A DNA stretch of 44,424 bases, taken from NCBI GenBank assembly GCA_021323165.1, contig JAJTCJ010000016.1:1-44424 (forward strand), read 5' to 3'. The first letter of the stretch is position 1, and every line of letters starts with the position of its first letter. The notes below the pieces were generated by a model. The model saw only the letters and a program-made list of their open reading frames with translations, ran no database searches and had not been told where the DNA came from. The position numbers were made by a program, and so were the translations under genes. This DNA is from Bacteroidota bacterium (GTDB taxonomy: Bacteria; Bacteroidota; Bacteroidia; 2-12-FULL-35-15). Below, one piece after another: positions 1 through 44,424 of the stretch.

Positions 1-52
1 AAACAGTTTAATAAACAAATTAACTATTTAAAAACATTTAAAATTTACAACT

Positions 53-637
53 ATGAAAAGAACTCATTTATTTTTGGCCGGCTGTATAGCATCATCATTG
101 GTTATTTTAGGCTTTACACGATCTACTGCATCATCAGGAGAGAAGACAGCAAATTCAGAAACGACAACCGAAGGACACACTACAACAATGGATAGCGGAA
201 CTACGGGTACAACCCACACAACATCCATGGATGAAGGTACTGACGAAGGAACCACCGGAACGACAAGTTCTACAAATTCTACAACACAGTCTTCATCAAC
301 ACATTCAACGCATTCGACTGATATGCATAAAGACTCAACAAAAACAACATCTAACAAATCAACATCAGGTACAAGTTCCACTAAAACAACAAATAATACC
401 GGCTCTACCACAAAGAGTACAGGTTCAACAGGTGCAACAACTAAGAGCACAGGTTCTAAAGGTTCCACAGGAAGCACTGGTTCAACCGGAGGAACAGGAT
501 CAACAACTCACAGCACAAGCTCAACATCTTCTACAAATGGAACAGGCACAACTTCATCTACTTCTTCAACCAGCAGTACAGGTTCAACTGCCAGCACGTC
601 TTCCACAAGTGGAACAACTACAATGAAAAGAAAATAG
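53..637 (+). CDS. Secreted Ser/Thr/Gly-rich low-complexity protein
   Basis: The 194-residue product begins with a signal peptide (basic MKR, then a hydrophobic stretch to about residue 27). The rest is almost entirely Ser, Thr and Gly with some Asn, Lys and His, in irregular short repeats such as TGST, STSST and TKSTGS. No folded domain is visible. A mucin-like, possibly O-glycosylated surface or periplasmic protein is an inference from composition only. The ATG at 53 follows an A-rich leader typical of Bacteroidota, and the gene ends just before a strong terminator, so it is probably a single-gene unit. The low complexity creates long open frames on the other strand and in another frame, which I take as artefacts. 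I cannot assign a function. Confidence 0.75.
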   Translation: MKRTHLFLAGCIASSLVILGFTRSTASSGEKTANSETTTEGHTTTMDSGTTGTTHTTSMDEGTDEGTTGTTSSTNSTTQSSSTHSTHSTDMHKDSTKTTSNKSTSGTSSTKTTNNTGSTTKSTGSTGATTKSTGSKGSTGSTGSTGGTGSTTHSTSSTSSTNGTGTTSSTSSTSSTGSTASTSSTSGTTTMKRK

Positions 638-661
638 TTTAGACTGTATCTATTATATAAT

Positions 662-687
662 AAAGCCATCTTTTAAAAGATGGCTTT
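662..687 (+). terminator. Intrinsic terminator after the Ser/Thr-rich gene
   Basis: A perfect 26-base palindrome with arms AAAGCCATCTTTT and AAAAGATGGCTTT lies 25 bases after the stop codon at 637. The arm ends in TTT and is followed by an AT-rich tract. It separates the gene from the HTTM gene that starts at 708. Confidence 0.85.
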
Positions 688-707
688 ATTCATGTTAAAG
701 CATTTTT

Positions 708-2162
708 ATGAAATATCTTTCTTTGGATATTCGTGCAATTTCTCTAATGAGGATTTGCATTGCAGCAGTTGTGATGTTCGACCTCGGAATCAGGTTAACT
801 GATCTCGAGGCTTTCTATGCAAATTCAGGAGTTGTTCCATTGCATATGCTTTTCGAAAACGCATGGAATACTTATTCTATTTCTTTGCATGCAATAAGCG
901 GTCTTTGGCAGGTCCAGCTTTTTCTTTTTTTATTCTCTTTTTTCTGTGCGGTTATGCTTTTTATCGGATACCGTACCAAATTGTTTACATTCCTTTGTTG
1001 GCTCATGATGCTTTCTCTTCACAACAGGAATGGTCTTATTCTGCAGGGGGGGGACGATCTGTTGAGAATGGTGTTATTTTGGGGAATGTTTCTGCCCTGG
1101 GGTGCGCGTTATTCCTGTGATCACATAATAGCTCCGGAAATAAATCCTCCTCCACAAATTCTGACTCCGGCTTCAGTTGCATATATTCTTCAGATCTGTT
1201 ATATCTATACCGGCTCAGCACTTCTTAAAGGACCTGAATGGGATCGGGACTTCACTGCAATGTATTATGCTTATAGTCTTGATCAGATTGCATTTCCAAT
1301 TACTAAGGTTGTTTATTATTATCCTGAGCTATTAAGACGATGCACAATTGTGGCTTATTATTTTGAATTATTGATTCCCATTCTGTTCTTCATACCTTTC
1401 AGGCATCAGCTATTCAGAACTATTGGGGTAATCTCCATCATGTTATTTCATTTAATTAATGTTTCCACTCTGTTTATCGGTTTATTTCCTTTGATCGGTA
1501 TCACTACTTCAATTGGTATTCTCCCATCTTCTTTTATGGACTGGTTTGAAAAAATATTTTACAGGTTCAGGAAGCAATTAAGGAATTCATTCGTGAGTTG
1601 GGCGTTTTTAGCTGAATATATTATTAAGTGGAAAAGGCCAAATTATAATTTTTCAGTTATTCATGATCGTATTCGCACTGCTATACTCATATTTTTGATC
1701 TTCTTTGTTTTCGACTGGAACTTCAGTAATCTTACTTTTGTGAATAGCAAACTTTCAGATAAGTTGCGTGTTATTGGTTATGGGCTAAGACTGGATCAAA
1801 ATTGGGGAATGTTCGCACCAGGAGTTTTCAAGGATGATGGATGGTTTATACTTGAAGGAATAACAAAAGATGGAAATCATATAGATCTGCTGACCGGAAA
1901 ACAGCCTGATTTGAATAAGCCTGAAAGTGTTGTGTCAATGTTTAAGAATGATCGTTGGAGAAAATACACTGAAAATCTAATCTTTTCTGAAAACGAGTTT
2001 ATGCGCGGGTATTATTGCAATTATTCTAAGCGCATTTGGAATGAAAAACATCCCGATAAACAGGTAGGACCATTGTCGGTTATTTACATGGAAGAATTTA
2101 CACTTCCGGATTACAAATATTCTATCCCCCAAAAAAATATTTTATGGGAATGTATTGATTAA
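708..2162 (+). CDS. HTTM domain integral membrane protein (gamma-carboxylase-like)
   Basis: This 484-residue polytopic membrane protein carries the hallmarks of the HTTM family, related to the membrane part of vitamin K-dependent gamma-carboxylase. They are an N-terminal R-x-x-x-A helix, the stretch LHNRNGLILQGGDDLLRMVL around residues 103-122, and several further hydrophobic helices up to about residue 340. The C-terminal 130 residues are soluble and contain a W-x-M-F-A-P motif (LDQNWGMFAPG) seen in many bacterial HTTM proteins. Bacterial members have no settled reaction. The gene sits between a terminator and a 91-base gap before the next operon, so it is probably monocistronic. An eight-G run at 1046-1053 is read through in frame. 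The family call is confident; the function is not known. Confidence 0.85.
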   Translation: MKYLSLDIRAISLMRICIAAVVMFDLGIRLTDLEAFYANSGVVPLHMLFENAWNTYSISLHAISGLWQVQLFLFLFSFFCAVMLFIGYRTKLFTFLCWLMMLSLHNRNGLILQGGDDLLRMVLFWGMFLPWGARYSCDHIIAPEINPPPQILTPASVAYILQICYIYTGSALLKGPEWDRDFTAMYYAYSLDQIAFPITKVVYYYPELLRRCTIVAYYFELLIPILFFIPFRHQLFRTIGVISIMLFHLINVSTLFIGLFPLIGITTSIGILPSSFMDWFEKIFYRFRKQLRNSFVSWAFLAEYIIKWKRPNYNFSVIHDRIRTAILIFLIFFVFDWNFSNLTFVNSKLSDKLRVIGYGLRLDQNWGMFAPGVFKDDGWFILEGITKDGNHIDLLTGKQPDLNKPESVVSMFKNDRWRKYTENLIFSENEFMRGYYCNYSKRIWNEKHPDKQVGPLSVIYMEEFTLPDYKYSIPQKNILWECID

Positions 2163-2253
2163 AGTCTCTTCCTCAATTTTTTAAACTTCTCTGTTTTACT
2201 TAATTATCCAATCTTTTGGCATAAATATGTTCTATGACTTAATATCATATTGA

Positions 2254-5004
2254 ATGCCGATGATTCCATTTTTAAGAAAAGATATTTGTTTAAAATTCAA
2301 ATCCGCAATAAGCGTTCTGCTCTTCATGGTTGCTAGTTATGGGCTGTCGGCTCAACCTGTCTGGCTATGGGGCAAGGGTGTTCATTCTGCGGCAGATGAA
2401 ATTGCTGAAGATGTTGCAATTTGTCCTCAATCAGGGAATGTTGTAATTGTAGGAATGTATAATAGCAGTTTATCTTCTTTTTTTGGTTCTGATTTTACCG
2501 GTTCTTCAAAAGGTGGGTTTGTTGCCAAATACGACCCTAATGGAAATGTGATCTGGGGGTTTAAGATAGGTGATAATCATGCAAATATTTGTAAGGCCAC
2601 AGCTGTGGATTCTTCTGGAAATATTTATGTTACAGGGACTTTTGAAGGAACTACTGATTTTTCAGGATTATCTGCAACGCCAGTTAATTTGACGGCTAAT
2701 GACAAGGACGTTTTTCTGGCAAAGTATAATTCATCAGGTCAATTGATGTGGGTTCAGAAAGGTGGCGGCCCATCCAAAGATGAAGGATACTCTGTGTGTA
2801 TAAACTTAAACAAAGTATTCATAACCGGTTATTATAAAAGTTCAGCGTCTTTCTCATCTTTAAACACAGTTGCGAACACCAGTAATGAAAATATTTTCAT
2901 TGTTGCTTATAACCTTAATGGGGTGATTCAATGGCTTGCAGATGGCGGTTCTACCCAGGCATCACATGGAAATGATATTGCTGCAGATAATGCTGCTGTT
3001 TACGTAACGGGTGAATTTAAGGGTCCGGTGTTTGCGGTTTTTAATTCAAACGGTTCTCCTGCTGCTTCTCTGGGAAATATAAATCAAAGTAAGACTGATG
3101 GTTTTGTTTTATCATTCAATACGAATGGTATTCTTAACTGGTCTGGTTTAATTAGTTCATCCGATGATGATATAGTTAATTCTATTTGTGTTTTTGGAAC
3201 CAGATTGTCTGTTACAGGAAGTATAAAACAGCCTGCAAATTTTATGGGATATAGCGGCAACCCGGTATTAAACTCGGGAAGTAGTAAGGATATGTTTGTT
3301 GCCCAGATAAATAAAACTACTGGAAGTACAATTTGGGTAAAAAGGGAAGTGAGCACTGATGATGACGAAGGGGAAGCAATTGCTGCCGATGTTTCAGGGA
3401 ATATTTACGTTGCCGGTTATTACAAAGGTTCAATAAGTTTTAGCGGAGGTCCATCTTACTCGTCAGTAGGGGCAGAGGCTGAACAGATTGTTGTGGCATC
3501 TTATTCTTCTTCAGGAAGTTTGATATGGTCTAATGAAGCGGGTGATGATAACCTGGATATTCCTTATGGAATTTCTGTAAATTCAACAGGTGGGATTTAT
3601 CTATGTGGAGAATATTCAGATAATATAGAATTCGGAAGTTCGACTCTTGTAAATAATAGCGGTAGTAATGCCTTTCTAACCCGGTTAGGATGTCAGCTGG
3701 TTTCCAATAATACTATCTCTTCTGTTTCAAATATTTGCAATGGCGAAATTCTTGATAGTATTTCAGGTGCTATCCCTGTATCAGGGATCGGAACTTTCAT
3801 TTATTTATGGGAACAAAGCAATGATAGCCTCATTTGGATTTCGGCCCCAGGCATAAATAATCTGAATAATTACAGCCCTCCGTTATTTACTACAACTAAA
3901 TTTTTTCGCAGGAAAATTATAGTTACAGGAGGATGTTCCAGTACATCCATTAGTAATATAATTAAAGTAAATGTGGATCTCGCACCTACTGTCTCAAATG
4001 CCGGGCTTAACCAGTATGTATGCGAAAGTACACCTGTTACTTTAAACGGAAATATACCTTTAGTAGGATCCGGAGTTTGGATATTAGTTTCAGGTACGGG
4101 TAGTATAAGTTCACCTACATCAGCTAGCACAACTCTGTCAGGACTTGGATCCGGAACCAATATTTTCCAATGGACAATAAGTAATGCTAATTCGTGTCCT
4201 GTTTCCAGTTCCACAGTTGCAATAAAAGTAGATGGATTGCCAAGCGTATCGGATGCGGGAAACGACCTATCTGTTTGTGTATCGTCCTCATCAATAAATA
4301 TGAATGCAAACTTACCTGTGGTTGGTAGTGGCTTTTGGACTAAACTTTCCGGACAGGCCAATATAATAGATTCTCTTCTCCCTAATACCAGTGTAAATAA
4401 TCTTGTTCCGGGACAGAATATTTTTTCCTGGACAATTAAAAACGGTATCTGCCCTTCTTCAGTTTCAACTGTTACTATAACTGTAGATGAGCTGCCTGAT
4501 ACAGCCTATGCAGGTCTTGATATTATTACTGATATACCTTTCGTTGAACTTTCAGCAAATATTCCTTCACTTGGAACTCCAAGATGGTCCGTGATTAGCG
4601 GCAATGGATCATTTAGTTCTGATATTGAACCGGATGCCACTATTAATGGATTAAAGGTTGGACAGAATATTATAAGATGGGAAGTTAGCAATGGTGCCTG
4701 CCCATCAAGCACTGATGATGTAATGATATACTTAAACCCATTTACGATCCCAAATGCTTTTTCGCCAAATGGTGATGGCTTAAATGACAGGTTTTATATC
4801 AAAGCACTCGAATATTATCAGGATGTTAAGTTTCGGGTTTTTAACAAATGGGGGAATATAGTATACGAAAGTGGCGAATATCACAATGAATGGGAGGGAA
4901 CAAATAAGGAGAATAAGATGCTCATTGATGATACATATTATTATATCCTGGATGTTATGAATGAAATGGAATATAGCGGTTATGTTATAATTAAAACAAA
5001 ATGA
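2254..5004 (+). CDS. T9SS type B cargo: SBBP-type propeller, Ig/PKD-like repeats and CHU_C domain
   Basis: The 916-residue protein has a signal peptide (to about residue 33, SAQ). Residues about 36-480 form a propeller-like region with SBBP-style repeats such as FVAKYDPNGNVIW and VDSSGNIYVTG. Three Ig/PKD-like modules follow (about 580-820; each contains an SxAGxxxxVC-type start and ends in a W-x-I segment). Residues about 825-916 are the gliding-motility CHU_C domain (IPNAFSPNGDGLNDRF, then FNKWGNIVYES). CHU_C is a T9SS type B signal and indicates export through the T9SS to the surface. Its stop overlaps the PorP/SprF start by four bases (ATGA), so cargo and partner are co-translated. ATG 2254 is used; ATG 2260 is an alternative. 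The ligand is unknown. Confidence 0.88.
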   Translation: MPMIPFLRKDICLKFKSAISVLLFMVASYGLSAQPVWLWGKGVHSAADEIAEDVAICPQSGNVVIVGMYNSSLSSFFGSDFTGSSKGGFVAKYDPNGNVIWGFKIGDNHANICKATAVDSSGNIYVTGTFEGTTDFSGLSATPVNLTANDKDVFLAKYNSSGQLMWVQKGGGPSKDEGYSVCINLNKVFITGYYKSSASFSSLNTVANTSNENIFIVAYNLNGVIQWLADGGSTQASHGNDIAADNAAVYVTGEFKGPVFAVFNSNGSPAASLGNINQSKTDGFVLSFNTNGILNWSGLISSSDDDIVNSICVFGTRLSVTGSIKQPANFMGYSGNPVLNSGSSKDMFVAQINKTTGSTIWVKREVSTDDDEGEAIAADVSGNIYVAGYYKGSISFSGGPSYSSVGAEAEQIVVASYSSSGSLIWSNEAGDDNLDIPYGISVNSTGGIYLCGEYSDNIEFGSSTLVNNSGSNAFLTRLGCQLVSNNTISSVSNICNGEILDSISGAIPVSGIGTFIYLWEQSNDSLIWISAPGINNLNNYSPPLFTTTKFFRRKIIVTGGCSSTSISNIIKVNVDLAPTVSNAGLNQYVCESTPVTLNGNIPLVGSGVWILVSGTGSISSPTSASTTLSGLGSGTNIFQWTISNANSCPVSSSTVAIKVDGLPSVSDAGNDLSVCVSSSSINMNANLPVVGSGFWTKLSGQANIIDSLLPNTSVNNLVPGQNIFSWTIKNGICPSSVSTVTITVDELPDTAYAGLDIITDIPFVELSANIPSLGTPRWSVISGNGSFSSDIEPDATINGLKVGQNIIRWEVSNGACPSSTDDVMIYLNPFTIPNAFSPNGDGLNDRFYIKALEYYQDVKFRVFNKWGNIVYESGEYHNEWEGTNKENKMLIDDTYYYILDVMNEMEYSGYVIIKTK

Positions 5005-5891
5005 AATTGAGAAAATTACTTATACTTTTAATTCTCTTCAGCACAGGATCTTATGCTCAGCATAATTCTCTGTACAGTCAATATTATTTTTCCGGAATAC
5101 TGATAAACCCTGCATATGCCGGGAGCCAAAATGCTCTGAATTTCACAAGTATATACAGAAATCAATGGACAGGAATAGAAGGGTCGCCAAAAAATTTAAG
5201 CATTGGGATTCATTCCCCTCTTAAGAACAATAAGGTGAATGCAGGTCTTGTTTTTTTGAATAGTAAATATGGTTTAAGCTCAGTTACCAGTGTTATGGGA
5301 ATTTATGCATACCGTTTACCTTTGGGAAAAGGCAGTCTTTCTTTCGGTCTTCAGGGCGGAATTCAAAGCAGTAAGAACAATTGGTCCCAAATTGAAACAA
5401 CTGATGGAAATGATCCTGTTTTTACATCCCCGGCAACCAGGGAAATCAGCGGCATTGCTGGTTTTGGTATGTATTATAAAGCGGAGAAGTTTTTTCTGGG
5501 TTTATCCTCCCCTACAATGTACAATTCAAAGAAGTCTTTTCAATTTTCTTATAGCCCGATTTTACTGTCAGGAGGTGTCCTCATTCAAGCTGGGAATTCA
5601 GTAGTTTTTAAACCTTCCGCTCTTATTAAATACATCAAAGGCTCTCCAATAGGGACTGATATTTCTACTGTACTGTATTTCAAGGAGATCATTGGAATTG
5701 GTGTGGGGTACCGCACAAAAGACGCTATATATGCTTTTGTGGATCTTAAGCTTAATGAGCAGTTCAGTGCAGGGTATTGCTATGATTATACTACCAGTCA
5801 TTTAAAACGTTATTCAAATGGCAGCCATGAATTTATGTTAAGATATTTATTCAGTTATAAACTTAATACAAAAAATCCACGCTATTTCTGA
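5001..5891 (+). CDS. PorP/SprF family type IX secretion membrane protein
   Basis: The 296-residue outer-membrane barrel has a signal peptide (to about residue 19, SYAQ) followed by the PorP/SprF signature: LYSQYYFSGILINPAYAGS, then an R-x-Q-W segment (YRNQWTGIEGSP). It ends in a barrel strand with an aromatic terminus (NPRYF). In the family, SprF-like proteins are needed for secretion or surface attachment of CHU_C (type B) cargo. Its four-base overlap with the CHU_C gene upstream and its TGATG overlap with the next gene place it in the middle of a dedicated cargo-partner operon. It is a paralogue of the protein at 24537-25475, which has the same PRYF ending and the same kind of neighbours. 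Confidence 0.93.
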   Translation: MKLRKLLILLILFSTGSYAQHNSLYSQYYFSGILINPAYAGSQNALNFTSIYRNQWTGIEGSPKNLSIGIHSPLKNNKVNAGLVFLNSKYGLSSVTSVMGIYAYRLPLGKGSLSFGLQGGIQSSKNNWSQIETTDGNDPVFTSPATREISGIAGFGMYYKAEKFFLGLSSPTMYNSKKSFQFSYSPILLSGGVLIQAGNSVVFKPSALIKYIKGSPIGTDISTVLYFKEIIGIGVGYRTKDAIYAFVDLKLNEQFSAGYCYDYTTSHLKRYSNGSHEFMLRYLFSYKLNTKNPRYF

Positions 5892-7354
5892 TGAAAAGAT
5901 ATATACTGATACTCATTGCAATATTTAATTATTTGGCTGTTATGGCACAGGATTCAATGTATACGGAATTCTCTGGGCACTACGATGTATTACCTCTTAA
6001 TTTAAATATTTCTAAAGATGAGATGTCTCCTTTTATATCAGGAAACAAGATCTATTTTTCCTCAAACAGGACAGAAAATCTGGGTGTTAAATATTTACAG
6101 GACAACGATTCGGATTTTTATGATATATATTCTGCCGAACGAATAGATTCTATAAATTTTACGAAGGCACATCAGTTAAAAAGATGGAGTTCGATCTTTA
6201 ATGATGGTCCTTTGAGCTTTGATGACAAGGATGCTTCTGCATTGATTACATGTAACCAAAAAGATATGAGTTTCCTATTAAGATCACCTAAAGAACAACA
6301 GAAATTAAAACTTTACTATTCGAAAAACGATAAGGGAAAGTGGTCGGAGCCGCAAATGTTATCACTATGTGCAGGCCCCTATTCATATTGTCACGGAGTG
6401 TTTGGCAAAAATAACTCAATAATAATTTTCGCTTCAGATATGCCGGGTGGCTTCGGAGGTATGGATCTTTATATTGCCGCGTTTGATGGAAAGGAATGGT
6501 CGTCACCTGAGAACCTTGGGAATAAAATAAATTCCAATGCTGATGAGATCTTTCCATTTATAAATAAATCAGGAAGATTATATTTTTCATCGGATAGGAA
6601 AGGAGGGATTGGCGGACTTGATATCTATTATGCTACTTCTTTGGATTCAGAGCCAATAAGTTTTGAGACACCAGTTAACAGTCCTCAGGATGACTTCGGT
6701 ATTTGGACTGATTCCGTTGGTAATAATGGTTATATCACTTCCAACAGAAATGATAAGATGAATGATGATATCTTTTATTTTTATAAGATTATACCTGATT
6801 TCGAAAAGGAAATAATTCCGATCACTAAATTCTGTTATACTTTTTTTGAAGAATCCACGACAATTGCGGGAGATACATCTCAGCTGCAATATGAATGGAA
6901 TTTTGGTGATTCTAAAAAATATAAAGGCAGAGAAGTAACTCATTGTTTTAAAACACCTGGAGTATATCCTGTTCAGTTAAATGTAATTGACCGATCAACT
7001 GGGGATTTAATGTACAATGATCTCAGTTATGATTTTGTTGTGGAAGAACCGAAACAGTTAAGTTTCAATTCACCTGACACAGTGAAAATTGGTTCACCTA
7101 TTTCTTTTAATGCTTCATCATCTTTTATTGCCGGCTACTCGATAAAAAAATACTTCTGGACCTTTAATGACGGCTGGTACAGCATGGGAACAGATGCAAG
7201 GCATAAATATTTAAAATCCGGTAAGTATAAGGTAAAGCTCGGTGTTATAGCTAAAGAGGAAACAACTGGAAAAGAGCAGACTTTTTATACTGAAAAAGTG
7301 GTTTATGTTGTTAATGATCTTCCGGGATCGTCTAACACTAATGCCAAGAACTGA
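5891..7354 (+). CDS. PD40 propeller plus PKD domains, exported; no OmpA domain
   Basis: The 487-residue protein has a signal peptide (to about residue 20) and a PD40/WD40-like propeller over about residues 35-300. Its blades include ISGNKIYFSSNR, IIIFASDMPGGFGGMDLY and GRLYFSSDRKGGIGGLDIYY. Two PKD-type beta-sandwiches follow: YEWNFGDSKKYKGREVTHCF near 335-395 and KKYFWTFNDGWYS near 400-480. In this position, after PorP/SprF, Bacteroidota usually have a PD40-OmpA protein of the PorE/SprE-like kind, as at 22576-24513 here. The peptidoglycan-binding OmpA domain is missing and PKD domains stand in its place. The start overlaps the previous stop (TGATG). I infer a periplasmic or surface scaffold for the preceding PorP/SprF. 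Confidence 0.85.
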   Translation: MKRYILILIAIFNYLAVMAQDSMYTEFSGHYDVLPLNLNISKDEMSPFISGNKIYFSSNRTENLGVKYLQDNDSDFYDIYSAERIDSINFTKAHQLKRWSSIFNDGPLSFDDKDASALITCNQKDMSFLLRSPKEQQKLKLYYSKNDKGKWSEPQMLSLCAGPYSYCHGVFGKNNSIIIFASDMPGGFGGMDLYIAAFDGKEWSSPENLGNKINSNADEIFPFINKSGRLYFSSDRKGGIGGLDIYYATSLDSEPISFETPVNSPQDDFGIWTDSVGNNGYITSNRNDKMNDDIFYFYKIIPDFEKEIIPITKFCYTFFEESTTIAGDTSQLQYEWNFGDSKKYKGREVTHCFKTPGVYPVQLNVIDRSTGDLMYNDLSYDFVVEEPKQLSFNSPDTVKIGSPISFNASSSFIAGYSIKKYFWTFNDGWYSMGTDARHKYLKSGKYKVKLGVIAKEETTGKEQTFYTEKVVYVVNDLPGSSNTNAKN

Positions 7355-7398
7355 TACCTAAGGGTTATTATTAATCAACAGTTTTAGAATTGAAGCAG

Positions 7399-8364
7399 AT
7401 GTACTACAGATATTTATTTATTTTTCTTTTCATTTTTTTTGCTGTTGGTGGGCATGCTCAGCAGGCGCCATCTGCAGAAGAAAATATTCCATTTCTATGT
7501 ACATTCAGTAAGCTGGCAGATAAGAGCTGGGGAGATGATGACAATGTTCAGATCATTTTTTTCGTTATGCCGGTGACAGAAAAAAATCCCGTTTATATAA
7601 AGATATTTGATCCTAATAATGGTGGAAAACATGATGAGGCACATGGCCCTTTCAACAGCAAGACAAAGTTTTCTGTCTTTGGAGGTTTAGGAGCTCATTC
7701 ATCTGCAGATGCAAAAAAACATAATCCAGAAGGAGATTATAAGAGCGGAGTGCAGCTTGCAACCAAGACTTTTGACAGTGATCCCGGATATGATGATAAA
7801 TGGTTTTCACTTGGACCTTTTAATCCTGTAGAAGGTGAATTGCAACCGGATGTTGGAGGTTATGTTTTTAAAGTTGTGATCGAGGGAACTGATGGAGATG
7901 ATGGTAACTTGTATCGCTTGATATTATCGTCTGATAAAGTAGCTAACAAGACCATAGAAGGAGGTAATATGTTTACATACGAATATTCCTTCCGCTTATG
8001 GGATACCAAAGGTTCTGTTTCACATCTATATCCTTTCATTACTTCAAACCTGGTAGCAGTGAAGATCAATGTCTTTGATTTTGACAGTGACGGAATGATA
8101 CGTTTGGTTTCAGTTGCTAAAAGAGGTGATATTGCCAAGACTTCCGGAGATGCAGAATGGACTATTAATACACATGAAGTACTGGAGCAGGAATATAATA
8201 CATCATTCGACATTCAATTTGTGAAACAAAAGGATGCGAAGAATAATAATATTGTTGTTTTTATTACAAATCAATATAATCAATTGATGCCCTTTTATAC
8301 AAGTCCGATAGGAGGTATCCCTAAGTATAAATATAAAATTGGTGTTAAAGTGGCAAACAATTAA
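7399..8364 (+). CDS. Exported protein of unknown function in the CHU_C/PorP operon
   Basis: The product of about 321 residues has a signal peptide (MYYRYLFIFLFIFFAVGGHAQ) and then an acidic, Gly- and Asp-rich beta-type sequence with no motif I recognise. Notable features are WGDDDNVQIIFFVMP near the start, GPFNSKTKFSVFGGLGAH, and FDFDSDGMIRLVS, which resembles a calcium-loop-like Asp cluster. It lies 44 bases after the PD40-PKD gene and 9 bases before the SpoIIE gene, so it belongs to the same operon. I chose ATG 7399; an in-frame TTG at 7390 is possible but less likely. Export is supported. Any role is inference from context only. Confidence 0.75.
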   Translation: MYYRYLFIFLFIFFAVGGHAQQAPSAEENIPFLCTFSKLADKSWGDDDNVQIIFFVMPVTEKNPVYIKIFDPNNGGKHDEAHGPFNSKTKFSVFGGLGAHSSADAKKHNPEGDYKSGVQLATKTFDSDPGYDDKWFSLGPFNPVEGELQPDVGGYVFKVVIEGTDGDDGNLYRLILSSDKVANKTIEGGNMFTYEYSFRLWDTKGSVSHLYPFITSNLVAVKINVFDFDSDGMIRLVSVAKRGDIAKTSGDAEWTINTHEVLEQEYNTSFDIQFVKQKDAKNNNIVVFITNQYNQLMPFYTSPIGGIPKYKYKIGVKVANN

Positions 8365-8373
8365 ATAAAGATT

Positions 8374-11300
8374 ATGCATATCAAAAGATTACTTCTCCTT
8401 CTTATATTTTCCACCTTAATCAACGGAGTCTTTGGCCAGATATACAATTTTCGTGTATATGGTGTGGATGAAGGTTTGCCTCAATCATATGTCTATTCTA
8501 TTTCACAAACCAAAACAGGGTTTCTTAATATTTCAACCGGAGAAGGTTTCTGTTCTTTTGAAGGAAGTAAATTTAATGTTTACACTAAGAGCGAAGGTCT
8601 GCAGGATAATTTTGTTACTACCCATTTTACAGATTCAAGAAATATTTCGTGGCTTGGTCATTATCAAAACGGCTTAACGTTTTTAAAGGATAATAAGTTC
8701 TATCCTTTAAAGCAAAGTGTGGAATTAGCTTCTAAGATAACTTGCATAACTGAAGATAAGAATAAGAATATATGGTTCAGCACACAGAGCAAAGGCATTT
8801 ATAAAATTGATTCTTTACTGAAGCTGATTCCCATTGATTCCAAAAACGAATCCGGTTCTAATACAATTGCTTTTGATGAACAGGGTCGTTTCTTTGAGGG
8901 GTCTGATGAAGGTTTATTTATTTATACGATCGGCCGGACCGGAAGAGTATTAACTCTTGTGCAGAATTTTAAAGAATTTGCCGGAAAAAGTGTTAAGTCC
9001 ATTGTTCCGATGAGTTCTAAAAAAAATGCCTTCTGGGTTGCAGTTAATGATGACGCTGTTTATGGTTTAAATTGTATCAATGGTATCTATTATGTTACAA
9101 TACGGATTAACAAGGAGCTGGATCTTAAGGATCTGAATTTTTCATCTTTATATGTGGATCGTAAAGAAAATTTATGGATCGCTGACTTTGGCGAAGGTGT
9201 GAGGAAAATTTCCTTTTTCGATTCTGAGAAACAATCATATGTTGTGAGTAAAATCGATGACAGTAACGGACTTCCAAACGGATATATCCAATCAATTTTT
9301 GAGGACTTCGAAGGCAACATGTGGTTTGGCAGTTTTGGTGCCGGTCTGATCGAACTCCCGTTGGAGAAGTTCGCTTTTTTTGAAACTAAAAATGGTTTAA
9401 CATATAAAAATGCCACGAGTGTTTTTATCGATAAGGAAGGAACTTTCTGGATAGGAAATGATAGAGGCTTATTTAGATATGATATTATAACAGGCGAATT
9501 AAGCCGACAATTCGATAAGTCGTCAGGGTTCGTCACGGATGAAGTAACGACTATTGCCGAAGATGCAAGTCATATCTTATGGATTGGTACCAAGGAAAGC
9601 GGAATATTCACGTATGATAAGAAGAAAAATGTTTTCGTAAATTTCTCTTCTAAAAACAGATTGACCGAAAAGAGTATTAATTCAATTGTGGTGACTGCAG
9701 ATAATGTAGTTGTTGCAGCAACATCAACCGGAGTTTATTTTTATGATCAAAAGGTTAAGAGCATTAAACAGTTAACTACACTTGATGGATTGTTGCATAA
9801 TAGTGTCGCAAAGGTTTTTGAAGATAGTGAACGCAGATTGTGGTTTTGTTCTAATGGTGCGGGACCGTATTATTTGAAAAATAATGAGTTTAATGTTTTT
9901 AATAATATTCCGGAGCTAAAATCTTATAATATAACTGCGATTACTGAATCTAAGGATGGTACGATATGGCTGGGTACAGAAGGAGATGGCGTTTTCAGTT
10001 ATAATTCAAAAGGTGGATTCACAAATTACAGATCTACTGATGGTCTGTTCTCTAACTATTGTTATTTTATTATTGCAGACAATAATGGGAACATTTGGAG
10101 CGGACATAAGAATGGACTCAGTTATAAGCCTGCTAATATAAAAACGTTCAGAACCTACAGCAAAGCTGATGGATTATTATTCACTGATTTTAATCGTAAT
10201 TCCTGTTACAGAGACATTAGCGGTGATCTTTGGTTTGGAACATTTAATGGCCTGATCAAATACAATGCTAATGGTGCAAGCAAAGAGCAATCAGAACCTA
10301 AAACTAATATAGCAGGTTTGATGCTGAATAAATCCTTCTTTCACCCTAATGAAAAGATAGAAGTTCCTTATGATGATTATTCTGTAAAGGTTGATTACAT
10401 CGCTATATCTTTCACAGATCCGGCTAAAGTGAATTTTAAATACAGACTGCTTGGCCAGGATACGATTTGGCGCTATACAAATTCCAAGTCAATGGAGTTT
10501 CCCAAGCTAAATGATGGCGAATATACTTTTGAATTACTCGCAGCAAATAGTGATAATGTTTGGAATTCTAAGCCTGCAAAAATAAGTTTCGTTGTCAAAC
10601 CTCCTTATTGGAAAAGAGCATGGTTCTATTCTTCCGTACTTTTATTAACCGTTTCCTTGTCGTATTCTGTAACACGTTATAGAACTAAATCATTAGTAGA
10701 AGCAAAGCAGCTTCTTGAGCAGAAAGTAAATGAAAAAACCGCATTGTTGCAGAAGGAAAAAGCAATTGTGGAAAAGATCAAAGGGCAGTTGGAAATTAAA
10801 AACAAGAATGTAACTGACAGTATAAACTATGCTCAAAGGATTCAGGAGTCAATACTTCCTTCGAAGACATCGATTACGGCCGCTTTTGAAAAATCATTTA
10901 TTTATTATAAACCACGTGATATTGTAAGTGGCGATTTTTATTGGTTCTGCGAAACTCCTGATGATTATCTTATTGCTGCTGTAGATTGTACGGGGCATGG
11001 AGTTCCTGGTGCCTTTATGTCACTGGTTGGATCAACATTACTTAACGAGTTGGTTAGTAATAAAAAGATAACAACACCTTCTTTTATATTATCTAAATTA
11101 AACAGTTCTATCATAAAAGTTTTACGTCAGAAAGCTGATTATAATTCATCACATGATGGAATGGATATGGCTATTTGTTCAATCAGCAAAAGGAAGGATA
11201 AGATCAAATTCAGCGGAGCATTGCGCCCGATGTATCATGTAAGAAATAAAGTTCTGACAGAACTAAAAGGTAATCCATATTTTATTGGAGGTCATTATGA

Positions 11301-11562
11301 AAATATGCATAAAAGTTTTATAGATGAAGAAATTGATATTCGTCCGGGAGATTCTATTTATATTTTCTCAGATGGGTTTGTAGATCAGTTTGGTGGAGAG
11401 AATATGAAGAAATTTTCAACAAAACGATTCAAATCATTACTGACCGCAATTTCTGAAAAGCCCGGTGATCAACAAATGGAATGGCTTGATGAAGCTTTTA
11501 ATCAATGGAAAGGGAAAGAGGAACAGGTGGATGATGTGTTGGTGATAGGAATAAAATTTTAA
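8374..11562 (+). CDS. Membrane sensor: Reg_prop propellers, Y_Y_Y, TM, coiled coil and SpoIIE phosphatase
   Basis: The 1062-residue protein has a signal peptide (to about residue 22). Two-component-regulator-type propellers span about residues 25-630, with many repeats of the form ITEDKNKNIWFSTQSKGIYK, followed by a Y_Y_Y domain (about 665-735). One transmembrane helix lies near 747-767 and a coiled coil near 770-815. A cytoplasmic SpoIIE/PP2C phosphatase occupies about 818-1062 and carries the metal-binding pieces SGDFYWF, DCTGHGVPGAFMS and SDGFVDQFGG. The layout is that of hybrid two-component sensors, but a Ser/Thr phosphatase replaces the kinase. It ends the operon and faces a bidirectional terminator. 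I infer that it senses an envelope state linked to the CHU_C/PorP cargo and acts on an anti-sigma-antagonist-like partner, which is not in this window. Confidence 0.9.
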   Translation: MHIKRLLLLLIFSTLINGVFGQIYNFRVYGVDEGLPQSYVYSISQTKTGFLNISTGEGFCSFEGSKFNVYTKSEGLQDNFVTTHFTDSRNISWLGHYQNGLTFLKDNKFYPLKQSVELASKITCITEDKNKNIWFSTQSKGIYKIDSLLKLIPIDSKNESGSNTIAFDEQGRFFEGSDEGLFIYTIGRTGRVLTLVQNFKEFAGKSVKSIVPMSSKKNAFWVAVNDDAVYGLNCINGIYYVTIRINKELDLKDLNFSSLYVDRKENLWIADFGEGVRKISFFDSEKQSYVVSKIDDSNGLPNGYIQSIFEDFEGNMWFGSFGAGLIELPLEKFAFFETKNGLTYKNATSVFIDKEGTFWIGNDRGLFRYDIITGELSRQFDKSSGFVTDEVTTIAEDASHILWIGTKESGIFTYDKKKNVFVNFSSKNRLTEKSINSIVVTADNVVVAATSTGVYFYDQKVKSIKQLTTLDGLLHNSVAKVFEDSERRLWFCSNGAGPYYLKNNEFNVFNNIPELKSYNITAITESKDGTIWLGTEGDGVFSYNSKGGFTNYRSTDGLFSNYCYFIIADNNGNIWSGHKNGLSYKPANIKTFRTYSKADGLLFTDFNRNSCYRDISGDLWFGTFNGLIKYNANGASKEQSEPKTNIAGLMLNKSFFHPNEKIEVPYDDYSVKVDYIAISFTDPAKVNFKYRLLGQDTIWRYTNSKSMEFPKLNDGEYTFELLAANSDNVWNSKPAKISFVVKPPYWKRAWFYSSVLLLTVSLSYSVTRYRTKSLVEAKQLLEQKVNEKTALLQKEKAIVEKIKGQLEIKNKNVTDSINYAQRIQESILPSKTSITAAFEKSFIYYKPRDIVSGDFYWFCETPDDYLIAAVDCTGHGVPGAFMSLVGSTLLNELVSNKKITTPSFILSKLNSSIIKVLRQKADYNSSHDGMDMAICSISKRKDKIKFSGALRPMYHVRNKVLTELKGNPYFIGGHYENMHKSFIDEEIDIRPGDSIYIFSDGFVDQFGGENMKKFSTKRFKSLLTAISEKPGDQQMEWLDEAFNQWKGKEEQVDDVLVIGIKF

Positions 11563-11571
11563 AAATGAAAT

Positions 11572-11606
11572 TAAAAAAAAGCCGGTAATATTTACCGGCT
11601 TTTTTA
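11572..11606. terminator. Bidirectional terminator between convergent operons
   Basis: Stem GCCGGTAA (11581-11588) pairs with TTACCGGC (11592-11599) across a three-base loop. It is flanked by an A-run on the left and a T-run on the right, so it can end both the plus-strand SpoIIE operon and the minus-strand operon that finishes at 11619. Confidence 0.9.
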
Positions 11607-11618
11607 TTTAAAGGTATT

Positions 11619-12233
11619 TTAATATTCGGATTCTAATCCTTGAAGTGTTTTATAATTTTCTTTTTCTTCAGGCAGGTAATCAACGATTTCAATAGGGGAG
11701 AGGTAGTTTTCATTAATTTCAGGTCTTTCTTCAATATATCCGGGAATTGATCTAATAAAGATTGCGTGTTCTAGCAATTCTTTTCCGCAATTATGAATGA
11801 TCGCTCCCATGTCAGCCGCTTGTTCGATCTTTTGTTTAAACTCAGGAATAAGATAAAATGCAATGAACTTTATTAATTCCCCTTTTGTCAGTGATTCATA
11901 TTGGACGACATGTGATAATTCATGAGCTATTACACCTATCTGAGATTCCTGTGTAAGGTTCTTAAACAGTGCATAGAAAGTTGGTTGCTCAGCGTCTTCC
12001 AGCAGGTCGATCAAGTATTCTCTTTCGTAAGATTGTCCAAAAAAAGAACTCAAGCTGGGTTTGGTATTATATGGCACAGAACCTTTATGCTTTAATCTGA
12101 ATTGAATTTTAGTGTCTTTTAATTCAGGAAAGCAGGAAAGCGCTTTCAATATAGCTGTTTCATACTTCTGAGGTATTTCCTTGAATCGCCCATACTCTTT
12201 GTAAAGCAATTCCAAATCATCATCTTTTTCCAT
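11619..12233 (-). CDS. Putative zinc metallopeptidase (HExxH), cytoplasmic
   Basis: The 204-residue product has a clear HExxH zinc motif in VIAHELSHVV (His104, Glu105, His108) and a plausible third ligand in the downstream helix EQAAD (Glu137, Asp141), giving a gluzincin-type HExxH...ExxxD arrangement. There is no signal peptide or transmembrane helix, so it is predicted to be cytoplasmic. I use ATG 12233; the longer frame would need TTG 12260. It is the last gene of the operon that starts at the promoter box at 16832-16897, 76 bases after mlaD, and ends at the shared terminator. The family is not one I can name and the substrate is unknown. A role in regulated proteolysis within an envelope-stress operon is inference. 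Confidence 0.7.
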   Translation of the reverse strand: MEKDDDLELLYKEYGRFKEIPQKYETAILKALSCFPELKDTKIQFRLKHKGSVPYNTKPSLSSFFGQSYEREYLIDLLEDAEQPTFYALFKNLTQESQIGVIAHELSHVVQYESLTKGELIKFIAFYLIPEFKQKIEQAADMGAIIHNCGKELLEHAIFIRSIPGYIEERPEINENYLSPIEIVDYLPEEKENYKTLQGLESEY

Positions 12234-12309
12234 AAAACTTTTTTTAAAAAGTTGGTTCAAAAATGATGCTAAGGCTGATGTGGGGAATAGATGCTACTGT
12301 TTTATTGTG

Positions 12310-13032
12310 TTAAGGATTGTCATCGCTGACTTTCTCTGCTTCTTCTTTCTTTTTCCGCTCGGCATCTTTCTTCTTTCCCTTAAAATAGCCTTTTAGCAAA
12401 ATATTATGTTTTGCAGCTTCCATATTTTCATCAAGCCCCTTACTGCTTCTTTTAAGGTTTATTATGGTTTGATTTATATTTTCCGCTATAGTTGTATCCT
12501 GTAAAAGACGTCCTATTGTTCCTTCACCACTATTAACTTTAATGAGTATTTCCGCCAGCTGATCTGATATCACAATTGCATTATCTGCAGTTGTATTTAC
12601 TTTGAGCATTATATCATCCATTCCGGGAGGCACTGCTGTTTTTATTATATCATCATTTTCGATTGTTTTGCTCGTGGAAGAACCGGGCATGATACTGATT
12701 ACCTTATTTCCCATTAATCCTTCGGAACCAATGAGAGCAATCGCATCTTTCTTGATGAATTTCCGGGTGTCATCAGAAATAGTCATGTTAACCCTAACGC
12801 TGCTATCAGAAAGGATTTCAATACTTTCAATTGTCCCGATGTTTATTCCAACCAATCTTATATTATTTCCGGCTTTTAATCCATTGACATCACTAAATAC
12901 ACCGCTGATCTCAAAAGTGCTGTTGAAGAGCTGCTGCCTGTTGCCAATAAAATATATTCCGGCAATGAATAATGCCATGCTTACGAATACAAAGACGCCA
13001 AGTTTTATTTTATTTCCTGAATTATTTTTCAT
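12310..13032 (-). CDS. mlaD: MlaD-like MCE domain substrate-binding protein
   Basis: The 240-residue protein has one N-terminal transmembrane anchor (about residues 10-29) and an MCE domain over about 36-115, including FEISGVFSDVNGLKAGNNIRLVGINIG and GSEGLMGNKVISI. A helical segment follows, then a highly charged Lys/Glu tail. MCE proteins of this type form the periplasmic ring of Mla-type phospholipid transporters. It follows mlaF by 30 bases and mlaE lies just before that, giving the usual E-F-D order. The symbol is by homology; direction of transport is not shown. The gene lies in the box-controlled operon headed by YtxH. Confidence 0.9.
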   Translation of the reverse strand: MKNNSGNKIKLGVFVFVSMALFIAGIYFIGNRQQLFNSTFEISGVFSDVNGLKAGNNIRLVGINIGTIESIEILSDSSVRVNMTISDDTRKFIKKDAIALIGSEGLMGNKVISIMPGSSTSKTIENDDIIKTAVPPGMDDIMLKVNTTADNAIVISDQLAEILIKVNSGEGTIGRLLQDTTIAENINQTIINLKRSSKGLDENMEAAKHNILLKGYFKGKKKDAERKKKEEAEKVSDDNP

Positions 13033-13062
13033 GTTTATTTTGTTTGATCGGGTGTTATTTTG

Positions 13063-13821
13063 TTATTCAAAGAAGGATCTGATCCATTCATCCTCTGATT
13101 TTAATAATTCGGAAAACGTACCTTCTGCTGCTATTAAGCCGTCTTTAATTACAATGATACGGTTTGCCGTTATTTTTGCACATTCTACATCATGAGTAAT
13201 TATTATGGACGATGTCCTGTTTTTTTTCTGCACCTCTAATATGAGTTTGCTTATTTCCTTTGAAGTAATAGGATCTAATCCTGTTGTTGGTTCATCATAA
13301 AGCATGATGTCTGGTTTGAGAATCATAGTTCTGGCCAGTCCCAGCCTTTTTCTCATTCCTCCGGACAATTCTGATGGCATTTTATCAATTACGTCTGATA
13401 ATCCGACATCAGATAAAGACGCTTCAACCATGGCAGTTATATCATTTTCTGATAGATTCTTTTTATCTCTTAAAGGGAATTCAAGGTTTTCTCTAACACT
13501 CATGGAATCATATAATGCTCCGCTTTGAAAAAGAAATCCTATTTTTTTCCGGGTTATATTTAATTCCTCAGCCTCAAGAGAAGAAACGTTTTTTCCGAAA
13601 ACTAGAATTTCTCCTGAATCTGTTTCAATAAGCCTGACAATACATTTTATTAAAACAGATTTTCCGCTTCCGGATTTACCTAATACAACAAGATTTTCAC
13701 CTTTATTTAATTTAAAACTAATATCACCGTTAAACGATTTTTTAATATTTTTTAGTTCAAGCGCATTTTTTTCCGGGTCAATTTCCATTTGTTCCATCAC
13801 CAACGTTTCTTTCTGCTCCAT
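13063..13821 (-). CDS. mlaF: MlaF-like ABC transporter ATP-binding protein
   Basis: The 252-residue ATPase has Walker A GKSGSGKS (48-55), Q-loop FLFQSGAL (about 97-104), signature LSGGM (152-156), Walker B IMLYDEP (172-178) and the switch region IITHD. The G-A-L-Y-D-S-M-x-V-R-E-N stretch after the Q-loop is typical of MlaF-type ATPases that power MCE systems. It lies 10 bases downstream of the permease gene and 30 bases upstream of the MCE gene. ATG 13821 is used; an internal ATG ten codons later is possible. Together with MlaE and MlaD it should form an inner-membrane lipid transporter. Confidence 0.93.
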   Translation of the reverse strand: MEQKETLVMEQMEIDPEKNALELKNIKKSFNGDISFKLNKGENLVVLGKSGSGKSVLIKCIVRLIETDSGEILVFGKNVSSLEAEELNITRKKIGFLFQSGALYDSMSVRENLEFPLRDKKNLSENDITAMVEASLSDVGLSDVIDKMPSELSGGMRKRLGLARTMILKPDIMLYDEPTTGLDPITSKEISKLILEVQKKNRTSSIIITHDVECAKITANRIIVIKDGLIAAEGTFSELLKSEDEWIRSFFE

Positions 13822-13831
13822 TTTTAATTTT

Positions 13832-14638
13832 TTAAATAAATAAACTTGTTATCTGCACGGCCATCATATCTATAATAAAAACGAGCAAAGAAGCGTAAAC
13901 TACAGCTGAATTAGCTGACTTTCCTACACCTTCGGTTCCTTTATCCGAATTGTAGCCCTTGTAACAACCGATTAGCCCTATAGCAAATCCAAAAAAGAAT
14001 GTTTTAAAGAATGCGGGAAGAAGATCCATGAAACTTATTTTCTCGATAACTTGTGTGAAAAATAAATGAAAACTAACATCTCCCTGAAGATTTACTCCTA
14101 TGAAAGATCCGTATAATGCGATTACATCTGAAAGTATAACTAGAAGGGGAAGCATTAAAGTTGCTGCCATTATTCTGGTTACAACCAGGTAGCGAAAAGG
14201 ATTCATCCCGGTTACCTCCATAGCATCAATTTGTTCTGTCACTTTCATTGATGCTAATTCGGCTCCAATCCCTGAACCGACTTTTCCTGCACATATAAGT
14301 GCAGTAATTACAGGTCCAATCTCACGAATGATCGAAACAGAAACCATTGCCGGCAGCCATGATTCGGCTCCAAACTGGACCAAGGTAGGGCGCGATTGAA
14401 TTGTCAAAACAAGTCCCATAATAAAGCCTGTTATTCCAACAAGTGCAATTGATTTACAACCTATGAGATAAGATTGTTTTAAAAATTCGTTGAATTCAAA
14501 ACCCGGCTTAAAAAGTTCTTTGAAAAACCGTCCTGCAAAACCGGTAAGGTTAGCTATTTCATTGAAAAAGTTTCCAATCGAATTTAGTAACCTTTCTTTT
14601 GTATGAGGAAATTTAAATGTATTTGATTTGTTTATCAT
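13832..14638 (-). CDS. mlaE: MlaE-like ABC transporter permease
   Basis: The 268-residue membrane protein carries the MlaE permease signature: IREIGPVITALICAGKVGSGIGAELASMKVTEQIDAMEV spans about residues 108-146 and is followed by YLVVTRIMA. Five or so hydrophobic helices are visible. Its ATG overlaps the stop of the AI-2E-type gene (ATGA at 14635-14638), so the two are translationally coupled. In the family it is the membrane core of the MCE phospholipid transporter. Pairing an Mla permease with an AI-2E-like exporter and YtxH under a stress-type promoter is the notable context. Confidence 0.93.
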   Translation of the reverse strand: MINKSNTFKFPHTKERLLNSIGNFFNEIANLTGFAGRFFKELFKPGFEFNEFLKQSYLIGCKSIALVGITGFIMGLVLTIQSRPTLVQFGAESWLPAMVSVSIIREIGPVITALICAGKVGSGIGAELASMKVTEQIDAMEVTGMNPFRYLVVTRIMAATLMLPLLVILSDVIALYGSFIGVNLQGDVSFHLFFTQVIEKISFMDLLPAFFKTFFFGFAIGLIGCYKGYNSDKGTEGVGKSANSAVVYASLLVFIIDMMAVQITSLFI

Positions 14639-15753
14639 TTTGTTTCCATTGACTTGATAAACATTTTATTGTTAAATGGAATTTTAATTCCAAGAAATGC
14701 CGGCATTGTATCGCCCAATAAATATCCCCATGCTTTTAACGGTTCTACATGATCAAAGATCACTTTAATGATTGCGATCAATGGGATGGATAAGAACATT
14801 CCAGCAATGCCCCAAAGAGCTCCACCTGCAAGAACTACAATAATGGAGATGAGAGCATTGATCTTCACTTTTGAGGCTACAACTTTCGGCATAATGTAAT
14901 TATTATCTATCAACTGAATAACAAAGTATCCGCCTAATACGAGTAAACAGTAGGTATTCGAGGATTTGGTTGCAAGTGCGATCATCATAGGTAATGCAAC
15001 TGCTATAATGCCACCGAGATAAGGAATTACATTCAGTATTGCACCAATAATGCCGAGTAATATTGCATAGTCAATGCCCAGAATAAGTAAGAGAGTTGAA
15101 TTTAAAACGGCAACAATAACGGCTTCAAGTAATAATCCAACAAGATAACTTTGGATTACTTTTTTTGTTGCGGTTAAAACTGAATTAACTTCCCCCTGAT
15201 CTGTCGTTTTAAATAACCTATGGATAAATTCAATCAGTAGTGGCTGATAATACAAGAACATAAATGTATAAACAGGAATCAGCACCAATACAATTATAGC
15301 TCCTCCGGTGTTTAAAATAGTCTGACCTATCGCTGAACCGCCTCCTGCTATCATATCTGTTTTTTTAGCGAGAATCCAAAGATTGATCTTTCTTGTACTA
15401 ATATTAAATGTATGTGATATCCATGAAACCGTGTCATTTAATATTTCATTGAATTTATCAATAAGCATGGGGAACGAATCACTGAACTGCATAATCTGTC
15501 GCGATAGTAATACAACTATAATGACAGTAATGAGTATAAATCCGCTTAATATGATTGAAATCGCTAATGCTCTTGTAACACCTTTGTTAATCAGCTTATT
15601 TACTAAAGGACTTAGTACAATAGCAATAATGGTTGAATATATAACAGGGATAATTATATCCTGAGCAATATACAGCATAGCTGTAAATGCAAATAATCCT
15701 ATAAATACCAGTGAAGCTTTAACATAAAATGGAAGTTTGGTCTCTGGTTTCAA
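14635..15753 (-). CDS. AI-2E family (PerM-like) membrane protein
   Basis: The 372-residue protein has the AI-2E/PerM layout: two N-terminal helices (VFIGLFAFTAMLYIAQDIIIPVIYSTIIAIVLSPL), a soluble central region, and a C-terminal group of helices with the conserved LGIIGAILNVIPYLGGIIA. Family members have been linked to varied exports (autoinducer-2, indole-acetate, ion antiport), so the substrate cannot be stated. The first in-frame ATG falls inside the first membrane helix, so I infer a TTG start at 15753, one base after the preceding stop (TAA G TTG), which suggests translational coupling. The stop overlaps mlaE by four bases. Confidence 0.87.
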   Translation of the reverse strand: MKPETKLPFYVKASLVFIGLFAFTAMLYIAQDIIIPVIYSTIIAIVLSPLVNKLINKGVTRALAISIILSGFILITVIIVVLLSRQIMQFSDSFPMLIDKFNEILNDTVSWISHTFNISTRKINLWILAKKTDMIAGGGSAIGQTILNTGGAIIVLVLIPVYTFMFLYYQPLLIEFIHRLFKTTDQGEVNSVLTATKKVIQSYLVGLLLEAVIVAVLNSTLLLILGIDYAILLGIIGAILNVIPYLGGIIAVALPMMIALATKSSNTYCLLVLGGYFVIQLIDNNYIMPKVVASKVKINALISIIVVLAGGALWGIAGMFLSIPLIAIIKVIFDHVEPLKAWGYLLGDTMPAFLGIKIPFNNKMFIKSMETK

Positions 15754-15754
15754 C

Positions 15755-16141
15755 TTAATCTGTTTTTTTATGTGAAGTGAACTTTTGAATAATATCGCTT
15801 AATGTGTTTATTATACCATCAGTATTTTTTGTAACAATACCTGTCACTCCCATTTGCAGCACGCTGCCGAGTAATTGTTTGATTGGATTATAAGTAGATC
15901 CGATCATTAATTTTTTTGACAGATATCCTGCCGCCATTCCTATGAGGTTGCTTGTTATTCCTCCCCGAATATCCGGATCTGATGTCAATTGACTAAACGT
16001 CTTTTTTAGAAAATTTAACGGCTTAAGGTTTTCATAAGTCGTTCTGAACTGTTCTTTAAGTATTACACCCTGTTCCGTTTGTTTTACTTTTAATATGGCA
16101 ATTGCCTCGCGCAGCTCTTCTGTATTTGTGATCTTTTGCAT
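15755..16141 (-). CDS. Small conserved-type protein of unknown function in the YtxH operon
   Basis: The 128-residue product starts with a charged helical region (EELREAIAILKVKQTEQGVILKEQ) and ends with a Gly-rich, moderately hydrophobic part (ITSNLIGMAAGYLSKKLMIG, then LLGSVLQMGVTGIVTKN) that could be an amphipathic or short membrane hairpin. No catalytic motif is visible. It lies 6 bases after the holin-like gene and directly abuts the AI-2E gene. I recall similar small proteins next to YtxH and holin-like genes in other Bacteroidota, so a membrane-associated stress role is plausible but not shown. Confidence 0.7.
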   Translation of the reverse strand: MQKITNTEELREAIAILKVKQTEQGVILKEQFRTTYENLKPLNFLKKTFSQLTSDPDIRGGITSNLIGMAAGYLSKKLMIGSTYNPIKQLLGSVLQMGVTGIVTKNTDGIINTLSDIIQKFTSHKKTD

Positions 16142-16147
16142 GATTAC

Positions 16148-16489
16148 TTAATTGAGGAGTTGAGTGATAATAGAATTACTTATTTTTTTCTTGATAGTGT
16201 TATGCAGAAAAAAGTATAAAATACTCCCAATAACTAAATAGAATACAGACACACAAAAAAAGCCATAATAGGTTTTGCCCAGGAGATCTCCAAGCCACAA
16301 AGCAATTCCAATATTGATCATCACCGTGAACATTGCAAGTACTAAAACTGCACTTCCTCTGGAAATTAATGTTGAAACAACAGCACTTGTTTTATCTACT
16401 GTATTGAGCTTTAACAACTCAATACTGGTCTTGGCATATTCTTCTGCTCTTTCTATAAGAGGTTCTATAACATCTTTTGTGGTTTCCAT
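16148..16489 (-). CDS. Holin-superfamily-like (YqjE-type) two-helix membrane protein
   Basis: The 113-residue product has an amphipathic N-terminal helix (VIEPLIERAEEYAKTSIELLKLNTVDKTSAVVSTLISR) followed by two transmembrane helices (about 47-70 and 75-96) and a basic C-terminus. This matches the Phage_holin_3_6/YqjE-type layout that databases often label phage holin. Nothing phage-like surrounds it. Chromosomal copies beside YtxH and CsbD-like genes are usually regarded as stress-related membrane proteins. It sits 29 bases downstream of the YtxH gene in the same operon. Confidence 0.8.
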   Translation of the reverse strand: METTKDVIEPLIERAEEYAKTSIELLKLNTVDKTSAVVSTLISRGSAVLVLAMFTVMINIGIALWLGDLLGKTYYGFFCVSVFYLVIGSILYFFLHNTIKKKISNSIITQLLN

Positions 16490-16518
16490 TGCTATGAAAT
16501 TATCAGGAGTTTAAATAA

Positions 16519-16797
16519 TTAGTTAAGAGTTCTTTTAACTTCGGTTTTCATTTCAGCAGCCTTATCCTTGCCTTTTTCATAAAGATTTTCTGCTTCTGCT
16601 TTTGCAGCTTCGAATTTCTGAGTCAGTGTTTCCAATAATTCTTCAAATTTCTCTTTTAGATCATCCGCTGAATCTGAACCTTTTTTAGCAAGTTTTTTTC
16701 TTGTCTCAGATCCTTTGTCGGGAGCGAATAATACACCTAATAATGCACCAGCGGCTGCACCTGCTAACACACCTAATAATAATTTTCCGTTGCTCAT
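16519..16797 (-). CDS. YtxH domain protein
   Basis: The 92-residue protein shows the YtxH signature: an N-terminal Gly/Ala-rich membrane helix ([31 protein letters not shown]) followed by a long charged coiled-coil-like helix (about 35-92). YtxH proteins are small general-stress proteins in many bacteria. It is the first gene of the operon that runs to 11619 and starts 34 bases after the -7 element of promoter box A. Its promoter placement makes it part of the same regulon as the ice-binding genes. Confidence 0.9.
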
Positions 16798-16831
16798 GAT
16801 TTTTGTATTTAAGTTTGATTATTGATTAGAA

Positions 16832-16897
16832 CAAAGATGAGTAAGTTCGTACCCATAAATGTTACAGTATTTATGAATTAAGTTGTATTAATCACAC
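16832..16897 (-). promoter_or_regulatory. Regulon promoter box A (YtxH-Mla operon)
   Basis: Read on the minus strand: GTGTGAT, unit TAATACAAC (16890-16882), 12 bases, unit TACTGTAAC (16869-16861), exactly 21 bases, then CATCTTTG (16839-16832) as the -7 element. The YtxH ATG lies 34 bases further on. The architecture is shared with eight other promoters in the window. Confidence 0.85.
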
Positions 16898-16920
16898 CTT
16901 TTACTTGGAGAGGAGGAGAG

Positions 16921-18078
16921 TTAATAGTCTATTAACTTCAATTTCTTGAGAAGTTTCTTCTCTGGTTTTAAAACCGAGAATCTGTAACCGAGATATACCA
17001 TGGCCTTGCCGAAGCTGTAATCAAACGTGGAGTTCGCTTTTCCTCTGAACAGAAAATAATCCATTGTGCCCATTGTCCCAATGAAATATCTGCCATTGTC
17101 ATATCTCAGAGAGATGGTTCCATTGAATTTCCCTGCACCTGCAGACAACTGGTCATAGTCTGAATTATTATTTCGCGTATAAAATGACTGTTCCGCACCT
17201 ACGCCCTGAGTAACCGACACTGTTGCATAAATTCTTTTTTTAATAACCAGCGTGTAGATATATCCAATGTTTAATCCAAGGTTATGAGTATATCCCTTTT
17301 TAATAAGTGAAAGGCTATCGAAATTGCTTTTAAAAGGATCCTCAATAAGAGAGGGATTTCCGCTTGCTGAGAAATATGTATAATAAACACCTATTAATAA
17401 GGAACCGGCACTTTTCCGCTGCTGCTCAACAAAGGCGAATGAATTTCCATAAGAGTATCTTCTGTGATTAACTACATACATAGTATTCGCTCCGATATTT
17501 AATGCAGAAACATCTGAACGGATTGAGTAAGGTTGTTCACTTGTGTATGTTTCGTAGGATCTGGAATTCTTTATATAAAATCCTTTATAATGTTGGAAGA
17601 CAAGGTCAGTTATTATTTTTCTTCCGTAAATATGGAGCTGATAATCACGATAAGTGGTCTTGCCCTTTATATTCTCATTTCCTGAAAACACCTTTACTCC
17701 GGAATTAATAACAAAGCTTGCCCATCGGGAGCTTATACTAATGCCGAGATTATATTGAAGGTTTGGCACGTAGGTTAACTTTTTACCAGTGCGTTCATCG
17801 AATATGCTGAACTTTAAGAATCTTGCTGAAACCGGAATCGTTATAACAAATCTCTTGTAAAAAGATTTAACATAAGCAGTATCATAATTGACCGGGCGCT
17901 CGCGGAAACTAATAAGAGCGAATGTTCTATGAGGCCACATCCATTTTTCCCTAAGAGTTTTGTGCGGTATATCCATAGGCGTTTTAACACCTTGTGATTG
18001 TTTTTCCTGTGACAAAGAAATTAATGCTGAGGTTAACAGGAGGACAAGAAAGAATATTTTTGGAAAGTTAGTTTTCAT
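16921..18078 (-). CDS. DUF4421 family predicted outer-membrane protein
   Basis: The product of about 385 residues has a signal peptide (MKTNFPKIFFLVLLLTSALISLSQ) and a DUF4421-type body that starts with DTAYVKSFYKRFVITIPVSARF. It continues with many alternating beta strands, as in an outer-membrane barrel. Its function is not known. I use ATG 18078, because the in-frame upstream start at 18117 lies inside the terminator hairpin of the preceding gene and would remove the signal peptide from the N-terminus. It follows that terminator by 8 bases and has no regulon box of its own, so expression may depend on read-through from the CsbD operon or on a promoter I did not recognise. Confidence 0.8.
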   Translation of the reverse strand: MKTNFPKIFFLVLLLTSALISLSQEKQSQGVKTPMDIPHKTLREKWMWPHRTFALISFRERPVNYDTAYVKSFYKRFVITIPVSARFLKFSIFDERTGKKLTYVPNLQYNLGISISSRWASFVINSGVKVFSGNENIKGKTTYRDYQLHIYGRKIITDLVFQHYKGFYIKNSRSYETYTSEQPYSIRSDVSALNIGANTMYVVNHRRYSYGNSFAFVEQQRKSAGSLLIGVYYTYFSASGNPSLIEDPFKSNFDSLSLIKKGYTHNLGLNIGYIYTLVIKKRIYATVSVTQGVGAEQSFYTRNNNSDYDQLSAGAGKFNGTISLRYDNGRYFIGTMGTMDYFLFRGKANSTFDYSFGKAMVYLGYRFSVLKPEKKLLKKLKLIDY

Positions 18079-18085
18079 TAATAAA

Positions 18086-18124
18086 AAAGGATGTGCAGCA
18101 GAAGTTATCCGATGCACATCCTTT
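18086..18124 (-). terminator. Terminator (or attenuator) after the Lmo0937-like gene
   Basis: A perfect 12-base inverted repeat (AAAGGATGTGCA at 18124-18113 and TGCACATCCTTT at 18097-18086 on the minus strand) encloses a 15-base loop and is followed by a T-run. It would end the CsbD-to-Lmo0937 operon. The DUF4421 ATG lies 8 bases beyond it, so partial read-through is also possible. Confidence 0.8.
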
Positions 18125-18134
18125 CTACAAAAAT

Positions 18135-18290
18135 TTACATTGGTTTATTGCCGCTGATTACTCTAAAAAGAACAGCAATGACTGCAATTATCAATAATAC
18201 GTGAATGATGCCGCCTGTTTGAAATCCAAGATATCCGATTGCCCAGATAATTACCAGAATAACTGCGATAGTATATAGTAAGTTTCCCAT
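18135..18290 (-). CDS. Lmo0937 family small membrane protein
   Basis: This 51-residue protein begins MGNLLYTIAVILVIIWAIGY and ends in RVISGNKPM. It consists of two hydrophobic helices joined by GFQTGGIIHV. The length and the MGNLLY...IWxIGYxGFxxGGxIHxLLxIAxIAxLxRVI pattern match the Lmo0937 family of tiny membrane proteins that often accompany CsbD and YtxH stress genes. Start ATG 18290 and stop 18135 are clear. It is the last gene of the box-B operon, 29 bases after the small lipoprotein gene, and is followed by a strong hairpin. Its function is unknown. Confidence 0.88.
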   Translation of the reverse strand: MGNLLYTIAVILVIIWAIGYLGFQTGGIIHVLLIIAVIAVLFRVISGNKPM

Positions 18291-18319
18291 TGTTTTATTT
18301 TTTAGTTTTATATTAATTA

Positions 18320-18499
18320 TTAACGTTTACCTTTTTTGTTATGTCCCGGGTTAGTAGTGGCCGGATGATGTGGATTATTCGAGTTTTTTACCCAACCTCT
18401 TTTGCCTCCACCCTGGCCGTGGACACCCACAAAACAAGATGTTGTACTGAACAAAAATCCAACTAAAGTGATAATTAAGACTATTTTATAATTTTTCAT
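18320..18499 (-). CDS. Small predicted lipoprotein, 59 residues
   Basis: The product starts MKNYKIVLIITLVGFLFSTT and continues SC. Cys22 follows a hydrophobic signal and is a plausible lipidation site, although TTSC is a weak lipobox. The mature part is short, Gly/His/Asn/Lys-rich and strongly basic (GGGKRGWVKN, NPHHPATTNPGHNKKGKR). No domain is recognisable. It lies 15 bases after the barrel gene and 29 bases before the Lmo0937 gene in the box-B operon. The tight operon packing and the signal peptide support a real gene. Confidence 0.75.
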   Translation of the reverse strand: MKNYKIVLIITLVGFLFSTTSCFVGVHGQGGGKRGWVKNSNNPHHPATTNPGHNKKGKR

Positions 18500-18514
18500 G
18501 ATTTATTTTTTTAA

Positions 18515-19096
18515 TTAAAAGTGAATTGCTAAACCTATAGTGGATATTCCTGTTGACAGATCTAAGAACAAACCTGCTTTATCATTCAAATGATATTCTG
18601 CACCGATATGAGCAGCAAGGAAAAGAGGACTGGATGCTCTGTATACATGTTTGTCGCCATAATAATCACTGTCCCATGTAACGCTTCTAAAAACGAATCC
18701 TGCTGAAGCTGCAGCATAGAAATCCCATTTTTCATTTGCTTTCATTAATTGATCGAAATAATATGTCCCTTTCAATCCCACTGGTATAGCTACGACACGA
18801 TATGAATAATATCTGTATGATTCATCATATTTAGGTTCATCGGGCTTCCCCCAATAATGATTTTTAGTGTAGGTATAACCTGCTACAAAAGGCGCGAGGG
18901 TGAAATTTCTTGCTACATCAAGTTCGAAGTTCAATGAACCTACAGGTATTGGATGGCCGATATATCCGTAGTATCCTACTCCTGCTCCAAGGTTTAATGT
19001 ATTTCCATACTTTTCAGCTTCCGGCTTATCTTGGGCTTTCATACTGGTTGCCATTGCGGCAACCAGTGAAAGTGAAATTATTATGATCTTTTTCAT
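18515..19096 (-). CDS. Outer-membrane beta-barrel protein
   Basis: The 193-residue protein has a signal peptide (MKKIIIISLSLVAAMATSMKAQ) and alternating strand patterns such as LNLGAGVGYYGYIG, GLKGTYYFDQL and FLAAHIGAEYHLNDKAGLFLDLSTG. It ends in a strand with terminal Phe (IGLAIHF), as expected for a barrel inserted by the Bam machinery. The eight-strand size resembles small OmpW/OmpX-like barrels, but no specific family is recognised. It lies 26 bases downstream of the OmpA gene in the box-B operon. Confidence 0.8.
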   Translation of the reverse strand: MKKIIIISLSLVAAMATSMKAQDKPEAEKYGNTLNLGAGVGYYGYIGHPIPVGSLNFELDVARNFTLAPFVAGYTYTKNHYWGKPDEPKYDESYRYYSYRVVAIPVGLKGTYYFDQLMKANEKWDFYAAASAGFVFRSVTWDSDYYGDKHVYRASSPLFLAAHIGAEYHLNDKAGLFLDLSTGISTIGLAIHF

Positions 19097-19122
19097 AGTT
19101 TTAAATTTTAAGGTATTGATGA

Positions 19123-20607
19123 TTAATATGAAGTTATAAGTTCAACTCTTCTGTTCTTAGCTTTTCCTGCTGCTTTTGTGTTGTCAGCCACTGGTTTTGT
19201 TTCTCCGTAACCAACCGCATTTAAACGAGTTGCAGGGATACCTTTTGATACCAGGTAATTCTTAACTGATACTGTTCTTTTTTGAGATAGTTCCATGTTA
19301 TAAGCATCATCGCCTACATTGTCTGTATGACCTTCAATTGTAAGGGTGATTGCAGAATAACGATTTAAGATTACAACAAGATCATCTAACTGAGAATTAG
19401 AAATCAATTTGAGTTTATCGCTTCCTGTTTCAAAGTATATTTTACTTGCGATTAAAGTGATCTTTACAATATCTTCTTTAGCAATTGCAGGGCAACCTTT
19501 ATTTTCAATTGTTCCTTTGATGTCAGGACAACGATCATTATTGTCAGAAACACCATCACCATCAGTATCAGGGCAGCCTTTGAATACAAGGATTCCGGCT
19601 AATTCTGGACAGGCATCTTCTTCGTTTACAATACCATCTTTATCATTATCCAATGTACAGCCGTTAGCATCAACTTTATAACCTGGAAGTGTTCCGGAAC
19701 ATTTATCATCAATATCAGCAATACCATCTTTGTCGGCATCAGGACAACCTTTTAATTCGATAGAACCTGCTACTGCGGGACAACGATCTTCTGCATCTGT
19801 TAAGCCATCAAAATCCTGATCAGGACAACCTTTCATTGCCGCAAGGCCTTTAACTTCGATACATGCATCAAGGTAATCTGCTACACCATCACCATCACGG
19901 TCAAGCGGACATCCTACATTATCAACAGCAACACCTGCCGGTGTATTATCGCATTTATCTTTTTTATCTGAAACCCCATCATTGTCAGCATCTTTCTTCT
20001 TACCAAGATTAAAAGTCAAACCGGCTTTATGGTATAAGTAACCATCATTTGTTCCGCCACCTACAGTATGATCCATACCATCAGTAGTTGTGTACATAAA
20101 TGATTCTTCTAACTGAAGAGAAATTACACTATTCAAACGAAAGTTTAGACCGCCACCAAAAGAAGGTAAGGCATAATCAAAACGTTCCTTTAAGCCAAAA
20201 ATGCGTTCATGCATAATGCCGCCAACTCCTGCATATACGTAAGGTCTAACAGCCCATTTAGGTGCTAAAAGGTTATAACGCAATACTAAGCTAACCGTAT
20301 TTAACCTTACATGGAAATGGTTCTTATCATTATCCGGACTCCAGTACTGTGGCTGTTCTCTGTTTCCAACTTCACCTCTTGTAAAGAAAATAGAAGCGTC
20401 AAAGTGGTTATTTAAATAGCGTGATATAGAAACACAGGCAAAGCCATAAGTGGCAGGCTGTGTTGTACTGTAGAAGTTCATTCCACGATCACCATTGTAT
20501 TGTGTTATCCCGCCATAAAAACCAACGTTCCATTTTTTTTCTGCTGTTTGCGAGAAGGCTGTTATTGCTGTCAGGCAGAGCGCAGACATTAGTATTAATT
20601 TTTTCAT
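19123..20607 (-). CDS. OmpA family protein: barrel, thrombospondin type 3 repeats, OmpA C-domain
   Basis: The 494-residue protein has a signal peptide (to about residue 20), an N-terminal barrel-like region (20-205) and a calcium-binding thrombospondin type 3 repeat stalk (about 205-375). Stalk units include DADNDGVSDKKDKC, DRDGDGVADYLDAC and DTDGDGVSDNNDRC. A C-terminal OmpA domain (about 385-494) contains IEGHTDNVGDDAYNMELSQKR and NRRVEL, the peptidoglycan-binding signature. It should tether the outer membrane to the cell wall. It is the third gene of the box-B operon, 51 bases after the preceding barrel gene. Confidence 0.93.
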   Translation of the reverse strand: MKKLILMSALCLTAITAFSQTAEKKWNVGFYGGITQYNGDRGMNFYSTTQPATYGFACVSISRYLNNHFDASIFFTRGEVGNREQPQYWSPDNDKNHFHVRLNTVSLVLRYNLLAPKWAVRPYVYAGVGGIMHERIFGLKERFDYALPSFGGGLNFRLNSVISLQLEESFMYTTTDGMDHTVGGGTNDGYLYHKAGLTFNLGKKKDADNDGVSDKKDKCDNTPAGVAVDNVGCPLDRDGDGVADYLDACIEVKGLAAMKGCPDQDFDGLTDAEDRCPAVAGSIELKGCPDADKDGIADIDDKCSGTLPGYKVDANGCTLDNDKDGIVNEEDACPELAGILVFKGCPDTDGDGVSDNNDRCPDIKGTIENKGCPAIAKEDIVKITLIASKIYFETGSDKLKLISNSQLDDLVVILNRYSAITLTIEGHTDNVGDDAYNMELSQKRTVSVKNYLVSKGIPATRLNAVGYGETKPVADNTKAAGKAKNRRVELITSY

Positions 20608-20658
20608 AATTTGTGTTTAATCTTAATTTAGTTTATTTGAGATTTAGTTTATTATTGT

Positions 20659-21309
20659 TTATTTATAAAAGGCGTATCCTATTGTTCCCTGGAACCATAC
20701 GTTTTTATAGCGTGGTGTATTTGAGGTTCCATCACCATGATTATTTTGCAGGTCACATCCAACCCTTGTTCCTAATGTGATATGTTTAAGGTTGATATCT
20801 AATCCTCCGACAACTCCGAAAACATTTTTTCTTATGTTATCATTGTCAAATTCTTTTTCCTGTACATAACTTGATGATGAGTTTGTGAATACATCACGTT
20901 GATTTAATAAATAGGAATATTGAGGACCTGCGAAAAGAGTAAAGAATTCACTTGGCTTAAACGCAACCTGTAAAGGAATATCTAAATAGGTAGTCGTCCT
21001 TGTAAATGTATATTCATTTCCAAGCATGGTACCGTGTCCTCTGAATCCTTTTTGAGAGATCAATGCTTCTGGTTGAACGCCAAGATATTTTCCAAATGGG
21101 ATTGCTAAAGAAATACCAGCTGCTAATCCAAACTTTGGATCAGCTCTGAATTCTTCTCCTTCTTCATCATATACATTGGAATAATTCAATCCGGCTTTGA
21201 TTCCGAATTGTAATTTTTCACGGTTATCAGTGTCATTTGAACTTTCCTGAGCGATACCGATACCTGCACAAGTCAGGAATAATACTGCTATTAAGGTTAT
21301 TTTTTTCAT
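20659..21309 (-). CDS. PorT-like outer-membrane beta-barrel protein
   Basis: The 216-residue product has a signal peptide (MKKITLIAVLFLTCAGIGIAQ) and then a barrel of the PorT/outer-membrane beta-barrel type. Diagnostic pieces are FGIKAGLNYSNVYDE, FGLAAGISLAIPFGKYLGVQPEALISQKGFRG, YLDIPLQVAFKPSEFFTLFAGPQYSYLL and GVVGGLDINLKHITLGTRVG. Members are common in Bacteroidota and most have no assigned role, so the T9SS protein PorT itself cannot be claimed. It is the second gene of the box-B operon. Confidence 0.85.
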   Translation of the reverse strand: MKKITLIAVLFLTCAGIGIAQESSNDTDNREKLQFGIKAGLNYSNVYDEEGEEFRADPKFGLAAGISLAIPFGKYLGVQPEALISQKGFRGHGTMLGNEYTFTRTTTYLDIPLQVAFKPSEFFTLFAGPQYSYLLNQRDVFTNSSSSYVQEKEFDNDNIRKNVFGVVGGLDINLKHITLGTRVGCDLQNNHGDGTSNTPRYKNVWFQGTIGYAFYK

Positions 21310-21357
21310 AGTTTCTTATTTAATTTATTTATTAATCCTTTAGAGGGTTAATCAGAA

Positions 21358-21609
21358 TTATTTAGTACTAAAGGGTGATAATGAATTATAATCTATAATG
21401 TCAATATCATTCTGCATGTTTTCTTCTTTTATTGTGAGTAGTTTTTGAATTTCCTCTTTTGTTTTTCCAAGCTTGGTCTGGATCTTTAACAGCATTTCAT
21501 CCTGTTTTTTCATTAATTCCTGTAGATCATTATTGGTAAGCATTGAAAATTTTATTAATAGTTTTTCTTTGGTTGCGTTCCAGTCGGTTGTTTTAGTTTG
21601 TTCCTTCAT
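21358..21609 (-). CDS. CsbD-like general stress protein
   Basis: The 83-residue protein is hydrophilic and helical. Residues about 10-66 follow the CsbD pattern W-x-x-x-K-x-K-L-x-x-x-F-x-x-L-T-x-x-D-L, then K-x-D-E-x-L-x-K-I-Q-x-K-L-G-K-T-K-E-E. A short C-terminal tail is not part of the family. CsbD proteins belong to general-stress regulons in several phyla, with no known biochemical activity. It is the first gene after promoter box B, whose -7 element ends 25 bases before the ATG, and it heads a six-gene operon. Confidence 0.8.
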   Translation of the reverse strand: MKEQTKTTDWNATKEKLLIKFSMLTNNDLQELMKKQDEMLLKIQTKLGKTKEEIQKLLTIKEENMQNDIDIIDYNSLSPFSTK

Positions 21610-21634
21610 TGTAATTGGTTTTATTATTCTTAGA

Positions 21635-21700
21635 CAAAGATGCGATTGAATGCTTGGGTAAGTATTACATAACTTTGGCTATATGTTACATCATTCACAC
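21635..21700 (-). promoter_or_regulatory. Regulon promoter box B (CsbD operon)
   Basis: On the minus strand: GTGTGAA, unit TGATGTAAC (21693-21685), 12 bases, unit TTATGTAAT (21672-21664), exactly 21 bases, CATCTTTG (21642-21635), then the CsbD ATG 25 bases on. Spacing is identical to the other boxes. Confidence 0.88.
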
Positions 21701-21712
21701 TTTAGCTAGAAA

Positions 21713-22369
21713 TTATTTCTTTTTACCTCCACCGCCATGGCCGCCATTCTCACCTGATTTTGGGGAATTCTGTTGATTCTGTTGCTTTTGTTGTTGTTGT
21801 CCTGAACTTTGTTTTTGTTGTTTCGGTTCATTACTCTTTTTCTGGTGATTCTGTTCTGAATTTTGTTTTTGCTGATGCTGACCTGTATTCTGTTTTTGTT
21901 TATTATCAGATTTATTTCCATTACGGTTTTCTTTTCCTGAATTATGATTAGAACCATTACTCGGTTTAGAATTAGCACCTTTCGCGGGACGCGCACCTAT
22001 TGTTTTCTGTTCTTTGCCGCGATATCCTTTGTGATATTTGGCTTTATGTTCCTTGTAATATATGTTAGGGGTGTTTCCATAGTAATTATTTACAATTACC
22101 TTGTAACCGCTATACAAATCGTAGTTGGCATACATATCCGGCAGATATGCTCTGTGCAGCCATATTCCACCACCATAATAAATAAACATTGATGTTTGTA
22201 TATCATAGTAGGCTTCTACATCGGGCAAATAATAATATCTGACATCTGTATAACCAACCGGTCCCCACTGTGGCGGTGAGCCGATATTGACATTTACAGA
22301 GATCTGCGCTTTGATTGTCCCGGAAATTAATATTGTAAGGCTAATCAGAATTAGTTTTAATATTTTCAT
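21713..22369 (-). CDS. Exported protein with Q/N/K-rich low-complexity tail
   Basis: The 218-residue protein has a signal peptide (to about residue 21, IKAQ). A compact Tyr-rich domain spans about 22-110 and includes GPVGYTDVRYYYLPDVEAYYDIQTS and YNDLYSGY-like segments. A long tail follows (about 111-218) of Gln, Asn, Lys, Ser and Gly, with repeats such as QKQNSGQHQQKQ. The front part resembles small exported proteins often seen in Bacteroidota stress loci. The tail may be disordered, sticky or wall-binding. It is the only gene between promoter box C and box B. Its leader also carries a small hairpin next to the -7 element. Function is unknown. Confidence 0.75.
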   Translation of the reverse strand: MKILKLILISLTILISGTIKAQISVNVNIGSPPQWGPVGYTDVRYYYLPDVEAYYDIQTSMFIYYGGGIWLHRAYLPDMYANYDLYSGYKVIVNNYYGNTPNIYYKEHKAKYHKGYRGKEQKTIGARPAKGANSKPSNGSNHNSGKENRNGNKSDNKQKQNTGQHQQKQNSEQNHQKKSNEPKQQKQSSGQQQQKQQNQQNSPKSGENGGHGGGGKKK

Positions 22370-22414
22370 GATGAGTTTTTTATTTTAATTGGACCACTGT
22401 TCGGTGGTACTTAT

Positions 22415-22428
22415 GTGAATTATTTCAC
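22415..22428 (-). other. 5'-end inverted repeat in the leader of the Q/N/K-rich gene
   Basis: GTGAA (or its complement arm) at 22415-22419 pairs with TTCAC at 22424-22428 across four bases, four bases downstream of the -7 element at 22433. The same element occupies the same place at boxes D and E, with a variant at box F. Confidence 0.6.
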
Positions 22429-22432
22429 AGAG

Positions 22433-22498
22433 CAAAGATGGTGGTATAAGAGGCGGGGTTTGTTACACAACTTTCTCTAAAGGTTGCATTATTCACAC
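22433..22498 (-). promoter_or_regulatory. Regulon promoter box C
   Basis: On the minus strand: GTGTGAA, unit TAATGCAAC (22491-22483), 12 bases, unit TTGTGTAAC (22470-22462), exactly 21 bases, CATCTTTG (22440-22433). The next ATG on this strand is 22369, after a 63-base leader. Confidence 0.87.
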
Positions 22499-22529
22499 AT
22501 GAAAGAGATTGCTGAAAATGGTCATAAAA

Positions 22530-22559
22530 AAAACGTCATTCCTTTTGGAATGACGTTTT
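22530..22559 (-). terminator. Terminator of the ice-adhesin/PorP/OmpA operon
   Basis: A perfect 13-base stem (AAAACGTCATTCC with GGAATGACGTTTT) has a four-base loop and is followed on the minus strand by a run of eight T. It lies 16 bases after the stop of the PD40-OmpA gene. Confidence 0.92.
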
Positions 22560-22575
22560 AGTTTAATAAAATGTA

Positions 22576-24513
22576 TTATTTTTTTACGATAATAAATTCC
22601 GTTCTTCTGTTTTTTTGATGTTCTCCTTCTAAGCACTCTGAAAGTATGGGACCTTCACAAGGGCATATACTCGCAAGCTTAGGTTCCCCATATCCTTTAC
22701 CATTTATTCTCGAAGGATTTGAGATTTTTTGTTTGACATAATCGGAAGAGGCCTTTGCTCTACGTTCTGATAATAGCTGATTGTATTCTTTGCTTGATCT
22801 GCAATCAGTATATGAACGGGATTCAACAATCATGTTTGGGTAGGCATTCATGATCTCAATGATCTTATCAAGATCCGGCTCCGCATCTTTTCTGATATCA
22901 GATTTCCCATAATCAAAGAATATGGTGTTTAAAGCAAGAAGTTCAGCGAGATCCTTGCCTTCTGTTATTTCTGAAGCTATTGCTTCAGCTTTAGTAAGCA
23001 AAATTACATCAGCTTTGACAATCTGTTCATTACCATTGGTGTTTGCAACATTATTTCCATCGTTAAATTTTCTTTTCTTGCCTGTCAGTAAATAATTTGT
23101 ATTTGATTCCACTTTAAAGCTGAATGATCCATTTTCCGAAGTTGTAAGTGTATCAAGCACTTTGTTGGATTCGTCAAGAAGACTTATGAATACGTTACCA
23201 AGAACGGTCAAATTACGGTCTTTTGCAAAGCCTTTGATCTGTTTTTGCCCATCTATTCCTATTAAGAAGTCAATAGTATAGATGTCATCATCTCCATTTC
23301 CGCCTGTACGGTTTGAGGAGAGGTAGCCTTTGTTTGTAGTACCGTTTCCTATGGCACCAAAATCGTCATTCATTGTATTTAATGGGTTACCAGGATTTAC
23401 AGGCTTTGCAAATCCTTTACCTGAAGTAAACGACATGAAAATATCCTGTCCTCCCAACCCAAAATGTCCATTTGAAGAAAATAATAATGTACCATTTGAT
23501 TCAACTATGAATGGAAACATTTCGTCCCCTTCTGTATTTATTTTGTTTCCAAGATTTTCGGGTTTAGTCCAAACATTTTTGTCATCTGCAGTTGTTTTGT
23601 AAATATCAGAACCTCCAAATCCTCCAGGCATGTCTGATGTAAAATACATTGTTTTCCCATCGTTACTTAGACAGGGGTGACCTACAGAATATTCAGGATT
23701 GTTAAACGTAAATGGTAAAGGGTCGGACCACTTGTCATCTTTAAATGTGCTGAAGCTGATCTGCAGTTCAACTACCTTATCTTTCGATTTATCATCATTA
23801 TTATTTGTAGTGAATGCCATGAATGTTCCATTGTTGCTAAAACTTGCCGGTCCATCATGCATTTTAGTATTCATGCTTTTGTTGAAATTCTCCGGATCTT
23901 TTAACTGTGTTCCGTCTATCTCAGAAACGTAGAGATTTAGAAATGGAAGGCCTGTCCGGTTATCTTTTCTTTTGATCATTTTTGAAAGCGTTCTGGTTGA
24001 CGCAAACACGATCTTATTCAGGAAATAAGCTGGTGCGAAATCTTTAGCGGCAGAATTGATCTTTAAATTCTCAACTTTATAGCTTCCCTGGTCTTTCGTT
24101 AAGGAATTAAAAGTTGATATATTTTCCATATAACTCTTTGCACGAAGATCTTCTGGCTTAAGTGAATTGAACTTATCCATTGCTTTGTGTGCCTCATCAT
24201 ACTTGCCATTCATTTTTAGGATCATGGCGTAATTAAAATAGTCTTCAGGCAGTATCCCTGATTGTGTAGTTATCAGTTTAGAATATATTATTTCCGATTC
24301 AATATTCTGGTTTGTGTAATGATAGCTTTCGGCTAATCTTCTTTGCCCCTCAACCGATAATGGTTTAGAGTGCTTGTAGGAGTCTATAGCGTTTGTGTAA
24401 TCATATCGGAATGCATACTTATCGCCTTTGATTTCCTTAGCAGACTTTTCCTGTGAAACGGCACTGAGACTTAGTCCGATAAAAAGTATTATTGGAATAT
24501 ATATATTTTTCAT
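22576..24513 (-). CDS. PorE/SprE-like PD40-OmpA protein of the ice-adhesin operon
   Basis: The 645-residue protein has a signal peptide, a TPR-like helical region (about 30-135), and a PD40 propeller (about 160-410) with blades such as GKTMYFTSDMPGGFGGSDIYK and GTLLFSSNGHFGLGGQDIF. A carboxypeptidase-regulatory-like beta domain (about 430-500) follows, then an OmpA C-domain (about 535-645) with TIFFDYGKSDIRKDAEPDLDK and the NRRTEF end. The OmpA loop reads SRSYTDCRSS rather than the usual SHTD. This layout accompanies PorP/SprF in T9SS-linked operons and should anchor the machinery to peptidoglycan. It is 23 bases after PorP/SprF and ends at a strong terminator. Confidence 0.92.
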   Translation of the reverse strand: MKNIYIPIILFIGLSLSAVSQEKSAKEIKGDKYAFRYDYTNAIDSYKHSKPLSVEGQRRLAESYHYTNQNIESEIIYSKLITTQSGILPEDYFNYAMILKMNGKYDEAHKAMDKFNSLKPEDLRAKSYMENISTFNSLTKDQGSYKVENLKINSAAKDFAPAYFLNKIVFASTRTLSKMIKRKDNRTGLPFLNLYVSEIDGTQLKDPENFNKSMNTKMHDGPASFSNNGTFMAFTTNNNDDKSKDKVVELQISFSTFKDDKWSDPLPFTFNNPEYSVGHPCLSNDGKTMYFTSDMPGGFGGSDIYKTTADDKNVWTKPENLGNKINTEGDEMFPFIVESNGTLLFSSNGHFGLGGQDIFMSFTSGKGFAKPVNPGNPLNTMNDDFGAIGNGTTNKGYLSSNRTGGNGDDDIYTIDFLIGIDGQKQIKGFAKDRNLTVLGNVFISLLDESNKVLDTLTTSENGSFSFKVESNTNYLLTGKKRKFNDGNNVANTNGNEQIVKADVILLTKAEAIASEITEGKDLAELLALNTIFFDYGKSDIRKDAEPDLDKIIEIMNAYPNMIVESRSYTDCRSSKEYNQLLSERRAKASSDYVKQKISNPSRINGKGYGEPKLASICPCEGPILSECLEGEHQKNRRTEFIIVKK

Positions 24514-24536
24514 TTTTTAAATGTTATTGAATGAGA

Positions 24537-25475
24537 TTAGAAATATCTTGGTGAATGGATCTGTTTTTTACTTGAGTATATGAAATCATATCTTAAGATC
24601 AGCTCATGGCTGCCTTTGTTATACTTAGATGTATTTAATCCATACGACCAGTCATATGAATAACCTAAGTGTAATTGTTCAGTCAGATCTATGCCTATGA
24701 GTCCGCCAACTGCATCACCGGAACGATACATCGCACCTATAAGTAACTTTTTCATTATTACAAATGATGCGGTTATATCAGCTTGTAATGGAGCAGCAGG
24801 AGTCATTTTCACCAATGTTGTTGGTTTGAACTCCAGGTTATCGGAGATCTTGATCATTCCACCGGCAATAAAGAAATAATGTCTCTGTTCTTTTCCTGTA
24901 AGCGTGCTGCCGTCAGGTAAATTAATTACAGAGTAATTATTTTGTAATAGGTTTGGTACTGAAACACCTGCATAGAAACGTTCAAGGGAATAGTATGCAC
25001 CAACTCCGAAGTTAGGGGTTACACGGTTCCTTATATCAGATTGAAATATTGGATCTGTCTGATTATCCAATGCCAGAGTACTCATGTTTCCCTGGAATAT
25101 ATTAGCGCCTGCACTAAGTCCCAATGCTAACTTAGATTTTTTTGTGAGCTTCATCATATAAGCGAAGTCACCAAAAATTGCTGTATTATTTGTCGGACCG
25201 ATCTTATCGTTTGAAACTGACAATCCCAATCCTATATGCTCATTTCTGATCGGGCTGTGTAAGGTCAACGTTTGTGTAACAGGTGCTCCCTTGAAGTCAA
25301 CCCATTGGGAACGATGCAGCCCCGTAATTGTTAACGCATCCCGGCTTCCTGCATACGCTGGATTTACCGATAGAGTGTTGTACATGTAATGTGTGTACAT
25401 TGGGGCTTGTTGAGCCTGCATAGTTGTGAAGCCTAATGTGGCGACAAGAACTAATGATATATTTAAATTTTTCAT
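24537..25475 (-). CDS. PorP/SprF family type IX secretion membrane protein (ice-adhesin operon)
   Basis: The 312-residue barrel has a signal peptide (to about residue 21, MQAQ) and the family signature QAPMYTHYMYNTLSVNPAYAGS, then HRSQWVDFKGAPVTQ, with a C-terminal SPRYF. It is clearly homologous to the protein at 5001-5891. It lies 25 bases downstream of the large ice-binding CHU_C gene and 23 bases upstream of PD40-OmpA. By analogy with SprF and SprB it is likely to be the dedicated partner for export or attachment of that cargo. The analogy is established knowledge of the family; the pairing here is inference from gene order. Confidence 0.93.
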   Translation of the reverse strand: MKNLNISLVLVATLGFTTMQAQQAPMYTHYMYNTLSVNPAYAGSRDALTITGLHRSQWVDFKGAPVTQTLTLHSPIRNEHIGLGLSVSNDKIGPTNNTAIFGDFAYMMKLTKKSKLALGLSAGANIFQGNMSTLALDNQTDPIFQSDIRNRVTPNFGVGAYYSLERFYAGVSVPNLLQNNYSVINLPDGSTLTGKEQRHYFFIAGGMIKISDNLEFKPTTLVKMTPAAPLQADITASFVIMKKLLIGAMYRSGDAVGGLIGIDLTEQLHLGYSYDWSYGLNTSKYNKGSHELILRYDFIYSSKKQIHSPRYF

Positions 25476-25500
25476 TTTATATTTCTTGTTATGTTAGTTC

Positions 25501-28500
25501 TTATTTATTAAGATAAATCGTTCCTTTGTATACCGGTGTTCCGTTACCAAGGTCAAGTACGTAGAAGTATGTACCTACTGGTAATTCATCTCCGCCAATC
25601 TGAAGCCCTTTATCACATTTTCCATCCCATGTATTTTCATAAGGAGCTGATTCAAAAACTTTAACTCCCCAGCGGTTAAAAATTACAAATGTGTTTGAAG
25701 GAAAGTTAAAGATTCCTCTTATCACAAACAGGTCATTGATGCCGTCTCCGTTTGGAGAAAAACCTTCAGGAATAAAGAAGTCTGATGGCGTAGTTTCAAC
25801 TGATGAAGAGTTGTTGGTCATATCAGCTTCTGTGTCGTTGCTGTAAGTAAATGCAGTATTAACATAGTTACCACCTTCAACAACTGTAGCTGTTATAGTT
25901 AATGAAGCGCTTACTCCATTGTTTAATGAACCGATTATCCATAATCCTGTTGAAGGATCATATATTCCGGTTGTTGTTGTAGATGAGATATAAACATATC
26001 CATTTTGCAGTAAGTCATTTACAACCACACCGCTTGCGTCATTCGGTCCATTATTTGAAACAACAACTGTAAAAATTACATTACTACCATATATCGGATA
26101 GGTGTTATTTACTGTTTTAATAATACTTAGGTCAGCTGAACAGTTCGATACTGTAACAATCTGTGAATCCGAAGCCGAATTACATCCATTAACTGAAACG
26201 ATCAGTGAATATGTACCTGCATCTGATGCAGCAGCAGCTAAAATAATTGGGTTTTGTGTGTTTGATGAATAACCGTTAGTTGAACTCCAGCTATATGTTG
26301 CTCCCGTAACTGTTTGTGCTGTCAGGTTAATTGTACCTCCTGAACAAACAGGTGAATTGCTTCCTGAAACCGCAACTGGTGATGATGTTACTGTTAGTGA
26401 TACGTTGATAGCGGTATCATTAGGTGAACATCCTCCCGTAATTATTACATTATAATTGTTGGCAGCATCTACAGTATTTGCAGGATTTATTGAAAGCACC
26501 GAAGTGTTGGCTCCGGAAATATTTCCTCCGTTAACAAGATTGGTTAATCCTTTTCTCCATTGATAAGTGATTCCTGTTCCTGAACCTGATACGGAGAAAG
26601 TTGCTGCATTTCCTTCACATACACTTTGGTTGATTGGTTGAGAAGTAATCAATGTCTGGTTGATGATCAGCGAAACGTTTTCAGATGTATCAGCAGGTGA
26701 ACAAGCTCCTGTAATTATAACATTATAATTGGTTGCTGCATCAGAGATAGAAGCAGGATTAACACTAAGAGTTGAAGTTGTTGCCCCTGAAATGTTTCCG
26801 CCATTAATCAAGTTTACATTCCCTTTTCTCCATTGGTAAGTTATACCGGTTCCTGTTGCATTAACAGAAAACGTAGCAGGTGTACCAGTACATATTACCA
26901 GATCTGTAGGCTCATTAACAATTAATGGTGTTGAGTTGACTGCTAATGATGCATTGATTGATGTGTCATTCTGCGAACATCCACCCATAATGATTACATT
27001 ATAATTAAAGGCTGTATCCGAAACACTTACAGGATTTATAATAAGTATAGATGTAGTTGTTCCCGACAAACTACCACCATCGATCAGGTTGACTGTACCT
27101 TTTCTCCATTGATATGTAAGTCCTGATCCTAAAACTGATACTGAAATTGCAACTGAATCGCCTTCACACACTGTTTGCGGCATTGGCTGAACAACTAATA
27201 CCGGCATCATTCCAATCATTAATGCTGTATTGTCAGAGGTATCATTTCCACATATTCCTGTAATAACAACATTATAAAATGACGATGTGTCTGAAAGGAT
27301 AAACGGATTAATTGTAAGAGCTGCTGTGGTAGCTCCTGAGATAGCACCGCCATCAATCAGATTAGTTATTCCTTTTCTCCATTGATAAGTAAGACCGGTT
27401 CCTGATGCAGCCACTGATAAACTTGCTGAAGCCCCGGAACAAACAGATTGATCCATTGGTTGAGTAGTAATAAATGGAGCTGGATTAACTGTTAATGAAA
27501 CATTCAATGATGTATCATTAGGCATACTTGAACCACTTACAATTACATTATAATTGAGTGCTGCGTCCGCAGCGCTTGCGGGGTTAATCGTTAATGTTGA
27601 CGTAGTTGCGCCTGAAATATTTCCTCCATTGATAAGATTAGTATTTCCTTTTCTCCATTGATAAGTTAATCCGGCACCGGATGCAGTAACTGAAAAGGTT
27701 GCGATGCTTCCTTCACATACTATCTGATCTCCAGGTTGTGAAGTAATATTAGGAGAAGCTGTAAGTCCGCATCCCGGAGGCATGATGGCTGTTACCGCTG
27801 CAGTAGCTAATGCTCCCGTAGTAGTGAATGCTCTTCCATCCAAATAAACGCCTGTTGTTAAGCTTATAGCGCCATTGTTAGCTATGATAGTACCTCTGAA
27901 AACTGAATAGTCGTTTATGCTTACAGCACCTTCAACTTTCCAATAAACGTTCTGAGATTGAGCACCGTTAATAAGGTTCACTTTAGCATAAGTACTGGTT
28001 GATAGAGCTCCATTTATCTGTATAACAAATCTTGCATTTGGATCGCCCTGTGCATCAAGATAAAGTGTATCTGTAAATGTAACAGCCGAATTCATTCTGT
28101 AAGTATGTGGAGTTAACACAAGATTATTTCCGAACTGTACAGGATATAATAATTCAATATCGTATGGAAGGGTATTAAGATAATTATAGGCATTTAATAT
28201 ATCAGAAGACGCCAGTGCAGTTGAACCATCTGGTACTCCATGGATGATACCTACAACCAGCAAAGGATCATGTCCTGTTACCGTTCCGTTGTTGGTGCCG
28301 ATATCACCTGTTACGTTTGTAATAGGAGCATTAGTAACCGGTCCATCAGAAGAGAATAATGTGTAACATAAAGCTGATCCAAAAGTAGGAGCAAGAGGTC
28401 CTGTTAATACCGGACTTCCACATCCAATTGGTGTGTAAGCTAATGTTCCGTCTATTGTTATTGCACCTGCAATTGCTAAAGCTCTGCCTTCAAGAGTATC

Positions 28501-29100
28501 AAGTGTACTCATTGTAATTGCTGAGTTATTCGCTACGATAGTACCTTTCATGGAAGTTTGTGTTGCCATGCTGACTAATCCTTCTACTTTCCAGAATACA
28601 TTGCAGGCTTTTGTTCCGTTGATCAGATGTACTTTAGCAGAAGCATTTGTTGCAAATGCTCCCTGGATCTGAAATATAAAAATAGCATTTGGATCACCTT
28701 GTCCATCAAGAGTAAGTCCCAGGTTGAGAGTTGCCGGACTTGCAATTGAGTAAACTCCCGGAGGAAGTATCTGTCCGTTTCCAAGTAAAGGTGCAGGAAA
28801 AAAAGTTGGAACAGCACTGTTTAACTGATTGTATGCTAATGCAAGATCTGCAGTTGCTGCAGCTGTTGCGCCATCATTGTCATGCATTACACCATTCACA
28901 TTTCCAAAACCTGTACTTGAACCGCTGTTTGTTCCTACATTACCTGTGAGGTGTGAGATACCAGTATTGCTGACAGCCCCCGCTGTGGAGAAAAGTACAA
29001 AGCTGGCAGAAGTTCCCAGGTTAGGTGCCTGACCGAAGTTTAATTTCGGGAAGCACAAAATGCCGATTCCTATCAGAATAACTATTAATTTACTTTTCAT
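25501..29100 (-). CDS. Ice-binding adhesin: two DUF3494 domains, Ig-like stalk, DUF11, CHU_C
   Basis: The 1199-residue protein has a signal peptide (to about residue 24). Two DUF3494 ice-binding-like domains cover about 25-225 and 235-440, with the family pattern APNLGTSASFVLFSTAGAVSN, TGNVGTNSG, GVYSIASPATL, IFIFQIQGAF and FWKVEGLVS. A stalk of five YQWRKG-type Ig-like repeats of about 90 residues (about 450-905) follows, then one diverged Ig-like module (about 910-985), a DUF11 domain (about 990-1105) and a CHU_C type B T9SS domain (about 1107-1199; IPEGFSPNGDGINDLF). DUF3494 proteins bind ice in several cold-adapted organisms. Head-stalk-anchor order suggests an ice adhesin. It heads an operon with PorP/SprF and PD40-OmpA under box D. 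Confidence 0.93.
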   Translation of the reverse strand: MKSKLIVILIGIGILCFPKLNFGQAPNLGTSASFVLFSTAGAVSNTGISHLTGNVGTNSGSSTGFGNVNGVMHDNDGATAAATADLALAYNQLNSAVPTFFPAPLLGNGQILPPGVYSIASPATLNLGLTLDGQGDPNAIFIFQIQGAFATNASAKVHLINGTKACNVFWKVEGLVSMATQTSMKGTIVANNSAITMSTLDTLEGRALAIAGAITIDGTLAYTPIGCGSPVLTGPLAPTFGSALCYTLFSSDGPVTNAPITNVTGDIGTNNGTVTGHDPLLVVGIIHGVPDGSTALASSDILNAYNYLNTLPYDIELLYPVQFGNNLVLTPHTYRMNSAVTFTDTLYLDAQGDPNARFVIQINGALSTSTYAKVNLINGAQSQNVYWKVEGAVSINDYSVFRGTIIANNGAISLTTGVYLDGRAFTTTGALATAAVTAIMPPGCGLTASPNITSQPGDQIVCEGSIATFSVTASGAGLTYQWRKGNTNLINGGNISGATTSTLTINPASAADAALNYNVIVSGSSMPNDTSLNVSLTVNPAPFITTQPMDQSVCSGASASLSVAASGTGLTYQWRKGITNLIDGGAISGATTAALTINPFILSDTSSFYNVVITGICGNDTSDNTALMIGMMPVLVVQPMPQTVCEGDSVAISVSVLGSGLTYQWRKGTVNLIDGGSLSGTTTSILIINPVSVSDTAFNYNVIIMGGCSQNDTSINASLAVNSTPLIVNEPTDLVICTGTPATFSVNATGTGITYQWRKGNVNLINGGNISGATTSTLSVNPASISDAATNYNVIITGACSPADTSENVSLIINQTLITSQPINQSVCEGNAATFSVSGSGTGITYQWRKGLTNLVNGGNISGANTSVLSINPANTVDAANNYNVIITGGCSPNDTAINVSLTVTSSPVAVSGSNSPVCSGGTINLTAQTVTGATYSWSSTNGYSSNTQNPIILAAAASDAGTYSLIVSVNGCNSASDSQIVTVSNCSADLSIIKTVNNTYPIYGSNVIFTVVVSNNGPNDASGVVVNDLLQNGYVYISSTTTTGIYDPSTGLWIIGSLNNGVSASLTITATVVEGGNYVNTAFTYSNDTEADMTNNSSSVETTPSDFFIPEGFSPNGDGINDLFVIRGIFNFPSNTFVIFNRWGVKVFESAPYENTWDGKCDKGLQIGGDELPVGTYFYVLDLGNGTPVYKGTIYLNK
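26520..27760 (-). repeat. Five Ig-like repeats in the adhesin stalk
   Basis: Five units of about 270-280 bases (about 90 residues) each contain VCEG or a variant, YQWRKG, then a GG-NISGATTS-like turn and a Y-N-V-I strand. The YQWRKG codons fall near 27651, 27371, 27097, 26826 and 26552, so the period is regular. Such arrays often vary in copy number between strains. Boundaries are approximate. Confidence 0.8.
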
Positions 29101-29117
29101 TTTTTATTTATTTATTT

Positions 29118-29133
29118 GTGAATTTATTTTCAC
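29118..29133 (-). other. 5'-end inverted repeat in the ice-adhesin leader
   Basis: GTGAA and TTCAC arms are separated by six bases, four bases downstream of the -7 element of box D. The element would sit at or very near the mRNA 5' end. Confidence 0.65.
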
Positions 29134-29137
29134 CCGA

Positions 29138-29203
29138 CAAAGATGCGCTGAGAACCAGGCTATGGTGTTACATAACTTTAGTTATATGTTGTATTATTCA
29201 CAC
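29138..29203 (-). promoter_or_regulatory. Regulon promoter box D (ice-adhesin operon)
   Basis: On the minus strand: GTGTGAA, unit TAATACAAC (29196-29188), 12 bases, unit TTATGTAAC (29175-29167), exactly 21 bases, CATCTTTG (29145-29138), then ATG 29100 after a 37-base leader. Confidence 0.9.
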
Positions 29204-29220
29204 ATTGGAAAAAAACAAAA

Positions 29221-29247
29221 CGCTCATTACATTTCTGTAAATGAGCG
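29221..29247 (-). terminator. Terminator of the T9SS type A ice-binding gene
   Basis: CGCTCATT pairs with AATGAGCG and an inner ACA/TGT pair with one bulged base. On the minus strand the hairpin is followed by GTTTTGTTTTTTT. It lies 37 bases after the stop codon at 29285 and directly upstream of box D, insulating the two ice-binding units. Confidence 0.85.
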
Positions 29248-29284
29248 TCTGCCACTAACTAAACTAAACCAATAACAGTTTAGC

Positions 29285-30892
29285 TTACTGTTGTGAAATT
29301 ATCTTTCCTGATTGGATCAATTTTGTATTTGTAATTACTTTATAGAAATATACTCCTGAAGGAAGACTGCTTGTTTCAATTGTAGTCATCTGTTCTGTTA
29401 AATTAGTGGTCATTATTACCGCTCCAAGAATATTGAAGATTTGAAACTCAGCTGTTTTGAATTTATCTTCAAGTTTGATAGTTAAACTAGTTGTAAAGGG
29501 ATTTGGAAATACCGTTACTGCTTCTTCTGCATTCGCTATTTCATTTACACCTGTAGGTGTGCAGATAGTTTGAACTGTTGCAGTAACTGCAGCAGTAGTT
29601 AGAGTGCCTGTGGTTGTTAAAGCACGCCCATTTATTGTTGCACCTGTATTAATGCTGACTGCGCCATTGTTTCCTAGAAATGTTCCGGCTAAAATTGAAT
29701 AATCATTGATGTCAATTGCACCATCTACTTTCCAGTATACATTATTCGCCTGTGCGCCATTGATCAGTGCCACTTTTGCATAAGTGCTTGTAGAAAGCGC
29801 TCCGTTGATCTTTATAACGAAGATCGCGTTAGCATTTCCCTGTGCATTAAGATACAACGTGTCTGTAAACACAGTTGCTGCATTTAATAAGTAAGTGTGT
29901 GGTGTAAGAACAAGATTATTACCAAATTGTGCAGGATATAATAATTCAATATCCGTTGGCAATGTATTTAAATAAGTGTAAGCATTTAAAAGATCTGATG
30001 CAGCAGCTGCCGTTGATCCATCTGGAATTGGGTGTATCATACCTGTTACATTCAATGAATTGAATCCTGTAGTTAAGCCAACATTTGTTCCGATATCTCC
30101 GGTTGCATAAGAGACACCTGAATTAGTTACAGCTCCGTCAGCAGAAAATAATGCATAACATTCAATTGTTCCTAAATTAGGTGCCATTGGCCCTGTTAAT
30201 GTTGGGCTGCCACAACCAATTGGAGTGTAAACAAGAACTCCGTCAACGGTCACTGCTCCTGCAGTTGAAAGTGCTCTTCCTTCAAGTGTATCATTTGTTG
30301 TCATATTAATTGCTGCATTGTTTGCAACAATGGTCCCTTTCATAGAAGTTCCCGGTGCTATGCTTACAAGACCTTCAACTTTCCAAAATACGTTACATGC
30401 TTTAGCATTATTCAAGAGTTTCACCTTTGTATTTGCATTTGCAGAAAGAGATCCCTGGATCTGAAACACAAAAGATGCATTTGGATTACCCTGAGCATTT
30501 AGAAATAAGTTTAAGTTCATAACTGTTGCTCCGGATACTGAATAAACTCCCGGAGTTAAAGTATCACCATTACCTAATAAGGGCGCAAGGAAGAAAGTAG
30601 GAGTCGCACTGTTTAATTGATTATACGCAATAAGTAGATCTGCCGCTGCTTGAGCACTTACAAGATCCTGATCATGCATTCCGCCATTAACATTACCAAA
30701 TCCTGTGCTCGATCCGCTGTTAGAACCTACATTTCCGGTAATATGAGTGATTCCGTTATTAGTTACAGCACCGTTAGTTGTGAAAAGTGCAAAGTTAACA
30801 GTAGAACCAAGATTTGGTGCCTGTGCAAATGTAACAGCTGGCGCGATAATCAGCATGGCAGCAGAGAATGTTTTAAGTAGTTTAGTTTTCAT
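29285..30892 (-). CDS. Ice-binding protein: two DUF3494 domains and T9SS type A sorting domain
   Basis: The 535-residue protein has a signal peptide (to about residue 23), two DUF3494 domains (about 24-225 and 232-440) and a Por-type (type A) T9SS sorting domain (about 455-535; VTVFPNPFTTSLTIKLED and the SGVYFYKV strand). The two heads are very similar to the two heads of the adhesin at 25501-29100, block for block, including APNLG, GFGNVNG, CNVFWKVEGLVS and LVLTPHTY. The pair is therefore a relatively recent duplication that swapped its C-terminal anchor. It is monocistronic, between box E and its own terminator. It probably binds ice at or near the surface; ice binding is inferred from the family. 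Confidence 0.93.
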   Translation of the reverse strand: MKTKLLKTFSAAMLIIAPAVTFAQAPNLGSTVNFALFTTNGAVTNNGITHITGNVGSNSGSSTGFGNVNGGMHDQDLVSAQAAADLLIAYNQLNSATPTFFLAPLLGNGDTLTPGVYSVSGATVMNLNLFLNAQGNPNASFVFQIQGSLSANANTKVKLLNNAKACNVFWKVEGLVSIAPGTSMKGTIVANNAAINMTTNDTLEGRALSTAGAVTVDGVLVYTPIGCGSPTLTGPMAPNLGTIECYALFSADGAVTNSGVSYATGDIGTNVGLTTGFNSLNVTGMIHPIPDGSTAAAASDLLNAYTYLNTLPTDIELLYPAQFGNNLVLTPHTYLLNAATVFTDTLYLNAQGNANAIFVIKINGALSTSTYAKVALINGAQANNVYWKVDGAIDINDYSILAGTFLGNNGAVSINTGATINGRALTTTGTLTTAAVTATVQTICTPTGVNEIANAEEAVTVFPNPFTTSLTIKLEDKFKTAEFQIFNILGAVIMTTNLTEQMTTIETSSLPSGVYFYKVITNTKLIQSGKIISQQ

Positions 30893-30908
30893 AGTTGTAT
30901 TTTTTTTT

Positions 30909-30924
30909 GTGAATTAATTTTCAC
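30909..30924 (-). other. 5'-end inverted repeat in the type A ice-binding gene leader
   Basis: GTGAA and TTCAC arms lie six bases apart, four bases downstream of the -7 element of box E, the same geometry as at box D. Confidence 0.65.
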
Positions 30925-30928
30925 GATG

Positions 30929-30994
30929 CAAAGATGGCGCATTCAAAGTGCCGGACTGTTACATAACTATTAAATAGAGTTATATAATTCACAC
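30929..30994 (-). promoter_or_regulatory. Regulon promoter box E
   Basis: On the minus strand: GTGTGAA, unit TTATATAAC (30987-30979), 12 bases, unit TTATGTAAC (30966-30958), exactly 21 bases, CATCTTTG (30936-30929), then ATG 30892 after 36 bases. It is the best match to the shared consensus. Confidence 0.9.
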
Positions 30995-31008
30995 TCTTGA
31001 TAATAAAA

Positions 31009-31041
31009 AAAAAGCGTGTTATCATTGATAACACGCTTTTT
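31009..31041 (-). terminator. Terminator of the lipoprotein ice-binding gene
   Basis: AAAAAGCGTGTTATC pairs perfectly with GATAACACGCTTTTT across a three-base loop, with T-runs on both sides. It lies 18 bases after the stop at 31060 and just upstream of box E. Confidence 0.93.
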
Positions 31042-31059
31042 TATTTTAATCTTTTGATA

Positions 31060-31812
31060 TTATTCTTTTACAATAGTATTGCCTGCCATTACAACAGCTC
31101 CTGTTCTTGCCAGCGCTCTTCCATTAAGTCGTGCACCAGTATTTAAAGTGATGGACTGCATTGCAAGAACAGTTCCTTTAAATACAGATGTTGTTCCGAA
31201 TGTTGCAGATGTTCCAACCTGCCAGAAAATGTTAGAAGCTAAGGCACCACCGCTCAGAATTACTTTTCTTCCTGAAGTTGTTGTTAGTGTCGATGCTATC
31301 TGAATAATAAATATTGCTCCGGGATTTCCTTTTGCATCAAAAGTTACATCACCTGAAGAAACTGCAAGTGAAGAAGTTGATTTATAAAGTCCGGGTGTTA
31401 GAGTAAGGCCTCCGATATTACCAGATAGAGTAACAATGTCAGTAGCTGTTCTTCCGGCAGCATCATTATATGCAGCAGTAAGATCAAGTTTTGCCTGATT
31501 TGCAATCGCATCATTGATGTGCTGTGTTCCAACAAGAATTCCCGGAGGGAAGCCCCCTATTGAAGTGCCCGGACTTAAGCCCATATCACCTGTGACATTT
31601 GTTGAGCCTGTATTACTTATTGATGATCCTGCAAGAATAGCAAGGCTGGCTGCACCGCCCATTGCGACATTTCCTTGTACTGTTGTTTGTAATGGTATTG
31701 ACTGAAGTATCGGTGCAGGTGATGAAACTCCGTTTTCTTCTTTTTTACAAGAAGCAACAAATACTATTGACAGGATTGTAAAGGCTGATAAAATTAATTT
31801 TGTCTTTTTCAT
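31060..31812 (-). CDS. Ice-binding lipoprotein with one DUF3494 domain
   Basis: The 250-residue protein starts MKKTKLILSAFTILSIVFVA followed by SC, a lipoprotein signal with Cys22 as the lipidation site. After a short linker, one complete DUF3494 domain fills about 50-250. It has the canonical pieces SNTGSTNVTGDMGLSPGTSI, AYNDAAGRT, GLTLTPGLYKSTSSLAV, FIIQIASTLTTTSG, IFWQVGTSATFG and NGRALARTGAV. It is closer to classical single-domain ice-binding proteins than the two neighbours are. I use ATG 31812; the longer frame would need TTG 31839. The gene is monocistronic between box F and a strong terminator. Attachment to a membrane by lipid is inferred from the signal. Confidence 0.93.
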   Translation of the reverse strand: MKKTKLILSAFTILSIVFVASCKKEENGVSSPAPILQSIPLQTTVQGNVAMGGAASLAILAGSSISNTGSTNVTGDMGLSPGTSIGGFPPGILVGTQHINDAIANQAKLDLTAAYNDAAGRTATDIVTLSGNIGGLTLTPGLYKSTSSLAVSSGDVTFDAKGNPGAIFIIQIASTLTTTSGRKVILSGGALASNIFWQVGTSATFGTTSVFKGTVLAMQSITLNTGARLNGRALARTGAVVMAGNTIVKE

Positions 31813-31860
31813 TTTGGTTTTTGTTTTAGTATTAAACAAATAAATTATTTTAAGTTTAAT

Positions 31861-31875
31861 TGTAATTTATTTACA
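31861..31875 (-). other. 5'-end inverted repeat in the lipoprotein ice-binding gene leader
   Basis: TGTAA and TTACA arms lie five bases apart, three bases downstream of the -7 element of box F. It is a sequence variant of the GTGAA/TTCAC element in the same position. Confidence 0.5.
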
Positions 31876-31878
31876 GAA

Positions 31879-31944
31879 CAAAGGTGAGATATAAGGTCTC
31901 GCTAATTGTTATATAACTATCCTAATAAGTTATATAATTCACAG
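31879..31944 (-). promoter_or_regulatory. Regulon promoter box F
   Basis: On the minus strand: CTGTGAA, unit TTATATAAC (31937-31929), 12 bases, unit TTATATAAC (31916-31908), exactly 21 bases, CACCTTTG (31886-31879), then ATG 31812 after 66 bases. Confidence 0.88.
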
Positions 31945-31995
31945 TAAACGATTAAATAATGAGATAGGCTGTGCAGTAGAACAAAAGCGAGGAAA

Positions 31996-32334
31996 TTATA
32001 AACTGGAATTCGTATTCTCTTGTGTTTCCAGGTTCGTCATAAAAGTCATGAGATCTTTTGTGAAGGCATCAAGTGTAACGGCAGAAGTTTGCAAATAATC
32101 CACCAGTTTTAATGTTTCTTCTGTTGTGTTTTTAGATGTTTTAATAAGGCTGGAGATGCCTATAATATTAGCAACTGGCTGCCTTATGTTATGAGAGATC
32201 ATGAACATCATCTTTTTAATTCCGCTTAAAAGGTCGTTTTTAGAGTCGACCAGTTGCTTATTTGTTTTTAACATTCTGGAAATATTTTTTTCCAATAATA
32301 CATTAAGTGCGAATATTTCGGTGTTCGTTTTCAT
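31996..32334 (-). CDS. Stand-alone histidine kinase dimerisation/phospho-acceptor (HisKA) protein
   Basis: The 112-residue protein is helical and contains an H-box FMISHNIRQPVANIIG with phospho-acceptor His48. A second helix, ETLKLVDYLQTSAVTLDAFTKDLMTFM, completes a dimerisation hairpin. No ATP-binding HATPase domain follows: the frame stops 64 residues after the His, and no such sequence lies downstream in any frame I examined. It may serve as a phosphotransfer or dimer partner for the hybrid kinase nearby. The start is ATG 32334; longer frames need TTG. A weak copy of the regulon box (G) lies immediately upstream, which would give a nearly leaderless mRNA. Confidence 0.78.
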   Translation of the reverse strand: MKTNTEIFALNVLLEKNISRMLKTNKQLVDSKNDLLSGIKKMMFMISHNIRQPVANIIGISSLIKTSKNTTEETLKLVDYLQTSAVTLDAFTKDLMTFMTNLETQENTNSSL

Positions 32335-32338
32335 TTGG

Positions 32339-32404
32339 TAAAGAACGGACTTTTGGGTGGGGAAAGTGTTACACAATATTAATAATAACTTACAATATTA
32401 TTTT
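32339..32404 (-). promoter_or_regulatory. Weak regulon promoter box G
   Basis: On the minus strand: unit TATTGTAAG (32397-32389), 12 bases, unit TTGTGTAAC (32376-32368), exactly 21 bases, then GTTCTTTA (32346-32339) in place of CATCTTTG. The GTGTGAA part is missing. The spacing is exact, but the -7 match is poor and ends 4 bases before ATG 32334. Confidence 0.5.
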
Positions 32405-32423
32405 AATAGATGACCCTATCAAA

Positions 32424-32858
32424 TTACATTCTTTCCATATACCAGCTTAGCTCTTTTTCCATCTTTTGATATTGTAAAATAGTTGCAATGATTTTCTGTA
32501 AACGCATGAAAGCCGTTTCACTTTTAACCACATAATCAAATGCTTTGTGATGCATACAATTTACTGCTACATCTATTTTGTCCTGAGAAGATAACATGAT
32601 TACAGGAATATTCGCATTGAATGCTTTCACCTTATCAAGTGTTTCTATACCATTCATTGCGTGTTTATCTATACCATCCAAATGGTAATCAAGAACGATA
32701 ACATCTGGCTTGGAGCTGAGATTTTCTATACACAGCTCTCCTGTTGCAAATGTTTCTACAATAAATTGTTCATGTTCAAGAAATTCTAACTGCATTGATT
32801 TAAGCAGTAAGGCATCGTCATCTACTAAAAATATTTTTGTTTTAGGTTCGGTTTTCAT
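32424..32858 (-). CDS. Single-domain response regulator (receiver only)
   Basis: The 144-residue protein is one receiver domain: acidic pocket DDD (13-15), phospho-acceptor Asp57 in VIVLDYHLDG, SS at the Thr/Ser switch (IPVIMLSSQD) and Lys in YVVKSE near 112. There is no DNA-binding or enzymatic output, only a short helical tail. Its ATG overlaps the stop of the hybrid kinase by four bases (ATGA), so it is translationally coupled to it. It should be a phosphorelay intermediate or a protein-protein output. A slightly extended loop after the phospho-acceptor (DGIDKHAMNG) is unusual and is shared in shorter form by the receiver at 36297. Confidence 0.9.
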   Translation of the reverse strand: MKTEPKTKIFLVDDDALLLKSMQLEFLEHEQFIVETFATGELCIENLSSKPDVIVLDYHLDGIDKHAMNGIETLDKVKAFNANIPVIMLSSQDKIDVAVNCMHHKAFDYVVKSETAFMRLQKIIATILQYQKMEKELSWYMERM

Positions 32859-35566
32859 TTTACTGTATTTTTAAAATTGCTATATTCTAATTTAAGTTCC
32901 TGACAAGCTTGAGTGCAGACTTTTTCCAGCTGAAGTACAAGTGAAGGGATCTGATTTGTTTGTTCCTGTGTGCTGGCATACTCCTGCACTTTTTTAGCCA
33001 TGTGTTCATATTCAGAAGTGATTCCCATAATTGAAAATGAAGGGATCATTTTATGTACTGACGCATGGAGTGCCTTCCAGTCTTTATCTTTTAATCCGGT
33101 TTTCATTGAAGCAATTAAAGGAGGTGTCTGTTCAAGATAAAGTGTGATCATTTCCATCATTAGCGTTGGATTTGATTTTGTCCGTTGCATTAAATAATTC
33201 AGATTGGTACATTTCTCCTGTGGAAAATCGGTTTTCTCATTTTCTAATGAATCTTTTTTATCATTTTGATGATCCTGCTTTTTGAGGTATTTGATAATCT
33301 TACTATATAGTAATTTATCATCTATAGGTTTTGATATATAATCATTCATCCCTACAGCCTTGCACTTTTCTACATCAACAGTGGTTACATCCGCAGTCAG
33401 TGCAATTATGGGGATGTCAGATTTGATTATTTGCCTTATGTGTTCAGTTGCCTCAAAACCATTCATTTCCGGCATCTGAAGGTCCATAAGAATTATATCA
33501 TAATGATTTTGGCCCAGCTTTTCAATTGCGATCCTTCCGTTACTCGCAATTTCCATTTCGAAACCGAAATCCTCTAATAGTGTTTTCATTAATAGTTGAT
33601 TCAAAGCGATGTCTTCAACAACAAGGATCTTAACATTTTTTATTTCGGACTGTAATTGAATTACCAGATCAGTTTCCATTTCTGCTTTGGCTTTTGTTTT
33701 TAGGAATTTTAATACGAATGCAAATGTAGAACCTTCACCAACTTTACTGATTACTTTTATTGATCCACCCTGAGGTTCTACCAACTGTTTCACAATAGCC
33801 AGTCCTAATCCTGTTCCTCCGTAAAGTCGGGATGTACCGCTCGTTGCCTGCTGAAAATCATCAAATATATTTCCGAGTTTATTTTCTGAGATTCCGATTC
33901 CTGTATCTGTTATTGCGAATTCTATACTTACAAATTCTGCTTCCTCTTCTATCTTTTTAACACTTACTGTAATCTTTCCTTCTGAAGTAAATTTCACGGC
34001 ATTGCCAACAAGATTCAGGATTATCTGATGAAGCCTTACTGGATCTCCTACTAATACATCGGGAATAGAACTGTCATATTCTTTTATAAGCTCAAGATTC
34101 TTTTCCTGTATCTTGGTTTCAAACAAATGCAGCATTGCAGAAATGGAGGAAGATAGTTTGAAGGGTACGTGTGCAAAGGTCATTTTACCTGCATCTACTT
34201 TTGCAAGATCGAGGATATCATTGATCAGTACGATCAAAGCATCACCTGATATTTTTATGGCATTTAGATATTCCTGCTGCTTAGGATTTAATTCAGTTTT
34301 TAACACCACTTTGGTAAAGCCGATAATTGCATTCATTGGTGTTCTTATCTCATGGCTCATATTGGATAAGAACTGCTGTTTGGATTTTACAGCTGCCTCT
34401 GCTATAAGTGTTGCGGTTTCTGCTTTTATTTTGGCTTCTTCTGCAATCTCTGTTGCCAACTCGGCAAATACTTTAGCTTCTGTAAGCTCCGTGGCTATTC
34501 TTTTCTGCTCAGTCACATCTCGGGCTACAATAACAACACCTAAAACATTTCCGCGATCATCTTTATAAACTGATCCATTGAATAAAACATCTGTAAGCTT
34601 ACCGCCTTTATGTCTTAAAGTAAGCGGTGAATCTGCTACTGATCCTTTTGCGAATACTTCTTGGTAAACCTCACGTGCTTTCTGAGGTTCGGTGAAATAA
34701 TCGAAGAAGTCGGTGCCGGTTAATTTTTCTCGCGCAATCCCTGTGATATTTACAGTGGCTTCATTCATATCCGTGATTTTTCCTTCAGGACTGATGGTCA
34801 CTAAAGGATCAAGGCTGGCTTCAATAAGGCTGAGTGAATATTTAGAAAGAAGTTTTTGTGCTGTAACATCTCTTGCTACAATCACTACTCCTAATACATT
34901 TCCCCTGTCATCTTTATATACTGACCCATTAAATAGTACGTCAGTTAATTTACCATTCTTATGTCTTAATGTTAAAGGAGAATCTGCAACGGAACCTTTG
35001 GCAAATACTTCCTGATAAACTTCACGTGCTTTTTGCGGCTCTGTGAAATAATCGAAGAAGTCGGTACCTGTTAATTTTTCACGTGTGATCCCGGTTATAT
35101 TTACTGTTGCCTGATTCATATCAGTGATCTTTCCTTCTGTGCTGATTGTAACAAGAGGATCAAGGCTGGCTTCAATAAGGCTTAAGGAGTATTTGGAGAG
35201 TAACTTTTGAGCTGTAACATCACGGGCAACGATAACTACTCCTAAAACATTTCCTTTATCGTCTTTGTAAACAGATCCATTAAAAAGAACATCCGTTAGT
35301 TTTCCTTCTTTATGTCTTAATGTAAGAGGAGAATCTGCAACGGAACCTTTTGCAAACACTTCCTGATAAACTTCTCTGGCTTTTTGAGGTTCTGTGAAAT
35401 AATCGAAGAAGTCGGTACCGGTTAATTTTTCACGGGAAATCCCTGTGATGTTTGCCGTGGCTTCATTCATATCGGTAATCTTTCCTTCAGTATTAATTGT
35501 TACTAAAGGATCCAGACTGGCTTCGATAAGACTTCTGGCATAACGTGATTCTTTGTTGGTTTCCAT
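32855..35566 (-). CDS. Soluble hybrid histidine kinase: three PAS, HisKA, HATPase, receiver, Hpt
   Basis: The 903-residue protein has no transmembrane helix or signal. Three nearly identical PAS domains (117-residue period; 12-128, 129-245, 246-355) are followed by a coiled Ala/Glu linker, HisKA with His405 (FLSNMSHEIRTPMNAIIG), HATPase (about 455-635; DTGIGISENKLG, GTGLGLAIVKQL), a receiver with Asp695 (DIILMDLQMPEMNG) and a C-terminal Hpt with His838 (HASVHKMIPSF). All four modules needed for a His-Asp-His relay are present. It overlaps the upstream AraC gene at TAATG and the downstream receiver at ATGA, so one mRNA from box H carries regulator, kinase and receiver. It should sense a cytoplasmic cue. 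Confidence 0.95.
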   Translation of the reverse strand: METNKESRYARSLIEASLDPLVTINTEGKITDMNEATANITGISREKLTGTDFFDYFTEPQKAREVYQEVFAKGSVADSPLTLRHKEGKLTDVLFNGSVYKDDKGNVLGVVIVARDVTAQKLLSKYSLSLIEASLDPLVTISTEGKITDMNQATVNITGITREKLTGTDFFDYFTEPQKAREVYQEVFAKGSVADSPLTLRHKNGKLTDVLFNGSVYKDDRGNVLGVVIVARDVTAQKLLSKYSLSLIEASLDPLVTISPEGKITDMNEATVNITGIAREKLTGTDFFDYFTEPQKAREVYQEVFAKGSVADSPLTLRHKGGKLTDVLFNGSVYKDDRGNVLGVVIVARDVTEQKRIATELTEAKVFAELATEIAEEAKIKAETATLIAEAAVKSKQQFLSNMSHEIRTPMNAIIGFTKVVLKTELNPKQQEYLNAIKISGDALIVLINDILDLAKVDAGKMTFAHVPFKLSSSISAMLHLFETKIQEKNLELIKEYDSSIPDVLVGDPVRLHQIILNLVGNAVKFTSEGKITVSVKKIEEEAEFVSIEFAITDTGIGISENKLGNIFDDFQQATSGTSRLYGGTGLGLAIVKQLVEPQGGSIKVISKVGEGSTFAFVLKFLKTKAKAEMETDLVIQLQSEIKNVKILVVEDIALNQLLMKTLLEDFGFEMEIASNGRIAIEKLGQNHYDIILMDLQMPEMNGFEATEHIRQIIKSDIPIIALTADVTTVDVEKCKAVGMNDYISKPIDDKLLYSKIIKYLKKQDHQNDKKDSLENEKTDFPQEKCTNLNYLMQRTKSNPTLMMEMITLYLEQTPPLIASMKTGLKDKDWKALHASVHKMIPSFSIMGITSEYEHMAKKVQEYASTQEQTNQIPSLVLQLEKVCTQACQELKLEYSNFKNTVK
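34500..35533 (-). repeat. Tandem near-identical PAS repeats, 351-base period
   Basis: Units start at 35533, 35182 and 34831 on the minus strand. Each begins SLIEASLDPLVTI and ends near VIVARDVT. Only a few residues differ between copies (for example NTEG/STEG/SPEG and HKEG/HKNG/HKGG), and the DNA differs mostly at silent positions. This looks like internal duplication followed by purifying selection. Confidence 0.9.
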
Positions 35567-36153
35567 TAATTTTTATCTGAACATTTTGAACTTCCTATTT
35601 CTTCTATCGGCATTCTTCTCTGGTCTTTTAATTTTTTAAAATGTGAAGGGGAAAGTCCGGTTACCTTTTTAAACTGATTTGAAAGATGAGCTACACTGCT
35701 GTAATTCATTTTCCAGGCGATCTCTGTAATGTTAAGCTCACCATAGATCATAAGTTCTTTAATGCGTTCTATTTTATGACAGATAATGAATTGTTCGATC
35801 GTGGTACCCTGTACTTCGGAAAATAAATTGGCCATGTATGTATAATCATGGTTTAATTTTTCACTCAGGTAATCAGAGAAATTTATTTTTATAACTTCAT
35901 CTGCATGATGGACCATATCAATAATTACGTTTTTGATCTTTTCAATCAAAACAGCTCTTTTATCATCCATCAGTTCCAGCCCGGAACATAACAAAGCAGC
36001 TTTTAAATCGTCACGTTGCTCAAGGGAGATGTTTTCCATGATCTCAACTTCCCCAAGATCTACTACAATAAAGTGGAGACCTTGTTTCCTGAGTTCTTCT
36101 TTCACCACTATTTTACAGCGGGTACTGACCATGTATTTTATGTATAATTTCAA
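35566..36153 (-). CDS. AraC family regulator 1 (HMA-like N-domain), first gene of the kinase operon
   Basis: The 195-residue protein has a C-terminal AraC-type double helix-turn-helix (about 95-190; ITEIAWKMNYSSVAHLSNQFKKVTGLSPSHFKKLK). Its short N-terminal domain (1-90) contains IKYMVSTRCKIVVKEEL and reads like a small ferredoxin-like or HMA-like fold. It is a paralogue of 36886-37446. I choose TTG 36153: it aligns with the paralogue's MKLYIKYM start and has AAAGGA seven bases upstream. A longer frame from TTG 36177 would start inside the -7 element of box H. The box in front suggests autoregulation. It is a good candidate for binding the regulon boxes; this is inference. Confidence 0.88.
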   Translation of the reverse strand: MKLYIKYMVSTRCKIVVKEELRKQGLHFIVVDLGEVEIMENISLEQRDDLKAALLCSGLELMDDKRAVLIEKIKNVIIDMVHHADEVIKINFSDYLSEKLNHDYTYMANLFSEVQGTTIEQFIICHKIERIKELMIYGELNITEIAWKMNYSSVAHLSNQFKKVTGLSPSHFKKLKDQRRMPIEEIGSSKCSDKN

Positions 36154-36174
36154 GAGATTATCCTTTAGTTTATA

Positions 36175-36240
36175 CAAAGGTGGTGAATTATAGGTAGGGA
36201 TGAGTTATACAAGTCCGGCCGAATGTTGTATAAATCCCAT
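36175..36240 (-). promoter_or_regulatory. Regulon promoter box H (AraC1-kinase-receiver operon)
   Basis: On the minus strand: ATGGGAT, unit TTATACAAC (36233-36225), 12 bases, unit TTGTATAAC (36212-36204), exactly 21 bases, CACCTTTG (36182-36175), then TTG 36153 after 21 bases. Here the two units also form an inverted repeat (TTATACAA and TTGTATAA). Confidence 0.82.
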
Positions 36241-36257
36241 GTTTTTTTAAAAACAAA

Positions 36258-36280
36258 GGCACTCTGAATATCAGAGTGCC
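36258..36280 (-). terminator. Terminator of the membrane-anchored receiver gene
   Basis: GGCACTCTGA pairs perfectly with TCAGAGTGCC across a three-base loop, with TTTGTTTTT following on the minus strand. It lies 16 bases after the stop at 36297. Confidence 0.88.
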
Positions 36281-36296
36281 CAGAAAATATTTATTG

Positions 36297-36788
36297 TTAT
36301 TTCATCATCTGGAGTGCAGCATACACAATAATTCCCATTGTGGTAAAGGTTAACAGGAAGGTAGCCATAAACTTGGAAACCCCGAATTCTCTAACCATTA
36401 ACCGAATAGGTTCTGTAATGATCATTGTTAGAAGCTTGCTCAACTTACTCCAGGATCCTGATCCTTTCACTATATAATCTTTGGCTCCGTTTCTGAAAGA
36501 TTCAATCGCCAGCCCTATATCTTCATTGCTTGAAAGCATGATCACTTCTGTTTTAGGATTGATGGATTTGATTGATTTAAGCACCTCAAGTCCGTTCTCA
36601 CCTTCCATAAAGTAATCAAGAATAACAATATTGGTTTCTTTATCCACTTTTTCAAGACAGCTTTTGCCATCATTAAAAGTTGAAACACGAACGCTCTGAC
36701 CGAATTTATTTTGTAGATAGTGTTTAAGGTCGGTGACCATTAATTTGTTGTCATCAACAATGAATAGATTTAATCCCTGAGTTTCCAT
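36297..36788 (-). CDS. Response regulator receiver with C-terminal transmembrane helix
   Basis: The 163-residue protein is a receiver domain (DD at 12-13, phospho-acceptor Asp58 in IVILDYFMEG, switch Ser in VIMLSSNED, Lys108 in YIVKG). An amphipathic linker (about 112-136; LTMIITEPIRLMVREFG) and a single hydrophobic helix (about 138-160; FMATFLLTFTTMGIIVYAAL) ending MMK follow. A membrane-tethered receiver with no output domain is unusual: it would titrate phosphate or recruit partners to the inner membrane. It is a single-gene unit between box I and a terminator. ATG 36788 is clear. Confidence 0.88.
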   Translation of the reverse strand: METQGLNLFIVDDNKLMVTDLKHYLQNKFGQSVRVSTFNDGKSCLEKVDKETNIVILDYFMEGENGLEVLKSIKSINPKTEVIMLSSNEDIGLAIESFRNGAKDYIVKGSGSWSKLSKLLTMIITEPIRLMVREFGVSKFMATFLLTFTTMGIIVYAALQMMK

Positions 36789-36825
36789 TTGTTACCTTTT
36801 TAATTATTTGTTTAATTCTGTGGGA

Positions 36826-36891
36826 CAAATGTGAGGACTTACTTTTCTGAAAGCATTATATAGTTATTGAAATAAATTACATATTTCACAC
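36826..36891 (-). promoter_or_regulatory. Regulon promoter box I (membrane-anchored receiver)
   Basis: On the minus strand: GTGTGAA, unit ATATGTAAT (36884-36876), 12 bases, unit CTATATAAT (36863-36855), exactly 21 bases, CACATTTG (36833-36826), then ATG 36788 after 37 bases. The first bases overlap the stop codon end of the AraC2 gene. Confidence 0.82.
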
Positions 36892-37446
36892 GTTTTCGAG
36901 ATTGCCGTTTCTTTTCTGTTTGAGCTGCTTATAAAAAGAAGGGGATAGGCCGGTCACTTTTTTAAATTGCTTGGATAAGTGAGAAACGCTGCTGTAATGA
37001 AGCTTGTAGGAGATCTCGGTAAGATTTAATTCATCATATAAAAGCAGTTCTTTAACTCTTTCAATCTTGTTGATGATAATAAATTGCTGAATTGTAATGC
37101 CTTTTACTTCGGAGAAAACATTAGACAAATAGGTGTAGTCATTGTTTAATTTCTCACTTATGTATTCGGAATAATTCACTTTAGGGAGTTCATCCGAATA
37201 GTGAATCATTTCTGTGATCACATTTTTAATTCTTTCAATGAGAATGCTTTTTTTATTATCAAGTAGTTCAAGTCCCGACTTAAGAAGTTGTTTCTTGAGT
37301 TCTTCCCTTTGTTCCTGATCAATATCTTCCAGTATGTCAACCATCCCAAGATCGAGGATAATATATTTGAGGCCCATTTTTTTTAGCTCCTCTTTAACGA
37401 TCATTTTGCAGCGCAAACTGACCATGTATTTAATATAGAGTTTCAT
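36886..37446 (-). CDS. AraC family regulator 2 (HMA-like N-domain)
   Basis: The 186-residue protein shares its whole layout with AraC regulator 1: N-terminal domain MKLYIKYMVSLRCKMIVKEE to about residue 88, then the AraC double helix-turn-helix with LTEISYKLHYSSVSHLSKQF and KKVTGLSPSFYKQLK. Identity with the paralogue is high across both domains. It has no regulon box in its 73-base upstream region, so it may be expressed independently and could be the constitutive input that drives the boxed promoters, including that of its paralogue. This is inference. ATG 37446 is used. Confidence 0.9.
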   Translation of the reverse strand: MKLYIKYMVSLRCKMIVKEELKKMGLKYIILDLGMVDILEDIDQEQREELKKQLLKSGLELLDNKKSILIERIKNVITEMIHYSDELPKVNYSEYISEKLNNDYTYLSNVFSEVKGITIQQFIIINKIERVKELLLYDELNLTEISYKLHYSSVSHLSKQFKKVTGLSPSFYKQLKQKRNGNLENV

Positions 37447-37519
37447 CAGGCTAATACGGGGTGTTAGTGGTTTGGTGAAGATAATCTTTTAGACCCAGAT
37501 TAGCCGGATGAAACATGAT

Positions 37520-39424
37520 CTATTGTATGATAACTTTATTCACTTTCTTATGACCTACATTATCTTCTATCAATAGGAAATAGGGACCGGCTGCCATTCC
37601 TGTTGTCGGGATAGCATATTCTTTTGTTTCGATCTTAGATTCTTTCCAGACTCTGGCCCCCGTAACAGAAATGATCTCTGCAGAATAAGGCAGCTCTGCG
37701 CCTTTTACAGTTATCTCGCTTCCGCTTGCAACCGGATTGGGATAGAAACTGATCGCACCTTCTTTGCTGTCAGAGTCACCAATCCCTGTAGTAACAGCTT
37801 CTGTAGATTCATGTGCTCCAATATCAGCGAGTGTTCCTGCCAATGCATTGTTAAAGAAATCATGTGAACCAGCATTTATATTAAAGGAACTCATAAGGTT
37901 CAATCCTGCATTTACCGCAGGAGAACCGGCTCCGATCTTATATGCGTTCAGCTGAGTTACCGGATTAGGGAAAACTGTTCCTCCGTTTCCTGCATTCAGC
38001 AAATTTGGATTGGCTGAAACACCTGTTGCTATTGAACCGGAAAGCTCATTGTTAGTCGCATTTCTCCAGGAATTTAAACTGTTATAAAAAGTATTACCAT
38101 CATAGATCTTGAAAGTACCTCCTGAGGACCAATAAAGATTTCCTGAAAAGGTCGCACTATAGCCTGTTGGAACATATACTAAATAGGCTCCACCGGTTGA
38201 TTGAAAAACGTTATTGTAAACTTCAACATTGTTAATTCCTGTATTCCATTCGGTGAATTTGAATGCTCCAACTCCAGAATTAGCCGAAGAAGGACTTGTA
38301 AATACTGTGTTGTTATATATCTTCACACCGCTCATAGTCGATCCCGGGCCCTTGAATAAAGTGATTCCGCCACCATTCGTCCTGCCATCATTCTCACTGA
38401 TGTTATAACGAACAACATTGTTGGACCAAGGACGTGCATAATCATATTGTCCCAGTAAGTAACCTGCTCCGTCATTATCATGGGAATAGTTATATTGAAG
38501 AACTGAATTGGTAACTCCTCCGTCCAGATCGAATCCAAGTCCGTCACAACCGCTTCCGCCTGAGTTATTATAGCTTTCGCAATACTGAATCGTTATATTG
38601 TTTGAATCCCATGTCCAGATACCTCCCGGGCCACCGCAATGTGTGTTTGCTGCTCCGTTATGATGCGCAACACTCTTTTCTACAAGAGCATTATCAACCT
38701 GTCCAAGTATGACACCGCTTCCTCTGTGTGTAGAAGGATCGGAATACCCTGTAACATTATTTATTTCAGTGTTTCTAATGGTAATATTCTGATGTGACCA
38801 GCCTGTGTGCGACTGACTTGTATAACCTCTGGTAACTATACCATCCTGACGGATATTGTAAACATGTAATCCATCAATAAGAACGTCTTTAAAGCCACTG
38901 TTACCTTTAGCAGAATGCAGCAATAAGCCCGTTTTTCCATAATTTAAAATATCCAGAGATTTCAATTCGATCTTATTTAATCTCACATTTCCTGAAAGAT
39001 CGTTATACAGATATACTCCATCAGTTGAATTATTCGTCATACCGGCACCTTCAAAAATAAGATTTGAAACCGTGAATCCCTTAGTATTAAAAGCATAGAA
39101 TCCCACACTGTTTCCTGAACTTATTTTCGCTTTTCCTGATCCGAAAGAAGAAAATGTTACCATATTGGCAGCATCGTTCGCATCATTTGCATCAATGGTG
39201 AGTCCGCCTGTAAATACAGCACCTCCTTCGAAAAGTATCTTTGTTCCCGGAGCAAGATTCAGTGAATTAACTTTGGAAACGGTTTTCCAGGCGGTTGCCA
39301 TGGAAGTACCATCATTATTGTCGTTACCGTTGGAACTTACGTAATACGTAGTGGCCTTCAGGCCTGAAGCCAGCAGTAAAAAATTAGCCGCGATCAGGAA
39401 CTTATTCGATATTGTTCTTTTCAT
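37520..39424 (-). CDS. Secreted right-handed beta-helix protein with T9SS type A signal
   Basis: The product of 634 residues has a signal peptide (MKRTISNKFLIAANFLLLAS) and then TTYYVSSNGNDNNDGTSMATAWKTV, a start typical of DUF1565/pectate-lyase-like proteins. A parallel beta-helix spans about 100-500, with repeated N-V-x-x-N and Y-x-N-S turns (for example NVVRYNISENDGRTNGGGIT). The C-terminal T9SS type A domain (about 560-634) contains ISFYPNPVASGSEITVKG and AGPYFLLIED. A polysaccharide-binding or lyase role is possible, but no catalytic residues can be assigned. I use ATG 39424, since the longer frame from 39472 would bury the signal peptide. No regulon box precedes it, and the 262 bases between it and nfo hold nothing I recognise. 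Confidence 0.85.
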   Translation of the reverse strand: MKRTISNKFLIAANFLLLASGLKATTYYVSSNGNDNNDGTSMATAWKTVSKVNSLNLAPGTKILFEGGAVFTGGLTIDANDANDAANMVTFSSFGSGKAKISSGNSVGFYAFNTKGFTVSNLIFEGAGMTNNSTDGVYLYNDLSGNVRLNKIELKSLDILNYGKTGLLLHSAKGNSGFKDVLIDGLHVYNIRQDGIVTRGYTSQSHTGWSHQNITIRNTEINNVTGYSDPSTHRGSGVILGQVDNALVEKSVAHHNGAANTHCGGPGGIWTWDSNNITIQYCESYNNSGGSGCDGLGFDLDGGVTNSVLQYNYSHDNDGAGYLLGQYDYARPWSNNVVRYNISENDGRTNGGGITLFKGPGSTMSGVKIYNNTVFTSPSSANSGVGAFKFTEWNTGINNVEVYNNVFQSTGGAYLVYVPTGYSATFSGNLYWSSGGTFKIYDGNTFYNSLNSWRNATNNELSGSIATGVSANPNLLNAGNGGTVFPNPVTQLNAYKIGAGSPAVNAGLNLMSSFNINAGSHDFFNNALAGTLADIGAHESTEAVTTGIGDSDSKEGAISFYPNPVASGSEITVKGAELPYSAEIISVTGARVWKESKIETKEYAIPTTGMAAGPYFLLIEDNVGHKKVNKVIIQ

Positions 39425-39686
39425 CCGTTTAGTGTTAATTCTCCTGAGGACCGGGTTCTGTGGGCCGGACATACTTATAAAAGCAGCATTTAATAGCTGT
39501 CAGGAAAATGTTCTTAATATTCTGTGTATTAATTGACTGTGTGTCTGGAATACAACGAAATATAACGGGTAATATTCAAAAAGGATGTGATTTTAACATT
39601 TTTTTAGAGTCGAAAATTCGACAAACCAGGCATTTTCGGAGCCTAAAGAGGAAATTTGTGTTTTGTGAAGATGATAAGGATGATAA

Positions 39687-40520
39687 TTACTTTTTAGAAA
39701 GATCTCTCAGTATTTGGAGATTCTTTTTATCGGCATCGTTCTCTTTAGGGAGTTCAAGAACTTTAGGGATATGAGGAAAATTCTGCATTATATATTTAAA
39801 GGGAGTTAATCCTATAAAGCCTTCTCCAATATGGGCATGACGATCTAGTTTACTACCCAATTCTCCTTTGGAATCATTAAGATGGAAACAGAGGAGTTTT
39901 TCCAAACCGATCCTATTGTCTGTTTCTTTAAAGAATTTTTCTATTCCTTTCGGGTCACGGATATCGTAACCAGCCGCAAAAGCATGGCATGTGTCTATGC
40001 AGAGGCCAATTTGTTTTGATTTGATGTGATCGATCAGGTCTGAAATGTATTCAAGTTTTCCACCAATACTTGAACCCTGTCCTGCAGTATTTTCCAGTAA
40101 TATTTTAACCGGATTTCCCTTGAGTACCTGCAGTACATTTTTGATCCGGTCACCAATCCGAATTATTGCTTCTACTTTTGATAATGTTCCGGCAGCTCCA
40201 GGGTGAAGGACGGTGTGAGTTAAACCAAGTGTTTTACATCGTTCCAATTCCATAGCTAAAGCCAACATCGACTTTTCTGCAATATCATCGTTTTCTGAAC
40301 CAAGGCTAATTAAATAGATTGCATGTGAAAATGCTTGCTTTACTCCATGCTTTATACATGCTGCTTTGAATTCTTTTCCTTCATGTTCAGTTACAGTTTT
40401 TTCTTTCCAGGACTGTTGATTCTTGGTGAAGATCTGGATCGTATCTATGCCAAGACGGGCAGCTTCGATTGCTGCGTTTACATATCCTCCGGAAATTGAT
40501 ACATGTGAACCTAAAAGCAT
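39687..40520 (-). CDS. nfo: Endonuclease IV (apurinic/apyrimidinic endonuclease)
   Basis: The 277-residue TIM-barrel protein has the metal-site motifs of endonuclease IV: GSHVSISGG (His6 region), THTVLHPGA, LENTAGQGSSIGG, GLCIDTCHAFAAGYD, FHLNDSKGELGSKLDRHAHIGEG and a C-terminal LELPKEN. It cleaves DNA at abasic sites in base-excision repair and needs three zinc ions. I use ATG 40520, which matches the family N-terminus (MLLGSHVSI); the longer frame adds an unlikely hydrophobic extension. It is divergent from yceI, with 123 bases between the start codons, and outside the boxed regulon. Confidence 0.96.
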   Translation of the reverse strand: MLLGSHVSISGGYVNAAIEAARLGIDTIQIFTKNQQSWKEKTVTEHEGKEFKAACIKHGVKQAFSHAIYLISLGSENDDIAEKSMLALAMELERCKTLGLTHTVLHPGAAGTLSKVEAIIRIGDRIKNVLQVLKGNPVKILLENTAGQGSSIGGKLEYISDLIDHIKSKQIGLCIDTCHAFAAGYDIRDPKGIEKFFKETDNRIGLEKLLCFHLNDSKGELGSKLDRHAHIGEGFIGLTPFKYIMQNFPHIPKVLELPKENDADKKNLQILRDLSKK

Positions 40521-40643
40521 GATGTAGAGTTGAAAAAAACAATGCCAGTATTTCACATTTCCTGGTATTCAAAAGTGCTGTTAATCATCAGGTATAAATA
40601 TTGTCTTGTTGAATTTAGTGCTCAATATTTAAAAAATGATAAC

Positions 40644-41186
40644 ATGTTAGCGAGTCAGACATTATGGTCTATTGACCAATCAAAAAGCCGTATATCCTTT
40701 AAAGTAGATCCATTGATCTTTTCCGCGGTTGAAGGGACATTTCGCAAGTTTGATGCGATCATCAGGACACTAGATCGGGATTTCAGTACAATTGAAATCG
40801 ATCTTCAAATTGATGCATCTTCTATTTCAACAGGTGATGTAGAAAGGGATGACCATTTAAGAAGTCCAGATTTTTTTGACGTGAAGCGATATCCTAAAAT
40901 AGGTTTCAGATCTAAAAAAGTAAAGCTCAATACGAACAGATCAACCCATGAATTGATAGGGGAGCTTACTATAAAGAATGTAAAAAGAGAGATCAAAGCA
41001 AGTGTTCAGTTCAATGGGGTGCTAACAGATGCTACAGGCAAGGAAAGCGCGGCTTTTATAATTACAGGTTCTGTTAATAGAAAAGACTGGGGTTTATTGT
41101 GGAATGAATCCCCCGAAACCGGAGGACTAATGGAAGGTGAACTTGTTAAAATTCATTGTGAGGTAATGCTTAAAAACGAATCTTAA
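40644..41186 (+). CDS. YceI family protein
   Basis: The 180-residue lipocalin-like protein carries the YceI pattern LWSIDQSKSRISFKV near its start, then GDVERDDHLRSPDFFDVKRYPKIGFRS and a late GSVNRKDWGLLW. YceI proteins bind long polyprenyl or isoprenoid-type lipids in several bacteria. No signal peptide is evident with ATG 40644, so a cytoplasmic version is possible; an upstream TTG at 40530 would add 38 residues that do not look like a classical signal. It is divergent from nfo and convergent with the large CHU_C gene, from which it is separated by a bidirectional terminator. Confidence 0.88.
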   Translation: MLASQTLWSIDQSKSRISFKVDPLIFSAVEGTFRKFDAIIRTLDRDFSTIEIDLQIDASSISTGDVERDDHLRSPDFFDVKRYPKIGFRSKKVKLNTNRSTHELIGELTIKNVKREIKASVQFNGVLTDATGKESAAFIITGSVNRKDWGLLWNESPETGGLMEGELVKIHCEVMLKNES

Positions 41187-41200
41187 AAAAACATTAAAAA

Positions 41201-41226
41201 AAAGGCTGTTCAAACGAACAGCCTTT
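41201..41226. terminator. Bidirectional terminator between yceI and the large CHU_C gene
   Basis: AAAGGCTGTTC pairs with GAACAGCCTTT across a four-base loop, with an A-run on the left and an AT-rich right side. It lies 14 bases after the yceI stop and 10 bases before the stop of the minus-strand gene. Confidence 0.92.
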
Positions 41227-41236
41227 AATGAAAAAT

Positions 41237-44200
41237 TTATCGGTTCAATTGGAAATAACCTTTAAAGAAACGCTCCTTACCATCTAAACCTATTACAGTC
41301 ATAAGATAATAATATGTACCGTCCGGGCATGTTACACCACTGGCAGTTCTTCCATCCCATCCTCCGGAAATTCCATCCCACTCATATAATTTCAATCCCC
41401 AACGATCATAAATATTTGCTTTCAGACTTTCCAGACCCGTTGATGTTACTTTGAAAAGGTCATTGATATCATCACCATTCGGAGTAAAGATATTTGGGAT
41501 CACAAATGTGAAATCTTCCATTACAATAATGATAGCCTGAGCAGAATCAGGACATTGAGAGTTATTAGATGCAACTAAAGTTACAGTATAAGTTCCCGCA
41601 GTGTAAATATAACTTACATCTGTTAATGAAGATGTAGCTGTGCTGTCACCGAAATACCAGATGTATGTATTTGCATTTGTACTGGTATTTATAAAGTTAA
41701 CAGTCAATGGGCTTATACCTGTTGTAGGATCCGCTGTGAAAGATGCAATAGAACCCGGAGCACCGACTACTGAAACTGTATCTGTTGCTGTACAACCGTT
41801 CGCTGAATTTACAACAGTTAACGTGTAAAGACCGTTAAGATCAACAGTTGCCTGAGTTGTTGTATTTCCAGAAACTATATTTCCGTTAGTTGTAGTCCAG
41901 TTATAAGTAATAGTTGAACCGGAGCTTGATGCGCTACCATCTAAAACAGCACTTGAGATCCCGCAGCCTAAAGCTTGCTGTGTTCCTGCATCAGCAATCG
42001 GTGGAGTAGTATCATCTATTACTGTAACAGTTGAAGTACCCGTACATCCGTTTGAAGGATCAGTAACTGTTACTGTGTAAGTCCCACCAGCATTCACTGA
42101 TGGTGTAGCAGTAGAGTCACCGGAAATAATTCCCGGGCCTGTCCAGATAAAGTTTGCACCTGCTGTTGCAGAAGTAGCATTTAAATTAATAGTGCTGCTG
42201 TTACAAGTTAAGGTTTGTGTAGAACCTGCATTTGCATCCGGAGTTGTAATGTTGTTAAACACATCAGCAGAATCGACCATGCTGCATCCATTATTGTTTG
42301 TTACAGTTAATGTATAATTACCAGCAGTATTTACAACAGGTGTTGCTGTGCTGTCTCCGGAAACAATTCCCGGGCCTGTCCAATAGAAGCTCGCTCCTGT
42401 TGAAGTTGAAGAACCATTCAACACGGCACTTGTTGCAATACAAGTTAATGATTGATCAAGTCCTGCATCAACATTCGGTAAACTTTTTATTGTTAGAAGC
42501 ATTGTATCAGCCACAGCATTACAAACACCTGCAGGATCATCAGAAGTAACGATAAGCATCACACTTCCTGCCAAATTATCTGCTGGTGAAGGAGAGTAAA
42601 CTGTTGATGCAGATGTTGAAGATCCAAAAGTTCCGTTGCCGGTTGAACTCCATGTTAAACCTGTTGTTCCTGTTACCACTCCTGTTACATTCAATGTTGT
42701 TCCTGCACATATCGCTGTATCAGTTCCTGCATTTGCTGTAGCAGGTTGATCAATAATTATAGTTGCAGAATCAAGAGTTGCAGCGCAACCTCCGGAAGCA
42801 GCCATGTTATTATAAATAGTGTATGTGCCAGGAGTACTTAATGCAACGTCAACATCACCTGTTGTAGCATTAAATGATAATCCTGTTCCTGAACTGAAAA
42901 CTCCTGGAGCTGCTCCTGTTCCAAACACAGGACTTATAATACCACCCGCACTCTGACAATAAGCTCCCGATGAGAATGTAAAGCTTGCTGTAGGAGCAGT
43001 AGAGATTGTAATTGACACAGTTGTTGAATTCAGACAAGTTCCTGCAGTTGTATAAGTGATTGAATAGGTACCTGCACTTGTTGCTGAAAGGTCAACAACA
43101 CCTGTAGCCGGATCAATTGTGATTGTTCCGCTTGTGGTGAAGATTCCGCCTGGAAGTCCTGTGATAGTAGGTGTTGGATTAGATCCTGTTGTACAGAATG
43201 TTGTTCCTGTATAACTGAAAGAAGCATCATCCATAGGAGTGATCGTTAAGGTCATATCATCAGTTACTGCACTACACACTCCCGAAGGATCATTCGAGGT
43301 AATAGTAAGTATCACACTTCCGTTAGAAAGATCTGCAGTAGAAGGATTATAAACAGAATTTCCTGCATTTGCATTGCTGAAAACTCCTCCTGTAGGAGAT
43401 GACCAGGTTATACCCGTTGTGCTGCCACCTGATGTTCCGGATAGAGTTATTGGATTACCAGTACAAACTGAAGTATCAGCACCTGCATTCACCGTAGGAG
43501 CCTGATCGATGGTCAAAAGAATATCATCGGTTACTGTAGGACATGTTCCGGCAGGATCATCAGAAGTAATTGTTAAAACAACACTGCCGTTTAAAATGTC
43601 TGAAGTTGAGGGAGTGTATGTTGCTCCGGTAATAGTTGCATTATCAAATGTTCCTGCAGTTGGTGATGACCATGTACTTGTTGATGTGCTTCCACCGGTT
43701 GTACCTGCTAACAGATAAGTATTTCCTGCACAAATTGATGTATCAATACCAGCTGTAACAATCGCAGCCTGATCAATTGTTACTGTTGCTGTTGCGATTG
43801 AAGCAGCGCATCCTCCACCGGCAGGAATATTATTGGTAACAGTGTAAGTTCCTGCAGTACTTGTTGCCAACGTGATCTGCCCTGTAATAGAATTTATGCT
43901 TAAACCTGCTGTTGAACTGAAAACTCCACCGCTAGATCCTGCTGCAAATGTAGGGAAAGGATCAGGGCTTGCAGACTGACAATAAGTGCCCCCTGCAAAA
44001 CTAAATGCTGCAGACGGTGCATTCGTAACTGTTAGAGTAAATGTTGCAGAGTTAACACATGGTCCCGGTGTGGTATAAGTTATTGTATATGTATTAAGTG
44101 CGGAACCTAAAAGGTCAACCATACCAGTTACAGGATCTAATATTATTCCGGCTGGCGTTGCGCTGAATGTTCCTCCTGCAACACCAGTGATCACAGGTGT

Positions 44201-44424
44201 TGGATCAGTACCAGTTTGGCAATATGTTGTAGATGAATAATTAAACGAAGCATCATCATCAGGATTCACGGTTATTACAACAGTGATCGGAGTAGTTCCT
44301 GCACATGCATTCGCAGAAGGCGTAGTCGTATAAGTAGCAGTCTGTGCTGTAGTAGAAGAATTCGTTAATGTTTGTGCAATGGTATTTCCGGATCCGGCAG
44401 AAGCTCCTGTCAACGTTCCTGCAC
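41237..44424 (-). CDS. Large modular T9SS type B surface protein, 5' end outside the window
   Basis: At least 1062 residues are visible. The frame stays open to the window edge, so the N-terminus is missing; an in-frame TTG at 44413 is not a start because coding continues upstream (AGT before LTGASAG). Two copies of a three-part module (DDASFxYxxTTxC, then AxxxFxFxxGxYCQS, then AGxDTxxCAGxxxxLxG and ending LTITSDDPAGxC) are followed by three PKD-like modules (LTCxxSxxxLxxxS, YWTGPGIVSGDSTATP). A true PKD domain (TYIWYFGDSTATSS) and a CHU_C domain (about the last 90 residues; IPNIFTPNGDDINDLF) end it. It should be a filament-like adhesin exported by the T9SS. No PorP/SprF gene follows it here. 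Confidence 0.88.
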   Translation of the reverse strand, partial: AGTLTGASAGSGNTIAQTLTNSSTTAQTATYTTTPSANACAGTTPITVVITVNPDDDASFNYSSTTYCQTGTDPTPVITGVAGGTFSATPAGIILDPVTGMVDLLGSALNTYTITYTTPGPCVNSATFTLTVTNAPSAAFSFAGGTYCQSASPDPFPTFAAGSSGGVFSSTAGLSINSITGQITLATSTAGTYTVTNNIPAGGGCAASIATATVTIDQAAIVTAGIDTSICAGNTYLLAGTTGGSTSTSTWSSPTAGTFDNATITGATYTPSTSDILNGSVVLTITSDDPAGTCPTVTDDILLTIDQAPTVNAGADTSVCTGNPITLSGTSGGSTTGITWSSPTGGVFSNANAGNSVYNPSTADLSNGSVILTITSNDPSGVCSAVTDDMTLTITPMDDASFSYTGTTFCTTGSNPTPTITGLPGGIFTTSGTITIDPATGVVDLSATSAGTYSITYTTAGTCLNSTTVSITISTAPTASFTFSSGAYCQSAGGIISPVFGTGAAPGVFSSGTGLSFNATTGDVDVALSTPGTYTIYNNMAASGGCAATLDSATIIIDQPATANAGTDTAICAGTTLNVTGVVTGTTGLTWSSTGNGTFGSSTSASTVYSPSPADNLAGSVMLIVTSDDPAGVCNAVADTMLLTIKSLPNVDAGLDQSLTCIATSAVLNGSSTSTGASFYWTGPGIVSGDSTATPVVNTAGNYTLTVTNNNGCSMVDSADVFNNITTPDANAGSTQTLTCNSSTINLNATSATAGANFIWTGPGIISGDSTATPSVNAGGTYTVTVTDPSNGCTGTSTVTVIDDTTPPIADAGTQQALGCGISSAVLDGSASSSGSTITYNWTTTNGNIVSGNTTTQATVDLNGLYTLTVVNSANGCTATDTVSVVGAPGSIASFTADPTTGISPLTVNFINTSTNANTYIWYFGDSTATSSLTDVSYIYTAGTYTVTLVASNNSQCPDSAQAIIIVMEDFTFVIPNIFTPNGDDINDLFKVTSTGLESLKANIYDRWGLKLYEWDGISGGWDGRTASGVTCPDGTYYYLMTVIGLDGKERFFKGYFQLNR

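Follow-up and report, generated by a model that had tools for sequence, protein, structure and literature searches.

The window analysed here, a stretch of 44,424 nt from contig JAJTCJ010000016.1 (assembly GCA_021323165.1) of a Bacteroidota bacterium, carries nine promoter-like boxes, A to I, which lie on the minus strand together with the genes behind them. All nine were found where the first-pass annotation had placed them, the low coordinate of each box being the last base of its -7 element. Box A (16832..16898; E 1.4e-10 in the source genome with the 60-site model R2 described below) is the predicted promoter of a run read from 16797 down to 11619, which encodes YtxH, Holin_3_6, a 128 aa protein, AI-2E, the Mla transporter proteins MlaE, MlaF and MlaD, and a 213 aa protein. 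Box B (21635..21701; E 1.5e-13) precedes a gene for an 83 aa CsbD-like protein, followed by an OMP/OmpA/DUF4421 run; the 83 aa protein weakly matches PRK10428, an NCBI family that also picks up CsbD-type proteins located behind sites elsewhere. Box C (22433..22499; E 5.7e-12) is assigned to a secreted-looking protein of 218 aa. Ice-binding, T9SS-tail, PorP and OmpA genes (22576..31839) lie behind boxes D, E and F. Box D (29138..29204; E 6.6e-12) would serve an ice-binding/CHU_C protein of 1199 aa with PorP/SprF and OmpA/PD40 genes, and boxes E (30929..30995; E 3.1e-12) and F (31879..31945; E 1.3e-11) ice-binding proteins of 535 aa and 259 aa, respectively, the latter lipoprotein-like.

The remaining boxes are associated with regulatory genes. 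Box G (32339..32405) is a weak site before a gene for a HisKA-only protein (31996..32376, likely ATG start near 32340), for which a tblastn match was obtained in only one of 80 relatives' loci. It is followed on the map by a receiver-only response regulator of 144 aa (32424..32858), a hybrid histidine kinase with three PAS domains, HisKA, HATPase and a receiver (32855..35566), and the adjoining AraC1 gene (35566..36153, likely TTG start), whose product, of the S type (SxxC), matches HTH_18/HTH_AraC and is the proposed activator. Box H (36175..36241; E 9.6e-8) lies directly before AraC1 and is a predicted autoregulation site. Box I (36826..36892; E 1.1e-9) is the predicted promoter of a 163 aa protein with a receiver domain and a hydrophobic C-terminal segment (36297..36788), and AraC2 (36886..37446), also S-type and 63% identical to AraC1, lies beyond it. 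Binding assays with both AraC proteins had been suggested in the first-pass annotation. Neither the eight-box nor the 60-site model reported a box before AraC2 when the source genome was searched, and hence AraC1 and AraC2 are not equivalent. No sigma factor gene was found among the window proteins scanned.

In boxes A-F, H and I, the two repeat units start at a distance of exactly 21 bases, and the gap between unit 2 and the 8-base element CANNTTTG is likewise exactly 21 bases. This arrangement had been described for all nine boxes; it holds for these eight, and in box G the full pattern fails, with both units and their 21-base spacing retained. As expected from the first-pass annotation, the constancy is beyond chance: the full pattern, composed after the boxes had been seen, gave eight matches on the minus strand and none on the plus strand of the window, and none in 60 second-order Markov sequences of equal length. 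With a leave-one-out matrix, each of the eight boxes was among the top eight window positions when both strands were scored. The sequence itself is looser than was first described. The GTGTGAA lead is present in boxes B, C, D, E and I but reads GTGTGAT in A, CTGTGAA in F and ATGGGAT in H; the consensus given for unit 1 was too strict (TGATGTAAC in box B, ATATGTAAT in box I), and unit 2 is likewise variable, for example TACTGTAAC in box A. Box G, rightly singled out as the weakest, is without the lead, has GTTCTTTA at the -7 element and scored 1.1 bits (rank 15) in the leave-one-out test. As its units reach E 8.8e-6 with the 60-site model in a whole-genome search, in a partial match covering model positions 7-55 only, box G is a weak site and not plain noise. 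An origin of the boxes from a mobile repeat or recent duplication was rejected, since they have nothing in common beyond the units, lead and -7 element, and most of the genes they precede are unrelated.

In the source genome (4.02 Mb, 89.6% complete), the eight boxes were the eight best matches of both models. Five more matches, at E 2.2e-3 or better and all on other contigs, precede a fourth ice-binding gene, a TPR/OmpA-like gene, a gene for a 64 aa membrane protein, a response regulator gene and a small lipoprotein gene. Thus, the regulon is not confined to the contiguous block that had been proposed, though the boxes in the window do form one; in another genome, 35 matches were spread over 11 contigs.

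A motif search of related genomes, suggested as a check at the outset, showed that the site recurs in many Bacteroidota and at gene starts. Across 80 independent loci with an AraC gene, the eight-box matrix found 227 sites, as compared with 2.0 (maximum 9) for 20 column-permuted matrices. As these loci were retrieved via the AraC gene, enrichment near it is partly built in. At a threshold of 14 bits, 250 sites were obtained in 77 of the 80 loci, 43 of them directly before an AraC gene, as box H is, with a median of 37 nt to the start. Other unit spacings (15 to 27 tried) gave far fewer matches, 2 to 38. Those at spacings 16, 18, 19, 23 and 26 were nearly all out-of-register readings of 21-spaced sites (same strand in 121 of 124), and spacings 16, 23 and 26, with 38, 31 and 32 matches, were therefore rejected as exceptions to the 21-base rule, 37, 30 and 31 of these sitting on 21-spaced sites. 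At spacing 20, two of seven matches were on 21-spaced sites, and at spacing 22 neither of two. The gap to the -7 element, fixed in the eight boxes, is not strictly so across the family, where TTTG starts at +25 after unit 2 at 124 of the 227 sites and at +24 at 32; among offsets of 10 to 44, no other had more than four sites.

Genes behind the sites were examined as simple ORF calls, some of which may be wrong. After removal from the 250 sites of those below 16 bits, preceding AraC, lacking an ORF or duplicated, 176 first ORFs remained; these included 27 ice-binding, 13 CsbD, 10 OmpA, seven DUF5670 and seven Cupin_2 proteins, with at least four BON and at least three ferritin-like proteins. 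Genes for universal stress protein, OsmC, DnaJ and MscS occur in runs behind further sites, and the AraC gene itself is often behind one. In eight genomes with 110 matches, genes were read behind 60 matches, in four genomes, with no ORF called behind two of these. That ice-binding and T9SS genes are outside the classic stress repertoire counts against a stress regulon.

The AraC proteins have the C-terminal double helix-turn-helix domain of AraC/XylS regulators. The N-terminal domain was modelled (pLDDT 85.3 for the AraC1 model) with a metallochaperone-like fold, in which SxxC stands where metal binders have CxxC. Neither AraC1 nor AraC2 gave a match to Pfam HMA (PF00403) at E 0.001, and the MxCxxC metal site is absent from the S type, which has MVSxRC instead, whereas CxxC is present in the related C type. 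S10 and C13 are conserved in 79 of 79 sequences (L123, where the match starts later, was left out), a figure inflated by the use of the peptide patterns MKLYIKY and RCK[IM][VI]VKE in the locus search. The conserved neighbourhood is AraC - kinase - receiver, the AraC gene usually preceding the PAS hybrid kinase; a kinase match was found in 75 of 80 loci and adjoins AraC in 70 of 77. Carriers of the S-type operon include Flavobacterium psychrotolerans RB1R5 and Emticicia aquatica CECT 8858 (loci L060 and L098). Some CxxC relatives lie beside the same 21-base repeat, here lacking the lead, and beside a gene for a heavy-metal P-type ATPase, and no PAS hybrid kinase was seen among the ORFs read in four CxxC-type loci (L262-L265). 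Twenty regions were hand-picked, several for having a site nearby. A site of at least 14 bits was present in only five of 11 CxxC-type regions scanned and in five of seven KFD-type regions. When sites were chosen by their units alone, the lead ended in GAA or GAT at 33 of 34 sites before S-type genes, as compared with one of 10 adjacent to genes of the CxxC or KFD type. As the lead differs at nine of these 10 sites and the 21-base repeat stays, site and AraC type vary together. Two tree builds placed all S-type rows together against the CxxC rows (35 of 45 rows, then 17 of 26), with support of 100/99 each; KFD-type rows were absent from both, the second omitted L254 and L257, and long branches were flagged.

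Among 198 genomes, the source genome included, 33 of the 34 site-positive ones carry the AraC family (counted as a whole at E 1e-30, with the S type not separated), as compared with 93 of 198 overall (Fisher p 8e-12, or 1.7e-11 without the source genome, uncorrected for relatedness); 60 of the 93 AraC-bearing genomes have no site at E 0.001. Of the 92 sites listed outside the source genome, at least 36, a minority, have an AraC gene on their own contig at 30 kb or less, judged from 94 rows among the AraC matches listed, and contig C51 of genome G011 adds one. Seven of nine genomes with three or more sites have an AraC match at E below 1e-84. In the exceptions, G011 (nine sites) and G016 (eight sites), the sole relative is of the CxxC type, and G192 (two sites) has no AraC-family match at E 1e-8; hence the link between site and AraC is strong but incomplete. 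The best kinase matches in these three genomes are only 39-42% identical, so that either their assemblies lack the operon or the sites have another reader. In the genus of G011 and G016, assemblies are suspected of breaking at the kinase through the likeness of its PAS repeats; the third genome of this genus, G006, has an AraC match of the same level as those two and no site.

The housekeeping -7 element of Flavobacterium is TAnnTTTG, spanning -12 to -5, according to PMC9723704, and the xAxxTTTG of the sites is close to it. In the 60 aligned sites, TTTG (for which they were chosen) and the A are invariant, and the first T is present in only nine. If the -7 box is placed as in that source, unit 2 would fall at -42 to -34, overlapping the -33/-35 region by position only. 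Target promoters of the AraC/XylS family carry direct-repeat half-sites spaced by about 21 bases, as with AraC at araBAD I1-I2 and XylS at Pm, where the proximal half-site overlaps the -35 region. The boxes have this spacing, and the protein has the AraC-type DNA-binding domain. Unlike those systems, the sites have a Bacteroidota -7 TTTG element and would belong to a multi-operon regulon linked to a hybrid kinase, and the N-terminal domain is modelled as metallochaperone-like rather than as a sugar-binding cupin.

The boxes are likely to be sites of the S-type AraC protein acting as a class II activator of a general-stress-like regulon and of its own operon. The two helix-turn-helix motifs of its C-terminal domain would bind the two half-sites 21 bases apart, with the proximal one (about -42 to -34) replacing the -33 element, so that the bound activator could reach sigma-A RNA polymerase at a -7 box that departs from consensus. 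It would thereby activate the AraC - PAS hybrid kinase - receiver operon together with stress-survival and cell-surface or envelope genes. The core of the original proposal, one regulon under an AraC-type activator beside RNA polymerase, is strengthened by the independent genomes, and activation as such is what we infer from the promoter layout.

Repression by the AraC protein, released by a signal, would account for a site that overlaps the -33 region and lies before the regulator's own gene. We regard it as quite improbable, given that there is no conserved -33 element, that the first -7 base is off consensus in 51 of the 60 sites, as for activator-dependent promoters, and that the fixed helical phasing suits polymerase contact. 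A different reader, such as a CRP/FNR-like protein with AraC a mere neighbour, is suggested by TGTGA in the lead, which resembles half a CRP site, and by the three site-bearing genomes without an S-type AraC. The 60-site alignment has no conserved inverted partner TCACA, however, and the change of lead with AraC type around a constant repeat makes this reading improbable. Least probable of all is an alternative sigma factor for which GTAAC would be the -35-like and CATCTTTG the -10-like element. The sites do look like a sigma motif in having two promoter elements at a fixed distance and varying little, but ECF promoters have a spacing of about 16-17, which the 24-25 bases between unit 2 and TTTG do not fit, and a sigma factor would need neither the two 21-base direct repeats nor the lead. 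The conserved neighbours of the AraC gene and the closeness of the -7 element to the housekeeping one point the same way.

As to the role of the regulon, a surface or cold-adaptation programme (ice-binding proteins, T9SS cargo, outer membrane proteins) in place of general stress is rather unlikely, even with ice-binding proteins as the largest class (27 of 176) and a site before all four ice-binding genes found in the source genome, as CsbD, ferritin/Dps-like, universal stress protein, OsmC, BON and DnaJ genes stand behind sites in several genomes. A stress-adaptation regulon finds a parallel in the SigB, RpoS and EcfG regulons, which include CsbD, Dps-like, OsmC, BON, universal stress and small membrane proteins; similar kinds of genes are behind the sites, with the difference that control here is apparently by an activator on housekeeping-type promoters. 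Because the site recurs before stress-protein, ice-binding and cell-envelope genes and beside one AraC-type family, it probably marks a large stress-adaptation regulon. No paper describing the site, the AraC family or the regulon was recognised in full-text literature, whose coverage left out most subscription journals and the CxxC type with copper, and their novelty is provisional.

The CxxC relatives beside P-type ATPases are homologous and have the same 21-base bipartite repeat where a site was found, differing from the S type in the intact CxxC, the missing GTGTG lead and the metal ATPase behind the site. The S-type clade probably arose from such relatives, some of them beside heavy-metal ATPase genes, and became tied to a phosphorelay; the remaining conserved Cys could act as a thiol switch. 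No equivalent of RpoS, SigB or EcfG is known to us from Bacteroidota. It is conceivable, at somewhat below even chance, that environmental Bacteroidota have a master general-stress regulon run by an AraC activator rather than a sigma factor, one of metal-sensing ancestry in which a metal-ligand Cys was replaced by Ser and the signal comes from a PAS hybrid kinase and receiver. A common site geometry among AraC types would also illustrate how a metal-linked regulator can be rewired into a kinase-linked one, and a rigid site recognisable in bare sequence allows the regulon, the regulator and the promoter starts to be predicted in many genomes.

All nine minus-strand promoter sites, boxes A to I (a lead resembling GTGTGAA, unit 1, unit 2 and a -7 element ending in TTTG), lie where the first-pass annotation had placed them. 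The fixed geometry proposed for them holds in boxes A-F, H and I, in which unit 2 starts 21 bases after the start of unit 1 and a gap of 21 bases separates unit 2 from CANNTTTG, and does not hold in box G. Within the window the full pattern has eight minus-strand occurrences and no plus-strand ones; it is absent from all 60 simulated sequences, in line with the view that such constancy is not expected by chance. When each box was left out of the model in turn, the eight all stayed among the top 8 positions in the window, and box G ranked 15th.

The 8-box model was searched against the whole source assembly (4.02 Mb, 171 contigs, 89.6% complete), where the same eight boxes came first (E 5e-14 to 1.3e-10) and the next five sites (E 1.6e-6 to 2.2e-3) all lay on contigs other than that of the window; beyond these 13, all matches had E > 0.4. 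A model of 60 chosen sites, which align without gaps, recovered the 13 again, with the five off-window sites at E 1.8e-7 to 1.8e-4, and also picked up the units of box G (E 8.8e-6), the following matches having E values of 0.03 or worse. The genes behind the five encode a TPR/OmpA-like protein, a response regulator, a 64-aa membrane protein, an ice-binding protein and a small lipoprotein. Given these five sites, the regulon would extend beyond the contiguous block that had been suggested.

A genome search with AraC1 and AraC2, the two AraC-type regulators of the window, returned at least 446 relatives, and the best 80 loci were kept; judged by record title, they belong to Flavobacteriaceae, Paludibacter, Labilibaculum, Prolixibacteraceae, Chitinophagaceae, Saprospiraceae, Cytophagales and others. 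In this sample, chosen through the AraC gene, a matrix trained on the window boxes alone, with the -7 element left out, found 227 sites at a threshold of 16 bits (1.23 Mb scanned), as against a mean of 2.0 and a maximum of 9 for 20 column-permuted matrices. Changing the unit spacing from 21 to 20 or 22 left 7 and 2 matches, respectively; larger shifts gave up to 38, and at spacings of 16, 18, 19, 23 and 26 nearly all matches were 21-spaced sites read out of register. TTTG, which is outside the matrix, started at +25 after unit 2 in 124 of the 227 sites and at +24 in 32, and at any other offset between 10 and 44 in at most 4 sites each. Lowering the threshold to 14 bits gave 250 sites, distributed over 77 of the 80 loci. 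The strand of the AraC gene carries 224 of the 250, and 43 are directly upstream of that gene, with a median distance to the start codon of 37 nt. The motif search proposed for complete and related genomes found the site recurring widely and at gene starts. The site is real, strongly non-random and much wider in distribution than first reported.

If the -7 box is taken to span -12 to -5, as in PMC9723704, unit 2 would cover -42 to -34, unit 1 -63 to -55 and the lead -70 to -64, in agreement with the earlier proposal that the site ends where a -33 element is expected. The 60-site alignment shows no conserved -33 element, and only 9 of the 60 sites have a -7 box that begins with T. An AraC-type protein would act as a class II activator at these promoters, and the combination of receiver, kinase and autoregulated AraC gene suggests input from a phosphorelay. 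AraC1 (35566-36153) has an apparent TTG start, and TTG is the first matched codon of AraC in 35 of the 80 relatives. The adjacent hybrid kinase (32855-35566) carries three PAS repeats that closely resemble one another, a feature that may fragment assemblies near the operon in other genomes. Behind the weak box G, the kinase operon ends with the gene of a HisKA-only protein that lacks an ATPase domain (31996-32376) and has a tblastn homologue in one of the 80 loci.

The AraC relatives in 20 hand-picked regions were assigned to three types: S type (YMVSxRC, as in the window), C type (NM[VA]CxxC, with CxxC intact) and KFD type, with KFD in place of either motif. S-type rows cluster apart from CxxC rows in trees built on these two types (support 100/99), and the source genome has one gene of the C type besides its two of the S type. 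When the lead was dropped from the scan (at least 14 bits), a 21-spaced site was present in 5 of the 7 KFD-type regions and in 5 of the 11 C-type regions, the other 6 C-type regions having none. A lead ending in GAA or GAT precedes unit 1 in 33 of 34 unit-selected sites before S-type genes, as against 1 of 10 C- and KFD-type sites (the exception being L249). Because site and AraC type change together, which is the best evidence available, the AraC protein is the candidate reader of the site. An S-type gene was not found in three site-bearing genomes of a 198-genome draw (G011, G016 and G192), two of them site-rich, and their sites carry the full lead.

A bipartite site also lies before heavy-metal P-type ATPases in regions L262-L265, L271 and L272, with CxxC AraC relatives alongside in L262-L265. 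In four C-type regions the site is immediately behind the AraC gene, and the first ORF of at least 110 aa behind it encodes such an ATPase in all four. The ATPase is the first gene behind the L272 site and the second behind that of L271, neither site adjoining a C-type gene within the stretch examined; in G011 and G016, too, the C-type gene adjoins frames that by eye resemble these ATPases. The sites in these six regions are a candidate separate metal regulon. In L267-L270 and L273 a bipartite site precedes the KFD-type AraC gene or the gene before it, and four of the five KFD stretches examined further (L267, L269, L270 and L273) have AraC - receiver - kinase operons; the one kinase scanned contains CHASE3.

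The first ORFs downstream of the sites group into families. Among 176 searched against Pfam were ice-binding (27), CsbD (13), OmpA (10), DUF5670 (lmo0937; 7), Cupin_2 (7), BON (at least 4) and ferritin-like (at least 3) proteins, and all four ice-binding genes found in the source genome have a site. Whole-genome scans of eight genomes behind the loci found 110 matches, between 4 and 35 per genome; the genes behind 60 of these, from four genomes, further include universal stress protein, OsmC, ferritin-like, DnaJ, MscS, AI-2E, YtxH and BON genes, some of them second or third in a run. Of two small ORFs identified by eye in the gap at 18118-18514 of the window, one resembles the small membrane proteins of the lmo0937/DUF5670 kind that are encoded behind sites in other places. 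Outside the regulon, the plus strand at 2254-11562 carries PKD/CHU_C, PorP/SprF and PKD/PD40 genes and, after a gene without a Pfam match, a Reg_prop/SpoIIE sensor protein.

The kinds of gene behind the sites resemble those of general stress regulons, and this gene content makes a general stress role a candidate. The boxes are probably a variation on the familiar AraC class II arrangement. We know of no regulator assigned to general stress control in Bacteroidota, and the site offers the phylum a candidate stress regulon together with a candidate regulator.
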